From Tremella fuciformis (lineage: Eukaryota; Basidiomycota; Tremellomycetes; Tremellales; Tremellaceae), in NCBI GenBank assembly GCA_032768795.1, contig CP136495.1, positions 312,501 through 376,500 on the forward strand: a stretch of 64,000 nt of DNA, given 5' to 3'. This document shows positions 1 through 64,000 of this stretch, in pieces. Position numbers and translations under genes: made by a program. The notes beneath the pieces were generated by a model, which made no database searches, was not told the DNA's origin, and saw nothing but the letters and a program-made list of their open reading frames with translations. The stretch's first letter is position 1, and each line of letters starts with the position of its first letter.

Positions 1-188
1 GTGTTAACATGTATCGCCGCTGCCACATTCGTTCCTCGAAGGAAGGGATGGACGAGTTCGTCGATCTGAATTTCATTCTGATGTTGTAAATCTCTCAGAC
101 GTTGTTCGAGTTGTCAGCCGTTCCAGGATGCCGGATCCCGTAACTCCCTTTCTTGTGTCAAGGGGAGTGAGCAGGCGTTCGGCCGCCA

Positions 189-365
189 GTTACGCCATTC
201 GTAACAACCTTTCCGGAATACGCGCCCACCTTGTCTTGAGGCAGCAGGTTCTCCTCCCCTGGGCGTGACGAAAAGCGTAGCAGCGAAGTCGAGGGTTTCG
301 TCCTGACCCGTTCATCCCCAGACTGTGTCTCGTCTCCCTCCCACCATCGTCACGGGAAGCGTAAC
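189..365. repeat. GTYACG-N5-CGTRAC palindromes, cluster 1
   Basis: Three copies of the dispersed 17-bp dyad: 189-205 (perfect arms GTTACG/CGTAAC), 265-281 (degenerate, GTGACG/CGTAGC) and 349-365 (GTCACG/CGTAAC). All have a spacer of exactly 5 nt. They lie just upstream of an acceptor-like CAG at 378-380, so they probably sit in an intron or the 5' region of the first helicase gene. Confidence 0.8.
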
Positions 366-380
366 ATTGCTGAGTCGCAG

Positions 381-3300
381 CGGAAGGCAAAAGCAAAGCC
401 GTCAGCGACGGCCAAAAAGCGAAAAACGCCAAATGTAGCGGATGCACGAAGTGCTCCAGCCACTACGAGTGAAGCGCCCCAGGTCACAAGGGACGATGAG
501 CAATCTTCCCTCTCCAGGTGAGCACCATACGAGGTTGGGGCCCGCGCTTACATGCGAAGCGCCCCACCGGAGGATGATCCCGTACTGGGCCCGGGGCCGA
601 GCCAGACCGTAGTGCCAACCTCCACTGCGGCCACTAAACGGTCCAGCCCTCCGCCCACGTCCGAGAGAGCTAGGGAGTCGACGACCCCCGAGGTGAGTCG
701 AGAGTGTTTCTTGCTCTTGCTGAAGCCTTAGAGTCCTTCACCCCTCGAATCGATGGCCCGGCCTATCCAACGGGAGTCACCCCCCGCCAAGTCCACTAGA
801 AGGCTCGCCAAAGGCAAAGGCAGAGCAAAAGCCCGGACACCAACTCCCTCCGGCACCGAGAGCGACAGCACCGCCCGGTCGGATGATGAAGATCAAACCG
901 AGCTGGTAGGCTGACACACAAACAGAGAAACAACGCTTATGTGGAAGATGAAAGCCATGGTCGCTTCAAAGCATATGGAGCCGATCGCAAGTTCGGGTGC
1001 AGGTCCAAGCGGTCCGAGGTCGCCTGATGTATGTTGCACTCTCTCCCCCTCGCACGTTACGAACGGCGTACCAGAGCTGATTGACAGGCGGATGAGGACA
1101 TGGAACCCCCGGTCAGCGGCGACGAAGAAGGGGATACGGAGGGCCCAAAGACCACCGCCAAAACGAAGAAGGGCAGGACGGCCAAGACTGGCGCCAACGA
1201 AGCTGAACTTGCCCGCAAGGCTCGCGAAGCAGAAGACAGCCGACGAAAGATCCTGTACCAACATGCCAAAGGCGGGCCTGCGGGAGTCGAAATTGATCGC
1301 CGAAAAGTCAAAGTCGTGTCTCTACCATGGAGCGCGTCTGCTCCGCGCGCTGTAAAGAGCGCCAGCGCCGTCAAACCCGAACCACGGCGAGAGCGAGGTG
1401 GTCCCAATATGGCACGGCCCCATACGTTACCCGACGAATGGTTCATCCACTCCGAAGGAAACAGTCACCCTTACGCGGAGGCCCTCGTTGGAATCCCGTT
1501 TGATCTCTGGTGCTGTCAACCGTTTTGGGATATGGTGGAGGAATGGACGCCGCGATTGAAAACAAACTGTTTCCCCACCCGCGCCCAATTCGACACCCTC
1601 ATCAGTAGCCTCGAAACAGCATATCCGCATTTTCTATCTGAGGCAAGAAACCGGGCTCGGCGACGCGGACAATTGGACGGTTCACGCTTCCAGGTCCAGA
1701 CATTCGTTGGACGGCGCAAAACGGCCGCTGAGGAGGACCCCGATCAGTCTGAGCCCGAGGAAACATTGCCTGGTCAGCGAGGCGTGGCAGAGTGGCGCAT
1801 GAGGGGCAAACCTTGGTTCACCCCCTATCGGAAGCGGTACGCGCGGTATCCGGTGCCCTCGATGGATCTTCCTAAGCGCCGAGCGGCAGATACAGCCAGC
1901 AACGATGACGACGGCGATGGCGCCCTGACCGATTCCGACGTCTTCGAAGAGTCAGACGCCGAGTTCGGCGTTGGGGACCGGGAGATACCGCCGTGGGAAT
2001 GCCAAATGCTCCTGAGATGGATGCCCTGGTTCATCGAAGTAGTGGGGGCCTTCATTTACGATCAAGCCTTCGAGGCTCAGCTTGCTGCGAAGGCCGTCCG
2101 TTTCGACAAGCGCAAAACTCAGACCCGCTACGTCTGGGATCATGCAAATCAGAAGGTGGTCACGAAGAAGACGGAACGGGCGACCAGCGCAGGCGCTCCC
2201 AACTATCCACCCTCATGGACCGAAGAGAGCTTTCTCAAGAGAGTCGCCTCTGGTCTATTCGGCGAGTGGGCTGTGGATGAGCAGAGCGGAGGCATGCCCG
2301 ATTGGGCCATGGGCCCGCCGACTGGCCAACGAGCTGTTCCAAAACGACAGATGTCGCCTCATGCGTCCAAACCGTCTGCGCCCGGCCAACCGACGGACAA
2401 TTCTCAGTACCCAGACACGGACGAGGATGACGATCTGCTTGTCATTCCCGATGATCCAGCCGATGATCCTCATCTTGGTCACAGGCGAGCTCGTTACTCT
2501 AAGCAAGTGCGTGAGGTCATCAGCAACCTCGTTGGCAACCAGCAACGTAAAGAGCGAAGACCTTATGAGGCTATCTTGCAAAAGGACGTCGAGATGCACG
2601 CAAAGTGGCATCCGATCGTCCTCAAACAAAACAAAAAACAGTTGAGTTTGGCCGACAGCATTCCCCACATTCAGCCCTTCTTCCAAGATCTCCAGATCTA
2701 CCACAACCTCACGAGGTATCACCCGATGTGGGTGAAGGGTTTGGAGCAGGTCTTCCTTAAATCCGCATTGAAATGCGCAGCTTTGAGCCCCGCGGACTTA
2801 CGACAACATGCGATCACACTCAGCGCGGCAGAAATCGAAGAGATACGTCATCAACACGAGATGTTCGTCGCCAACTTAGATCAAGAAGACGCCGAGGGCC
2901 GAACGGCCGCTGAACAACGTAGAGTCAGAGCGGAGTATGTGGATTCACCCGAGGATGCCTACAGCCCGCCTCCCGAAGTCGCCAAGATGCTGGACCGAGA
3001 TTATGGGGTTGAGCCCTTCGCCGCAATGGATCCAATCGACCTCATTGCCTACCTAGGGTTTGAGCAGGTGCAAGATCCAAACAGTTGGAACGCAGCCGTC
3101 AGCGCTAAGATCGGCGAAGAGGGGCAGGACAGTTCGAAATATCCTCATTTGTGGGTGAAGGCCATAATCAAGAGTGAAGCTAAAGTGCGAAGGTGTAAAC
3201 GGGACGACAATGGTGATCTGATCCTCCATAACGGGGAGCCAATCTTCCTCAACCAGAGTGCTCACGAGGCGAGAGAGAAAATCACCTGGCCATTCTTGGC

Positions 3301-6300
3301 GCAGTTCTTTCCTCAGCCTCTCAACGAAAAGGCATGGGAGAAGCTCTGCCAAAACGCAAAGGGCAAGATACCTCAACCCGACGACACCACGCACAATCGC
3401 ATTGTTCCAAAATGGCATCAAATTGTCTGCGTCGCGTCCATACTCTCTCGCGGCTTTTGTGCGAACTCGTGGACTGAGCCTTCGTTCGCGACACTTCTCG
3501 CCGATGACGTCGGTTTCGGCAAGACTTGGATTCCGTTCATGCTGATTGGCGCCCTACGTTACTACCGAGAGCAGCGCGCCAAGGATCCAGCTTTCAATCC
3601 GCCCGTATTCGATGCGAACAAGACTCTGTGGAAGAAAGTTGATGCCGAGTAAGTTTCACTTTTTGTCGCGTTACGCGGGTCGTGACTCCCGTGGGAAGGG
3701 GGAGGTCAGTCAGGAAACCTCTGGGTTACGGGAAGCGTAACAAGTGGAGCGCGCCGAGTCATATACTCTGCTCTTCCTCTGGGAGTTACGGGAAGCGTAA
3801 CAAGCGGAGTGCGCGGAAACGCAAACTCTGCTCTTCCTCTGGGAGTTACGGGAAGCGTAACAAGCGATTTCCATCGGGAAGCAGAGGCGGTTGCGCATCT
3901 CATAGCTCCATTCTTCACGTCTGATCGCCGAACGGCATTTCCCCGCGTCGTGCCCTCCCCCTGGCCGTCACGGACACCGTAACCTGCCTGTAGTCCGGTC
4001 TCGGATCCCTAGAAACTCCTATCGCGGACTGACCAGTGCTGACGGACAGGATACCTTCTTCACCGCCAACCGCGAGTTCGCAGTGGGTTGGGGATACTAG
4101 ACTTGGTATTTTCGGCCAATCTTTTGGTCGCATTCATCTCTTGCTGTCCAACAAGTCCATTTACTCCGGACATGTAAGAGAAGCCGAAAACCTCACACGG
4201 GCGCCCATAATCTTCATGGACTACGTGAAAAAGGTCACCCGCTCGAATCCTAGCTCCCGTCAAGACTTTTGGCGGGCGGTTAGGGAAGCTTCGGCGGCTT
4301 CGAACCAGGACGTGATTGTGATCTCCACGTACGGACATCTACTGGTCGACGCCGCAGCGTGTCCCAGCAACGCGCGCACCGACAGAGGTTTTGCCCAGTA
4401 CTCGCTGTTCGATCCCGGCGTCCGATTCACTACAGTATTTGTCGATGAAATCGCGGAGATGCGGGTGCCAACCAGTAGAGTGCACTTGGCGGTCCGCAGA
4501 ATTGCCGAGCGCTCGGGATACATCATCGGTGCCACGGCCACCCCGATATACACATCGGCCATGGATATTATTAACATTGGTCGCTGCATGGGGATGGTGC
4601 CGGTTGTGAGGAGAGACCATGTCACGCCTATCGAGCTCAAAACGAACGCGTCCAACGGGGCCTTGCCTGACCAGCCCTACTCTGGCAATACGGACACCAC
4701 CGAGCTCACCGACGCGATGAAACGACTGGTCACGAAATTCAACGAGCTGGATGCAGCGGGCCGCCGACTTCGTGCCCGTCTCGCTGGTGCCGCCCGAAAG
4801 GGCAAGAAGAAGGATACTACGAACCCCGAAGACGAGCGAACGGCCATGATAGATCGCAATCTGGTCCAGCTTGCCAAAAAGCATGATACGCTCGCCGACG
4901 ATACGCCCGTTGGGCTCGAGGGTGACCTCAAGAAAGATTGGGAGGCTCATATAGGCAAGGTCGAGCAAGAACTGTTGAAGCCCCTACGAGCCATTTTCGC
5001 CAACCACATTGTGCGAAGGTCGACGCACTCAGTCGACTACTGTGGCCGCAAGTGTTCGACGGTGAAGCCTGTCACGCCACAGGAGATCTGGGTAGATTTG
5101 GAGGGGGCCGAAAAAGAGGCATACGAGGCCTTTGAATCTCAGCTTGATGCTCGGGACAAACAATTCGACTCGAAGCTGAGACGATTCCTGCGCGAGCCCA
5201 ACGCTGTGGTCACAGGTTTCTGGGACCCTCAGAAACCTACTCCGGCGGCCCTGGCAACAGCTATCGACATGGTTCGCAACTTCCTCAATGAGGACCAGCC
5301 TTTGGCTGCCCAAACTCGTCGCAAGATTGTGATCCACACCCAGTGGACGTCCTTGGTCCCCTTCTTCCAAGCTCATTTCGCCAAAGCGGGAATCCCAACA
5401 TGCGCCATGACCGGTCAAGACACCGAGACCGAACGCGCCCATATCATTCGTGATTTCCAACGCGATGATGATATGGTTCCGGATCATTTGCTCGAGCTGG
5501 GCACAGGCAGTTTTGACGACATCATAGGGGACGACGCTGGCGCGAGGGTGCTGTTCATCTCCAACATCGGCCTCACCGGTATCACTTTGCACAGGGCCTC
5601 TATCATCATTCTGCTCGATCCTTCCTGGTCGTACGCAGACGTGCAGCAGGTGATCGGTCGAGTGAACCGAATGAACCAGACTCGCGAAGTCTTCGCCTAT
5701 GCCGTGTACATCAGAGGCACGTGCGAGGAGAAGATGTATCGGCTTGCTGGATCCAAGCGGGAGTCAGCCAATTTCCTATTGGGTGATCGCCGGCCCGACG
5801 ACGCCGCAGCGACACACATGGCCGATGTATCCGAGGCTCAGACTCCGGACCGCGACATAAGGGAGGCGCGGCGGGAGAGACTGGTACGAGAGGAGACAGC
5901 CGGGGAGATTGCTTTCGTCACCCATTACCAACCTTTCGTGACCACCGATCCGTACCTCGTCGAGGACGACCGGGAAACACCAGAGCCGAGCGAGAAGGTC
6001 TCGAAAAAGGGACGCGGGACAAAGCGAACCAAGGAGGCGACTGCTGAGCCCCTCAGGCACGCAGCCCTTTCTGGCTATGATCAGAGCGACGAGAAAGACC
6101 GATCGACAATTGTGAACATGTGTCAGGTCTGGTGCCCCCCCAAACCATCTTCTCCGCCCACCGATATGGCGTCTCTAGACCTGTCGGTGCGGTACTATCG
6201 CTTCTGCCGCATCAAGATTGTCTGTGACACCCCCCTCGTGCCGGGTTCGGACGACGACTCTAAGTGGACTCTCGTCCGTGGTCGGACCCTGTTGTGTAGG

Positions 6301-7326
6301 CTGTTCAGAGGTGAGAAGTGGTCTTATTCTCTTCAGCTCCTCGTTGACTTTCAGCCCAAGACCCGATCGTCTGCGATCTATTCCCCCAGCTCATTGACTT
6401 GATCGTTCCAGCGTCGATCGGTGTGCCGACCAGCTCCTCCGTCCGGTGGCCACTGCTCAAGTTACTTCTCCAAAGGATCCCGAATCCCCGAGGCTTCCAC
6501 CTGGACGACCCGATGTCATATGTTGACGAGAGCGAGCTCCTCTCGCGCCCCGATCAAGGCATCAACACTCACCTCGACCGCTTCTTCCCGTCAGCACGTC
6601 GACCCCAGGAGCAGAGGCATGTGCGGATGTTGTTGTATCTTTACAACTCGCTGGGAAGCATTTCACCTTCCGTTACGACCTGCGTAACTCTCGCGGGAGA
6701 CGACGACATTGCGCTGCTTCAGCTCGCGGAGGACCGAGCCAATCATGTTCGCCGGCTCCTGTTCAGGCTCGCTGGTTTGGATCCTGCAAACGCGGTGTCC
6801 GAGGGTGAGCTTACCATTTGGTGGGCATTTGTCTCCGCCATTGCGTGTAGGTTTCCCCAACAGAGGTGAGAGATTAAGACTCACGTCATCAGATTGCGAT
6901 GCCTACATCCCTCACACAGACCGCCTCGCTCCCGATCATTGGCTCCATCAGGCCACTCAGCTGGCGGGTCTGTGCGATTTTGAAGGTGCGATGACGCAAG
7001 CAGTCTACAAGGCAAATGAGGTCGATTTGAAGCGTCTACGGCAAGTCCACAAGAAGTGTAAGGGGTGGAACCTCGGTCGCGACCCCTGGCGAGATCTCGA
7101 CGCGACCAAGCTCGACTTGACTCATGGTGAATGGGACAGACTTGAGTGGCTTTCTCGAGAGTGGGACCCGACGAACCTGGACCTGAAACCATGCAAGCTG
7201 GCGATAGATAACGGGATATTCCGACAGACAGCCCATGATGCGAATATTCCCAAGACCGCGAAGAAGAAATCGGGCGGCAAATCCAAGGTGACTCCGAAGG
7301 CGAAAAGTGGAGCAAAGCAAGGTTAG
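381..7326 (+). CDS. Giant SNF2-like helicase, paralog 1 (5' end open)
   Basis: Inferred exons are 381-517, 560-692, 732-905, 1088-3648, 4050-6310, 6355-6846 and 6893-7326. All phases agree, giving about 2,063 residues; the true start may lie left of 381. Residues 1-250 are charged and low in complexity. Helicase motif I (GFGKT) is near residue 957, motif II is DEIA (near 1132) instead of DEAH, and a GATATP motif III is near 1162. The C-terminal helicase half includes the arginine-finger block QVIGRVNRMNQ near 1535. This identifies an SF2/SNF2-type DNA-dependent ATPase, presumably nuclear and chromatin- or DNA-translocating. The N-terminal 900 residues and C-terminal 400 residues match only the neighbouring paralog. 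The 401-nt intron between motifs I and II is far longer than the other introns, mostly about 40 nt, and is filled with palindromic repeats. The subfamily cannot be assigned from sequence alone. Confidence 0.82.
3649..4049 (+). other. Long palindrome-rich intron of helicase paralog 1
   Basis: The donor GTAAGT follows GCCGA, and the acceptor GACAG precedes the exon that starts at 4050; a CTGAC branch-like site lies just before the acceptor. Phase 2 matches the intron at the same place in paralog 2. It is about 400 nt, roughly ten times the length of most other introns of the gene. Confidence 0.75.
3670..3983. repeat. Five palindromes in an intron, three in a 60-bp tandem array
   Basis: Palindromes lie at 3670-3686 (GTTACG/CGTGAC), 3725-3741, 3785-3801 and 3845-3861 (all perfect, spacer GGAAG) and 3967-3983 (GTCACG/CGTAAC). 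The three central copies are exactly 60 bp apart, and the DNA between them is conserved (shared CTCTGCTCTTCCTCTGG), so this part is a 60-bp tandem repeat of about three units. Confidence 0.9.
6672..6688. repeat. GTTACG-N5-CGTAAC palindrome inside an exon
   Basis: A perfect copy with spacer ACCTG inside the coding sequence of helicase paralog 1, read as the residues VTTCVT. Paralog 2 lacks it and is about six residues shorter across the interval, so the dyad may have arrived as a small in-frame insertion. Confidence 0.8.
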
Positions 7327-7517
7327 ACGTTGTGAAAATATCACGTGTGACATGTGACCCGTACATCTGATGAGCTATGCATTCGAGTTCCGCGATCCCG
7401 TTCGACGTTTTCCATTCTTCTGCCACGGTCGAGCCGTAGACCCGGAGATCTCCTTCGCCTGTCCAAGAACCCAAATGGCGTTCCTCTTATACTGTGACTT
7501 GAACAACGCAGCAGGAT

Positions 7518-7950
7518 GTTACGGCGGGCGTAACTGGTTTTCGCACGGAGCATTGACGTCATCAGGGTTTTCGGTAACGCCGCAAACGCCGCGGTATCTT
7601 CCCAACACGCAGCAGAATATAAAGGCTGGATGGAATCTTCAATTTTGCCTCTCTTCCACCTAGTCCGTCTTCTCACTTTTTTTCTGACTGCATGACTGTT
7701 AGGAAAGGCGGATAGAACAAGGTCAGTCGTCACGGTTCCCGTTACACCTCGCTTTTATTGCTCTACTGTGGGGGGGAAAGGGGGGTGGGGTCGTTACGGC
7801 AGGCGTAACCAGGTCCCAGTCGCCGTGCGTCGCATCAGCACTGAGATTCCCGGCCTGGCCCTGACAGTCTAAGATAGGAAGGGGTGGAGCGGGTGGGAGG
7901 TCCGACTGTCTGGCGGTCTCCCGCTCCACGGTCGTCACGGGAGGCGTAAC
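7518..7950. repeat. GTYACG-N5-CGTRAC palindromes, intergenic cluster
   Basis: Four copies: 7518-7534 (perfect, spacer GCGGG), 7729-7745 (GTCACG/CGTTAC), 7793-7809 (perfect, spacer GCAGG) and 7934-7950 (GTCACG/CGTAAC). They lie upstream of helicase paralog 2, on both sides of a CRE-like and TATA-like element. Confidence 0.85.
7554..7624 (+). promoter_or_regulatory. Possible promoter: CRE-like site plus TATA box
   Basis: A perfect TGACGTCA octamer (7554-7561) is followed 56 bp later by TATAAAG (7618-7624) and then a pyrimidine-rich stretch. It could drive helicase paralog 2, but the distance to 8416 is large, so an untranslated or short coding first exon would be needed. Motif evidence only. 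Confidence 0.3.
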
Positions 7951-8415
7951 ATTATGCATGAGTGGGCTTTTGCGCCCAGGCCAAACTTTTAGGGGTTGAA
8001 TTAAGATTGCCGGGACTCTTCGAATTTACTCTCGCTGACTCCAAGTGAGGACTCCCGCAGTACAATATTTCCGAGCAGGCAATAGCATCGCTACGCTCGG
8101 GCAATGTCGGCCAATGATGACTCTGGAACTTCCAGCATGATGCACACAGTAGGCCAAAATGTCTCTCACCAGGACATGCCAACAGCAGGACGCCGCGATG
8201 GTCGAGTCAACTGATCCACACCCGGACGACACAGAAGCGGCCTCCCGAGACCAATATGAGGATCCAGGGCTTATCACGAATTATCGGCCATCTGACAGCG
8301 CCTTCCTCAGGACCATTGTGCATCAGGTGAGGCATCTCTGCCTGTCCCTCCGTTCTTAAGTAACAATAAGGGCTCCGACATCGTCATCCGAAACGGTCTT
8401 ACATCGGTCGAGGAA

Positions 8416-11400
8416 ATGTCAGAATCTCTGACATCAAATGAAAATAATAACGACCATGTCAACACCGCAGAGAGTCTCAGCCCTGTACCGCGGGCACACC
8501 GAATCAGGCTGGAAGCCGAGTTCTATCGAACAGCCCAGGCAAGGATCCGACAACTCGTTGATCAGCGTCAGCCTTCCGTGTCTTCTATACCGATTGGCGA
8601 TTTTCTTCCCACCAAACCCAAGATCAAGCTGCTACCATTCAGTGATAAGGCTCCCAACGTGCTCAAACCGTCGATTGGCAGAGAGCGAAAGTCTCCTCCC
8701 AAGCCGGAGAGCATGCTACCTCATCAGCTTGGCGATGAGTGGTTCGTTCACTCGGAGAGCAATTCCCATCCCGCTGCTGGAGCCTTCATGAGACTTCCAT
8801 TCGACTTGTGGCAGTGCACGCCCTTCTGGTCCCTGTTTAGCGAATACTCTGTGCGCTTGCGAGATCATGTCCTGGTTACTCGAGAAGAATTCGACCAAAC
8901 CTTGTCCGCGTTGCCAGAGTTGTCGCGGCGTTTCCAGGCAGAGGCGATTTCACGCGCTAGGCGTCGAGGACAGACGGACAATGGTCTCTATCAGGCAGAA
9001 GCCTTTCGGGCTGCAAACCTGGCAGACGACGATACTGAAGACGAGGAGGCGATGCCTGCGAATGCCCATTCGGCATCTTGGACACGGAAAGGTGCGGTAT
9101 GGCTGGAGGAATGGGACCCGAGGTATGCAATGTGGCCGGCACCCTCTGACATGGACGATAGCGAGACCTGCGATGACGAGGACGAAGATCCGACCGACCA
9201 CATCGAATATGGAGTAGATGATCGCAGCCGTCCTCCCTGGATCAACCAGCTCCTGACTCGATGGCTACGTTGGTTCACCGACACATGCGGCTTGGTGCTG
9301 TACGACGAAGCCTTTGAGTGCCAGCTCGCTGCCAGGTCGGTCCCTTACGAGAAGCGGTGTCATCAAAATTGGTGGAGCTGGAGAGGGGAGGGTCGATTGG
9401 GCGAAGTGATCGCGAGGTCATCCCTCCAGCCGCAACCGCCAGTGCCCCCGAAAAAGCAGGACAACCCTCAAAACACCCCCCCCTCCTGGCTAGAACCGGA
9501 TTTACTGCTTCGCGTAGGCAAGAGCCTATTTGGCGAATGGGCGGTGGTCGAAAACAGTGCTGGAAACCTGGAATGGGCATCATATCCACCTAACGCTTCG
9601 GAGGGCTGGAGACAGAGCATGAGCAGACAAGAGCGATACCAGAATAATATCCGGGCCTTTGTACGTACGCACGCCAGCAACTTCCAGCGCAACGAAAAAA
9701 GAGCGTACGAGGCGATTCTTCAGGCGGATGTGGCATTCAAAGCAGAGTGGGGACGGATGAAGGACCAAATGAACGCATACAAAAAGAACAGCCAAATTCC
9801 TGCCGTATTCGTGGTGGAGAACCTCAACTCGTTTCTCACCGCATTGAGAGCATATGGTTCGCTCACGACGTCTCTGCCGCTGTGGGCGACAATTGTCGAA
9901 AAAGCACTGTTAAAGAGAGCCTACAATTTGTCCATACTCTCGCCGGAACAGCTACTTGCGATGGGCGTGGCGATCTCTCCCGACGAGCTGAGCGAGATTA
10001 TCAAGGAGCACCGCATTCATACGGCCGAGACCAATCACGAGGCGGACCACCAAGGTCCACGGATGGACAGGGTCGAAAATCCCATCGTAGCAGACTCTGA
10101 GGAGTATGACCCTCCACCGGAAATTGAAGCAATGCTCAACTCCGACTACGGAGTTACTCCGTTCGCAACATGGGACCCGGTCGAGCTGATACAGTACCTC
10201 GGTTTCGAAAGCATACAGAACCCTCAAACGTGGCCGACAGCCGTGGCCACCGACAAGGGCAGGGCACACCTCACAGTCAAGGAAGGTGGGACAGACAAGT
10301 TGGCTGGCGGGAAGAAAGTCTATGTCGATCCCCAAGCTCACGCCCTGCGACACAACGTCATCTGGCCGTACATAAAGCGCTTCTCGAACGTGAAAGCACC
10401 GGAATTGTGGGAGGAGGCTATCAAGAGTGCCAAACATGGTACGAGACCAGAGCCGACGGAAAAAACGCATGAACAGGTCCAGCCCAAATGGCATCAAATG
10501 GTGGCTGTGGCTTCCATTCTATCCCGAGGATACTGTGATAACGCTTGGACCGAGCCCTCATTTGCCACTTTGATTGCCGATGAGGTCGGCTTTGGCAAGA
10601 CATGGATTCCTTTCATGCTGGCTGGGGCGTTGCGATATCACCGCGAGCATTCCCAGGCGGATGGCAGTTTCAGGCCCCCGGTTTTTGATCCGAACAAGAC
10701 AGAATGGAAGGTGGCAGAACCCAAGTGAGTACTCGTTATGACAACCTCGTGCTCCATGTGAGGTTACGGATGTCGTAACTTACGCGGGGGAGATCCATGG
10801 CACCGATGGGTGCAGTCACCCCGAGAACTCCATGTTGCCCTGCCACTCCCCTCCCCTAACGTTACGGAGTGCGTAACGGGCACGAAGTGACGATTGACTC
10901 TGGAGCTCGCTCTCTCCCTCCCTCGAAGTTACGGACAGCGTGACGTGAGTTGTACGTGGCTAACGTCAGTCCGGAGCGCCCGAGGACAGTTCCCTCATGG
11001 ATCGGAGAACGGCGCTTAGGAACCTTTGCGGGTCGTGGGCGTTTACATCTGATGCTATCCAATCGTTCGATCTACTCGGGACACCTCAGAGAGTGTGAAC
11101 TCTTGGCAACTGCCCAAGCCTTCAGAATCCACGATTACGTCGCCATCACGCGAAACGATCGTACTTCGCGGACAAAGTTCTGGCAAGAGGTCCGGACCTC
11201 TTTGTCGCAAGGCTTCGAAGTTGTAGTTTTGGCGACTTATGGACGGCTTGAGCTCGATGCAAAACAGGCCCCTTCCGACCCGGAGTATAGCTCGTCATAT
11301 GCCACCAACTCCCTTTTCGATCGAGACCTTCGATACGCTACCGTCTTTGTGGACGAGATTGCCGAAATGCGCAACCCGCGCACACGTGTCCACTTTGCGG

Positions 11401-14139
11401 TGCATCGTATCGCAGAGCGCGCAGGTTATGTCATGGGTGCGACCGCGACACCAATCTACACCTCGGCATTTGATATCATCAACATCGGACGCTGTCTCGG
11501 TCTACCCAACGTAGTAGAACGCCCGGAGGGTCTGCATTGGATGAACTTGGAAACTGCCAAGACGGACGGGGGGCTGCCCAGCCATCCTTACGAGTCTCGC
11601 AAAGACATCAGAGGGCTTACCATTCAAGCCAGTACGGTTATAGCCTCCTGTCGTGAGCTATCTCGGGAGGGTCAAAAAATACGTTCGAGAATCGCCCGCT
11701 TCGAACTGAGCCTGGTCGGCGATACAAGTGACAAGAGAGGAAGGCCTACCAGAAATCCTAGAGAACCTGGCAGCGCTGTGAACCCGATGGTTCTCCCCGC
11801 CATCTTCCAATCCAGCGACGAGGGTCAGGCGATTGCCGCCGAGTATGAGAGGCACCTCGATCGTCTAGAGTCGGAGCTTTTGCAACCCTTACGGTACATG
11901 TTCGCTCGCCATGCCATTCGACGATCGTATCAAAGTGTCGACTGCTGCGGTACCGAATGCTCGCGAACACAACCGATCCAGGCGAGAAACCTTTGGGTGA
12001 CCATGAGCCCTCAGGAAGTCAAAGAGTACAACTCCTTCGAGGCGTCGCTTGACGAAAAAGATAGACATTTTGACGCCAAACTCCGACGCTTTCTACGTGA
12101 ACCTCACGGGATCCAACACACCTTTTGGGATCCTAAGCGAGGTCCACCTGCTGCTGTCAGACGTCTGCTGCACGAGCTTCATCGTATACTGGACGAGGAC
12201 GCTGAGTTGGAGGAAACACTGCGACGCAAGATAGTCATACATACCCATTGGACCTCCCTAGTACCGTTCTTCCAGATATATTTGGCAAAAGAGGGCATCG
12301 GTTCGCGAGCGCTTACTGGGGAGGACACCGAGACGGAGAGAGCCTCTATCATCCGCGACTTTCAGAAGGACGTCGGCATGCAGGCTGATGTCCTGCTGGA
12401 AGGGAGTGATTCGCAGCAGATCAGATTGTGGGACCCCGTCACTGCTCGCGTGTTGTTCATATCCGGTGTCGGAACAACGGGTATCACCCTTGATCGTGGC
12501 TCAGAGATTTTTCTCCTCGACCCAGCTTGGTCTTTTGCCGACCGCCAGCAGATCATCGGCCGGGTAAACAGGATGAATCAAACACGTCCGGTGCACGCTT
12601 ACGCCATCTATGTTCGGCAAACTTGCGAGGAGAAGATGTACAGATTGGAGGAGCACAAGAAACACCAGTCGAACCGTTTCCTCGGCCAACGCTCCATGGG
12701 TGATGTTCCTGCTACTCCTGCCGATGGACCCGAAACCCGAACAGACCAAAGAGAAGCGTCGGATGTGGTGGACGAGGACTTGGAGGCAGAGCGGCAGAGA
12801 AAAGTCCAAGCTTACTTCAACAAGACTTTGCCAGCGGCCGACCCCCTGGAAAAGCTGAGACGCAACACGGTCGAAGCTGAGAGCCCAAGTGGGGCCGGCA
12901 AAAAGCGTCGCCACCGGGCTTCGACAGCGAGCCGAAAACTGCCAAAAACGCCAGCCACGATCGTGGACGATCACTACGATCAGAGTGATGCCGACGATCA
13001 GGCCACAATTCTCGCACTGGTGCGAACATTAAGACCCATGATTCATCCGAATGACGTATCTTGCCGAATCGATCGCCTCGATACCATTATGCGTCGAGCT
13101 CGCTATTCCGCAATGAAAAGGTTCATGTGTCGTTCACTTGATCCGGATATTTCCTACTGGGGTTTGCCGGGTAAGGATTTGATTCTCTCACGGACATTGT
13201 TATGCAGACTATTCCGATGTAAGTGCCACGTTTCGCTAGCCATGCTGACTAAAAGCCGAAGATCCTGAGATCAAGATTCAGCTACCACACATCATCGATC
13301 TGACCGTCTCGCCTTGGAACGGTAGCGTCACCAACGATAGCCTGCGCTGGCCGCATATCCTACCCATCATTAGACGTTTACCCGATACCGGCCTCGGAGA
13401 CCTCAAAGATCCCTCGTCTTATCCGGTCCCGTACGAAATCGAAGATGCTGACTGGATTGAGGACGACACCGCCCTGCAAGCGAGGCCACAGGATGTTCGA
13501 GATATCGGCCAAGCCCTGTACACCTCACTGGGAACTATCAGGCCGGTTGAGATACCGAAAGGTGCCACAACACGCGAGTCTTTCTGCATCGCGCGAGCAA
13601 ATCACGTCCGCCGCCTGTTGGCCAGATGTTATGGGGTCGGGGATCCCGTCAAAGAGGCAGAGATGAATTTCTTCTCGCGTTTGGTGAAAGGGATCGTTCG
13701 TGAGGCTTGCGTCACTCAGCAATGTGTTGGACTGAGGCCAGGCTGCGCCGAGAAAATTGACTTCGACGGCAAAATTGAAAGATATCCGGAACACGATGTT
13801 CCGGATGTCGTCCAACTGTCACCTTTCATCGACGAATTCGGTCAGCTCACTCAGTGCTTATGGAACAAGGTCGAGAATTTCTGGGACACGCTAATCGAAT
13901 TTCATCCAAATTGCGGGTTGACGAACGAGCCAAAATTACCAGTCGTCCAAGCCTTGCCGAAAGGGGTGAAGGACAGCTTGAATCCAATGTTACATTGCGA
14001 CTGGTTCGATTTGGATGAAGACGCAACTTTCAAACGACCATCGGTGTACACGGGGATATTTCGCGAACTTGATCCCGAATTTCAGCGAGAGGCGAAAGAG
14101 CGGGCTGCCACGGAATTGCGACTTTTGAGGAAAAAATAG
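8416..14139 (+). CDS. Giant SNF2-like helicase, paralog 2
   Basis: Exons 8416-10724, 10970-13218 and 13256-14139 join in phase to give 1,813 residues. The ATG at 8416 is the first in frame; an extra 5' exon near 8159 is possible. Motif I (GFGKT) is near residue 723, motif II DEIAEM near 897, GATATP is present, and the motif VI block QIIGRVNRMNQ is near 1299. The long intron between motifs I and II and the short intron after LLCRLFR fall at the same positions and phases as in paralog 1, so the pair arose by tandem duplication of a spliced gene. N-terminal blocks such as DEWFVHSESNSHP and PFDLWQC are shared with paralog 1 and match no family I know. Probable role: nuclear SNF2-type ATP-dependent DNA translocase; substrate unknown. 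No internal stop or frameshift was seen. Confidence 0.85.
10725..10969 (+). other. Long palindrome-rich intron of helicase paralog 2
   Basis: A 245-nt intron (donor GTGAGT; acceptor after CTAACGTCAG, the CTAAC being a good branch site) at the position and phase of the 401-nt intron in paralog 1. It holds three dyads at 10763-10779, 10861-10877 and 10928-10944. Confidence 0.75.
10763..10944. repeat. Three palindromes in the intron of helicase paralog 2
   Basis: Copies at 10763-10779 (spacer GATGT) and 10861-10877 (spacer GAGTG) are perfect. The one at 10928-10944 has arms GTTACG/CGTGAC. Spacers differ from those in paralog 1, so these were not simply inherited unchanged from the duplicated intron. 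Confidence 0.9.
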
Positions 14140-15070
14140 GTTTCTTGCAGACATTTTGAGCTGGCGACCGCATGCACAATAGGTATTACCGTACAGCCGA
14201 ACTTCCTTGCAACTCATGAGGACGCTCACAGCCGTGAGCAGATGTCTATCAATAAACGGCAGCTGGAAATGAGGGGTGGGACGGTAGCCGTAACGGCTAT
14301 GGGCCGAGCCATGCACGAGAGCCAATCTCCCTGATTATTGGGTTTAACAGTAACGCACGGGTAACTCGGAGAATATAACTGGTGGAATCATGTCTTGTGC
14401 TCGACCATATTACATATAGCTTTGCAAGCCCGAAGCGAACTGACATGTATCTTCTTTGGCGCACCGTTTGCTCTTCGTGCACTCCTTTCCTGTGCCCGTG
14501 TTGTACGTCTAGCGCGCATCGCGTCTCACTCACTGACATCTGACTCAGGATAGGATGCTAGGCTTCCAGATCTGCGCGAGTAGACCTTTGGAATCTCATT
14601 TGGCCCTTCACCTGCGGGACACACCCTCAGCAAGGCGGCAAATTCATGGTCAAGGCGACCCCGGAGACCCTGTACGGACCGCAAACCCGTCAGCGACCAC
14701 AGCTTACATGTCTTATGTCCTTGAATTTTCTTTTCGGGAAGCCAATTCCCTTCTGCATTGTTCTGTTCGCAGAATGACTGGACCATCCGTCTGGCTCGGT
14801 GTTGAAGAATACGCTCGTAAGTAATGCCTTTGCGCGAGATGCGAGAACAACAAGTCGATTGGCGAGCAGTCATGAACATACCGCTAGAGCGAGGATTCAT
14901 ACAGGCTGCGGAGATGGTAATGCATAGTTCGCATCGTTGTGTAACACTAGCGGCCATGGCGGAAGCGGAAGCCCATTCTGATTTGCCTAGTGGGTGAGCA
15001 TTACGCTGGGAAGCTTCTCGTCAGACAACCTGACTCAGTGTCTTAACGGGGCAGCAGCGGCGAAAAGCCA
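14140..15070. other. Non-coding interval downstream of the helicases
   Basis: No supported gene. A different short perfect dyad (TAGCCGT-A-ACGGCTA) lies at about 14286-14300, close behind the end of helicase paralog 2. It could form a hairpin in the 3' UTR. Confidence 0.5.
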
Positions 15071-15440
15071 GCACCTCTTCTCGTTACTCGCCTGGTCGTT
15101 GTCGGCTGTGTTTTGGGGCATGACTGCATCCGGCCCGCCGGGCGGGCGGGTCAGTCCAAAGAGTGTATATATACTGTAGAGTCCATTTCTCTGTCCACGT
15201 CTCTCCTTCCTCCTGCTCTCTCTCTGCTCCGTCTTCTGTCTCTCTCTCTCTCTCTCCCCTCCTTCCCTCTCCTTCCCTCCCTCTCCGTCCCCCTCAGGCG
15301 GTCGCGGATGGGTGGGTCGGCGATCGACGACAGCGACCGAGGCGTGAATGGCTTGGTGGCCGCGATGAGTGACGGTTGCCAGGAGATCTCGACCTCGCTC
15401 GGAGCCCTCAAGTCACTGTCCTGCATCACGTGACGGTCCA
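15071..15440 (-). mobile_element. Solo Ngaro terminus (A-B composite), minus orientation
   Basis: Read on the minus strand it begins with GGACCGTCACGTGA and the A-repeat block (CCGAGCGAGGT and CAACCGTCACT are kept). A polypurine (GA)n stretch follows, then the B block (GCCGGATGCAGTCATGCCCC), ending AAGAGGTGC. The order A, (GA)n, B is that of the A2-B2 end of the full Ngaro element at 32913-38065, without internal genes. It probably formed by recombination between A1 and A2, or is a deletion remnant. Confidence 0.75.
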
Positions 15441-17046
15441 AAGATGCCAGTCAAACGCCGAGAAACTGCCGTCGGTCTCAATCCTCATTGTGTTCTCACT
15501 TCTCAGACTCCGATAACAGATCTCCGCGGGCACCACGGCCGCCTTCAATGGGCCTATCACCGGGGACCAGGATGCCTCGTCCTCATTTAATCGCAGTGCC
15601 AGCCCGGCGCTCAAGGGTAAAAATGGCGTATTGGGCTTCTAGGATTAGCGCACAGCCGTCAACGTGGACGTCTTAACGGGAATGCCCCCGTCCAATCCCA
15701 TTCGCTTCGACTGATCCGACGAATCGAAAGACGTAGATAGCTGCCCATAGAGCGCGAAGCATAATGTATGTTTCTCCATGTCAGACATCTGCCTAATCCC
15801 GCAAAGGTACGCTGCAAGTGCCAAAGCCAAGTGCATTGCGATGACCTACCTCCAGGAGCGTTACGGTATCCGTGACAGTTCCATCACTCAGAGCTTTTCG
15901 CAGGTGACCTTCCGGTAAGAGATCTCAACCACATAATCCGTCGGTCCGAGTGGCCCGACACTTCACATGGCAGGGCACGAGCGCACGATATGCGTCAGTG
16001 TAGCTTGAACGACGATAGGAGATCTATCGGTCATTCTATGGCTTTCGGACGACAGCCACAAACATTGAATCGATTTCGTAATTCATCCGTTTTGCCACAT
16101 CTGCCTTCCTCGCAGGAACCGTTATACCAAGTTTGACATCTCGTGTAAACATTTGGGCAAGATAGTTGTCACGGAGCCCGTGACACCGGCGAGAGCAGAC
16201 TGAGATCTACCGGCGGATTGAACGTCACGGGCTCGGGATACCACACCGACCGTTCCCGAGACGAGACTCCATGGACACATGTTATCCTCAGTTATGCTGC
16301 CGGATCTATAGAATTTATGGCTTGCTGATGTGATCACAGTGCGGTCAGTTGCATGACTATGAGTTACTCAGAGACGTAGAAAAATGAATCTGCGCCCAGG
16401 AGACGGCTGTGTGTGAGGGGTCTGTCTTCGGGCGTTTGCCCATGCTCCCGTTGTTGTGTTAGTGAACATGTCTCTGTCATCCATGGACGCGCGCCCCACC
16501 TCGTCCGACACAAATCTAGATCTGGGCCACTCGCTGCCGTTTGCTCGGTTCAGATCCAATCGCTTCTTGCCTCGTTCTAGAGCGGCAGCTTTTGTCCCCG
16601 GCCGCGGCTGCGACGGCCGACTGTCCTATCCCTGCTACAGTAACGACACCGGGTCCTGTCGAGTAACCCAAAAGATATTATTTACATGTGAACGCTATGC
16701 ATCGGTTTAACACGCATGCTGTCCAGACCGCCTATTATCTGACTGCACGCTCATTGGTCCAGATTCTGTGCATTTAAGACATTCCGCGTTGTCATCAAGG
16801 ATATCGGGGCTGTGCGAGCGAGTCCCCAAATTCTCGTGAATGGTTGGTCGTTACGCAGCGCGTAACATCCCCTGGACTGGGAGACGACAAGCGTGATTTG
16901 AATTTGAGATTTCCATGACCCATCACGGACATCGTAACATGCATGGAACGACGGAATCATCTTATGTTGACACGGCACATGTTTGTACATACTTTCGGCC
17001 CCCTTTTTTTAATCGATGATGATGGGGTCGTGCGAGCTCTCCCTGA
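15441..17046. other. Gene-poor stretch with dispersed palindromes
   Basis: No open frame here looks like a gene. The only structure seen is four dyads, listed separately. Confidence 0.5.
15860..16938. repeat. Four dispersed GTYACG-N5-CGTRAC palindromes
   Basis: 15860-15876 (GTTACG/CGTGAC), 16168-16184 (GTCACG/CGTGAC, symmetric variant), 16850-16866 (perfect, spacer CAGCG) and 16922-16938 (ATCACG/CGTAAC). The symmetric variant shows that position 3 of the arm may be T or C while the dyad is kept. Confidence 0.8.
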
Positions 17047-17355
17047 CTGTCAGACGGCCAAGTGAATAGTTTATCACTGTAAACTGACCCCGGAGAGGGA
17101 GGAATTACGATGGCGTCTTCACGGGATTCGCTGTCTGTCAGACGGCCAAGTGAATAAGTTATCACTGTATACTGACCCTGGGGAGGGAGAGATTGCGATC
17201 GGATCTTCGGGGGATTCGCTGTCTGTCAGACGGCCAAGTGAATAAGTTATCACTGTGTACTGACCCTGGGGAGGGAGAGATCTCTATGGGATGTTCGCGG
17301 GATCCCCTGCCTGTCAGACCGACAAGTGAACAATCTGGCAATGAATACTGACTTG
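17047..17355. repeat. 88-bp tandem repeat, about 3.5 copies
   Basis: CTGTCAGACGGCCAAGTGAA recurs at 17047, 17135 and 17223 and in diverged form at 17311, giving an exact 88-bp period. Each unit carries an imperfect dyad around AGTGAATAAGTTATCACT and a GGGGAGGGAGAG block. The last unit is the most diverged. No coding potential was seen. Confidence 0.9.
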
Positions 17356-18340
17356 GAGTCGACGGTCGCGTCGGTCACCGTGTTCCCGGTGGCGGAACCG
17401 CTGAGCGATCAGTGTGGCTGACGTGAGCAACCTTGCTTGCACTCACGAATCCGTCAATCCGTCCCTGCTGGTCAGTACGTGTCGACCGCCTGACTAAAAT
17501 ACACACGCTGGCGCCGCTGCGGGTCGTGTCTCCTCTCTTCTGAGCGTCAGTGGGTGGCGACAAAGACTGATGTGCACTTGCTCGGGCCCAGCGGCTCCTT
17601 TTCTGGTCGTTATTGATGGATGGCGGGGAGGAAGGAGAGCTCTTACCCAGATTCGCCCCCGACTACCTCGTCGCCCCCGATTACTTCGACGCCCCCGTCA
17701 CTGGCGCACGAGCGGGGTGGCGCTGAAGACGTGACCGTGCTCGATGATCAGCGGCTGACGAGAGTGGCAAATGGGAGGGGGCGTACGTGTCATGACTACC
17801 CTCGGTCTCGTGCTTCTCTTCGACGCTCTGCCGCTTGGCTAGCAGTCGTTCGCTTCTGCGAAGTTCCATGATTGTTTTTCAGGTGTGAGAATGCAAATGA
17901 ACAAGTGGCGAGGGTGCCATGGTGTATTATATAGCGCGCTGATTCTGTTCGCGAGCCAAGGCATCTAGTGTCTTCTTCCCACGATCGAAAGGAGGTGCAC
18001 GGACCTCGTCCCCGCCGCCTCTGGTCTTCCGCCTCACGTCCCGTCAACATGAGTCATCTGATTGGTAGCAGAAGGCCCTTCTAGCCCTTCGCATCCCAAG
18101 AAGTCGAGGACGAGCAGCGTAACAGAGAGCATAGCCCAGACCCGTCATCGCAACACCCCCACCCAGAGATGTTACGCCGTTCGTAACCGCCGATTTCTGG
18201 AATCTCCCCCGGTCTACGGGTGTTACGAGCCGCGTAACAAAGCCGCTTTCTGGAAATGCTGACCTTCAGCGGTCGTTACTGCAATCCTTTCAAAGCTCCC
18301 TCCCGGGACGTTACGATGCTCGTAACAACGACGGGGACAT
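17356..18340. other. Gene-poor stretch
   Basis: Only short open frames; one at 17620-17871 (+) is proline/serine-rich and could be coding, but nothing supports it. The right part contains three perfect palindromes. Confidence 0.4.
18172..18326. repeat. Three perfect palindromes within 155 bp
   Basis: 18172-18188 (spacer CCGTT), 18223-18239 (spacer AGCCG) and 18310-18326 (spacer ATGCT), all with arms GTTACG/CGTAAC. The first two, and the copy at 189, are followed 4-8 nt later by TTTC(C/T)GGAA, so the repeat unit may extend beyond the dyad. Confidence 0.9.
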
Positions 18341-18555
18341 GAGGAACATGTGACGGCCAGTCACAAGATAAGCTGGATTAGACACTCCGCCGGACGTCGC
18401 ATGCATCTAGAGACCGATATGTGAGATGTCAAGCGAATGATGCATAGAGAAACATGAACGGGGAGCCTCCAGGAGTAGAGGCAATATTGGAACCTCCCTG
18501 TAGCACCTCATCCGCAGCATGGATTGGAGTGGGTTCGTGAGGTTCAGATCGTTAT

Positions 18556-20348
18556 TTATCCAAAGTATGCTGGGGGAGCAATTGCGATGCTTCTTGTCAG
18601 GGTCTTGGTCTGCCACAGCAAAGAATAACATATGTCGAGAAGCTTGGAGACTGACTGTTTCCCCCCTTTCTTGACAAGTTGGCGAGGATCGTAGATGAGT
18701 GCCTCTGCGCAAGAAGGATGGCCGCACAGCAAGTGCGGAATTTCCAGCAGACGCATAACGTACAGCGTATGTGAGTTCGGTGCCTCATCCGAGGGCCGCA
18801 TGGACACCCATGCTGCGTTGACGATGCCATCTGGCACCTAGGTGTTCAGCGTCGCACCGCAAGAGCAATAGAACGGCTCACATGTTCCGACAATAGTAGA
18901 AACAATGCCCTCTCTATCCCTACCATGTGTTTGTTATGGATCCGGCTCAAGACAGACGTCGACAAGGGGACAAGATAATGATTGAAGGCGTAAGATCAGA
19001 TCCTTCCGAATTTCGGCTTGTGCCAATGTGCCGGCGAGGCCAGGCATCGGGAGCGCCATGTTCGAACGGATGACGTCCCAAAAGAGTAGCAACAGCAGGT
19101 CCAGTCTGACCTGGCGTGTCTTGATTGATTGAAATGGTGATTGATGCACATCTGTCGGCGCAGTCTGGTCTTTGCTCTTGCCAGTCGAGCTGCCACTGAC
19201 AAGGATACGAGCGATGAATGAGAAGACCATGTCGTAGGTTGGAGGAGGGTCGGGCCTACAGGGATCACGCCAAAGCCAAAGTAGGCCTCTTCGATCGCCT
19301 TTGGTGCGGGTTGTACGGACTCGTTGAAGGAGGCGCCGGACATCTACACCTTCAACTGTTTCAGCGTGCCTTCAAAAATGGCGGGGTCCGGGTGTGTTGA
19401 GCATTTCGGCTCGACAGCGCCGATAGGTCTTTCCGGGAGTTTCTTCTTCTTCATCGAGATCATTCTGCTCGTCAGACTGCTCCGTGTATGGGACCAGGCG
19501 GCAGCTAACCTGAAGTTGAGCTTGCGTAGATTCCGCCTGTGTGATCTCCGCCAGCTGTGCGAGCGATCCGCCCTTTCCCAAACGCGCCATCTGTTTGGAA
19601 GAGAAACAATCGGGTCTGCCACGCCCCGGGCTGGGATACAGGATACGGTAGATGCACAGGCGGGGCTGCGACAGTCAGCTGAATTGTTCTGCACAAAGCA
19701 AAGCGACATACCCCTTGTTTTGCCCGTGGTGGGATGGATGTCCTTGCACGCTCGATCCAGTCTGGTGACGAGATCCGGAACGAGGCCATGTATGGTGTCT
19801 CTGAACGGAGAGAGGCATTTCAGTGTTGAATCCAGGGGCTGTCGACATGAGCAGACATTCGCACACGTACATGACGAGGCGCACATCCACTATACTCATC
19901 AAATGTGCGCCCACGTCTTTGAACCGTTCCTTGAGCGTCAGCTCTGCGTGGCCCAACGGGTGTGACTACGAGCTCGCCTTGTCCTATCACCGGATTCCGA
20001 CGGACTGACTCAACGCCTGCTGGCTGGTGATGGCGGAGTGACGCGGTGAAGCAGCTCTGCCATCGGAGGGATGGGTGAGGACGGGCTGGTCGATCTTCTC
20101 GCCAATGCCGCCAGCTGGTGCGGGACACAGCCACACGAGGACGAGTGGGGCGTTCTCGTGCGATCCGTTGACTTTATGTCGGTCGCATGAGAGACAACAG
20201 CCGACTGAAGTGTGCTCCCGCGAAATACACGGCTCCGACCCTCGCTTGTAAACTTGCACGTTTGCGAGTGGCCACGAGTGGACCCCTGGAATCTCTTGCG
20301 CGAACAAACACACCTGTCCAGGCTAAATTCGTCTCCTCGACATATCAA
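18556..20348 (-). CDS. Uncertain multi-exon hypothetical gene
   Basis: The minus strand shows several adjoining open segments that read like exons in changing frames: about 20348-20010, 19956-19675, 19590-19372, 19230-18934 and 18837-18556. The last contains CGHPSC, and CEPFYCSCG can be read just before it, hinting at a zinc-binding C-terminus. I could not build a phase-consistent model and recognise no family. It lies head-to-tail downstream of the recombinase gene on the same strand, inside the palindrome-bearing region. It may be a degraded or poorly resolved cargo gene. Confidence 0.3.
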
Positions 20349-20431
20349 TCCTCGATTTTGACATTGCGGCCGACAAAGCGAACGAGGACACTTCGCAACG
20401 TCCTCATGATTTACACATCCCGCCCTCTCTT

Positions 20432-20448
20432 GTGACGAGTTTCGTAAC
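20432..20448. repeat. GTGACG-N5-CGTAAC palindrome
   Basis: Single near-perfect copy (GTGACG, spacer AGTTT, CGTAAC), just beyond the 5' side of the uncertain minus-strand gene. Confidence 0.75.
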
Positions 20449-20716
20449 CAGGGGAAAGCGGAATGTCAACAGGGTCTGGGCGCAGCTGACATATGAGTTA
20501 CTAGGATACAAGAACAAGCCTCCGGACAAACCAAATGGGTCGCTTGGATAATGCACGGTACTCTCCCAAGGCATGGGTGTTCTTCTGTTGCACTGGTGAG
20601 ATGGGTGTTGGAGCTATTGGCATATATATACAATACATGCGACATGGAACATGCTACATGGATCATGCTAACTACTCTTACTGTAGGGCGGACATGCCAT
20701 TGTGCGGAGCTCAAGC

Positions 20717-23700
20717 TCACGCGTCCTCCTCTTCGCTCGTTTGTACGCTCAACGCCGCCTTTCTCTTGCCTTTCCCCTTGCCTGCCTCTCCCCTGCCTGC
20801 GCCGTTGCTGAGATGCGCGATCGTCCCCTCTTTCCCCTCATCATCGGTCATGCTATCATTCTCCACAAACCCAGATACCTCATTGTCGGAATCCTCGTCG
20901 GAGAATGTCTCCGCGTCCTGCCGTCCGCGCTCGATGTTCCGTCCTGCCTTGTTGATCAACGCCTTGATAAGGCCGACGGTGATAGCCTGCGGCAATCGAT
21001 GTGCTTGCGCTAACTCTTCCAACGAGCGATCATATTGTTTCGGAGAGACCGGAAGACAGGTTAACGAGGAGCGGGACGTAGGCTCAAAAGCTCGATGATG
21101 AATTTGGAGGTGATTGAACAGTTGCCAGTCCTCCAAGCTAGCTTCGGCGAATATACAGCTCGGATCGGGACAACCAGAAGTCAGCGGAGCATCAAGCGGA
21201 GTGACCATATTGGCGGTCGCTTTTGCCTTTTTGGATGCGCTCTGTTTGAGTACTCGAAGATGGGGATGATTTTGTCCCCACAGGTCGATAAAATGAAGTA
21301 AAATGTGGGCTCGCTGGTCTTTCTTGTCCGTGAATGCCCTCATACGATCTGTCCACGTGAGGGTCGTGTTGAATAGACAGAAAAAGCATCGACCGAAAGA
21401 CGAGCAGACATAGCTATTGGCTGCTAATATGACTGCCTGCGCTCGCGTGTCTTGCTGTGGACGGCGAGAGCTTGGAGCGACCAATGTACCGAGTATTTCG
21501 ATGACCTTGTATGACAATTTTCTGGCCTCTTTGGTGTATGCGATATCCGTACGCGGGCTGTATTCGTTCGACCCCGCTCGAGCGATGGTGGCGGTGAACT
21601 CGTTCTCGCAAAGCTGTTCATATTCCCGAAAATCGGTGTGAAATTGATAGTCTACCAGGGAGAACTGCGTCGGGGGCATGTGATGGCCTGCAACAGGAGT
21701 CGGTTCTCCAGCCCGGGATAGGGCAGCATCGATACGACTTCCAAGTAGTGATGCTCGAATATTGTGGTGAGTCGCGAGGTGCATGGCTTGCTGGTCGAGG
21801 CTACTGGGTGCCGCTCCGCACTCGCATATGTCGCCAGCGTCGTGTTGGGACTTGAGATGCTGGTGCCAGTGGTTCACTGTGCGGGTCGCTCCACTCAATC
21901 GAAGTGATTCTTTCAGGTTGGCGATATCTTTGCTCGAAGCATCTGCTGACATCTTGCTGCCCACACAGAACGGACACGCCTGGTCTTGATTGAAAGAGGC
22001 AATGATCTTCGGTAGAGCCTCTTTGCGGCGGGTATCACGGGTCTCCGTGAAAATGTGTCGCTTCATCTTCTCCATGAGGACGGATGTCCAAGTCGACTTT
22101 TTCCCGCCTTTACCTTTGACGATCGTGTCAACACTGGCCCCACAGCAAGGGCAGCAGTCGACACCGTTCACTCGCCTGATGCACATCCCCGGGTACCAGC
22201 CGCGTATCGTTTTCGTTTTCGCGGGGAGGCGAAGAAGGCGTTTAGCGAAATTGACTTTGTCTGTGGTCGGGTCCATGACCATCTCCGAGAGTACATCAAA
22301 GTCGTAGCACATCTCTTCGGTCGATGGAGAATCTGCACTGGAGGAGACTGGTCCGCCAACGCTGACCGGCATCGAGTTGTTGGGAGTTCTTGTCTTAAAA
22401 TCGTCTTGGCGGGCCTGGGCAGCGGAGATTCCGTGGTGTGGCTGCCGATATTTTCGTGGTTTGCTGGGCAAAACCGGGGTTGATGAGTGAGACGAAGCAA
22501 CCGGGGCTGCCTCTAAGGATGGCGTGTCATCGTCTTCTGTTGTATTGGCTTTGGTCACAATGTTCAATGATGTCTCACGTTGATAGGCCTCAGATGCTTG
22601 CAGCCCTTGTTCTCCCATGTTCATGACTGCCTCCATAAGCTCCTCATGGTCGATTCCGCGTCCGAGAAGCTGGAAGAGAGTGTCTCCAGCTCCAAAGTCA
22701 ATATCATTGAGTGTCCAGTAGCCCACATCAATATTGTTGCTGGTGGCGTCGGAGTTTGGGAACGCGTCGATTTGTTGAGAAACATCAACAGCTGCCACAG
22801 ACTCGGACACAGCTTGTTCAATTGCAGAGACTTCTTGTTCAGGACTTAGGCACTTGAGTTTGTGTGCAAGAATCTCCTGGGCCAGATACTGCAGGTCAGC
22901 TGATTGGTGCAAGCCTTGTGTTGTAATCACCTTTTTGTATAAGGTATCATATTTTGAACAGTACCTTTCACTCAAACACTTGAGAGTTTGTTGTTCTTCA
23001 GCAGTGGCACTGCTCAATGATCCAACTCTAGCTAGAACCTCGGCTCGAAAGCGCCCCTGCTTGTCCTGGATCTCCACAAGCTCCTCTTCATCCAATAGTC
23101 GCTCAAGGCTCTCCTTCTCCAGCCAAAGAGGCAGGTCCTTGTCTTTCTCCAGTCGCATGAGGCTCAACTTGGCAAGTTTATCGCCGATGGTCAGCACACT
23201 TGAGGAGATAAGCCACACTTACTCCGCAGTTCCTTCACCAAATACCGCTTTTTGAAAATTGACAAAATTCTTATTGCCCCAATACGAACCCCACGCATCT
23301 GAGGAGAGCTTATGGCCTATGCCGTATTTCAGCTCCTCCACACGTGTGGCTACCAGCATCAGCCGGCCATTCCAAATCTCCGGGGCTGACAGACTGGTCT
23401 CTGACATCGTGGCCTGAACCACCATATGGCGCATGTCATGACTTGCAAAAGCCTCCGGATATCCCGCAACGTGGCACACGTCAGACAGGAGAGAATTATA
23501 AGAGTCGGCGGCAAAAGCTTTGGAGGGGTGACAGAAAGCGGAAAGATCACTATTGGAAGTTTGGGGGTTCTGTCTTTGTTCTTCTTGTAACCGGCAGACA
23601 GGCACATTGAGCCTTGGCGTCAGTGTCTAGCTTGTCGAATCGGGAAAAGGTGCGTACCAGTCTGGCTTGAATTGGACCTGTTTGCTGTCTCGGCCTCCGA

Positions 23701-25283
23701 GGCAGGATGGGCTAAGCAGATGGTCCAAGGTCGGATCGTTCTGAATTGCGCCATCGGCAATGGCCACAACGAGGAAGAATAATGGACCGTTCAAACCCGG
23801 AACAGTGTTCTCCGTCATGCGGTAGCGGCGATTCTGGTACATTCAGCGGGCACTCACTTTCGGACATCAAGCTACCTTGCCACTGGGCGTCTTGGTGAAC
23901 TCAAGAGCGAACTCGACGAGGATGACGTTGGGCATACCCGCGGGAGACCGGAACAGCCAAAGAGTCACATGTCGGTAACAAAGAGCTCGAGCATCGAACT
24001 TTGGGTCGGAAAAACCGGACGAGCTAGTCTTCAAGAGTGCGCCGATACGCGACGCTGAAGCTGCCTGCAGATGCAGGACCAAGACGGCATAGATGCGTCC
24101 TATAGCATTGTTGTAAGGTAAGTCGATGGAGAAATAGTGCGTAATGACATCTGTGAATGATCAGGGTATGTCTGTGAGCTCAGAAAAGATACCTTTCAGG
24201 ACCTCGGCGTCGGGCGTACGGCGCATGCGATTCGTGTCGTGTATGTCACATTCGTCCGTCAACGTGGCTGCAGTGAGACAGACGTCACATCGCATGTTAC
24301 GACCTGCGTAGCACATCCGGGCTGGTATAGGTTCTGATCGAAACAATTGACAAGTTGGTGTTCACCAGGGAGCCTTTGGGTGGTGCGCTCCACCGTTGGG
24401 TCAGACTGCGTGAGATCTGTCCACCACGCGCCACCGAAAGGAGGGGTTTTCGGAAGTGCAGTCGGTTACGGAGCGCGTAACGTCCGTGGAGAGGGGGAGG
24501 GTTGTAGGAAGGCGAAACATTTTGGCAGTTACGACCGTCGTAACCACCACGAGGAAACGAGAACGGGTGACGGGGAACGTTGGCAGGTTACGAGCCTCGT
24601 AACGCTCATGGGGGAAGGTGGACATCACGGGTAGTGGAGCCTTCACACCCGTCGAGTGTTAAAAGATTTGAGGACCATCGGACTTACTCTCTATGTAACT
24701 TTTGGCGGAAGTGACCACGGTGTGATCCGTCTTCGACTTCGTTAAGCGGGCGTAGGCTGTCCTGAAACTATCAATCAGAGGTCATTGTTCCAGGTGCCAT
24801 CTCACCAGAAACTATTAAGAGCCGTCATGCAGGTGTCGAGACAAGGGCTCTCTTTGCCGCGGATGCGCCCAGACATGCCGTGGATCCTCCATTTCAAGAA
24901 CGGGTGGAGAATGTGGACCGTGAGAGCGGGGCCACCTGTTCCGGAGGTCAACTACCCCCGAACACAAGCAGGTGGTACGCACCCTCAGAAAACACCTGGT
25001 CTAAGCTTCGGTCGCCAGCCCAATCTTTCCAAAGCGCTTTGGCCGCGTCGACCTCGTCGGTGTCCATGTCCCCTTCGTCCCCGTCCGCCGCTCGCTCAAA
25101 GAATACGCTGGAGAGGAATGCCCGAAATTGTTCTAACTCTTTCTCTGCTCGATGAGCGGTGGCAGGAGAAATGTTTTTTTCAAGTTTTGTAGCCGCTTTG
25201 GCAACCGACAATAGAATCTTCGCAGATACACCAGCCTTCTTTCTCTTGTGATCAGCTTTGGTGTGGCCGCTGGAGGGGGGCAT
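20717..25283 (-). CDS. DUF3435 tyrosine recombinase (Captain-like), with C-terminal zinc fingers
   Basis: Eight minus-strand exons join in phase: 25283-24983, 24935-24806, 24761-24688, 24267-24193, 24150-23876, 23833-23658, 23612-23223 and 23198-20717, giving 1,300 residues. The DUF3435 pattern is clear: FLKWRI near residue 116, YRHVTLWLF with the first catalytic Arg in ASRIGAL (about 229), then KPDWLNVPVCR. SHDMR supplies His/Arg (about 402/405), GIGHKLSSD a further His (about 444), and SYWG the likely nucleophilic Tyr (about 454). After the recombinase domain come a charged helix and four Cys/His clusters (CCPCC about 823, CPFC about 884, CECG about 935, CPDPSC..HLQIHH about 1150). DUF3435 enzymes include the Captains that mobilise Starships. 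Oddities: a 420-nt intron with four palindromes, and a last intron of only 24 nt, which might instead be an in-frame TAA with no intron. Confidence 0.82.
24268..24687 (-). other. Long palindrome-rich intron of the recombinase gene
   Basis: On the minus strand the donor is GTAAGT after ATAGAGA and the acceptor is CACTGCAG. The phases of the flanking exons match. At 420 nt it is several times longer than the other introns of the gene (24-48 nt), and it contains four dyads. Confidence 0.75.
24296..24603. repeat. Four palindromes inside the recombinase intron
   Basis: 24296-24312 (GTTACG/CGTAGC), 24465-24481 (spacer GAGCG), 24528-24544 (spacer ACCGT) and 24587-24603 (spacer AGCCT); the last three are perfect. 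This is the right-hand limit of the repeat in the window: I saw no copy from 24604 to 64000. Confidence 0.9.
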
Positions 25284-25298
25284 CTTGGCGAAAGGTTA

Positions 25299-25327
25299 GT
25301 CACGGGAACAACTGGGGCCCCAGTGAC
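25299..25327. other. Nested palindrome in the gap between recombinase and URC1 fragment
   Basis: A 14-bp perfect palindrome, ACTGGGGCCCCAGT (25311-25324), is enclosed by GTCAC (25299-25303) and GTGAC (25323-25327). It lies 16 bp upstream of the recombinase start codon, in the only DNA that could hold the recombinase promoter or an element end. Confidence 0.6.
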
Positions 25328-25405
25328 GGTCTCGGAGAGATATATATCACCGGCTGAATCACACGTCACCCGGTTCCGGTTCCCGGTCGGTCGGCCTTTG
25401 CATAA

Positions 25406-25987
25406 CACCGACGCAGTGGCGTCAGGTGCGCTTCCCGGTTTAAATGCCGGGAAGGGCGCGCGCTTGGCGAGGTCGTCAAATACATGGTGTACAACCGACG
25501 CAAACGCGGTGGTGACTCGGCCGCCCTCTACTTTGACAACACGGAGAAGGTTGCGGGTGTCAAGGACGCCCGACACCAGGCGCTCATGCCGGATGTCCTG
25601 CACTTCCTTGGCATCAAGCACATCACCAACCTCATCTCCATGTCGAACATGAAGTACGACGCGATCATCTCGTCAGGCATCACCGTCCAGAACCGGTGAG
25701 TATCTCTCTCCTCTGCCTCTCGTCTGCCTCGAGAACAGTGCCACCCTCGCCTTGGCGCGCGGTCCGAGATCATCGGAGTGTGGCACTTTTCCCAATGTGG
25801 CACTTGCGTGCGCCCAAGATGGGAGTGGCTGACCCGCAGCTACGAGATCCCCGACGAGCTCATCCCCGCCGACGGCCGCGTCGAGATTGACGCCAAGATC
25901 CAAGCGGGTTACTTCTCCAAGAAGGAGATGACAGACGAGTTGGTGCAGAAGACCAAAGGGCGCGGATGGGAGGATATAGTCCACTGA
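25406..25987 (+). pseudogene. URC1: 3' fragment of a URC1-like (GTP cyclohydrolase II-like) gene
   Basis: Two exons, about 25406-25695 and 25840-25987, join in phase (CG|C) through a 144-nt intron. The product contains GRALGEVVKYMVYNRRKR, KDARHQALMPDVLHFLGI, LISMSNMKYDA and DELIPADGRVEIDAKIQAGYF, the C-terminal signature of Urc1, a fungal GTP cyclohydrolase II-related protein of uracil catabolism. The frame is blocked upstream by a TAA at 25403. The larger N-terminal part of the enzyme is absent here; instead the recombinase gene starts 120 bp away in the opposite direction. The fragment is otherwise well preserved, with a normal stop. The best reading is a gene split by insertion of the element to the left. 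An upstream exon joined through an unseen splice site cannot be excluded. Confidence 0.68.
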
Positions 25988-26763
25988 GCGCAGTGCGGTG
26001 CGAGTCGCCGGCGCCGGCGGTCTTGTCTTTGTTGCGGTTGTACATAGGTGCACTCCATGCATCGAGTATAGTCATTGCCACTGGGGTTTGCTAGTCTGAG
26101 CTCGCCTTTTTGCGGAGCCTGTGAAACGCAGGTCGGTAGGGCTGAGGAGAGCTCTGAGCTGGGGCTGAAATGGCTCAAGAGACCGCGATTGCGGAAGAGC
26201 GGCCCCTCGCCAAAATGGCCTTCCAGTCGCCCACAACCTATACCGCCCTTTCATGCGTTCCTTTGTGATCAGCCTGTTCCGCAACTCGGAACATGCAACG
26301 CGGTTTCCAAACCTCAAACACTTTGCGGGAGAAGAAGGCCACGCAACGACTTCCTTCCATCCGTACTGGATTTCGTTTTCGTTTCTGGTTCTGGCTGACC
26401 TGGAGCTTGACATTCCGACGCGCGAGATCGGAAGTGCGCGAAGGCTACGTCCTGCCTGCTTTCATGAATGTCATCCCGGATCTGCCTTCTGGTCCTGATC
26501 TAGCTTCAGCCTTGATACTGAAACGATTGGCGGGAAAAGAGCCGCTTGTTGGCAGCGTCCGGGCTTACGGCCATTGACCGACCCCGCTCAACGCTCAGCT
26601 CGATGTTTGCCTGCCGACCTGTTCAAGGGAGACAGTTAGCTCCGTCTCGAGTCGGTTCTGCACAAGATCCGTGAAGCAGTGCTGCTCCGTACACAACCTA
26701 AAGCCCGCACCCAGTTGTCCCTTCGGACCTCCTCGTCATCAACGACTCTGAACTTTACACGTT
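25988..26763. other. Interval without a supported gene
   Basis: Between the URC1 fragment and the first family C gene. Short frames only; no repeat or known motif was seen. Confidence 0.4.
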
Positions 26764-28079
26764 ATGCCGCCCACCAAGAGCAGTGCGCCGCACCCTCAGC
26801 GTCCACCACAGTGAGCTTTTTCACTCCCCACCTGCCCGTGCTGATTTCGAAGGGACTATCACGCCCTGCAATGTGCGTCCGGCCATAGCTTCATGGCCTC
26901 CTCCCTGCCCAGTGTAGTATCGCAGTCCCCGCACAACCTCCTTGTGGGGTACTTCGCTTACTGTCCCACCTGTCCACAGACGGGAAGCTCCCAGCCCGTA
27001 TGGCATCCAGTTGTGTCGTCCACTTCCAGGGAAGGCTTCGAAGAGATGCGATATGTGCGTGAGATACTGGCGATGCGTGGCGCAGAGACGAGCCTGCCAG
27101 AGGAGCTGAGCCGGTACGATCTCGAGAATAAGCATAATATCGTGTGGGCCGGACCCGATAAGGCTGAGGAAGCCAAGAACGGTATACTGTCCGCCCCATC
27201 AAGTAGGATCGTTCTCGTTCATGGTAAGGCCGAACCCCTTGCCTTGCATGTCTACAACCCCTACGTCATCGGCCCCTCTCCATCTCAGTAAGTCACCGGT
27301 CGGGCTTACGACAGCTTCTTGCAGCTGTGGAGGGTACTAATAGTCCCCAGGACCACCCTCAACTACACAGACAACAATCCGTCCGAGCTGCCTAACGTGG
27401 CGAAGGCCGGAGAAGAGCTTTCATCAAGGATGTTGAGGCCGAACGATCGACAAACAACGTTGACAACGTTTTCACGCCTGGATCCTCGTCATCTTAGAGC
27501 CAACTTCGGCCGTCGACCGGTGTCGCCAATCGCTAAGAGGGGAGAATCTGTAGCGACTGTATCGGGCGGTGAGTAGGCGCTGGCATCCGTCGAGCGCCGC
27601 TCACATCCCAGATCCGAACACCGTGACTGCGCCAGATGGTCTCGCCGAGCTAGACGCCTCGCAAAACAATCCTGCTACGCTTTTCACCAATGAAAACGGC
27701 ATAGCAACAGGCGGGTGACGCACGCTACACCTGTCCAAAGTGGCTGAAGCCTGCAGGCCCATTCGAGCTCCCCTCCGTCCAGCTTGAGCCTTACGAGCTG
27801 TCGGGAGTGGACAAGAACGAGCGTTTTGAGCTGCCGGCTGACGTCCCGAGTCAGTATGCTGCCCAACCGTCCACCCGCCTGGACGACTCGCTAACGGATG
27901 CACATTCTCCGACTTTGCTTGCGCCCCGCTCGGAAGCAAAGACTGAACGCTCGAGGCGGCGTTCGAATCGTTTACAAATCTTCACTGAGGCCCCGCCTAC
28001 AGCTGCCTTTGAGGGGATGCCCCGGACAGAGGTGGAACTAGATATTGGGGTCGACAACTGCTGTACATCTCCGGTTTAG
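26764..28079 (+). CDS. Family C member 1: CxxxH/CPxC protein, function unknown
   Basis: Exon 1 is 26764-26810 and exon 2 starts at 26853 (CA|G), running to about 27290. Later exons cover about 27346-27570 and 27600 to the stop at 28079, but their borders are less sure. The conserved core is C-x3-H ... SPHNLLVGYFAYCPTC, then YVREI and NIVWAGPD. Each element recurs in the same order in the second family member at 47030-48182. The Cys/His pairs suggest a small zinc-binding domain. The C-terminal part is Ser/Pro- and Arg-rich and probably disordered. No signal peptide or membrane segment was seen, and I recognise no family. Confidence 0.5.
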
Positions 28080-28425
28080 CTGCAGTCATGTTGTGACCTT
28101 GTATATTGCCCCACTGTGCACGGCTGCATTGTCTTACCCGCCAACTTTGGCGCAGATGACTGCATGTACACCCTGTCCACGACACTGGTTGTTCCTATGA
28201 TTATAACTCGTTGAGTGTTCCCTGCTGTGATTCTCCTCTACGACACGATCGGGCGAATGGGACGCAGAGGCAGCGGACGGCAGTAGGGTATGGTATGGCA
28301 TACATACGTAGTGCGACTTCGTGTTTTAAGCCAAATATACAAAGCTGCCATGGACAACGACACTCAGGCTAGATCGGGTCTGAGGCGATGGGTGAATGGC
28401 AAGACTTGCGCACTCGGCGGCGTGA

Positions 28426-29784
28426 TCAGTCTTCAGAGGCTTGGGCGGATGGTACTTTTGGCATGGGGCCGTACACCATTATCGCTTCCCATTCGGCTGA
28501 TACATTCTTTCCGATCTGGGATGATTTGATTGTTTGAATGGGATTGTTTTGCCCTGTCGTTGTCAAAGCTGCCCGTATACTCTCCCAAGATATGAGTTGG
28601 GCAATGTCGGGGGACCGATTGATCTGATTTATTGTCATCTGGGATAAGCGAGTTGCGGTATTTTGATCCATACTGAGACTCTGTAACACGCTTTTGTACC
28701 AAGGCCATAGCGTGTGACCGCAAAAATACTCTCGCACCTCACGAGTGCGATGTTGTCTCTGGCTCTGTAGTTGCTTGTTGGTCTTGTGACCGTCATCTTG
28801 TGAGGGACGGGAGTCCAACTCCACGACAATGTGCTTGGTTGCCCAGCTTTGTATTGACTTGCGGTGAAGCCGGAGCAAGGCAGCAAACCCGTCCAGATTT
28901 GGTTCCAACCCGCCGACCTGCGTATTGTATACGTACAATTTGGCCATATGAGGCTGGCCATTGGCCTTTGCGTGTTGTGAATGAGTGATTGTTCTATAGA
29001 GGCTCGTACCCTCGCGGTCAGATGCAGGAGCGCTTTTGTGAGGTTTTCTTTGCCTTGCCTTCCGCTTCGAAGACCATCGATGTCGCTTAGGTGTGCTTTG
29101 CAATGCAGAGCTGCCGGCTTGTTCTGGCGGTCCAAAACCCGGCTGCCTCGTTGTCCTGCAGGGTTGGCTTGCCTCAGTGACCACATATGGCCCCTCCAGA
29201 TGGTCTTCACAGTTGCTGGCTGGTGAAAAATGTGTGCCTTCTGATTCTGAGCCCAAAGGCGATGCCAAGACATTGAGATCAGCATCGGAGGACCCAGAAC
29301 CAAAAGAAGAAGCGGATGAGGGGGTTGCACTGCCGGAAAACCAGCCGGGCTCTAGGAAGGGCTGACCCAATGATGTTTGCCAAGGCCAAATGTCTCTGGT
29401 CTCCTCCTGGATATCGTCGTCTGTGATGGTGATTTCCGGAACTTGACCAAAGTCATCACCCTCAACAGTCTCCTCATGGAGATTATGCATAATTTCGTCC
29501 GGCAATTGCTGCGTATTGTTCACCATGGTCATGTTGTCCAGCTGCCAGTGCACCGTTTGCGTCGAGTCTGGTAGGCCTTCCCCTGAGGGAGGGTACGTAG
29601 ACTGACCGCTTATTGACCTGGCAGGGTCTTCAGGGATGGGATAGCTTTTGGCAACCCTCTCAAGCTCATAGCGCAGAAAGCGGAGTCCAGCGTCTGCTCC
29701 CTCGTTGGCATCAATTCTCTTCCAGCGCTCATAATCTATCCTGGACTTTGACGGGGTGGATGATTGACCATCTGAATCATTCAT
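28426..29784 (-). CDS. Family A member 1, function unknown
   Basis: An uninterrupted frame of 452 residues. I chose the ATG at 29784 because it aligns with the start of member 2; an earlier in-frame ATG exists at 29811. The N-terminus shares RW-K-x-I and EG...ELxRVA with member 2. The middle is Ser/Gly-rich (WFSGSATPSSASS). The C-terminal 150 residues hold the family domain: LDGFAALLRLHRKSIQSWA, a variable linker, WPWYKSVLQSL, LSQMTINQINRSPDIAQLIS and a terminal PIQTIKSS...WEAIMVYG segment. No signal peptide, transmembrane segment or known motif was seen. The domain looks mostly helical. It belongs to a dispersed tandem family spanning 28-46 kb. Confidence 0.65.
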   Translation of the reverse strand: MNDSDGQSSTPSKSRIDYERWKRIDANEGADAGLRFLRYELERVAKSYPIPEDPARSISGQSTYPPSGEGLPDSTQTVHWQLDNMTMVNNTQQLPDEIMHNLHEETVEGDDFGQVPEITITDDDIQEETRDIWPWQTSLGQPFLEPGWFSGSATPSSASSFGSGSSDADLNVLASPLGSESEGTHFSPASNCEDHLEGPYVVTEASQPCRTTRQPGFGPPEQAGSSALQSTPKRHRWSSKRKARQRKPHKSAPASDREGTSLYRTITHSQHAKANGQPHMAKLYVYNTQVGGLEPNLDGFAALLRLHRKSIQSWATKHIVVELDSRPSQDDGHKTNKQLQSQRQHRTREVREYFCGHTLWPWYKSVLQSLSMDQNTATRLSQMTINQINRSPDIAQLISWESIRAALTTTGQNNPIQTIKSSQIGKNVSAEWEAIMVYGPMPKVPSAQASED

Positions 29785-30429
29785 GCTGAAGGCTTGGATT
29801 GGATTGATCACTGGGATGTCTCAAGACTTGTCAGATAGTCCGATCGATGCAAGCAGTGTTCTGCTTGTTGTGCTGATAGTTGTGTAATGGCAATTAGCTT
29901 GTGCGCAAGAAGTAGTGTCCGGGGCTTCTCCCCAGCAAAGACTGCAGGTAGGAAAGACGGTGGGCTCTCCAGGCATCTGCTGCAGCACCAGCACAGTCAA
30001 AGGAGGAGGTCGTGAAGGGAGAAACTTTGTAGGCTGAGGGGTAGTGTACACATAGGATCATCTTGTAGTAGTGTTTCAGAGTTTGGGACTCGTGCAGAAG
30101 ACACTGCTCGCAAGACAACCAGCTGGACTTGAGTGGGCATGGACCTCTCTTGTTGTGGCCAAATGCAACCCGTCTTGATGTGACAGACCAGGAGGTCGCC
30201 ATACTCAGCTGACCAAGACCTTTGCCATCTACCCCCTCTTCACAGGTAGAGCAAACGAGTCCCTGGAGAACGGAGCACATGTCCAACTAAAGCGTCTTTG
30301 GTGTTCAATAGCCAATACATTATGCAAGAACTAGAAAAACTTTTCAGAGAGAATATCAGGCAAGAATTGATTGACACTGTGGACGGCGGGCGGTTTCCTC
30401 TTGCTGATTCAGACAGTAGGCACTGGAAC
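29785..30429. other. Interval between family A member 1 and the fragment
   Basis: No supported gene; probably upstream sequence of family A member 1. Confidence 0.4.
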
Positions 30430-30771
30430 CTATGATTTGGGAGCCTTGCCGCCTGTGTGAGGGATTACCTGCAGGTTATATGTCAGAACTGCGTTCCACT
30501 TATCTGAACGTGTGGCTGTACCTGGCCGGACTGGCCGGACTTCTACTGTTTGCACTCGATGATTCTGCCACTTGCTTGTCATGAACGTCTTCACGTTCTC
30601 TGAAGATAACAGCTCTGCAATATCCCCTTCAGTGTTCATGATGGCCTCTATCATCATTTTAGATAGCTTAGATGCTCTTTCGTGGCTCATGTTCATCTTG
30701 AGAGTCTCTAAGGTGTTGAGTGTAACAAGGGTCAAGGTCAAGGTCTTTCCAGGTGAGGAATAATATCCCAA
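30430..30771 (-). pseudogene. Family A C-terminal fragment
   Basis: A 113-residue frame carries only the end of the family A domain: LSKMMIEAIMNTEGDIAELL, ENVKTFMTSKW, VQTVEV and the closing KWNAVLTYNLQ. The DGFAAL..W half and the whole N-terminal part are missing. The beginning of the frame is Thr/Leu-rich and unlike the other members. It is best read as a truncated copy; a spliced gene with unseen upstream exons is possible. Confidence 0.6.
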
Positions 30772-30894
30772 AAGGATATTTGCGCCCCAAGTTCTGGTTA
30801 ATCCCTAACCTGAACTCGGTTTATCAAGGGTACCTTGGACGTGTCATGCCCATCATGACAATAAGTCAGTACTTTTATCGGTGATCTTCCCTGA

Positions 30895-32054
30895 TGTTAC
30901 GATCCGGTCACCGTTGCCACCCATACAGGCCCCCGACCGTCCGCCACCCGGATCGCAACACCCCAAGCTGGAATACCGGAAGGGTTCACTCTCCAAGCTG
31001 GAATCCCGGAAGGGTTCACTCTCCAAGATGGAACACTGGAAGGGTCTACCGCCAGGTGACGCCAGGTGGAATCAGGGAATGCCAGGTGACGCCAGGTGAA
31101 GTCAGGTGACGCCAGGTGACCCCGAGTGGAACCAGGAACCCAGGCCGGCCCGTACTGGCGCCAAGGTGGCACCAGCCCGGAGCCAGGTGGAGTGAGTGGC
31201 AACTCCAGGTGAAGGAGTTGCGCACACGGATTTGCCACCCAGCCCGTAGACATATATAAAGAGCCTACTTCTTGATCCTTCTCCCCAAGGATCAATCTAT
31301 CGCAAGTTACACCTAGGCTTAGAGCCTTGCACCAAGCCTCCCTTCGCTCGCTTTGTCTTTACCTTCGCTCGCCACGACGCCTATCTCCGTGGGATCCTTC
31401 GAGCACTTCGACCATCAACATCCACACCGTGGCCTTCGTGGATTGTCGACCCTACTACGCCGTCCAACCAAGCCACAGGTTCAGTGGTTGTACCCCCTTC
31501 GCCTTCGGTGCAACCCAAGCTTGCCACATTACGACTACCGCCGTCTCCTCGTCGCCGGACCTCAAGGCCGCCGGGTTCGAGTTGTAACACTATATAAGGA
31601 GGCCACTTTCCGGCCAAGTATCACAACGGCCACGCCCTCGACAACCTTTGCACGTGACCGACACCTCTCACATGATCGACACGTGACCTACCTCGGGCTG
31701 GAGAACCTCAACAAGGGAGTAGACGTTGGATGAACACATGACGATGGGAAGCAGGCGCAGAGTCATATAGGATGCCCAGGGGGCCCGTCATAGTTCTTCA
31801 GCACTCTCTGATTGAGTCTCATGGATCACCATTGACGATCTCACTCTCGCCGTGACACGCAGCGTGGCTGAGTCGCACTCACGCTGTATCTATGATGACC
31901 TTGTCCCCTCAACGACCATGTAATCTCAACAAGTATCCAACCTCAACGAGGATCCTACCTCGACATCCTCGCTTCTACCCCTTTATCCTTTATTCCTGAC
32001 TGTGATATTGTGTGAGGAGAGCCTCTGCCAACGGGAGAGCGCAGCATCGTGACA
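30895..32054 (+). mobile_element. Solo-LTR-like sequence
   Basis: It begins TGTTACGAT and ends ATCGTGACA, a 9-bp terminal inverted repeat with one mismatch that fits the TG..CA rule of retroviral-type LTRs. Inside, TATATAAAG lies at 31253-31261, followed by a leader-like pyrimidine-rich stretch, as expected for the promoter in an LTR. No second copy was recognised in the window, and no gag-pol frame follows. A solo LTR of about 1,160 bp, or the end of a dead element, is an inference from its ends and promoter. Confidence 0.4.
30962..31120. repeat. 30-bp tandem repeat followed by GCCAGGTGAC repeats
   Basis: A unit starting CCAAGCTGGAAT and ending GGGTTCACTCT occurs about three times with a 30-bp period. 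It is followed by several GCCAGGTGAC decamers between 31051 and 31120. Both lie in the 5' half of the LTR-like sequence. Confidence 0.75.
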
Positions 32055-32912
32055 CCAAGATAGTTTCTTCAGCAATGGATCTCTTGTGTCCCGTCACAAA
32101 AGTCACACAGCTGGTCTGAACTGTCACAAATGACACCAAAGCAGCACCAAGACCGAGCAAGACCGAGCCAAAGGAACGTGAGTCGAGCCCTCGTCGGCAC
32201 TCGCCGAAGCTCGCCGCGACTCGTCAAGACCAACCCACGTGAAATTACCGCATTCGTCGGACAAAAGGATGCATCTCTCACACAGCTAAGTCCCGTCGTC
32301 ACCGCAGCTCTCGTCGACAGCAAGGAACTCTTCGAGACTCGCCGTGCTCGCCATGCTCGCTGTCAGGAAACCGACACGGCATCCTGACCACGAGACTACC
32401 ACGAGGCAATCTCCGACGGAAACATCCAAAGGATCCTACGAACCGAAGAACGTGAGTACGGTAGAACCGTCACTATTAGTCACGAATAACTACGACTTGC
32501 TCTTGAAAGCGCTGGAACAACCTGGAGAACGGTAGAAGGATACGTCTCAGTCTTCCATCGGCCGAGTTGAGATAGGAACGCACGCAAGGACAAGAGTCAG
32601 GTCCACGATAACGGAGGATAGAGTTATCTCACAGTCAGGGCCGCGGGACGGAGACCAAGGACGATAAGGACGACGACGGGCACGCAAAGAGATTAGATGC
32701 AAGCCAGCGCGGAGAAGAAGACGATAGAAGAGAAGAGAGACGACGAGAGAATACTAGAGAGTATTGGGAACAAGTAGAAACGACTAGGAGAGCGATGGAA
32801 CGATCCACGAAGGACGATGCTAGAAGGATCAGAGAGAGAACGGGCGAGAGTAAGCGGATACTTAAGAAGGAAGATCGCAGAGGAAGTTCCTCAGCGATCT
32901 AGTTAACTAGTC
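32055..32912. other. Low-complexity DNA left of the Ngaro element
   Basis: Purine-rich (AGAGA/GACGA) sequence without a gene-like frame. It may be the remains of the element whose LTR-like end precedes it. Confidence 0.4.
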
Positions 32913-33038
32913 TAGGACGGTCACGTGACAAGGGGGAGTGACTTGAGGGCCCCGAGCGAGGTTGAGACCGTCTCTCAACCGTCACCTTGTCGCCCACGGT
33001 CACCGCGCCCGTCTCCGCCGCCCAACGTCACCGATCGC
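32913..33038 (+). repeat. Ngaro split repeat A1
   Basis: Begins TAGGACGGTCACGTGACAAG and ends CACCGATCGC; same as A2 at 37703-37828. It contains the palindrome CACGTG. Confidence 0.9.
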
Positions 33039-33194
33039 ACCTACGGAGGAGCAGGAGCACAGGGGAGCAGGTCTGCGTGAGTGGGAGTGCGGCGGGCCTT
33101 GAAACAGCCGCTCTAAACGAGCGTCCACCGTTGGTCCTATACGCCGCTGACTTGCAAACTTGCCCACCACCACCCTCCCCCCCCCCCGCCCGAC

Positions 33195-34350
33195 ATGCCG
33201 GCAGCGCGCAACAGGCAGGGCGCCGCACAGGCGCTCACACCGGGCCAGAAGGCCGCTGCCACCAGAAGGCGCAATGCGGAAGCACGCCGTCTGCAGCAGG
33301 AAAGGGACGCCCAAGCCGGACAGGCCGCCGCAAACGGCACCCGGGGGGGTCCACTTCGATGTGCCCAGCGACGCGGGCGAGCTGGTGTCAACCGAGCAGC
33401 TCCAGCAGAGCTTGTCGCACGTCACTGCCACCATGGCAGCCACGGACGAACACGTCGAGTCGATTTCGAGCAAGGTCGACGAGCTGGGGTCAAAGCTCGA
33501 CGCTCTGATCGCCCGCCTAGGCGATCCGAGCCCGGCAATGGCGAGCATCGCCCCGGCAACAAGCAGCGGCAGCACACTGCCCAATCCTCCCCTGCGCGGC
33601 CAGCATGGTGAGTGCCCACCCATCTCTCGCCGCTACGGGTACATCGACGAGAAGCTCCGGGGTGAAGCGATGGCCGGGACGATGGCACCGGAGAAACTTC
33701 CCCTCCTCCTCCCAGTCGGCTCGTCCCTGGCAACACGGCAAGCGGAGGACGACGACACGTTCGAGGTCAATGGAGTCACCGTCACGAAGAAGAAGGTCCC
33801 CGACCAAGCCGCCGTCCTTGCAAAATTCGTCCGCGGTGTCCCAAAGCCCTCCGCGTTCGCGGCAGCGTGGGGTATATACACGGATCTACTCCTGCACGGC
33901 ATGGCCGCCTTCGACGCCAAGTCGGTGGCCGACGCCCACTCGGCCCTGCTGAGCCACTCCACGTGGATCCTGGAGCACGCGGAGAACTTCACCTGGGAAT
34001 CCGTCATGTCCTATCACTTGACGGTGACGAACGAGAGAAAGGACGGCTTCTCCTGCGGCCTATGGTACAAGAACTTCGACGGTGACGCGTGGGGAACCAT
34101 CGCCGTGCGCAAATCGCAAGCACCAGCAGGCTCCAGGCCGGGCAACCAGCCAGGCCGGGTCGGCACGCCTGCTGCGGCACCTACCGCCCGCCCACAGCCG
34201 ACGACTTCCGCACCAAAAGGGCGAGCCTGCGTAAACTGGAACGCGGGCGTGTGCACCTCCGACCCTTGCCCAAGGGGCTACCGGCACGTCTGCAAGCGGT
34301 GCCAAGGCCAACATGTCATCCGCGACTGTCCCAAGGACAAATCCGAGTAG
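33195..34350 (+). CDS. Ngaro ORF1 (gag-like, zinc knuckle), frameshifted
   Basis: By comparison with the second copy (59853-60986), the protein starts at 33195 (MPAARNRQG...). The reading frame changes at a run of seven G (33343-33349), after which the other frame continues to the stop at 34350. The central part predicts a coiled coil (TDEHVESISSKVDELGSKLD) and a conserved block GYIDEKLRGEAMAGTMAPEK. The C-terminus has a CCCH-type cluster (CVNWNAGVC...CPRGYRH) and a CCHC-like knuckle (CKRCQGQHVIRDC). The expected role is binding of element RNA and particle formation. The single-base shift is either inactivating or a homopolymer error. Confidence 0.75.
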
Positions 34351-34362
34351 GAAATCGCACCT

Positions 34363-36474
34363 GTGCAGGGCTCGACTTGTTTCGGTTCATCAGGTGAGCA
34401 GGGCCCGTCTCTGTCTCGACCTTCCGGCATCTCCGGATCCGCCGCATCCAGCAGGGCAGTCCCCTCCGCTGCACAGCACGAAGAAGGGGCGTCGCGCCCC
34501 GTACTTCGACCGCTGCATCCCCCTCCAGCTGGGCCTCGCCCACCGCTGCATCTACCTCAGCCGGGCCGTGCCCGCCGCTGCATTCACTTCTTCAGCCGGG
34601 CTGCGCCCGCCGCTGCCGCCCACTTTCCAACCCTCAGCCTGGCGGCGCCAGCCACTGACAGGGCAGACATTATAATCCAACTCTCTAATCTTGCCGCCGA
34701 GGCTGGCCTCGTCCCACCAACCCTCCCGCCACCCCCGCGGCCAAACACCCACTGCGTATTCCCCGTTTTTGACCCGTCCAACACGCCAGCCGTCGCCTCT
34801 CCGCTCAAGGCCGAGGCGTGGGCAGCTCTCCTCGACGGGTACCCGGACGCTGTCTTCGTAGCGAACATCCTAGGCGTGATTCGGCACGGAGCGAAGCTGG
34901 GCTACGTTGGTCCACTTCTAGACGTGCAACGCCCGGCTGCAGGGGTCCCAAATCACCCCCTGGACGAAGACGGGCTTGCGCACGTCAGGGAGACGATTGC
35001 CGCGCGAGTGAGCCTAGGCCGAACGCGCGTTGTGGCGTCCCCGGCGGCGGAGCGGATCGTCGTCTCACCCATCGGCACGGTCCCCAAGGCAAACGGCAAG
35101 CGGCGCACCATCAACGACCTCTCCTGGCCGCGCCGCCGCCACAGCAGCACCTCAGTCAACGCGGGTATCGCAAGCGATTGGGTCACGCTCCGGTACGACT
35201 CCCTCGACCACCTGTTTGGACGCATACGCGCCGCCAAGGCCCCCTTGGAGCTGTGGAAGGCGGACCTGACGGACGCCTTCTTCCACGTCAGCGTGGCTAG
35301 CCGGGACGCCCGCTTGCTCGGGTTTAGCTTTGACGCTAGAGTTTACGCCGACTGCACGCTCAACTTCGGCGGCCGCTCCTCCCCGTTCATCTTCAACCTG
35401 CTGGCGGAGGCACTGCATTGGATCCTGGCATCGTTCGGCCTTGACCTCACGCACTATCTGGACGACTCCTTCGGCGCATGTCCCGCCGGCTCCGGCGGGG
35501 CGGTTCTCCGCTTCTTCCGCGCCGTTTGCAGCTCACTGGGAGTCGCGGTCTCCGACGAGAAGTCGAAGGCAGGGGAAGAGCTGGAGGTCCTCGGCATCAC
35601 CGTCAACAGCCGACTCGGCTCTGCCTGGCTCAGCAGGGAGAAACTCGACAAGCTCCGACGGAAGCTCGACACAACTCTCGCCCAGCCAAAGGCGCGCCCG
35701 CTCGAGCTCCAGGCCCTGGCGGGATCGCTCAACTTTGTCTCGCGGGTCTGCCCGGCAGGGCGCGCCTTCCTCCGCCGTATATACGACGCGGCAAACGCGT
35801 CGGAGCGGGACGGCGCAAGCCGTTCGACCGCCGGCGCCCTCGGCGACGAGCTCAGGTGGTGGCGCTCAATCCTCGATCGCTGGGATGGGATCACAATCTT
35901 GCCCGTCAACAAGCCGTGCGCCGAAATTTGGTCCGACGCCGCGTCCACGCGTGGCATTGGAGCACACCTGGGGCCGCGGGAGGCGTGCACCGCCGCCATG
36001 TCCCTCCCAGTGCCAGAGCGACACCGCGGCAAGGATATCCTGTTCCTGGAGACGCTCGCCCTCCTCGAAGCCCTCCGGCTTTGGGCAGCTGGCCTCCAGG
36101 GATCGGAGATCATGTGCAAGATAGACAACGCCGCCCTCGTGGCCTCTCTGCGCTCGGGTCGCTGCGCGCAGCGGGCCACGATGTCGCTGATACGCGAGAT
36201 CATCGCCCTCACCCTGGAGCTTCACGTCACGCTTGTACCCGATTGGGTACCCAGTGCAGAGAATGACGTTGCTGACGCCCTATCTCGTTTCGACTGGCCA
36301 TATCTCCTTAAACGCCGACCACATGTGACACACCTCCTGGACCGCCCATCGCTGCCGCCCGTACCCCCTACCGCACCAACCCACACGGCGGATCTCCCCT
36401 CTACCCTTCCCCCTCTCCGAATCCCGTATGACGATGCCTGTTACTCCAACTACGACCAGCCCGAGGACGTCTAG
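34363..36474 (+). CDS. Ngaro reverse transcriptase-RNase H
   Basis: A 703-residue frame. The first 130 residues are low in complexity (Ala/Pro/Arg). The polymerase domain follows: GTVPKANGKRRTINDLSWPR, LWKADLTDAFFHV with the first catalytic Asp, and HYLDDSF carrying the active-site YLDD pair. The RNase H domain has EIWSDAASTRGIGAHLG (Asp), LFLETLALLEAL (Glu), CKIDNAALVASL (Asp) and SAENDVADALSR (Asp), so all catalytic acidic residues are visible. It is in a different frame from the gag-like ORF1 and may be reached by reinitiation or splicing. The start at 34363 is simply the first ATG and is uncertain. Confidence 0.88.
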   Translation: MQGSTCFGSSGEQGPSLSRPSGISGSAASSRAVPSAAQHEEGASRPVLRPLHPPPAGPRPPLHLPQPGRARRCIHFFSRAAPAAAAHFPTLSLAAPATDRADIIIQLSNLAAEAGLVPPTLPPPPRPNTHCVFPVFDPSNTPAVASPLKAEAWAALLDGYPDAVFVANILGVIRHGAKLGYVGPLLDVQRPAAGVPNHPLDEDGLAHVRETIAARVSLGRTRVVASPAAERIVVSPIGTVPKANGKRRTINDLSWPRRRHSSTSVNAGIASDWVTLRYDSLDHLFGRIRAAKAPLELWKADLTDAFFHVSVASRDARLLGFSFDARVYADCTLNFGGRSSPFIFNLLAEALHWILASFGLDLTHYLDDSFGACPAGSGGAVLRFFRAVCSSLGVAVSDEKSKAGEELEVLGITVNSRLGSAWLSREKLDKLRRKLDTTLAQPKARPLELQALAGSLNFVSRVCPAGRAFLRRIYDAANASERDGASRSTAGALGDELRWWRSILDRWDGITILPVNKPCAEIWSDAASTRGIGAHLGPREACTAAMSLPVPERHRGKDILFLETLALLEALRLWAAGLQGSEIMCKIDNAALVASLRSGRCAQRATMSLIREIIALTLELHVTLVPDWVPSAENDVADALSRFDWPYLLKRRPHVTHLLDRPSLPPVPPTAPTHTADLPSTLPPLRIPYDDACYSNYDQPEDV

Positions 36475-36527
36475 CACCGCCTCCCCCGCGCTGGCAGCAG
36501 GAGATCGGGGGCGATCCGCTAGCGGCA

Positions 36528-37550
36528 ATGTACATCTGGTACAGCGTCTCGGGCTCCACGCGCAACGCCTACGGCAACACGGTAGAAGCCTTCAAGACCT
36601 TCTGCAGACGCCGCGGCTGGCCCGGCCCGGACTGCCCCGTCGTCCCGGCACGCGTCGAGGCGTGGATTGCGGCAGAGGCCGCCGCTACCGCCGCCTCCAG
36701 AGGCCTCGCGAAGAAGACGCTGAAGCGCAAGGTGTCGGCGCTTGTCTCCTGGCATACCGACCTGGGTGAGGACGGCTCGCTGGTAGCCACACCCAGGGTG
36801 GAGCGCATCATTGCAGGCGCAAACCGCTACCACGGCATCACGTCAAAGGCCCAGCCCCTGCCTATCACCCTGCCGGTGCTGCGCCGGGTTGTCGCCGACA
36901 TCCAGGCAAACGCCAGCTCCTACGGCGGCCCTGCCAACGCGGCGTGCCTGAAGGCGACTTTCTGCCTCGCCTTCGCTTGCTTCATGCGCATGGGCGAGCT
37001 CACCTACGACTCGTTCGACCCCAGATTCGACCTGCGCCGGGACAGCGTCCTCATCAGCGCCACGGACGGGTGGAGGCTGCGGATTCCGGCATCCAAGACG
37101 GATCCCTTCCGCCTCGGCGTCACGATCGTCATTCCAGAAGGCCCGGCGGATGTATGCCCGCGGCGTGCGCTGCTCGCCTGGTTCGCCCATCGACCGGAAG
37201 CAGGGGACGCGCCGCTCTTCGACGCCAGTAGGCTTGCCTACCGCCGTGCCTACGTCTGCAAGATGCTCGACAAGGCCCTGGCGAATAGCGGCCACGCAAG
37301 CTCACTGTTCAGCGGACACTCCTTCAGGCGAGGCGCCGCCACCTGGGCGGCGTCCATTGGCCTCTCGGCCACCGACATCAAGACCCTAGGACGATGGAAC
37401 AGTGAATGCTACCGCCTGTACATCGACGCAGGCCCTACCCGCACAGCGGAGGTGGGCAGGCGCTTCCTGATGGCCGACCCAAGCCGCTCGTCCCTGCCGT
37501 CCTCCGGCATCCCCTTGCCAGGCGACGTGTGGCGCCCCTCCATCGCCTAA
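36528..37550 (+). CDS. Ngaro tyrosine recombinase
   Basis: 340 residues, following the RT gene by 53 bp. Features: a core-binding N-terminal region (STRNAYGNTVEAFKTFCRRR, LKRKVSALVSWH), the first catalytic Arg in CFMRMGELTY, SFRRGAATWAAS with HxxR in GHSFRR, and the nucleophile region RWNSECYRLYI. This enzyme integrates the circular cDNA of Ngaro elements in place of a DDE integrase. It is intact and gives the expected full length. It is unrelated in detail to the DUF3435 recombinase at 20.7-25.3 kb; both belong to the tyrosine-recombinase superfamily. Confidence 0.88.
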   Translation: MYIWYSVSGSTRNAYGNTVEAFKTFCRRRGWPGPDCPVVPARVEAWIAAEAAATAASRGLAKKTLKRKVSALVSWHTDLGEDGSLVATPRVERIIAGANRYHGITSKAQPLPITLPVLRRVVADIQANASSYGGPANAACLKATFCLAFACFMRMGELTYDSFDPRFDLRRDSVLISATDGWRLRIPASKTDPFRLGVTIVIPEGPADVCPRRALLAWFAHRPEAGDAPLFDASRLAYRRAYVCKMLDKALANSGHASSLFSGHSFRRGAATWAASIGLSATDIKTLGRWNSECYRLYIDAGPTRTAEVGRRFLMADPSRSSLPSSGIPLPGDVWRPSIA

Positions 37551-37625
37551 GAACGCTGCGTTTTGGGCGCATTCCCGATCCCGATGCTGTTTCGCGCCGA
37601 GCTACACCGGCGCACTCCGCTTGGG

Positions 37626-37870
37626 AGGCAGGCCGGAATGCAGTCATGCCCCAAACCCAGCTGATGATGATGACGACAGCGGCGAGAGACGAGCAGAGGT
37701 GCTAGGACGGTCACGTGACAAGGGGGAGTGACTTGAGGGCCCCGAGCGAGGTTGAGACCGTCTCTCAACCGTCACCTTGTCGCCCACGGTCACCGCGCCC
37801 GTCTCCGCCGCCCAACGTCACCGATCGCCCGCCCACCCACCCGTGATCGGCAGGAACGCGTGCGCAAGGA

Positions 37871-37909
<39 letters not shown>

Positions 37910-38065
37910 CAGAACAATGGAGAACAGGACTTTGAGCACGGATAAGGAGAATGAGGAGAGACCACTAATAGACTGTCCCTGCCCGCCCAGGCAGGCCGGA
38001 ATGCAGTCATGCCCCAAACCCAGCTGATGATGATGACGACAGCGGCGAGAGACGAGCAGAGGTGC
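37626..38065 (+). repeat. Ngaro split repeats B1, A2 and B2
   Basis: B1 37626-37702 and B2 37989-38065 both begin AGGCAGGCCGGAATGCAGTC and end GAGCAGAGGTGC. A2 is 37703-37828. Between A2 and B2 lies a (GA)n run at about 37868-37904, also present in the solo copy at 15 kb. Confidence 0.9.
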
Positions 38066-39020
38066 CTCTAGATAGAACGTCTACTTAGAGAATCGACCGT
38101 ACCAGTGACGAGAGATAGATAAGTGAAGTGAGTCTTGATTGCTCCTCACCCAGCTTGGTTCCACTCTACTCTTGTTCGCTACTATCTGTTACGAATAGTC
38201 GTTGATAGTTAGCAGCTTGAACCGATAGATTGATTTAGGTGAGCTTTAGTTGGATCTAAAACAGGTCACTGGGTACAGGTCTGACACTCGCCCTCAAAGA
38301 ACAATAGGCCTCCTTGATGCTTACTCAGCGAGCTCGCCGGATGCGGTGAACTTGGCTAAGGGAAACGAGAGAACAATGAGCTTGACTTACATTGGCCAAA
38401 ACCTTGTCGAGCTTGCAGAGACAGAGTCACAGAATCGACGGATGGGCTGTAGGATACATAAGGCTCGCAGAACCCTCGTAGAACTCCAGTACTCTCGCAA
38501 TTGAGTTGCATGGGACTACTCCCTCACTTACTCTCTCTCGCTCCGTCCCGCCAACAGCTGCTAAGGTCTAGCACTTGTCGGTCCGCCTTGCCTTGCCCCG
38601 CCTTGCCTAGCGATCCTCGGCAACCCTCGTCGACACTTGTTGAGGCTCTACGAGTCCTCCGAGCCCTTGCCCTCGCCCTTCTCTCCTAGTCTCGCCCAGC
38701 CTCGCCGAAGTCGAAGAGTCTCGGTCACCCAGTGACGGGCCTTTGGACAGAGACAGAGAGGTATCGTGACATGAACCCAGCACTCTTGTTGCCAATCTCT
38801 CAGTCCCCTTGCTTTACGAGCCAGAGACTAGGCCCCCTCGTGCCCTTTACCTTGGGCTACCCCTTCGAGCATGACACTCGTACGGGATCAGATGGGTGAG
38901 GTGACAATCAAGGGGCTTTCATCGTATATTCAGTAGGCTGTTCAAAGGAGATCTTAGTCATTAAATTGATAAAACCTGCCATTTCACAAAGGTACGCTTA
39001 CACACAGGGAGGCTTTGAAT
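38066..39020. other. Interval right of the Ngaro element
   Basis: Cys/Leu-codon-like CT-rich low-complexity DNA without a supported gene. TATCGTGACA at about 38763-38772 resembles the end of the LTR-like sequence at 32054, so parts may derive from the same kind of element. Confidence 0.35.
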
Positions 39021-40378
39021 TCAAGAGTCTCCAAGGGGAGGGGGACCACGCGGGATTGGTTCAGTTGTATATATCAACATGGCCTCCCAGCCTGGCCGTT
39101 TGCGCGCTGTGGGCTCCTTTCTTATCCTCTGCACTGGATCCTGCTCCGCCTTTTCTGTCAAGAAAGTCTCTAAATTCTCCCAAGATATCATTTCCGCAAT
39201 ATCCGGTTGTGATTCTATGATTTGGGTTATGGTCATATCGGATACGGCCTTTGCTCTCTCGGGCATCATGCTGCTGAGCCTCTGTAACAAGTTGGAATAC
39301 CACGCCGACAGCACCTTACTGCAATGTTCCTCTCGTGCCTCAAATGTGATATTACGCTGTTCTTGACTTTTTCGCTCCTTGCTTGAAGGTTGTGCGTCAC
39401 TTGGGGGCCTGACGGACCGAAAGTCCACAATGAGATGTCTGCCTGCCCAGTTTTGAGCGAAGTCTCTGTGTTCCGCAGACAGTGCAACAAATCCATCCGA
39501 GTCGGCTTCCATTGTCCCATTGCCGGCATTGTACTTGTACAGATGCGCCCATTGGACACAACCTTCGATCCGCGCCTCTTTGTTACGGCCAGCTCTTTTG
39601 TACAGCATGTCAAGGGTGGGTAAACCCCCCGAAGACTCTCGGGACCGCTGTCTGGGTCCTTGCAATACTGAACCACCGGCTTGTCCTGGCCGAACTTTCT
39701 GGGCACCGGCCCTCTTGGAGTTTCTGGGTTGTCCCTCTTTGCAGAACCCAGAGAACCCCGTTTGCCGTCTTCAGACGCCCTTGCTGGTGTAAGCTCGTTT
39801 GCAAGCCTCATTTCTTCTGATCCTGGTTCAAAAGGCGATGCCAGCCGACTGTTCCCAGAGTGGGATGACTCTGACCCAGCAGAAGAGGCTGTTGATGTGG
39901 GCGTCGCACTGCCTGAAAACCAATCAGACACAAGCAAGGGTTCTCCAACTGATGCCCAAAGCCCGATGTCAAACGTCGTCGCACACGCGTCATTGTCTGT
40001 TATTGTGATGTTAGGTAGGGGTCCTTGCACAGTATAGTCGGAGAGGAAAGGTTCGTACGCACCGACAATGTTCGTCACTTCAGGCCCTGACTGTGGGTGA
40101 TTGTTCAGCAGGGTTGTGTGTTCCCACGGTAGGTGCTCTGGGACAGGGTTCATTGATTCCTGTGCGCCTTCCCCTTCCCTGGAGCCCAACTCTGGGTACT
40201 GGTCCCCCACTGTTGTTGGTTCATCGGTCTCTGCCCAGTTGTCGGCAACCCTTTTAAGCTCTGAGCGCACAAATTGGCCGCTTGCTTCTGGCCCCTCTTG
40301 GTCCTGAATGTCTTTCCAGCGCTGGAAATCCACAGCAAACTTAGGCGGAGCGGATGATTGATTCTCTGGAGCTGACAT
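39021..40378 (-). pseudogene. Family A member 2, broken by a frame change
   Basis: The start at 40378 aligns residue by residue with member 1 (xRWKxIxxxEG, ELKRVA), and the middle shares WFSGSATPTSTASS. The first frame runs to 39266, but the C-terminal family domain (HLYKYNAGNG, SDGFVAL, REEHCSKVLSAWYSNLLQRL, MTITQIIESQPDIAEMISW, DPVQRI) is in another frame that ends at 39021. The two frames overlap at 39266-39665, which includes a C6 run at 39625-39630. Either a one-base indel, a sequencing error or an unseen short intron joins them. It is the closest relative of member 1, from which the LTR-like and Ngaro insertions separate it. Confidence 0.6.
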
Positions 40379-40621
40379 GCTGAACAACCTTCCTTCAATA
40401 GAAGCAAGATTTGAAGCAAGATTTGAATAATTGGTGCGCAATGCAGGAAATGGTTTGAAGTAGACCACACCTGATGACGTGGTAGCCTGGCGTGCGTTGC
40501 TTGTGGCCTGTAAATGGGAGCGGAGTCTGTGGCCGTCCGTTGGTGCGGTATGTGGGGTTTGCAGAAGGTGAATATGAATGATGAGGGCATGCATGGGAGA
40601 GCTTGGGTGCATACAAGGCAA

Positions 40622-41309
40622 TGCGGTGGTTGGTCAGAGCAAGGTGGGGCGCGCGCTCAAAGGAGCATCCCATTGACTATGCTTTTTCAGCAACCTACAC
40701 GTAGGATCATCTGGCTCTTGTGTTTCAAGCACCAACCATGATCGGAAGAGGGACGGCGCGGTGCTTGAACTAAGCAAGTGCTATGCAGCTTCGTGAGCCT
40801 GGGCCCCATTCTTTTGACAAAGACTATACTCTTGCCAGACGCCACTGATAAGGGGGGAAGACTTGAAGAAAGGACTGAAGGCTTTCGTTTGACTGCCCAG
40901 CCCACCCTTGCTCAAGGTGAGCTTTTGGGCTGCAGGTCGAGAAGGGGTGTGTGCCCTTTATCTGGCGCAGATTCTCCCACCGCCTCCATGTTACAGGTTC
41001 AGTCTGCCTCTGACGTTGCTACGTTGCTCTCGTACTCACACCTCTACCGGAGCAAAGCAGGACGACGCGCACCATTTCTTTTTGCAGCACGCTCTAGGAC
41101 CATGTACGCCGATGCACTGTTTGTGTACTGCTCCTCGTTTGGGTCGGCTTTGCCTTGCCGCTCATGAGAATGAGATAAAGACAGGGTATGCATTATGCCA
41201 GTACTGTATCCTCAAGGACGGAGTGAGCTTGACCTCAAATGAGATCAATCACTTCGCGTCATCCTGAGCTGAATCTCAAGTTGCGAACCAGATAGACGTT
41301 GTAGCTCGA
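40622..41309. other. Interval between family A members 2 and 3
   Basis: No supported gene. Confidence 0.4.
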
Positions 41310-42452
41310 TCAGGGCTTATATCTCACTGTGGCCCCCCAGCTGGTGTTCTGCCGCCCGTTTGTTACCAATACCATCTCGCCGCCGGTCTGCATGGAATCT
41401 TCCATCGCTTTCTTTGTCAGGAAGCTTTCCAAGGTCTCCCAGTGCAAGAGCCTACCAAGGTCTCAGTACTCTTGGGCGTTGTTGAGTTCATCGATGGTCA
41501 TTTGTGACAGAGAATCGCGGTAGGCAGACCAGACCGGATGGTCTTCGATTTGACCCACGACCTCATCGTACCATTCTCCCACTATCCAGCTGCAATACTT
41601 CTCGCGGACGTCTCGGTCACGGCCTGCTTTGGTAGCTTTTTCCACATCCGTCGATCTGTCATTGTCGTTGGTCTCAGGGAGAAAGCCGATCTCGAGATGC
41701 GTCCTCATCCACTGGCGGATAGACCTCCTGTGCAGTCGTACCAGTGCGGCAAAGCCGTCTTCGTGCGGAACCATTTTCTCGCCCTCGACTTTGAGGAGAG
41801 CGGCAGAATGGGCATAAGCATTGGGCCGGACCTGCGAATATGCCAGAGTTTTGAGCGATGGCCATCGACGACGAGGATCGCCCCGATGAGGCTGTCTCGT
41901 ATAAGGTGCAGAGAGTGAACTCGGGCTCGAGCTCTGTTGGTTGAAGGTGCGACGTGCTGGGCTCGAGCGGTTGGCATTCCTTGTGGTCTCACCAGAGTCT
42001 TTAGCCACGTTTGTCGTTACGAGGTCCCTGCCTGTCGGGTCGGTAGCAAACAATCCGGGAGAGGGGGTAGGCTTCGGGTCATACGACTTAACGCCACTCC
42101 CTGGTTGGTCAGTCGCAATGGTCGGGACACGGGCACGCTCTCGGAAGGAGTCATCCCAAATGTTCGGCAACTGGCGCTCGTTGAAGATTGCCCTCATGGC
42201 CTGATTGTCCTTGATCTCATTGTCAAGTGCGAGTGTCCCTGCAGGATGCGGGGTAATATTCATAGGGCTGGTCACCGCCGTCCTATACTGGACATGCTGC
42301 GAGTCGGGAAAGGAGATCGTATCCTGGTGAAGTGGCCACGGGATGGGGTATGACGAAGTCTGGAATGCTTCGCAGGGGCTGGCTTCCAGGGGCGATTTGC
42401 CAAATCTACTTTGGTTTCCATCCTCTGTCGTCGGATCAGGTCGAGCAATCAT
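41310..42452 (-). pseudogene. Family A member 3, with an in-frame stop
   Basis: The frame from 42452 gives 329 residues with the family signatures EDGFAALVRLHRRSIRQWM, REKYCSWIVGEWYDEVV and LSQMTIDELNNAQEY. It then meets TGA at 41463-41465. The same frame continues downstream with perfectly family-like sequence (DLGRLLHWETLESFLTKKA...WGATVRY) to a stop at 41310-41312. So the normal protein would have about 380 residues, and this copy carries a single nonsense codon within the last 15 percent. The N-terminal half is diverged from all other members. Whether the 42452 start is right is uncertain. Confidence 0.6.
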
Positions 42453-43300
42453 GCTCTCAGACTGAGCCGGACCGTGTACTGACCCCGCTTCATAATGGGG
42501 CTCGATGTCTTGCCAGGAGTGCGGAGTGGAAAATGGCCCCGAGGGGCTACGTGATTGATCTCAACCTTGCATGATCCTAAATCAAACAACTTGTCCTACT
42601 TGTCACAAGTCACTTAGGCCGTGCAGACCGTCCTGTTGGCCCAGAGGTATGTCTGATGAAGGCCAGAATCCTCCAGACGTAAGGTGTCCTGCTGGTGGCT
42701 GGTATTTCCAAACTCGATCACAAAGGACCCAAGGCAGAGCGAACTACCGTGAAGGTGCAGATGGAGAGGGGGTAGGGCTGTACGAGGAATGAAAGGACAG
42801 GACGGCCAGTCCCGCGTTTCAACTGTTGGGTGAAGTCTGACGCGTGCAATGCTGAGGAGTAGCGCCGGTGTGCTTTGCGCGGTAGAAGCTTGCCACCGAC
42901 TCGCGCTTTCATGTTTCAACCGAGAACATGAGGTTTGAGTGGATGCTTGGGTCACCCTTGGCCCGGGGTCGTAGTCGGGAGCCTCCAATCAACGATCAGT
43001 GTACCTTTTCGTCCAGCCCGGCTCGCAAATCTTCCCAACTGCTGATCGGGGCAGCGTAGTACTGCTCCGCCGTCTGCGAATTTGGGTGGATCGCGCGAAC
43101 GGATTCCCCATTGTACCTTGTCAATCGACTGACAAACAGCCACGCTCAGAGGGGTATAAGACGGCATACATTGTGCAAGAATGGTAAGAACACAAATCGA
43201 TTGGGGCCATACACCTAAGTGTAGATCAAATCAACGCAGACCGGAGTGCACATCGCGTAGCGCTGGAGTCCGTCAAACGTTGCAAGCCGGTAATGCTTGA
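42453..43300. other. Interval between family A members 3 and 4
   Basis: No gene recognised; short frames only. Confidence 0.4.
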
Positions 43301-44611
43301 TCAGAGGTTGTACTCCACCGTCGCGCCCCATCTGCGATTCCTTCCCCAAGTAATTGGTGATATCCGACGGCCCGGCTGTCTCATAGCTCTTTGCGCACTC
43401 TTATTCAAGAAGCACTTCAGGGCGTCCCACGTCAAGAGTTTAGCAACATCAGTAGCAATTTCTTGGTCATCTCGCGAGTTGTTGATCATCTGTATCGTCA
43501 TATAGGATAAGGTTTCAAGGCAGTCAGGCCAGCGGGCTTTGATCGTCTCCAAAATCTCCTTGTACCAAGTGATTAGCATCGTACTGCAATGCTCTTCTCT
43601 GGCTTCGCGCCTGCGATCTGCTTTGACGCGACTGATCCAGTTATCCGCGCTCGTCGTCGCGCCATCTGGGCCGTTCATACGGAGAAGAGTGATCCCGAGA
43701 CGATACGATGCCCAGTTGCTTATATTTGTTTGATGTAACCGAGCCAGTGCGACGAGCCCATCCGGGTCTGGTTTGAACTCCCCGTCAACGACATCGAAGA
43801 GGTAGGCCGAGTGATCTTTACCGTAGGGGCGATACTTCCTCGAATGCGAAATACACCTGAATGATGGCCACGATTGGCAAGGATGGGGGTTCCGCCGCCG
43901 AATCCGAGATTTCAGCAGACATGGAGATGATGCGGGAACCGACACTGAGCTCGTTGTTTTCAGCGGGATGACAAGGCGACTTGCGGTCCTTGTCGAAAGA
44001 GAATCCGGTCCCGGGAGCGTGGCTGCACTTTGCGTGGTGACACAAGTGTTCGAGGGGAGGATCGTCGGCTGCTTCACAATTGGTCTACTGCCTGGCCAAT
44101 TTGACCCAAGTGACTGTGACGGTGGCACGTGTGATTGTGGGCCAGTCGATGGGGACTGGACTGCGATGGGGACGGACCGTCCAGGGTGTCTCATAGTCGC
44201 CAGGCAGTGTGTCGCATTGTACGTTGTCCCGAGCGCCTGGTCGTTCGTGCTCCTCATGTCAGGCACAGTAGAGTGTGCAGGGAGGGGAGGATAATGTATA
44301 AAGCTATCGTTCATTGTTCCATATTGAGCCTGCCTGTGGTCTTGCATCATGCTCGTACGCCCCTGGTGAATAGGCTGAGAAAGAGAGTACGTGATTTTCT
44401 GCGGAGGATCCCAGGCGCTGACTCCTTGAGACGGCCCGCCCAGTAAGGTTTCGCTGAACCCGTGAAACCACCAATTAGCGAGCCGATCATTCTTTGGATA
44501 CAAAGACTGGTTCGCTTCCTCCTGTACCTGTTTGGAGTACTTGTCCTGCCATAGCTCGTATTCGAAGAATGGCTCGAGCGGGCTTCGTGGTAACTCATGT
44601 GACCCTTCCAT
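43301..44611 (-). CDS. Family A member 4, function unknown
   Basis: An intact frame of 436 residues. The variable N-terminal 250 residues are Pro/Ser/Thr-rich. The family domain is complete: YLFDVVDGEFKPDPDGLVAL, RLHQTNISNWASYRLGITLL, REAREEHCSTMLITWYKEIL, LSYMTIQMINNSRD, VAKLLTWDALKCFLNKSA and the end WGATVEYNL. No targeting signal was seen. It stands head-to-head with member 5 (45187-46470), separated by about 575 bp, so the two may share a promoter region. Confidence 0.65.
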   Translation of the reverse strand: MEGSHELPRSPLEPFFEYELWQDKYSKQVQEEANQSLYPKNDRLANWWFHGFSETLLGGPSQGVSAWDPPQKITYSLSQPIHQGRTSMMQDHRQAQYGTMNDSFIHYPPLPAHSTVPDMRSTNDQALGTTYNATHCLATMRHPGRSVPIAVQSPSTGPQSHVPPSQSLGSNWPGSRPIVKQPTILPSNTCVTTQSAATLPGPDSLSTRTASRLVIPLKTTSSVSVPASSPCLLKSRIRRRNPHPCQSWPSFRCISHSRKYRPYGKDHSAYLFDVVDGEFKPDPDGLVALARLHQTNISNWASYRLGITLLRMNGPDGATTSADNWISRVKADRRREAREEHCSTMLITWYKEILETIKARWPDCLETLSYMTIQMINNSRDDQEIATDVAKLLTWDALKCFLNKSAQRAMRQPGRRISPITWGRNRRWGATVEYNL

Positions 44612-45186
44612 GCTGCTGCACCGAGTGACTGCCCTTGTCCGCGATGTGTTGGGCCGGCTGTACAGGGTGCCTGTGACGTAGCCTTTTGCGGTTGAGAGTC
44701 ACGAATGCCTTATATGACTTTGCTGAAGCTGGGGTATGTAGTCCAGTCGGTCGAGATGGCGCAGAAGTCTTGTTGGACCATGCCCTTTGGGGAATTGCGC
44801 AGTCCAAGGCAGTATTAGAGAAGCCCTAAAACTTTGCGCGGCTCCACAACGAAGGCGAGTCGCGCCTTGCGTTTCAAATATTGGCGATCAAGATTGACTT
44901 CGCAATCGAGTCAGATCCACGAAGAAGACTACCAGCATGACCAACGCTAGGGCCTGGCCCGCCTGTGATGCATCGCCAGCATGGCTCGGGCCTTCGAAGC
45001 CGAAACCTTTGCAATCGCGAAACCAGCCCAGTCTGCAGTGCTCTTTCACTTCGCAACACTGTTTCTTTTTCGACTGGACTTGTCTTCTTCCTATTCTAAT
45101 AGGTCATATCAATCTACGACGTGAGGCTGTGGGGGGACTGACACTGCTGAATCAGGTGCATATCCATCAATCTGTGGACGGTCTGA

Positions 45187-46470
45187 ATGGCGGAATTTAG
45201 CCACATCAGCCCAATCCCTAGCTCGGTTGCTCGGTCAGATCCTACGCATGGAGAATATCTGGTGGACGAGTCCGCCTTCCTTACCGCAGCCATGTTCGAG
45301 ATGACACGACGAGCGAGTGAGATCGACCAGTGCGAGACTCGGTACGGATTGTTGGCTGCATGTGGAGCATTTGTCGACGAGGCCCAAATAGACACAGATA
45401 CCAGTGCATTCTTACACCCTGACATCCCGAACGGTTCCCCCAACTCAGCCTATTGCACTGAAGATCCTGTCAATCCGGTTGGAGATTCTCGCTCTGGGTT
45501 GAGCAGCGAATGCAACACTTCCATGCCGGCCGATGAGAATCCACTGAACATTCATCCCTTCTCCGTGTATCCGGCGGTTTCGGTCGAGCAACGCCATACT
45601 TGGAATGAAGTCACCCGCACAGAAGCGGTGGTGCCGATACGTCCCACCTGGACCGATCAGGGGTCCTGGGCAGACACCAAGACGGCTCTATCTGGTGAGC
45701 AGATTGTTCGCACGGAAATGCCTGTGCACAGACCGTCTTGTGAGATCCCCGCCCACGAACATACTGTTGCCGTGTTCTCCGAGGCACATACGCCGGGGGG
45801 TTATACTGACCCCCTGAGCATGTCCGCGACTTCCGCTCCCCGCTGCGTATCGCCCCAATCCAAGAACTTGGTTGACGACTCCATCAAGAAGGTGAAAGGG
45901 GAAAGAGGGAGGAATAAGAGCCGACAAACCAGAAAGAAGAGTCTCAAATTCTGGGAAAACATCTTTTACACGGTCTGCCACACAACACAACGTCATAAAA
46001 CTGGGCGGGCCGACCTGGCCTCTCTCGCCACAGATCAAGAAGGCAGCGCTAACATTGATGGCCTTGCTGCACTTGCTCGCAGGTACAAGGAACACATCCA
46101 CAAATGGGGCAGTGAGAATCTGCAAATCCTGGTCGGTCCTGCGGCGGCCAAAGGAACAAAATACCAGACACGCGTAGGACGGGAAAAGCACTGCAGCCGC
46201 ACGATGTATGCTTGGTATGAGCACACTCTTGTCGAAGCTCGACAGCGGCACCCGTCCATATTTCCAAAATACGCCACGAGAAATATCAGCGAGCTTCTCG
46301 CTTCAGCAGAAGCTGCTCCCATTGCTAAGCTGATCTCATGGAAGTCTCTGGAAACGTTCTTCAGGCGTCGTGCCGAGGAGAATCCGGTACAGACCATGGA
46401 GAATATGACCATAAGATACTGTTCGGGGAACCCTTGGGGCCATCTCAACGTCGATCAGAAGGGTGAATGA
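45187..46470 (+). CDS. Family A member 5, function unknown
   Basis: An intact frame of 427 residues, the only family A gene on the plus strand. The variable N-terminus is acidic and then Ser/Thr/Pro-rich. A basic stretch (KVKGERGRNKSRQTRKKSLK, near residue 240) could be a nuclear localisation signal. The family domain follows: NIDGLAALARRYKEHIHKWG, GREKHCSRTMYAWYEHTLVE, IAKLISWKSLETFFRRRAEE and NPVQTMENM. The conserved His-Cys after RE/GRE is shared by members 2, 4 and 5. Function unknown. Confidence 0.65.
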   Translation: MAEFSHISPIPSSVARSDPTHGEYLVDESAFLTAAMFEMTRRASEIDQCETRYGLLAACGAFVDEAQIDTDTSAFLHPDIPNGSPNSAYCTEDPVNPVGDSRSGLSSECNTSMPADENPLNIHPFSVYPAVSVEQRHTWNEVTRTEAVVPIRPTWTDQGSWADTKTALSGEQIVRTEMPVHRPSCEIPAHEHTVAVFSEAHTPGGYTDPLSMSATSAPRCVSPQSKNLVDDSIKKVKGERGRNKSRQTRKKSLKFWENIFYTVCHTTQRHKTGRADLASLATDQEGSANIDGLAALARRYKEHIHKWGSENLQILVGPAAAKGTKYQTRVGREKHCSRTMYAWYEHTLVEARQRHPSIFPKYATRNISELLASAEAAPIAKLISWKSLETFFRRRAEENPVQTMENMTIRYCSGNPWGHLNVDQKGE

Positions 46471-47029
46471 AGTCCAAGCTGCTAGGTCTGCATACCGCAT
46501 AGCCTGCTGACCATGTTTACACTCCGTATTGCGTCTTGATATTCGAGATCATGAATGTGCGTATTTGCGATCGCCTTCCGACCCCCTCAATAGGCCAGGG
46601 CGACATCAAATCACCCCATATGCAGAGTGGCCAAGCTCCTGGCCGTCAGCAGATACATACGTGACGCTTGGAGAACCCGTCCAATGACGCAGAGCGGAGG
46701 GAGAGACCAACGGTGCGACAAATGCGATGGCATATCACTGACCTCCCGGCCTTCGTCCTTTCATCTTCTCCCTTTCCACCTCCTGACGCGTCTCGTCTGC
46801 TCCATCACTATCATGCCGCAGGTTGTAGATCCGACTGGAGAACAGCCCCGTGCATACACCCCAAAACTCCGGCTGCGCCTCAATTACGCCGCTCTGGGCT
46901 TCACGTTTGCTTAAAAGGGAGGTGTAGTACGACTGCAAGAGAAATGCGCCCTCCAAGCTTCCTGTCCCGTTACCTCAACTCCCACTCATTCCTCGCTGTA
47001 CTTCGACTTGACACAAAACGGCTGAAGAC
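46471..47029. other. Interval between family A member 5 and family C member 2
   Basis: No supported gene; probably the promoter of family C member 2. Confidence 0.4.
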
Positions 47030-48182
47030 ATGTCGTTCCCTACTTTGGAAGCCAGCACCGCTTTGGACACCATTCAAGCGGCAACAGCTAGCGACTGGAC
47101 GTGAGTGCTTGCCGTTTGTGGCCCCGTACGACAGGAGTGTTGACTTCAGGATGAAAGGCGAATGCGAGTGTTCGAGACACCACAAAGTCACAGTCTCATG
47201 GCTGCACTCTGCGCTCTCGGAGCATCCTCACGACATGGCAGTCGGCTGTCTTGTCAGATGTCCAGACTGTGCGAGAACTGGTGTTTCTGAAGTCATGTTC
47301 ATGCCGTTCTCTCATACTCCCTTCGATCGGACGGATGACCTGGCGGAAGCCTATGTGCGAGAAATAGCGGGTCTGGGAGGCGAGGTCGACGTGCTCCCGA
47401 CCCAATTGCAGAGGTAAGTTGGCGTGCCAAGGAAGCCTCAGCTCACTTCCGGCGACTGACAGACAGCTTTTATCACGGCAGAGCCCGTCCGTACAACCTC
47501 ACTCTCATGGGACCCGACTTTGTCAAAAAGGGAGATAACTCCCCCGGTGGCAGGTGCATCGTCAATGGCGACAGTAGTCAAGTATTGAGGTTGTCAGTCT
47601 TCAGGCCTTCACGCACCAAGGAGGAGGGCGAGACCGGTGTAATGTTCGTTCCCTCTCCATCAGCTCCGCCATAGGGCGGCTGACTAAGTCCAGGTATCTG
47701 GAGTACACCTCGTTCGATGAGACCTACCTTCCAAAGTCCACCAACGACAGAGGGCGGAAGCAGTCCCGCTCTCGCTCGCGGGAAATCTTTTCGAGAATCA
47801 CCGGTCTGGGGCGGCAACTCACTTCACGCATTCGCAGACCCGGAAGGCGAGCGAATATGGATGCTCATGGGGATGATGTCACTCCCACTGTCACCCCTCA
47901 GCCCGTACTCGCGCCCACCACTGCCCTGAACACCATGCCGGAACATCTTTCTCCTAGTGAGTAGTGAGACGCCTTGCATTTGCAGACGTCGCCGTTGTTG
48001 ATACTCAGGCCAAGATCATCCCGCTGAACTGGAGACCACGCTTTGGTCTGCTCCTACGACAGCAGCGAGGCGGGCGCAAGACTCCCGCCGATCCGACGAT
48101 TCCGAACGCTCACCTGTGGAGATGGGCGAATCATATCATGACAGCTGCGTGTTTCTCGCGCAAGAGGCGGAAACGACCGTGA
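47030..48182 (+). CDS. Family C member 2: CxxxH/CPxC protein, function unknown
   Basis: Exon 1 is 47030-47100 (MSFPTLEAS...), and exon 2 starts at 47150 (AC|G), running to about 47413. A third exon (about 47467-47640) encodes FYHGRARPYNLTLMGPD, and later exons continue to about 47960 or to the stop at 48182. The core ECSRHHK...HPHDMAVGCLVRCPDC aligns without gaps to member 1, including the C-x3-H and C-P-x-C pairs and YVREI. Zinc binding is inferred from these. The C-terminus is Arg/Ser-rich. Exon borders after exon 2 are tentative. Confidence 0.5.
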
Positions 48183-48542
48183 CAGCGGCGCAGCCTCCGG
48201 AGGCGAGCAGCACACCGTATCCCTCAGCCTTGGCTGGGCCTTACCAGACACATCTTCATCCTGACGATTCGCTCTTTGGCCCCCAGCTCTGACACCGAAA
48301 TTTAGGCCCTGCGCATGCAAAGACCAACTTTTGCCACATTCGTGAGTGCCACATTGGTGCCTGGCAACACCCGATCGATGAGGGCGCAAAAGAGGGCGTA
48401 AGCAATGCTTCTTCGGCGCTCCGTTGAGTGACCCTCAGGCATGCATGCCTGCATGTCGCCATGTACATATGTAGGGCGTGACGAAGTCTTCCTCTGCAAA
48501 CTACTCGTCGTCGTCATCCTGTGGTTGTGAAGAGTATAGCTC

Positions 48543-49376
48543 ATGGACTGCCATACCATCCCCGAGCCCGGCCGTGCCGAGGCCGAACCGGAGTCCCTCT
48601 CGAACAAGGTACTGGAGACGGCTGCAGCGGTCACGCAGGTGAGCATGGGCTCAGATGAGTACGGGCAAGATAGGGGATGACTTTGCAGAATCTCGCCCCC
48701 GTTCAGCGTATCTGTGCCCATCTCAACGCGTTTCACGCATACGCGGGTGAACCCGGCCGCTGTGTGGAGGCAAACCATTATTGCGCCCATTTGAACGACG
48801 AGGTCAGGCAGTGTATACTGTATGACTCGCCGACGCCTCCTGCACGCATCATCGGCATCGGTGAGCCCGTATTCTGTGTATGGATTGGTCTGGAGGTCGA
48901 TATGACGATATGGCGGAGAAATCGAGGTCCCGCGCGCCCAGCGGCTTACCTCAGAATACATGATCACCACGCGCTTGTTCGAGACACTCGACCCCGCCGA
49001 GCAGAAGCTATGGCACTCCCACGTCTTCGAAGTCAAATCTGGCATGCTCATCATGCCGCGTCCGGCAGGTGTACCTGAGGCGGCCTGGGAGCTAGCCGAG
49101 AACAAGGAGATGGGACAGGTCGTCCATCTGTACGGCAAGGTCTATCACCTGTGGCAGGTGGACCGTGGCGACCAGCTGCCCCTCGGCGAGCCGAAATTGA
49201 TGACGAGCTTCACAGCCATGGACCAAGTCCCAGGTGGAGAGGCTGGTTTCGCGCAGCTGGTAGGGGACAGGGATGGGCGGTTCGGCAGCGATTGGAGGCG
49301 GAAGAAAGATGTAAGAGAATTCATAGAAACGCCCACGGTTCACGACAATGCGGACCGGGCATGGAAACAGAAGTAG
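48543..49376 (+). CDS. DUF1264 / oil-body-associated-protein-like protein
   Basis: Three exons, 48543-48638, 48689-48860 and 48955-49376, join in phase to 229 residues. Hallmarks of the DUF1264 (OBAP) family are all present: [14 protein letters not shown]-type [57 protein letters not shown] and the C-terminal RDGRFG. In plants the family associates with lipid bodies; fungal members are uncharacterised, and no enzymatic activity is established. The gene appears intact. Its last codons and 3' flank recur in decayed form at about 51172-51350, linking it to the family B duplications that follow. Confidence 0.85.
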
Positions 49377-49453
49377 GTACAGCATATTGTGAATATGACA
49401 ATATGGGAGGGATCAGCCATTCGGAGCCGATGAATGACTCAGTCTTGAGCACC

Positions 49454-50515
49454 TTAACAGCCATAGACATCTCTCGAGCCCCGAACGGGGGGGTGTTTCC
49501 TCTTCTTAACGTTCCAAGGCTTTTTCCGCTGGTTGGCCTGAGCGGCGTCCTCGCCGCCAGGTGCGTTCTTGCTTGAGGTCGAAGCGGAGCCTGACGCCGA
49601 ATCTTGTGAGCTGGCGGACAACGCGGTGATAGTTTCGGCAGAGTTGCACTCCTCTCGCTTGGGGCGGACTGGTTCCACAACGCCCTCAGTATGACGCGGT
49701 GTCCTCGGAGACTTGTTGCTGGAGTGTCGAGAAGGCCCTTGGCCTGCCCCTCGAGGCTCTTCAGAGTCTCTCTTCATGCTTTGAATCTCAGCGAGGGCTC
49801 GTAAATGACCTTCATTCAGCGCCGTAGTGGGAAATCTCATCTGGGGTCCTGATGACTGGGAACCTGACAGCCCGCTCCCTGACGGAGCTCTATTCGTCTT
49901 CCGCCTGTGGGCGTCGGCGATGGAAAGCCCGGGTAAGCTTTCGTCACTCATTTCACTGGTCTGTAATGTTGTAGAATCGCGTATGTCGACGAACGAGTTA
50001 AAGGTCTTCCCCGTCAGGGCGATATAGCGTGGTCCTGGGGTTCTGCACCCGAGAGCGTGTCCCGCCCGGGAGGCGGTCGACCAGAGGTGAGCTAGGGCCG
50101 AAGCAAGACCTAGATTGCACCGATCCCGTGCTCTCTGTGAGTCGTTGGTAGTCGGAGCCAGAGCGTGTGACATGTCACTCCGTAAAGCATCGCAAACCAG
50201 GGTCCACCCGGCTGTATTGTACAAACGCACTTCGGTAGCGTCCTTGATAGAAGGGAAGTTGTCCTCATCAAGCACATCGTTCCGAGTAGCCTTGCACAGC
50301 ATCGCTCGAACTTCGGTCTTCGGAGCCAATCTTCCAGAAACCGTTAAGTCATTTATTTCGTTTCCGGCGAGCGCTGACAAATCTGGTTCGTTCGAGAGCT
50401 CTTCCCACGCGTCCGGTGGGATTCTGCAGGTGATTTCAACAGTTGTTGGTCCATGCGTGCGAGGCCCGACCTCGTAGCCAAGATCGGGCTGCTCAGGTGG
50501 ACTGGGGAGGGACAT
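49454..50515 (-). CDS. Family B member 1 (short form), function unknown
   Basis: 353 residues from the ATG at 50515 (an upstream in-frame ATG at 50563 exists). The N-terminal block GPRTHGPTTVEITCRIPPDA and the following PKTEVRAMLCK are nearly shared with member 2. Further shared motifs are W-x-LVC, LAPTT, RYIALTGKTF and a C-terminal K-PWN...RDVY tail. The second half is Ser/Pro/Lys-rich and probably disordered. No signal peptide or membrane helix. It is encoded convergently with the DUF1264 gene, 77 bp apart. Confidence 0.65.
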   Translation of the reverse strand: MSLPSPPEQPDLGYEVGPRTHGPTTVEITCRIPPDAWEELSNEPDLSALAGNEINDLTVSGRLAPKTEVRAMLCKATRNDVLDEDNFPSIKDATEVRLYNTAGWTLVCDALRSDMSHALAPTTNDSQRARDRCNLGLASALAHLWSTASRAGHALGCRTPGPRYIALTGKTFNSFVDIRDSTTLQTSEMSDESLPGLSIADAHRRKTNRAPSGSGLSGSQSSGPQMRFPTTALNEGHLRALAEIQSMKRDSEEPRGAGQGPSRHSSNKSPRTPRHTEGVVEPVRPKREECNSAETITALSASSQDSASGSASTSSKNAPGGEDAAQANQRKKPWNVKKRKHPPVRGSRDVYGC

Positions 50516-51079
50516 TTTGTTCGGAGTATGCGATGGTGAGAAGCGGGAATGTTGTATTTTCACCAGACGGTCAGTGTAGTGGGCTCGTTGGACAACTGAA
50601 TCTCGCTTCTTGTACCCTCAAAGGCTTCATCAGAAGAATGGAGCGAATTTAATTTCTCCCTGCCGAAACAGCCAGTTTGAAAACGCCCTCAAGTCTTGCC
50701 TCGATCTTTTGTAGCTACCTTTGCGCGGAGCATTCCAGATCCGTGCATGTCAAATCATGTAACTGTATGTGAATTTGAGCTGCCGGGAGAACGTGCCAAA
50801 GATTGAAAGACAAATTCTTCAGGAATCGAAGGTCATCTGAGTAACCCCTCAGATGGGGCTCAGTGGAGAGGACTGGCAGAGACCTCAGAAAGGTCTACAA
50901 TTTCTGTATAGGCCTCGCCAAATTCTGGTGGTCCTGAAACAAATCTTCTCCAACGTGAGCGAAAGGAGCACACCACACAGTCTACAGCGCCAATGCACCT
51001 TGGAGCCCATCAGCTATAGCCGACTTGCGTACCAGGTCTGCAGGGCTGTCGTGTCCGCTAGACATCGCGGCCACCGGTA

Positions 51080-51369
51080 GTGGGAGCACCGAGGTCCGTG
51101 TATGGTCATGGCTTCAGAGGCAGTTCCTATTGCCGACACCGACAGGTCCCTCACTACCCCCAAACGTACTCGAGGCGGAAGGAAGATGTAAGAGAATACA
51201 TAGAAAAGCCTAGTGTCCACAATAATGCGGACCAGGGGTGGAGACTGAAAAATACGTTATGTTGTGAACATGGCAATATGGGAGGGCTTGAGGCCGACGG
51301 ATGGCTGAGCGCCTTAGCGATAGACATCTCTGGCGCCCGGTCGATTCCTTTTGCCACTTCCAGCTAGGT
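51080..51369 (+). pseudogene. Decayed 3' end of a second DUF1264 copy
   Basis: From 51172 the sequence matches the 3' end of the DUF1264 gene at 49295 and its flank. The frame reads RRKEDVREYIEKPSVHNNAD where the intact gene has [20 protein letters not shown]. The rest of the gene is absent or unrecognisable. The offset to the parent is 1,877 bp, and the match continues past the stop into the convergent 3' end of the adjoining family B gene. Confidence 0.7.
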
Positions 51370-52420
51370 TCCAAGGCGCTTTCCGCTGTTTCCCCTGCTC
51401 GTTTGTGCTGGACCCACCGGCCTTCTGGCCGCTAGTCACTGTCTTGCCTGGCGACGTCGGGGCGGAGCCTGAGGCCGAGTCTTGTGAGTCGGTCGATACC
51501 TCTGCAGTGGTCTGGGCAGGGCTGCTGATTGCTGCACTCGCGCCAGGGGGGTTCTTTGCTTTGGGGGGCGCGGGCTCTACAAGGCCAGTCGCATGGGAAC
51601 GGCGGGCCGTAGGAGTGCTTTTACGACTGGGCGGTCGACGCCCCGGGGCCGCCGCCTCAAAATTTGTGGATTGGGCATTGCTTGCGCTGGTCCCCGCGAA
51701 TCCGCGTTGTGTGTGACGATCGGGCAGTAAACGTAGCAGCGCACTTTGTAATTCTGATACTGTGGCAGACGCCTGGAGACCTTCTAGGTATCGTTTCTTC
51801 ATCATGCTCAGAATGCTTTCGCTTACAATGCCCTCAATTATACCCTCGCCTTGTAGTTCGTTAGCCTGCAGTGGTGTATCAGGGTTGATACTGCACGAGT
51901 CGAATGTCTTTTCCGACAGGGCAATATAGCGAGGTACTGAGGAGTTTCCGGCTTCGTCTGACCCTGTCGCTGACATGGCTGCAGCGAGAACCGAAGCAAG
52001 GCGCAGACTGCACTTTTCCCTGGCAGCTCTTGAACCGTCGGTGGTCGGAGCGAGCGCGAGTCTCATGTCGCTCGGAATACCACGGCATACCAAAAACCAC
52101 CCCGACTCAGTCATCGACTCTATAACTCCGTCGCTGACCGGTGTTATTGTGCCTTCCGTCGGATCATCCTCCTGATCGGTCTTGCACAGCATCAGCCGGA
52201 CTTCAGTTCTCGGAGTCAGATACTTGGCAATAGTCCGTGCCTTGGACAACTCCCCTGCCAGCCCCGCCAGCGTGCAATCGGTGGCGAGGGGGTCGCACGC
52301 CTCCGGGAGGATCCTGCAACTGAAAGCCACGGTTGTCGGTCCATGCGTCCGAGGCCCGACAATATAGCCGTTTAACGTGGCGCCAGGATTGGGCTGCCCA
52401 GAGACAGAGGCGACGGACAT
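51314..52420 (-). CDS. Family B member 2 (short form), function unknown
   Basis: 368 residues from the ATG at 52420. It matches member 1 throughout: GPRTHGPTTVAFSCRI, TPRTEVRLMLCK, GWFLVC, LALAPTTDGS, PRYIALSEKTF and the tail RKAPWNLAGS...ARDVY. The upstream 100-200 bp also resemble the upstream region of member 1 (AGAAGAAYGGAGCGAATTT, TCAAATCATG), so gene and promoter were duplicated together. No targeting signal; function unknown. Confidence 0.65.
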   Translation of the reverse strand: MSVASVSGQPNPGATLNGYIVGPRTHGPTTVAFSCRILPEACDPLATDCTLAGLAGELSKARTIAKYLTPRTEVRLMLCKTDQEDDPTEGTITPVSDGVIESMTESGWFLVCRGIPSDMRLALAPTTDGSRAAREKCSLRLASVLAAAMSATGSDEAGNSSVPRYIALSEKTFDSCSINPDTPLQANELQGEGIIEGIVSESILSMMKKRYLEGLQASATVSELQSALLRLLPDRHTQRGFAGTSASNAQSTNFEAAAPGRRPPSRKSTPTARRSHATGLVEPAPPKAKNPPGASAAISSPAQTTAEVSTDSQDSASGSAPTSPGKTVTSGQKAGGSSTNEQGKQRKAPWNLAGSGKRNRPGARDVYR

Positions 52421-52447
52421 TGGGGTCAGAGAATTGAAAGGCAACAA

Positions 52448-53201
52448 GTAGGAATACGGTATCGTGGCAAGAGGGGAGACTTGAGTTGAGCTCGGAGTGA
52501 TAAGGGGTCGCTGGACAGAGCGTCCTCGCGTTTAGTACTTAAGAGCAAACGACCAGAAGAACGGAGCGAATTTCGATTCTACCTCTAAGCAAGAAACGAT
52601 TGTCAATCATCCCTCGACCCTTTTTTGTTTGCGAGAAGCTTCGCGCACAGTATTGCAAAGGCGCTCATGACAAATCATGCGGTCTGATATGACATGGAGG
52701 ATCCTGGGGTCGAACCTCCATTGGCTGACCGGATCTTGCCAAATCCTGCCCGATTCCAACTCCCCGTCGTCCGACTGCCATCAGTCGTCGTCTGACGAGG
52801 TGAAGAGGAATCACCATCCTTACACAATGGATCCTGCTGCTCGAAATTCGGAATCAAAACAGAGGGGCCGGAAACAAGCATCTGCTACTGTAGCACGGAC
52901 TTGATCGGGTGACCGCAGTCAACCATCATGCACTTGCGCTGCGAAAAATCGGAATACCACAATCAGATGGCAGCCTCGCACCCATGTCGGACGCCGGAGT
53001 TTGTCCGCCCCGAGAAAGCAAGAACACATGGCGATGTGCATGATATAACTTAGGTGCCTGGTGTGAGAGGATTACCAGACGAGACTCAGCAGACACAATG
53101 CATGAAGTGGAGGGCTAAGGTTGAATCAACTTCAGAATACAGGATTCCCCTCTGACCCCCTCTCTATCCATCGCAAAGCTTGCGGGCAGCGTCGATAAGA
53201 C
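52448..53201. other. Interval between family B members 2 and 3
   Basis: No supported gene; the left part is the duplicated promoter region of member 2. Confidence 0.4.
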
Positions 53202-54470
53202 TTATTTGTTTCGCATGCTCTCCGGATACTTCTTGTTCTTGTCAGCCTTTCGATTGGGGAGATACCCTTCTTGCAACTTCGAAAAAGGGAACATGGAGTG
53301 GTAATGGAACTCTTTACCGGACCCCATACGATCGTATGTCTTAGGCCGAAGGTAGCGGCAAGCTTGCGGTTTGCTTGTACCGTACATGGAGCTGAAAGTC
53401 TTGCGGGCAAGTTCGGACACAGCCAGTCCCAGGCTGGTTTCAAATTTGTCTCTATACTGGCCATTGTTCTGGAGGCAGCGTCGCTTTGTTTTCGGATCTG
53501 TTTCGGTCCACTTCTTCTCACACAGCGTCCTGAACTCTGAAGCCCAGGTTCCCTCCGAGATGCCGAGCGATTCAAGTATCTCGGCGACCGTGTATGTCTC
53601 GTCTCCTTGCCCCGAACTGCCGTCGTCTCTACCTCGACAAAAGGCGAACTCAGGCCGGACTTCCACGAGTGAGTCTTGTGGAGGATACTCGGAATACTCC
53701 ACGCGGAGTGTGAATGCCAGAGTGGGAACGGAGTCGGATCGTGGCCCCTGCATGAGAAACAGATGAGGTGTCTGCGGCTCCTGTTGAGTTATGGTAGGCG
53801 CACCTTGCAAGTTAATCGCTTCGTACAGTCCGCTTGAACCTGCCAATGGGATTTGAGGTGTTGTCTCGGTTAAGTATAGTGGAGCCGTCTCACAAATGCA
53901 GAGCCTCGATGTGACATCCATCTCGACCCTTGTCAGCCCTTTGACCTCTACGAGTTTTTGGCCTTTCTTGAGAGTGCCGGTATGCTTGCGCAGAGACGAT
54001 TCCACATGACGTGCATAATCTGCGGTAACAAGATCTTGGAATTCAGCACGCGCGAAAGCCCTATCGAGGCTCGCAATCGGCGACACTGCCGTTTCCCTCA
54101 ATGCCTGGCTCAGCCTGGCCCATTGGTTTGCCGCAACCCTCCCGACGACGCCCCCATCGCCTGTTCTGCAACGATCCAGGAAGCTGGGAAGCCGCCCCAG
54201 CGTGGAGGCTGCCGGGTCAGGAGCGTCCTTGGTCGGAAAGACTGTCAGATGGAAGATTGAGACTCCCGGCTGAGTGTGACTTCCCGCGGTCCAGGTCCAG
54301 CCAGGGTTCTCGATGTAGACCCCAAGGGTCGTGGGCCCGTCGGAGAATGGTCCGCTCCACTTCCACAGCTTTTTGGGCGGAGGTGGGCCGGGAGGAGGAT
54401 CTGGCGAATGCTCGCAGCCTTTGTGGTAAGTGATATCGAAGTCGGTGGAATTTTGCTGTGAATGACTCAT
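53202..54470 (-). CDS. Family B member 3 (long form), function unknown
   Basis: 422 residues from the ATG at 54470; the frame is open further upstream, but that part looks non-coding. The N-terminus has GPFSDGPTTLGVYI, a diverged version of the GPRTHGPTTV block. The C-terminal 200 residues form a second domain shared only with member 4: VPTLAFTLRVEYSEYPP, EFAFCRGRDD, a helical region with W...L, RRCLQNNGQYRDKFE and YLRPKTYDRMGSGKEF, ending GYLPNRKADKN. No signal peptide or known motif was seen. Confidence 0.62.
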   Translation of the reverse strand: MSHSQQNSTDFDITYHKGCEHSPDPPPGPPPPKKLWKWSGPFSDGPTTLGVYIENPGWTWTAGSHTQPGVSIFHLTVFPTKDAPDPAASTLGRLPSFLDRCRTGDGGVVGRVAANQWARLSQALRETAVSPIASLDRAFARAEFQDLVTADYARHVESSLRKHTGTLKKGQKLVEVKGLTRVEMDVTSRLCICETAPLYLTETTPQIPLAGSSGLYEAINLQGAPTITQQEPQTPHLFLMQGPRSDSVPTLAFTLRVEYSEYPPQDSLVEVRPEFAFCRGRDDGSSGQGDETYTVAEILESLGISEGTWASEFRTLCEKKWTETDPKTKRRCLQNNGQYRDKFETSLGLAVSELARKTFSSMYGTSKPQACRYLRPKTYDRMGSGKEFHYHSMFPFSKLQEGYLPNRKADKNKKYPESMRNK

Positions 54471-54932
54471 TTCGGATCTGGGGACTCTGCAGCGAATGTT
54501 CAAAGTGGATGTAGGAACGAGCGGGCAGCTGAGCGCAAGGATGGCACGACGGGCATATAAGTGTTGCTGCGGGCGCGAGCCCTGCAAGTTCTTACTCGGA
54601 AGGCCCCGTCTATTTGCAAAATTGTCTGTGGGGAGAAAAGAAGCGTCTGCGATCGGGACTTCGTCCGCAAATAGTTTCACGCTGTGACGATTCTCCTGAA
54701 TGGACAAGTGCATTCTGGTGAGGTGGAGAAGAAGGCGGAGACGATACTTTACTGGACGTACATTTGTATGAGGCCGCAGTCCGGCGTCAAGGCGAGGCGG
54801 GCACTTGACAATATCCGCTGCGACAGGATAAAGACGAGGTATATAGAAATGTGAGAGGAGATGCGGAGTGGGAGTGCCACTGTGGGGCCAGGTAGATGGC
54901 CTCACTGATATACCTGTATGATGTGCATCCAC

Positions 54933-55822
54933 AGGCTGGCCGGTCAGTATTCTTTACAGGTTTGCACCTCGCGTAGGGGAACAGCGCCTCCCCGGCTGGT
55001 ACTCTCAAGCTTTGGGTCCGCTTAAACGCCACAGTGAGAGCGAATGCTAGCTCCTTGCGGGCGTCGACTTTGTCTGCTTTGCCTGCCCGAGAACCCTGAT
55101 TTGAGGTCCCGTCAACCAAGGACTTTGAGCTGAAATGCTGGTTGCAAAAGAATGGACTGCGGAGCTGGACCGACTAGTGCAGTCCGCTGCACGGGTCCTG
55201 ATTTGGTCGGGAGCCGTCGCTGTTGACGCCGAGAGCCATCTCCCAGACCTCTGAGGCTAGGCCAGCTTCTCAATCCCCTTGAGAGCTTCACGGACGAAAA
55301 GGCCCGATGTGCATGCCCGTCAGTACAAGCTCAGAGGTCTTGAGGTCCTGGACGTTGGATGCGCTGACTCTCTACCATTTCAAAAATCGGACAGACATGG
55401 GGCACGGGACACAGAGTAGCTTGACAGCGGAGAGCTGAAGGAGCAAGGACGAACGAAGGGGGACAAGGCACAATAGACCTTGAACTTGTATTCCAACCCG
55501 CCCCGGCAGGCCGGAATGCAATTGTTGCCTAGATCTATGCTACAGCCACTGCCGAAGACGAGAAGAGGGTCCGCGCTCGGTCCAGAAAAAGTTTTGGGTA
55601 GGGCTAACCTCTTCCTCCGCCTCCATTTATGACTACCCGCCATACAATGAGCAGTCGCCAAAGGTGTTTGCCAAATACCTGTAGCAAGAGGGAAGGCTTG
55701 TGAATATATGTGCATCAACTACAAGGAGGCCGTAAGCTCACTGGGAGCAACAGGAGGGAATCAATGTTGCAACATTGTGGGAAGGGATCGGGCTGGCATA
55801 CATAATTATAGGACAGGGTCTG
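54933..55822. other. Interval with an Ngaro terminus remnant
   Basis: No gene supported. Part of the interval resembles the B block of the Ngaro element (listed separately). Confidence 0.4.
55480..55575 (+). mobile_element. Ngaro B-repeat remnant
   Basis: GGCAGGCCGGAATGCAATTG (from 55506) matches the B block of the full element (GGCAGGCCGGAATGCAGTCA). Weaker similarity continues through GAAGACGAGAAGAGG. No A block was recognised nearby, so it is a partial solo end. Confidence 0.55.
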
Positions 55823-57193
55823 CTACCTACTACGCTTAAGTGCGTCAGGCGGCTGCCTGTTTGGATCGGTTGCAGCTTTTGGCAAGTACCCTTCCTTGTC
55901 AACAAAACTGAACCGAAAGGTCTTTTGCGATGGGAACTCTTTTCCAGGGCCTAAGCGATTATACGTGGAAGGCTTCAGGTACTGTACAGATGGTGAGGTG
56001 CTGTTGCCGGACACTGTGCTGAGGCGCTCGGAAATCCATTTTCCAAAGGCTTTACCTAGTCTGACTTCCAGTTCTGTGCGCGCCGGGCCGTTTCCTTGAA
56101 TGCACAGCTTTCGGGTCTCAGCATCGCTTGCCCACTCAACTTTGGAAATTGCTTGGAGCTCATCATTCCATTTGTCTCGGAGTCCATAAGTAGCCAAAAA
56201 CGCCGTGAATGTCTGTTCCGGACGCTCCTTAGTATTCAGTGAACAATCTTTTCCCCTGCAGAATGTGAAGTAGGCTTCTAGCGTCCCCGGCGGGTCTTCC
56301 GAGGACTTGGGATAATCGGGTCTCTTAAGAGTGAAAGCCAATGTCGCCTTGTGGTCGGATTTTGGTCCATGTAGATTGACCATCCCCGGGGAGAATGATC
56401 CTGGCGATAGCGCGTTTTTGAGTATGGATTCCTTTCCTCCTTCGGGGGACGGCGCGTTCCCGTCTTGCGGGGCGTCGCTGCTACCAATTCGAGACGCGAT
56501 CTGGGCCCTTGTAGTCAGTGACCTCCCTCGGGATGAAGTGCGTCCCCTTTGCCGCCGGGGAGAAGGTGGACTACGAAGCGGCAACTCGGATGGGGCGTTC
56601 GCAACTTGAGTCGGCACTGAAGGTGTCAAGATGGCATCTGTCAGAGGCAAGATTACTGGGCGATAAGGGCTGTTCAATTCCTCTGCTTTCAAAGGGTTCT
56701 CCTTATTCGCGTTGCAGAATTCTGTGTATTTTGCGTCTGTAAGGGGAACGACTTCCGAACTTCGAGTGATGTCCATCCAGACATCCCCTGGAAATTGAAA
56801 GGGGAGTTGGAAACTCATTTTCATGCTGAGTTGTGTGGTGTATGCCTCCATGGCCTTTGGTCCGGAAGCATCCTCTTTGTCAAGTTTGGTGAGCACCCAC
56901 TTCCAGCAAACCTCTTGAAAACTGATGTCCTGCGCGGCATCCTTCAAATCGCCAATATTCTGGTGAGTCTGATCGTTTGGGTCGCACGAGCTGAAAGAAA
57001 TTGTCCGAACCTCCGTCCAGGGAATGAGACTTTCGACGCGCTGCTCTATGGTTAGACCTGGCGAATCTTTGCTTGTGAGAAAAGGCTTAGCGTCTTCTGT
57101 GATCTTGCAGTTGACCCCAAAGGTCGAGCGGCCCTCGATGGGAGGTCCATCAACATGATTGATGCTCGGTCGATGGCCCTCGGTTGTCGCCAT
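55823..57193 (-). CDS. Family B member 4 (long form), function unknown
   Basis: 456 residues from the ATG at 57193 (the frame is open up to 57700). The N-terminal domain aligns with members 1 and 2: PIEGRSTFGVNCKI, PWTEVRTISFSSC, W-KWVLTKL and VVPLTDAKY. The central part is Ser/Pro/Arg-rich. The C-terminal domain aligns with member 3: KATLAFTLKRPDYP, YFTFCRGKDC, RKLCIQGNGPARTELE and YLKPSTYNRLGPGKEF, ending EGYLPKAATDPN. It therefore links the short and long subfamilies into one family. No targeting signal was seen. Confidence 0.65.
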   Translation of the reverse strand: MATTEGHRPSINHVDGPPIEGRSTFGVNCKITEDAKPFLTSKDSPGLTIEQRVESLIPWTEVRTISFSSCDPNDQTHQNIGDLKDAAQDISFQEVCWKWVLTKLDKEDASGPKAMEAYTTQLSMKMSFQLPFQFPGDVWMDITRSSEVVPLTDAKYTEFCNANKENPLKAEELNSPYRPVILPLTDAILTPSVPTQVANAPSELPLRSPPSPRRQRGRTSSRGRSLTTRAQIASRIGSSDAPQDGNAPSPEGGKESILKNALSPGSFSPGMVNLHGPKSDHKATLAFTLKRPDYPKSSEDPPGTLEAYFTFCRGKDCSLNTKERPEQTFTAFLATYGLRDKWNDELQAISKVEWASDAETRKLCIQGNGPARTELEVRLGKAFGKWISERLSTVSGNSTSPSVQYLKPSTYNRLGPGKEFPSQKTFRFSFVDKEGYLPKAATDPNRQPPDALKRSR

Positions 57194-57700
57194 TGGGGAT
57201 GATAACTTCGGGATCGAATGCTGGAGGCCGGGGATGGGGACGTTGGGGCCCTCTTGTCTCGCAGGGCGACCTTTTATAACTCTTGCTGAGGATGCGACGA
57301 GCGCAAGTTGGGTTCTTGACCTGCACTGGCTCAAAGGAGGCGGGATAGCCTTCGCCCCCACTCTAGCGGAGCTGACGGTCTGACGTGTTAAGCGAACCTC
57401 GCCCTTTCTGTGGCGAGCCTCTGGGAACGCGTACTCTGCATGTAGGTTCATGTAGAAGCGAGAACATTCGGCCTCGTTTCGATGATGAACGGAAGAGTGG
57501 GGAAGTGCTGTGCACTTTTGCACAGCGTTGAGTCTCGACCAGAGTGAATCTGTCATTTCAAGTGCTGGGGAGCTCGTGTTGCGGAGCTCGTGGCGAATGG
57601 TCAAATCAGAGCTGGGATCTGAGTTGGATGATGACGATGTGTATAACATCGTAAGCTTGGGACGCAAGCCTTGGCTCCGAAGGTCGTGGTGCATTTGCAA

Positions 57701-59123
57701 AACATTCTGTAGGCTGAAGAAGCATCAACGGTCGGGCTTTCGTGTGCGAGACGTTTCTCGTGACAGCATCTACCGGCATGGCGCCAGTCGACTGAGCGCA
57801 TGAGACCGAGCACAATAGGGCGAGGTGTTTCAATCCTGCCGCTTACACCTCTGCAGGCTTCTCTTTTCTGGCTTTATGGCGGCGGAGGCGGGGAGACTAA
57901 AACCTTGTCATGAGGCTAGCAGCTTGAGACTAGCATCTTGAGCCTAGAGAATCACGGGTATAGCATTATGTACGTGTCTAATACCACCTCCCATACACGT
58001 GCGCTGTACCCAAGAGGACAGAGGCCAAAAAGGTGTCGGAAGCCGTAGGGGGTGCCACCGGGCCTAACCAAGCTTCAGCATCGACTAGAGAAGCCCAATC
58101 GCCTCTCAGCTTGCTTCCACATCTTCCAAGTCTCCGGCAATGCATTCGTGACACCTTATCCAAGTGACCGAGCCGTTCAACTCAATTCCTGCAGTCATTC
58201 TCCAGTCAAAGATGCTCTACAGCTCACACGAAACTCTACAGTGAGAGGAGGGCCTGGGCCTGTCGGTGGATGCGCCCTTGATGTGATTAGACGGGGACAC
58301 TCCATTCAATAAGAGGCCGATGTATCTTCCGTCCCTTCTTCACCTTCGGTAGTCGGGGATATAGTAGTGCACTCGATGCGAGACCAATGCCTTGCACTGA
58401 AAGCAGCCAATTACGCATTTGGGACCTACGAAAGACGCCAGAGCCTCCAGAAATGCTGAAGGCATTCACCGCGAACGTTCCGAACTTCGAATCGCTGTTG
58501 ACACATGGAGCGAGCTATGGACGCCGTCAGCATCTGTTTTGCATGAAGGTCAGCGTGGCCATCGGCAGTCTTGAATCTCTTTCTCATGTCCTGACCGAGC
58601 CCAGGAAGTCAAGCGATATCGGTACAGCGTGTCCCGCGCACGGACGGAAGCGGGATCGTTCGTTTCTCGCGCTCTGAACCCATGCGACCCGCTCACTAGC
58701 ACCCCGGATTCTGACGGTATGGCGAGGTTCTGCATGCTCACTGACCGGGTCTTGAAGCGTTCAGGGTCCTTTTCACCGGCGACGATTTCTCGGGGATGAA
58801 AGCATGACCGTGCGGCAAAGAGCTGGACAGTACCAGTCAAACGGCATGGTATAGAGTACATCTCGTTTGACAATTTGAGAGGGGTTTAGCTGTGGTGTAG
58901 GCTGAACGACGTGAGACCTGTCAAGCCGTAGCATCCGCCGTGTGTAGAGCGAGACCGATGCATGATGTGTTTATGTATCTCAGATATGGGACAAAGACGT
59001 GATGGGTCACAGCCAAGATACGGATTGGATTGCACATTCAGGAGATTGGGGTCACAAGCCACTGTTACCAGTTTGCGTCGGAACCAGGCTTGTTATACTG
59101 TGGTACGGACGGCGAGGTTCTGC
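57701..59123. other. Interval without a supported gene
   Basis: Short frames on both strands, none convincing. It may contain upstream exons or UTR of the neighbouring genes. Confidence 0.35.
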
Positions 59124-59572
59124 CTAGACGTCACGGCCCAAGACTTCGACAAAGTCTGTCAGACGTTGGCTTGAGGGGTCTTGGGCTTCCCACGACTTCA
59201 AAGTCTCGTTGAGATACTTGGATGCCTCTATCTCCAGATTTCTGACCATAGCCACAAAGTCTTGCTGAACCGACTCGCTCCATGCTATGAGGCTAGCCTT
59301 TGCCAAAGACTCGAGTCTGGCATTGATACTCGTGCCGGGTGTTCTCGCGTGCCATACGAGGTGTTGGAGGGATCGTAGTGCGGACAGGCTGTTCTCGCCG
59401 ATCAAATGCTCAGGAACCTGCTCTAGAGTGAGGTTAGAGAGGTATTCGCCCTCGTCACCCCATGTGGGTCTTAGCCTGAGCCGGCTTTTGGATCCGCGCG
59501 TAGCGCTGTCATCGATGTCAAGGGGACGCAAATTCTGCAGGAGCGTCAATTCGCCGCAGAAGGCACGGTCTT
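59124..59572 (-). pseudogene. C-terminal part of a gene cut by the second Ngaro element
   Basis: The frame reads about 148 gene-like residues before its stop at 59124: LTLLQNLRPLDIDDSA, TWGDEGEYLSNLTLEQVPEH, LSALRSLQHLVWHARTPG, then a long helical end. Upstream on the minus strand it runs into the A1 repeat of the Ngaro element, which begins at about 59573. Any N-terminal part would lie beyond the element, outside the window. Not similar enough to families A-C to assign; function unknown. Confidence 0.45.
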
Positions 59573-59852
59573 GGGCGGTCACGTGACAAGAGCAGTGACT
59601 TGAAGGCTCCGAGCGAGGTTGAGGCCGTCTCTCAACCGTCACTTGTTGCAGCCTTCAACGCCAAGCGTCCACGCCTTGTCGCTGTCGCCGATCGCCTGGA
59701 GCACAACTGCCGGCCAGGGAGCTAGGAATTGGGGTTACGTGCGTGAGTGGGAGTGCGGCGGGCCTTGAAACAGCCGCTCGAATCGAGCGTTATTCGTTGG
59801 TCCTATACAACGCTGACGCGCACCCACGCCCACCAACCCACCCCCCCACCCC

Positions 59853-60986
59853 ATGCCTGCTGCGCGCAATCGCCCGGCCACCGGCCTCACGCCGGGTCAG
59901 AAAGCGGCGGCGACACGTTGCCGGAACGCGGAGGCTCGACGCCAGCAGCAACAGCGGGAACTCGAGGCGGCCCAAGCGCCAGTCCTGCCTGCCGCTGGCG
60001 GACAAGGCAGTCCCCCAGGGGACGCGGCGGCCTTGGTCTCGCACGATCAGCTCCAGCAAAGCCTCTCGCATGTCTCCGCGACCATGGCAGCCACCGACGA
60101 GCACGTCGAGTCCATCTCAGCCAAGGTCGACGAGCTGGGGTCCAAGCTCGACGCTCTGATCGCCCGACTAGGTAGCCAACACCCGAGCACCGCGGGACTT
60201 GTCGGCGGCGCCTCTGGGTCGACAGACGCCCCGGTTCCCCTGCGGGGCCAGCACGGTGAGTGCCCGCCTATCTCTCGCCGCTACGGGTACATCGACGAGA
60301 AGCTCCGGGGTGAAGCTATGGCCGGAACGATGGCACCGGAGAAGCTACCGCTCCTCCTGCCGGTTGGGTCTACCTTGGCGACAAGACGCGGGGAGGACGA
60401 CGATACGTTCGAGGTGAACGGCGTCACGGTCACCAAGAAGAAGGTGGCAGACCAGGCCGCTGTTCTGGCCAAGTTTGTCCGCGGCATCCCCAAGCCAGCC
60501 GCCTTTGCGGTTGCTTGGGGCATCTACACCGACCTGGTCCTCCACGGGATGGCCGCATTCGACGCGAGATCGGTAGCCGATGCCCACTCGGCGCTGCTCA
60601 GCCACGCCACATGGATCCTGGAGCATGCGGAGAACTTCACCTGGGAGTCCGTCATGTCCTACCACCTCACGGTGGCCAACGAGCGCAAGGACGGGTTCTC
60701 GTGCGGTATGTGGTACAAGAACTACGACGGAGACGCCTGGGGCACGATCGCGGTGCGCAAAGCTCAACCCGCCGCTCGCGGTCCCCAACCACCCAGCCGG
60801 ACAACTGCCTCCGCCCCGACCTCCTCCGCCGCCGCCTCGGCAGCCCCTCCTCGCGGCCGCGCATGCGTCAATTGGAACGCGGGCGTCTGCACAACCGACC
60901 CATGTCCGAGGGGCTACCGCCACGTCTGCAAGCGCTGCCAGGGTTCGCACGTCATCCGCGACTGCCCGCAAGGGAAGACGGCCTAG
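59853..60986 (+). CDS. Ngaro 2 ORF1 (gag-like, zinc knuckle)
   Basis: 377 residues, intact. Begins MPAARNRPATGLTPGQKAAA. Contains the coiled-coil-like DEHVESISAKVDELGSKLD, the block YGYIDEKLRGEAMAGTMAPE, and C-terminal zinc motifs (CVNWNAGVC, CPRGYRHVC, CKRCQGSHVIRDC). It serves as the reference that exposes the frameshift in the first copy. Confidence 0.85.
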   Translation: MPAARNRPATGLTPGQKAAATRCRNAEARRQQQQRELEAAQAPVLPAAGGQGSPPGDAAALVSHDQLQQSLSHVSATMAATDEHVESISAKVDELGSKLDALIARLGSQHPSTAGLVGGASGSTDAPVPLRGQHGECPPISRRYGYIDEKLRGEAMAGTMAPEKLPLLLPVGSTLATRRGEDDDTFEVNGVTVTKKKVADQAAVLAKFVRGIPKPAAFAVAWGIYTDLVLHGMAAFDARSVADAHSALLSHATWILEHAENFTWESVMSYHLTVANERKDGFSCGMWYKNYDGDAWGTIAVRKAQPAARGPQPPSRTTASAPTSSAAASAAPPRGRACVNWNAGVCTTDPCPRGYRHVCKRCQGSHVIRDCPQGKTA

Positions 60987-61043
60987 GGCCGCGCATCTGT
61001 ACAGGGCTGTGGCAGTTTCGGTTCAAAATCAGGTGAGCAGGGC

Positions 61044-63110
61044 TTGCCTCTGTCTCTACCTCTCGGCATCCTCGGATCAGCCGCACACTCCAGCAGGGCT
61101 GAGCCCTCCGCTGCACAGCGTGGCCCTCGATGGGTCCACCCGCTGCACCTCAGCTGGGACCGCCGCCGCTGCACCCCAGCCGGCGGGGATCCACCGCTGC
61201 GTTCCCAGCCGGGCTACACCCACCGCTGCTCTACCCCTCAGCCGAGCCGTGCTCGCCGCTGCCCTTACCAACCCACCTCAGCCTGGCTGGGCCAGACGCT
61301 GACCGGTGCAGACCTTATAATTCGGCTGTCTCAACTCGCCGCCGCCGCCGGCCTCACCCCACCCGCACAACCACCCCCTCCCCGACCTAATACCAATTGC
61401 GGATACGCCGTCTTTGACCCCAACGACCTCCCCGCTGCACCCTCGCCGCTACACGCCGACGCCTGGGCCGCGCTTTTGGACGGTTACCCGGACCCGGCCT
61501 TGGCAGACAACATCCTCGGCATGATACAACATGGAGCCAAGCTCGGCTACAACGGCCCGCTGCTTCATCGCGGCCGTCCGGCAACAAACGTCCCAAACCA
61601 CCCTCTGGATGAGGATGGCGCGACTCATGTGAGGCGCACCATTGCGGAGCGTGTTGCCCTGGGTAGGGCTCGGGTGGTTTCGTCAGCCGCCAATGCCGAC
61701 CTCGTCGTGTCGCCTATTGGGACGGTCCCCAAAGCCAACGGCAAGCGTCGCACAATCAACGACCTCTCGTGGCCTCGCCGCAGCAACACGTTGGCGTCGG
61801 TCAACGAGGGCATTGCCCGCGAGAGGATCACGCTTCGCTACGACTCCCTGGACCACCTCTTCGACCGGATCCGGGCGGCAAAGCAGCCTGTCGACATCTG
61901 GAAGGCCGATCTGACCGACGCCTTCTTCCACGTCTGTGTAGCTAGTCGGGACTCCCGACTCCTTGGCTACTGCTTCGACGGGACGACATACGCCGACTGT
62001 ACGCTCAACTTTGGTGGACGCTCGTCACCCTTCCTCTTCAACCTTGTTGCCGAGGCGCTCCACTGGATCCTGGCCTCGTTCGGCCTGGACGTCACCCACT
62101 ACCTCGATGACTCGTTTGGGGCCTGTCCTGCGGGCAAGGGCGAGGCGATCCTCACCTTCTTTCGGGCCGTGTGCGCTGCATTGGGCGTCGCGGTCTCGGA
62201 GGAGAAGTCGTCCACTGCCGAGGAGCTCGAGGTTCTGGGCATCATGGTCAACAGTCGGACAGGGAAGGCTTGGCTTAGCCACGCCAAACTCGACAAGCTT
62301 CGCTCCCAGCTCGACACCATCCTTGCCGCACCGCGAGCGCGCCCTGTCGACTTGCAGGCCCTCGCGGGGTACCTCAACTTCGTCTCCAGGGTCCTCCCGA
62401 CTGGGCGCGCATTCCTTCGCCGCATCTATGAAGCGGCGAACGCCTCCGAACGGGACGGGGCAAGCCGCTCCACCTCCGGCGCGCTCGGAGATGAGCTGCG
62501 ATGGTGGCGCGCGACTATGGACCGCTGGGACGGCGTGACGTTCATCCCGGTCAACCGCCCTCGCCTCGAACTCTGGTCAGATGCGGCGACAACCCGTGGC
62601 ATGGGCGCACACCTTGGGCCTAGGGAGCGGTGCTCGGCGGCCATGTCGGTGGAAGTGCCAAGCCAGCACCAGGGGAAGGACATCCTCTTCCTCGAGACCT
62701 TGGCCCTCCTAGAGGCGCTTCGCCGCTGGAGCAAGGAGCTGCGCGGAGCCGAGGTCATGTGTAGGATCGACAACGCGGCCCTCGTGGCCTCCCTTCGGTC
62801 GGGACGTTGCCAGCAACGGGCCACGATGAGCCTCATCCGCGAAATCATGACCCTCGCCCTGGAGCTTCACTTCACCATCGTCCCGGACTGGGTCCCGAGT
62901 GCAGAGAACGATGTAGCTGACGCTCTATCCCGATTTGACTGGCCTTATCTCTCCCGGCAACGCCCGCACGTCGTGACCCTTCTTCCCCGCCCCGACATCC
63001 CGCCAATTCCCGCCTCCCCCAACCCGCCTCCGCTCACCGCCCCACCACTCCCTCCCCATACCTTGCCCTACGACTCGGTATCTTTTCCCTCGCAGCTCGG
63101 GGACGCCTAG
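61044..63110 (+). CDS. Ngaro 2 reverse transcriptase-RNase H
   Basis: 688 residues, intact. Polymerase motifs GTVPKANGKRRTINDLSWPR, IWKADLTDAFFHV and HYLDDSF are present, as are RNase H motifs ELWSDAATTRGMGAHLG, FLETLALLEAL, CRIDNAALVASL and SAENDVADALSRFDW. As in the first copy, the first 100 or so residues are low in complexity and the start is uncertain. Confidence 0.88.
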   Translation: MPLSLPLGILGSAAHSSRAEPSAAQRGPRWVHPLHLSWDRRRCTPAGGDPPLRSQPGYTHRCSTPQPSRARRCPYQPTSAWLGQTLTGADLIIRLSQLAAAAGLTPPAQPPPPRPNTNCGYAVFDPNDLPAAPSPLHADAWAALLDGYPDPALADNILGMIQHGAKLGYNGPLLHRGRPATNVPNHPLDEDGATHVRRTIAERVALGRARVVSSAANADLVVSPIGTVPKANGKRRTINDLSWPRRSNTLASVNEGIARERITLRYDSLDHLFDRIRAAKQPVDIWKADLTDAFFHVCVASRDSRLLGYCFDGTTYADCTLNFGGRSSPFLFNLVAEALHWILASFGLDVTHYLDDSFGACPAGKGEAILTFFRAVCAALGVAVSEEKSSTAEELEVLGIMVNSRTGKAWLSHAKLDKLRSQLDTILAAPRARPVDLQALAGYLNFVSRVLPTGRAFLRRIYEAANASERDGASRSTSGALGDELRWWRATMDRWDGVTFIPVNRPRLELWSDAATTRGMGAHLGPRERCSAAMSVEVPSQHQGKDILFLETLALLEALRRWSKELRGAEVMCRIDNAALVASLRSGRCQQRATMSLIREIMTLALELHFTIVPDWVPSAENDVADALSRFDWPYLSRQRPHVVTLLPRPDIPPIPASPNPPPLTAPPLPPHTLPYDSVSFPSQLGDA

Positions 63111-63163
63111 CACCCCCCACGCTGGAGTGGCAGTCGGAAACCGGCGGGGACAGGCTGGCGAAC

Positions 63164-64000
63164 ATGTACATATGGTACAGCATCTCAGCAAACACCCGTG
63201 CGGCGTATGAGGGTACGGTGAAGGCGTTCAAGGGCTTCTGCCGCTCAAGGGGATGGGCAATGCCCTACTGCCCAGCCCTGCCGGCCTGGGTAGAGGCTTG
63301 GATTGCGGCGGAGGCCGCCGCCATAGCGGGATCGCGTGGTCTCTCGAAGAAGACGCTGAAGCGGAAGATATCGGCGTTGGTGTCCTGGCACACCGACATG
63401 GGGTTCGACAGCTCGGCCATCGCCACCCCCGCGCGTCGAACGGATCATCGCGGGCGCTAACCGCTACCACGGTGTCACCTCCAAACCACAGCCCCTCCCG
63501 ATCACACTGCCGGTGCTCCGTCGGGTCGTGGCGGAGGTACGGGCACACCCATACTCATTCGGCGGCCCTGCCAACGCCGCGGGCATTGTTGCGGCCTTTT
63601 GCCTCGCTTTCGCATGCTTCATGCGCATGGGAGAGTTGACTTACGACGTCTTCGACCCGCGCTTCGACTTGAGCCGCAACAGCGTATCGTGCGACCCCGC
63701 GGACGACTGGAAGCTTACGATCCCGGCGTCTAAGACCGACCCGTTCCGACAAGGCGTCACCATCGTTATCCCCGCGGGTCCCGCCGACGTGTGCCCGCGC
63801 TTGGCGTTACGGGAATGGTTTGCCAAGCGACCCGCAACCGGCAGTGCCCCACTGTTCGACACCGACGGGCTTCCGTTCCGGCGCCAACACGTGTGCAGGA
63901 TGCTCACCCGCGCCCTGCAGAACAGCGACTACGCCAGCGCATCCTTCTCTGGGCACTCTTTCAGACGAGGGGCAGCGACGTGGGCGGCGTCGGTAGGCCT
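63164..64000 (+). pseudogene. Ngaro 2 tyrosine recombinase, frameshifted and cut by the window end
   Basis: The first 88 or so residues (MYIWYSISANTRAAYEGTVK...SAIATP) follow the first copy, then the frame changes at a run of five C (63426-63430). The +1 frame goes on with RVERIIAGANRYHG, CFMRMGELTYD, KLTIPASKTDPFRQG and GHSFRRGAATWAAS up to the window end. One extra C explains the break; it may be a real mutation or a homopolymer error. Confidence 0.8.

Follow-up and report, generated by a model that had tools for sequence, protein, structure and literature searches.

A family of 17-bp palindromes in Tremella fuciformis, of the form GTYACG(V)-N3-(B)CGTRAC with rigid spacing, belongs to a single insertion of ~29.26 kb (C6:308693-337951, ~29,258 bp) and forms an array that spans the introns, upstream regions and intergenic DNA of this element. 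The insertion carries genes for a DUF3435 tyrosine recombinase and two SNF2-like ATPases, and it splits a GTP cyclohydrolase II (URC1-like) gene, for which it brings a replacement 3′ end. We give about an even chance to the explanation that the array comprises the sites of a dimeric protein, specific to the element, which maintains its expression in a VANC-like manner.

In a genome-wide pattern count, the strict form GTTACG-N5-CGTAAC occurred 16 times in 28.1 Mb, with all 16 copies within C6:312689-337103 and no perfect strict site outside the element. The even genome-wide distribution that the preliminary description of this DNA had named as the contrary outcome is thus not seen. That description had given the family in the degenerate form GTYACG-N5-CGTRAC. 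With these Y/R arms the element contains 29 sites, 24 perfect and 5 with one mismatch; the strict form is confined to the element, but the degenerate form is not unique to it, since only 24 of its 58 forward matches genome-wide lie inside and 34 lie outside (a reversed control pattern gives 5). Sites that differ from the strict form at exactly one base number 10 inside the element and 10 outside, and 77 genome-wide for the reversed control pattern. Among 26 listed outside matches to the degenerate form, 22 are one sequence, GTCACGTC[C/G]GACGTGAC, which sits in a different repeat at the single occurrence inspected.

Pattern scans of the window, the whole 64,000-nucleotide stretch analysed here, bear out the positions, the 5-nt spacer and the confinement to the left part that had been described, with no perfect site at spacer 5 in the rest of the window beyond the element. 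Two copies placed at 18172 and 18223 in fact start at 18171 and 18222, seven of the twelve supposedly near copies (349, 3670, 3967, 7934, 10928, 15860 and 16168) match GTYACG-N5-CGTRAC perfectly, and there are two more copies, a perfect one left of the window at C6:312198 and a one-mismatch one at window position 1056. When spacers of 0-15 nt were scanned, the perfect sites of the element were found at spacer 5 only, with none at any other spacer; one-mismatch sites pooled over all other spacers number 5 in the element versus 5 in the rest of the window. With up to two mismatches, the window has 42 matches versus a mean of 7.27 (sd 3.00, maximum 17) in 100 dinucleotide shuffles. Among all perfect palindromes with 6-base arms and spacers of 0-15, the GTTACG family counts 16 members within the element; outside it, the largest such family of the window has 3, and no family in 40 Markov surrogates exceeds 2. 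An RNA-family search of the window gave no matches, and we found no related description of a GTTACG/CGTAAC palindrome in fungi in the open-licence PMC literature. The features of the region are as follows (window positions unless prefixed C6; strand given for genes).

1..25450: window portion of the mobile element, which extends ~3.8 kb further left to C6:308693; target gene split and duplicated at both borders
C6:312198: perfect palindrome left of the window, upstream of gene A
189..365: palindromes clustered on the 5′ side of gene A (189, 265 with 2 mismatches, 349)
552..7326, + strand: SNF2-like ATPase gene A, ~2,030 aa; exons 552-692, 732-905, 948-1028, 1088-3648, 4050-6310, 6355-6846, 6893-7326
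1056..1072: one-mismatch palindrome within the 59-nt intron 3 of gene A
3670..3983: palindromes clustered in intron 4 of gene A (3649-4049), at 3670, 3725, 3785, 3845, 3967
6672..6688: the single CDS palindrome of the 29, in gene A, translated in P0002 as SVTTCVT
7518..7950: palindromes clustered in the A-B intergenic region (7518, 7729 with 1 mismatch, 7793, 7934)
8416..14139, + strand: SNF2-like ATPase gene B, paralog of A; exons 8416-10724, 10970-13218, 13256-14139; possible small 5′ exon near 8196
10763..10944: palindromes clustered in intron 1 of gene B (10725-10969), at 10763, 10861, 10928
15860..20448: palindromes of the gene-poor middle (15860, 16168, 16850, 16922 with 1 mismatch, 18171, 18222, 18310, 20432 with 1 mismatch)
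20717..25283, − strand: DUF3435 tyrosine recombinase (‘captain’-like), 8 modelled exons, ~1300 aa; exons 25283-24983, 24935-24806, 24761-24688, 24267-24193, 24150-23876, 23833-23658, 23612-23223, 23198-20717
24296..24603: palindrome cluster in recombinase intron 3 (24268-24687), at 24296 (1 mismatch), 24465, 24528, 24587
25431..25454: perfect inverted repeat of the right junction, CTTCCCGG-N8-CCGGGAAG, which overlaps the target core; its sequence is not that of the palindrome family
25451..25987, + strand: original host 3′ end of the target gene, an orphan in the right flank, with 79% DNA identity to the element-borne copy C6:308720-308942

The product of the target gene has the Pfam domains GTP_CH_N and GTP_cyclohydro2. 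Its orphaned 3′ end has a GC3 of 0.84, the element copy 0.56 and the host 5′ part 0.79. Joining the flanks across the insertion reconstructs, in this one genome, an open target gene ending WEDIVH. The in-frame junctions have only CG-N-GAAGG in common, any direct repeat being at most ~5 bp, and the single 8-mer shared near the junctions falls in duplicated coding sequence. No terminal inverted repeats of at least 10 bp were found when the first 1.5 kb on the left was compared with 1 kb on the right; the inverted-repeat comparison gave two 10-bp seeds, neither of them terminal. One copy of the element was found in the genome. Ten ORFs searched with Pfam (nine chosen as the longest from 14.1-20.7 kb and one at 28.4-29.8 kb) gave a best E of 0.14, below the cut-off, and no endonuclease domain was present among the ORFs and exons scanned, which are part of the ORFs of the element. 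A small minus-strand gene guessed near 19.3-20.1 kb was discarded, its only match being a weak one to TRAPP14_N (E 0.21).

The link to DUF3435 genes suggested earlier holds and extends beyond what was suggested, in that the palindrome field coincides with the insertion and a six-frame genome search found this recombinase gene as the only DUF3435 match. The gene is the first at the right end and reads inward; its model starts at 25283, which is 168 bp inside the border at 25451, and contains two uncertain splice choices (before 23612 and at the 24-nt last intron). PF11917 matches the first 597 residues (E=1.6e-17), and putative R (SASRIGA), HDxR, GH and Y positions were read by eye in two recombinase sequences. 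The C-terminal exon has no Pfam DNA-binding domain, and its AlphaFold model is unusable (mean pLDDT 32.9).

Both ATPase genes carry long open frames and are 47% identical over the compared exon. The predicted protein P0002 corresponds to the gene A model from residue 21 on, with the first residue differing and 14 residues fewer, and has a further 42-nt gap near 3153 within exon 1088-3648. It contains Helicase_C (2.6e-9) and SNF2-rel_dom (2.6e-6) domains and has weak sequence matches in the PDB to INO80, ATRX and DDM1 chains (best 1.2e-5). The 5′ parts of the ATPases have no Pfam DNA-binding domain, and the AlphaFold model of gene B exon 1 is likewise unusable (mean pLDDT 35.5).

The sites avoid coding sequence. 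Only 1 of the 29 lies in CDS though CDS makes up 53% of the element (binomial 1.1e-8), and 13 lie in introns, which make up 5% (binomial 9.7e-10); both tests assume independent sites, whereas three are copies in a tandem repeat and one pair probably arose by duplication, and they depend on gene models made here, parts of which are uncertain. The site-bearing introns are the four longest of the 15 modelled, at 59, 245, 401 and 420 nt versus 24-47 nt. Site clusters occupy an enlarged intron in the recombinase gene and in each ATPase gene, and a further cluster lies upstream of each of the latter. The palindromes nearest to the element borders are 848 bp (right) and ~3.5 kb (left) away, nested repeats included.

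Three readings of the palindromes had been offered, namely a site for a symmetric DNA-binding protein, an RNA hairpin and a tiny mobile repeat, and the first is the best supported, given the fixed 5-nt spacer, the half-site pitch of 11 bp (about one helical turn), the independent Y positions and the near absence from CDS. The base just inside the arm is never T (0/58 half-sites). The 24 perfect sites comprise 16 with T in both arms, 7 mixed and 1 with C in both (Fisher p = 1), so the T/C variation is not mirrored between the arms as had been claimed: seven of the eight C-bearing perfect sites have C in one arm, the exception being 16168. Because the arms vary independently, DNA half-sites are favoured over hairpins in introns or leaders that would regulate splicing or stability. 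On the + strand 20 of the 24 perfect sites can fold with at least 6 pairs, nearly half of all sites are intronic, and two of the three mixed sites in introns (3670 and 10928) retain a G.U pair as RNA; against this, the + strand stem is broken by a C.A mismatch in 4 of the 7 mixed sites, including 3967 in a + strand intron, the arms show no co-variation, and flanks do not extend the stem (complementary in 4, 4 and 7 of 24 sites at -1, -2 and -3). We regard the hairpin explanation as improbable.

Copying of a mobile or intron-forming (introner-like) mini-repeat would fit the enlarged site-bearing introns and the three copies (3725, 3785 and 3845) within a 60-bp tandem repeat at 3718-3866. Apart from this one array, however, spacers and flanks vary between sites, there is no shared unit, and the sites are confined to one insertion. 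Gene A intron 4 and gene B intron 1 occupy homologous positions in the paralogs and each contains a site cluster, and masking the sites leaves no similarity between them (score 16 against a null mean of 17.4, a level that 170 of 200 shuffles also reached). Upstream of the two genes, an alignable patch around sites 349 and 7934 keeps 12/12 arm bases and the same C/T asymmetry. Its score of 53 was matched by 0 of 200 shuffles, but the flanks alone are weak evidence because the masked score of 24 was reached by 14 of 200; from this alignment, 7934 is probably a duplicate of 349. A mini-repeat origin of the family is very improbable.

Two further explanations have more weight, and the odds of each overlap with those of the preferred one. 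The palindromes could be ordinary operators through which a dimeric regulator encoded by the element autoregulates the recombinase and ATPase genes, with no role in chromatin or anti-silencing; the binding step is common to this and the preferred explanation. A 17-bp palindrome whose half-sites are one helical turn apart is a usual target of dimeric regulators, such as those acting at the lambda operators, and both ATPase genes have upstream clusters, the recombinase gene an intronic one. However, other sites are found far inside genes or in the gene-poor stretch at 14-20 kb, and Pfam recognized no regulator gene among the ORFs scanned; we judge the operator explanation less probable than the preferred one. 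The other candidate binder is the DUF3435 recombinase itself, using accessory sites for synapsis or excision control; it could also be the binder in the preferred explanation. Its own gene carries a cluster, and the half-site contains TTAC, the start of the Hephaestus-family target TTAC(N7)A and of the Neb target TTACA(N5)AAT, which, as given in the available text of PMC12153272, has the same TTAC + 1 + N5 geometry as the palindrome half-site and spacer. Since most spacers differ between sites, binding would be possible without site-to-site recombination. Against recombinase sites, neither border has a palindrome of the family, which speaks against it as the tyrosine-recombinase core site, the junctions have only their short core in common and the published targets are non-palindromic; we judge this explanation unlikely. 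Binding by a host transcription factor would suit sites placed before genes and in their introns, one of these genes having a spliced product in databases, but we reject it as hardly credible, no perfect strict site occurring beyond the element.

In the preferred explanation, each palindrome would be bound by a dimeric protein that is specific to the element and most likely encoded by it, since a host regulator would be expected to have sites in other places too. The most likely function of the array would be to let this putative binder recognize the element as a whole and maintain expression of its genes; the element’s own SNF2-like ATPases would be the probable effectors. Such binding might in addition coordinate how the recombinase and ATPase genes are transcribed, as clusters in enlarged introns are common to all three and the ATPase genes both have upstream clusters. 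This mode would resemble, without kinship, VANC anti-silencing of Arabidopsis VANDAL transposons, to our knowledge plant DNA transposons without DUF3435 or SNF2 genes. The likeness is one of sequence: in both, a short motif specific to the element is gathered in its non-coding parts. In the available text on VANDAL21 and VANC, a short Y-containing motif is dense in introns, upstream regions and intergenic DNA and partly tandem, but that motif, YAGTATTAY, is non-palindromic and arrayed in one orientation (PMC5735166, PMC10398659).

More tentatively, the element may act like a bacterial integrative island that enters one housekeeping gene, supplies its 3′ end, so that the host loses little, and has its own chromatin system, in which a dimeric protein would read a 17-bp address across non-coding DNA and bring element-encoded SNF2 remodellers, as an independently arisen fungal counterpart of VANC. 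Bacterial integrative elements use a site-specific recombinase to integrate in a conserved gene and supply the end of that gene. The present element shares the recombinase gene and conserved-gene integration with a supplied gene end but is eukaryotic and intron-containing, with no transfer genes recognized. If correct, this would add target-gene-restoring integration, found in the accessible open-licence PMC literature only for yeast WHO homing elements, to DUF3435 elements of Basidiomycota, provide a candidate fungal element-specific address code tied to remodelling ATPases, and make testable how large fungal elements escape silencing and find a safe landing site. As far as the consulted part of PMC7282813 describes them, WHO elements of Torulaspora and Lachancea integrate in a housekeeping gene and substitute its 3′ end, so that they are flanked by a full-length chimeric gene at one border and by the orphaned old 3′ fragment at the other. 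Replacement and orphaning of the 3′ end are seen here too, but WHO elements have an HO-like homing endonuclease and an FBA1 target in that text, unlike the tyrosine recombinase and GTP cyclohydrolase II gene here; the resemblance is a design likeness, not kinship.

Starships, elements with a DUF3435 ‘captain’, are reported in T. fuciformis in the accessible part of PMC13066641. As in Starships, judged from available excerpts, the recombinase gene is the first at one end and reads inward, there is cargo, and the size falls within the published 15-700 kb (PMC12134995). Unlike Starships, the element lies within a coding gene with a replaced 3′ end, has SNF2-like cargo and an element-wide palindrome array, lacks terminal inverted repeats of at least 10 bp at the compared ends and has a direct repeat of at most ~5 bp. 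We found no description of these differences in the portions consulted of the open-licence PMC Starship literature; terminal inverted repeats are present in 18 of 20 A. fumigatus Starships and so not universal there (PMC12153272, text seen in part).

Protein trees of the 5′ and 3′ parts of the target gene in Tremellomycetes are partly discordant, with the T. mesenterica 3′ end inside a Kwoniella group (support 0.84), but they rest on about 122 residues, have low support otherwise and are not counted as evidence. In Kwoniella dendrophila, the 5′ and 3′ identities of the target gene to other Kwoniella show no clear break, and a replaced 3′ end there is therefore not supported. A PDB sequence search with the K. 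dendrophila recombinase gave no match at E<=1. An orphan 3′ end of the target gene beside a DUF3435 gene would be an easy marker for further such elements. The sole DUF3435 homolog found, K. dendrophila L201_007513 (38% identity over 93%), has a locus tag adjoining that of the same target gene.

We scanned the fungal genome (28.14 Mb, 11 contigs), in which the window spans C6:312501-376500, for the palindrome GTYACG-N5-CGTRAC. Its strict form, GTTACG-N5-CGTAAC, occurs 16 times, and all 16 copies lie within C6:312689-337103, inside an insertion of about 29 kb (the element). With Y/R arms and a spacer of 5, the element holds 24 perfect copies and 5 with one mismatch. At the other spacers between 0 and 15 it holds no perfect copy, and one-mismatch copies number 5 in all, compared with 5 in the remainder of the window. 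Immediately inside the arms, T occurs in 0 of 58 half-sites, so that the half-site can be written GTYACGV. The preliminary description had the T/C variation mirrored between the arms, but this is wrong: the half-sites vary independently, with 16 perfect sites carrying T in both arms, 7 mixed and 1 carrying C in both.

The degenerate Y/R form has 58 matches genome-wide, comprising the 24 element copies and 34 elsewhere. Among the 26 of these 34 that were listed, 22 are one single sequence, which at the one place inspected is part of a different repeat. This sequence, GTCACGTC[C/G]GACGTGAC, is carried by a separate dispersed sequence found on C1, C2, C3, C4, C5, C6 and C8. It matches the degenerate pattern yet is a different family, and its copies are often paired, 348 or 378 bp apart, for example:

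L016 (an extracted genomic stretch), 2820-2976 and 3198-3354: two copies of the dispersed sequence

The palindrome field sits within an insertion at a GTP cyclohydrolase II (URC1-like) gene, the target gene, whose domains are recognized left of the window (GTP_CH_N, 3.2e-73; GTP_cyclohydro2, 3.2e-13). The 3' end of this gene is present twice, the second copy lying at C6:337978-338200 (window 25478-25700) with 79% DNA identity. When the flanks are joined at a shared GAAGG, a single reading frame stays open through to the conserved terminal WEDIVH, which places the element borders at C6:308693 and 337951. The third-position GC content (GC3) is 0.84 in the right copy and 0.79 in the host 5' part, as against 0.56 in the left copy. 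The right copy thus fits the host, and the left copy was probably imported. The left copy's final intron (L005:6437-6640; C6:308937-309140) is without a usual acceptor that would retain the conserved last exon in frame, so this chimeric gene is possibly damaged, spliced unusually or using another splice form. The right junction carries a perfect inverted repeat (window 25431-25454) of two 8-bp arms around an 8-bp spacer; it overlaps the target core and perhaps contributes to the site of crossover by the recombinase.

The element carries three modelled genes in the window:

552..7326, plus strand: gene A, SNF2-like ATPase
8416..14139, plus strand: gene B, SNF2-like ATPase
20717..25283, minus strand: tyrosine recombinase (DUF3435)

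The gene models were built in this analysis, and one is backed by a spliced protein. Genes A and B are paralogues (about 2,030 and 1,813 aa) occupying the left half of the element, with a close relative outside this genome in M231_06467 of Tremella mesenterica (40%). From residue 21 onward, the database protein P0002 matches the gene A product, apart from its own first residue and 14 absent residues, which fit a 42-nt intron. As the longest contig for P0002 has 6,581 bases and the genomic span 6,715, we take P0002 to derive from spliced RNA, which supports the introns of gene A, including a 401-nt intron with five palindromes. The recombinase (about 1300 aa, eight modelled exons) reads inward from the right border. 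Its first 597 residues match PF11917 (1.6e-17), and two splice choices in the model are uncertain, one being a 24-nt last intron. A six-frame search of the genome turned up no other DUF3435 match. At the left end of the element, C6:309665-311911 (L005 about 7165-9411) consists of dispersed repeats that are nested in the element and recur dozens of times in the genome; the element has thus itself been invaded. The gene-poor middle contains a short piece of a dispersed repeat that recurs in many partial copies across the genome (window 15070-15441) and an 88-bp tandem repeat unrelated to the palindromes (17043-17330; 3.3 copies, 87% matches). Outside the element, two GC-rich blocks (window 32000-38000 and 60000-64000; about 0.60-0.66) contain long open reading frames.

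Coding sequence makes up 15,489 and introns 1,577 of the element's 29,260 bases. The 29 sites fall 1 in coding sequence, 13 in introns and 15 in intergenic or upstream DNA. These counts take every site as an independent case, although three are tandem copies and one pair is probably a duplication. Of the fifteen modelled introns, the four longest are those that hold sites. Two of them, intron 4 of gene A and intron 1 of gene B, occupy homologous positions and each contains a site cluster, but with the sites masked they show no similarity. Upstream of the two genes is one alignable patch, in which sites 349 and 7934 have kept every arm base and share their C/T asymmetry. Common descent of this patch is likely but not firm, since its masked score was reached by 14 of 200 shuffles. 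Together, the site placement, the unalike masked introns and the kept upstream motif suggest that it is the motif, not some longer repeat, that has been under selection. No palindrome was found at the element borders.

The rigid spacing, the 11-bp distance between half-sites and the independent arm variation suit binding of each palindrome by a dimeric protein. An RNA hairpin would tolerate these features poorly, although in two of the three intronic mixed sites a G.U pair would preserve the pairing. A host regulator is an unlikely binder because strict sites are absent from the rest of the genome, and the element therefore probably encodes the candidate dimeric binder itself, with both the recombinase and the ATPases as candidates. 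Sites along the whole element, not just at promoters, and none at the border suggest that this predicted binder would recognize the element as a whole, and the two SNF2-like ATPases make a role on chromatin plausible. The main rival is that the sites are operators for coordinate transcription. Binding by the recombinase itself would overlap with both whole-element recognition and the operator reading.

For the proposed whole-element recognition, the best published likeness is VANC21: passages of PMC5735166 and PMC10398659 describe it binding YAGTATTAY, often within tandem repeats, in the intron, intergenic and terminal non-coding DNA of VANDAL21, with silencing removed. An inward-reading DUF3435 gene at one end, with cargo, matches the Starship plan as outlined in PMC12134995. 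Starships are described from Pezizomycotina, and the relevant passage of PMC13066641 reports eight in the basidiomycete T. fuciformis (41,942-605,797 bp), all larger than this element. Since the element yielded no terminal inverted repeats and its direct repeats do not exceed about 5 bp, we call it Starship-like, not a proven Starship. Replacement of the target gene's 3' end resembles the WHO design at FBA1 as PMC7282813 presents it, although enzyme and target differ.

One recombinase homolog, L201_007513 of Kwoniella dendrophila, reached E<=1e-3 among 7,994 scored candidates picked by shared words; it is 38% identical over 93% and shares the Cys/His-rich C-terminus of the element's recombinase. 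L201_007512, among the matches listed for the target gene (best 120 of 8,000 scored), is a target-gene homolog of that species on a contig of equal length (1,612,883 bp). Consecutive tags in another genus suggest that this recombinase family resides at the cyclohydrolase gene; the K. dendrophila cyclohydrolase has no clear identity break between its 5' and 3' parts. In the target-gene proteins compared (P0016-P0035, P0041, P0042, P0060 and P0100), the insertion codons read YLQREGR in K. dendrophila, K. dejecticola, K. heveanensis, Tremellales sp. Uapishka_1 and this genome, YFNKEGR in T. mesenterica, YFQREGR in three and YFQKEGR in most others listed. YLQREGR is perhaps a target-site allele.
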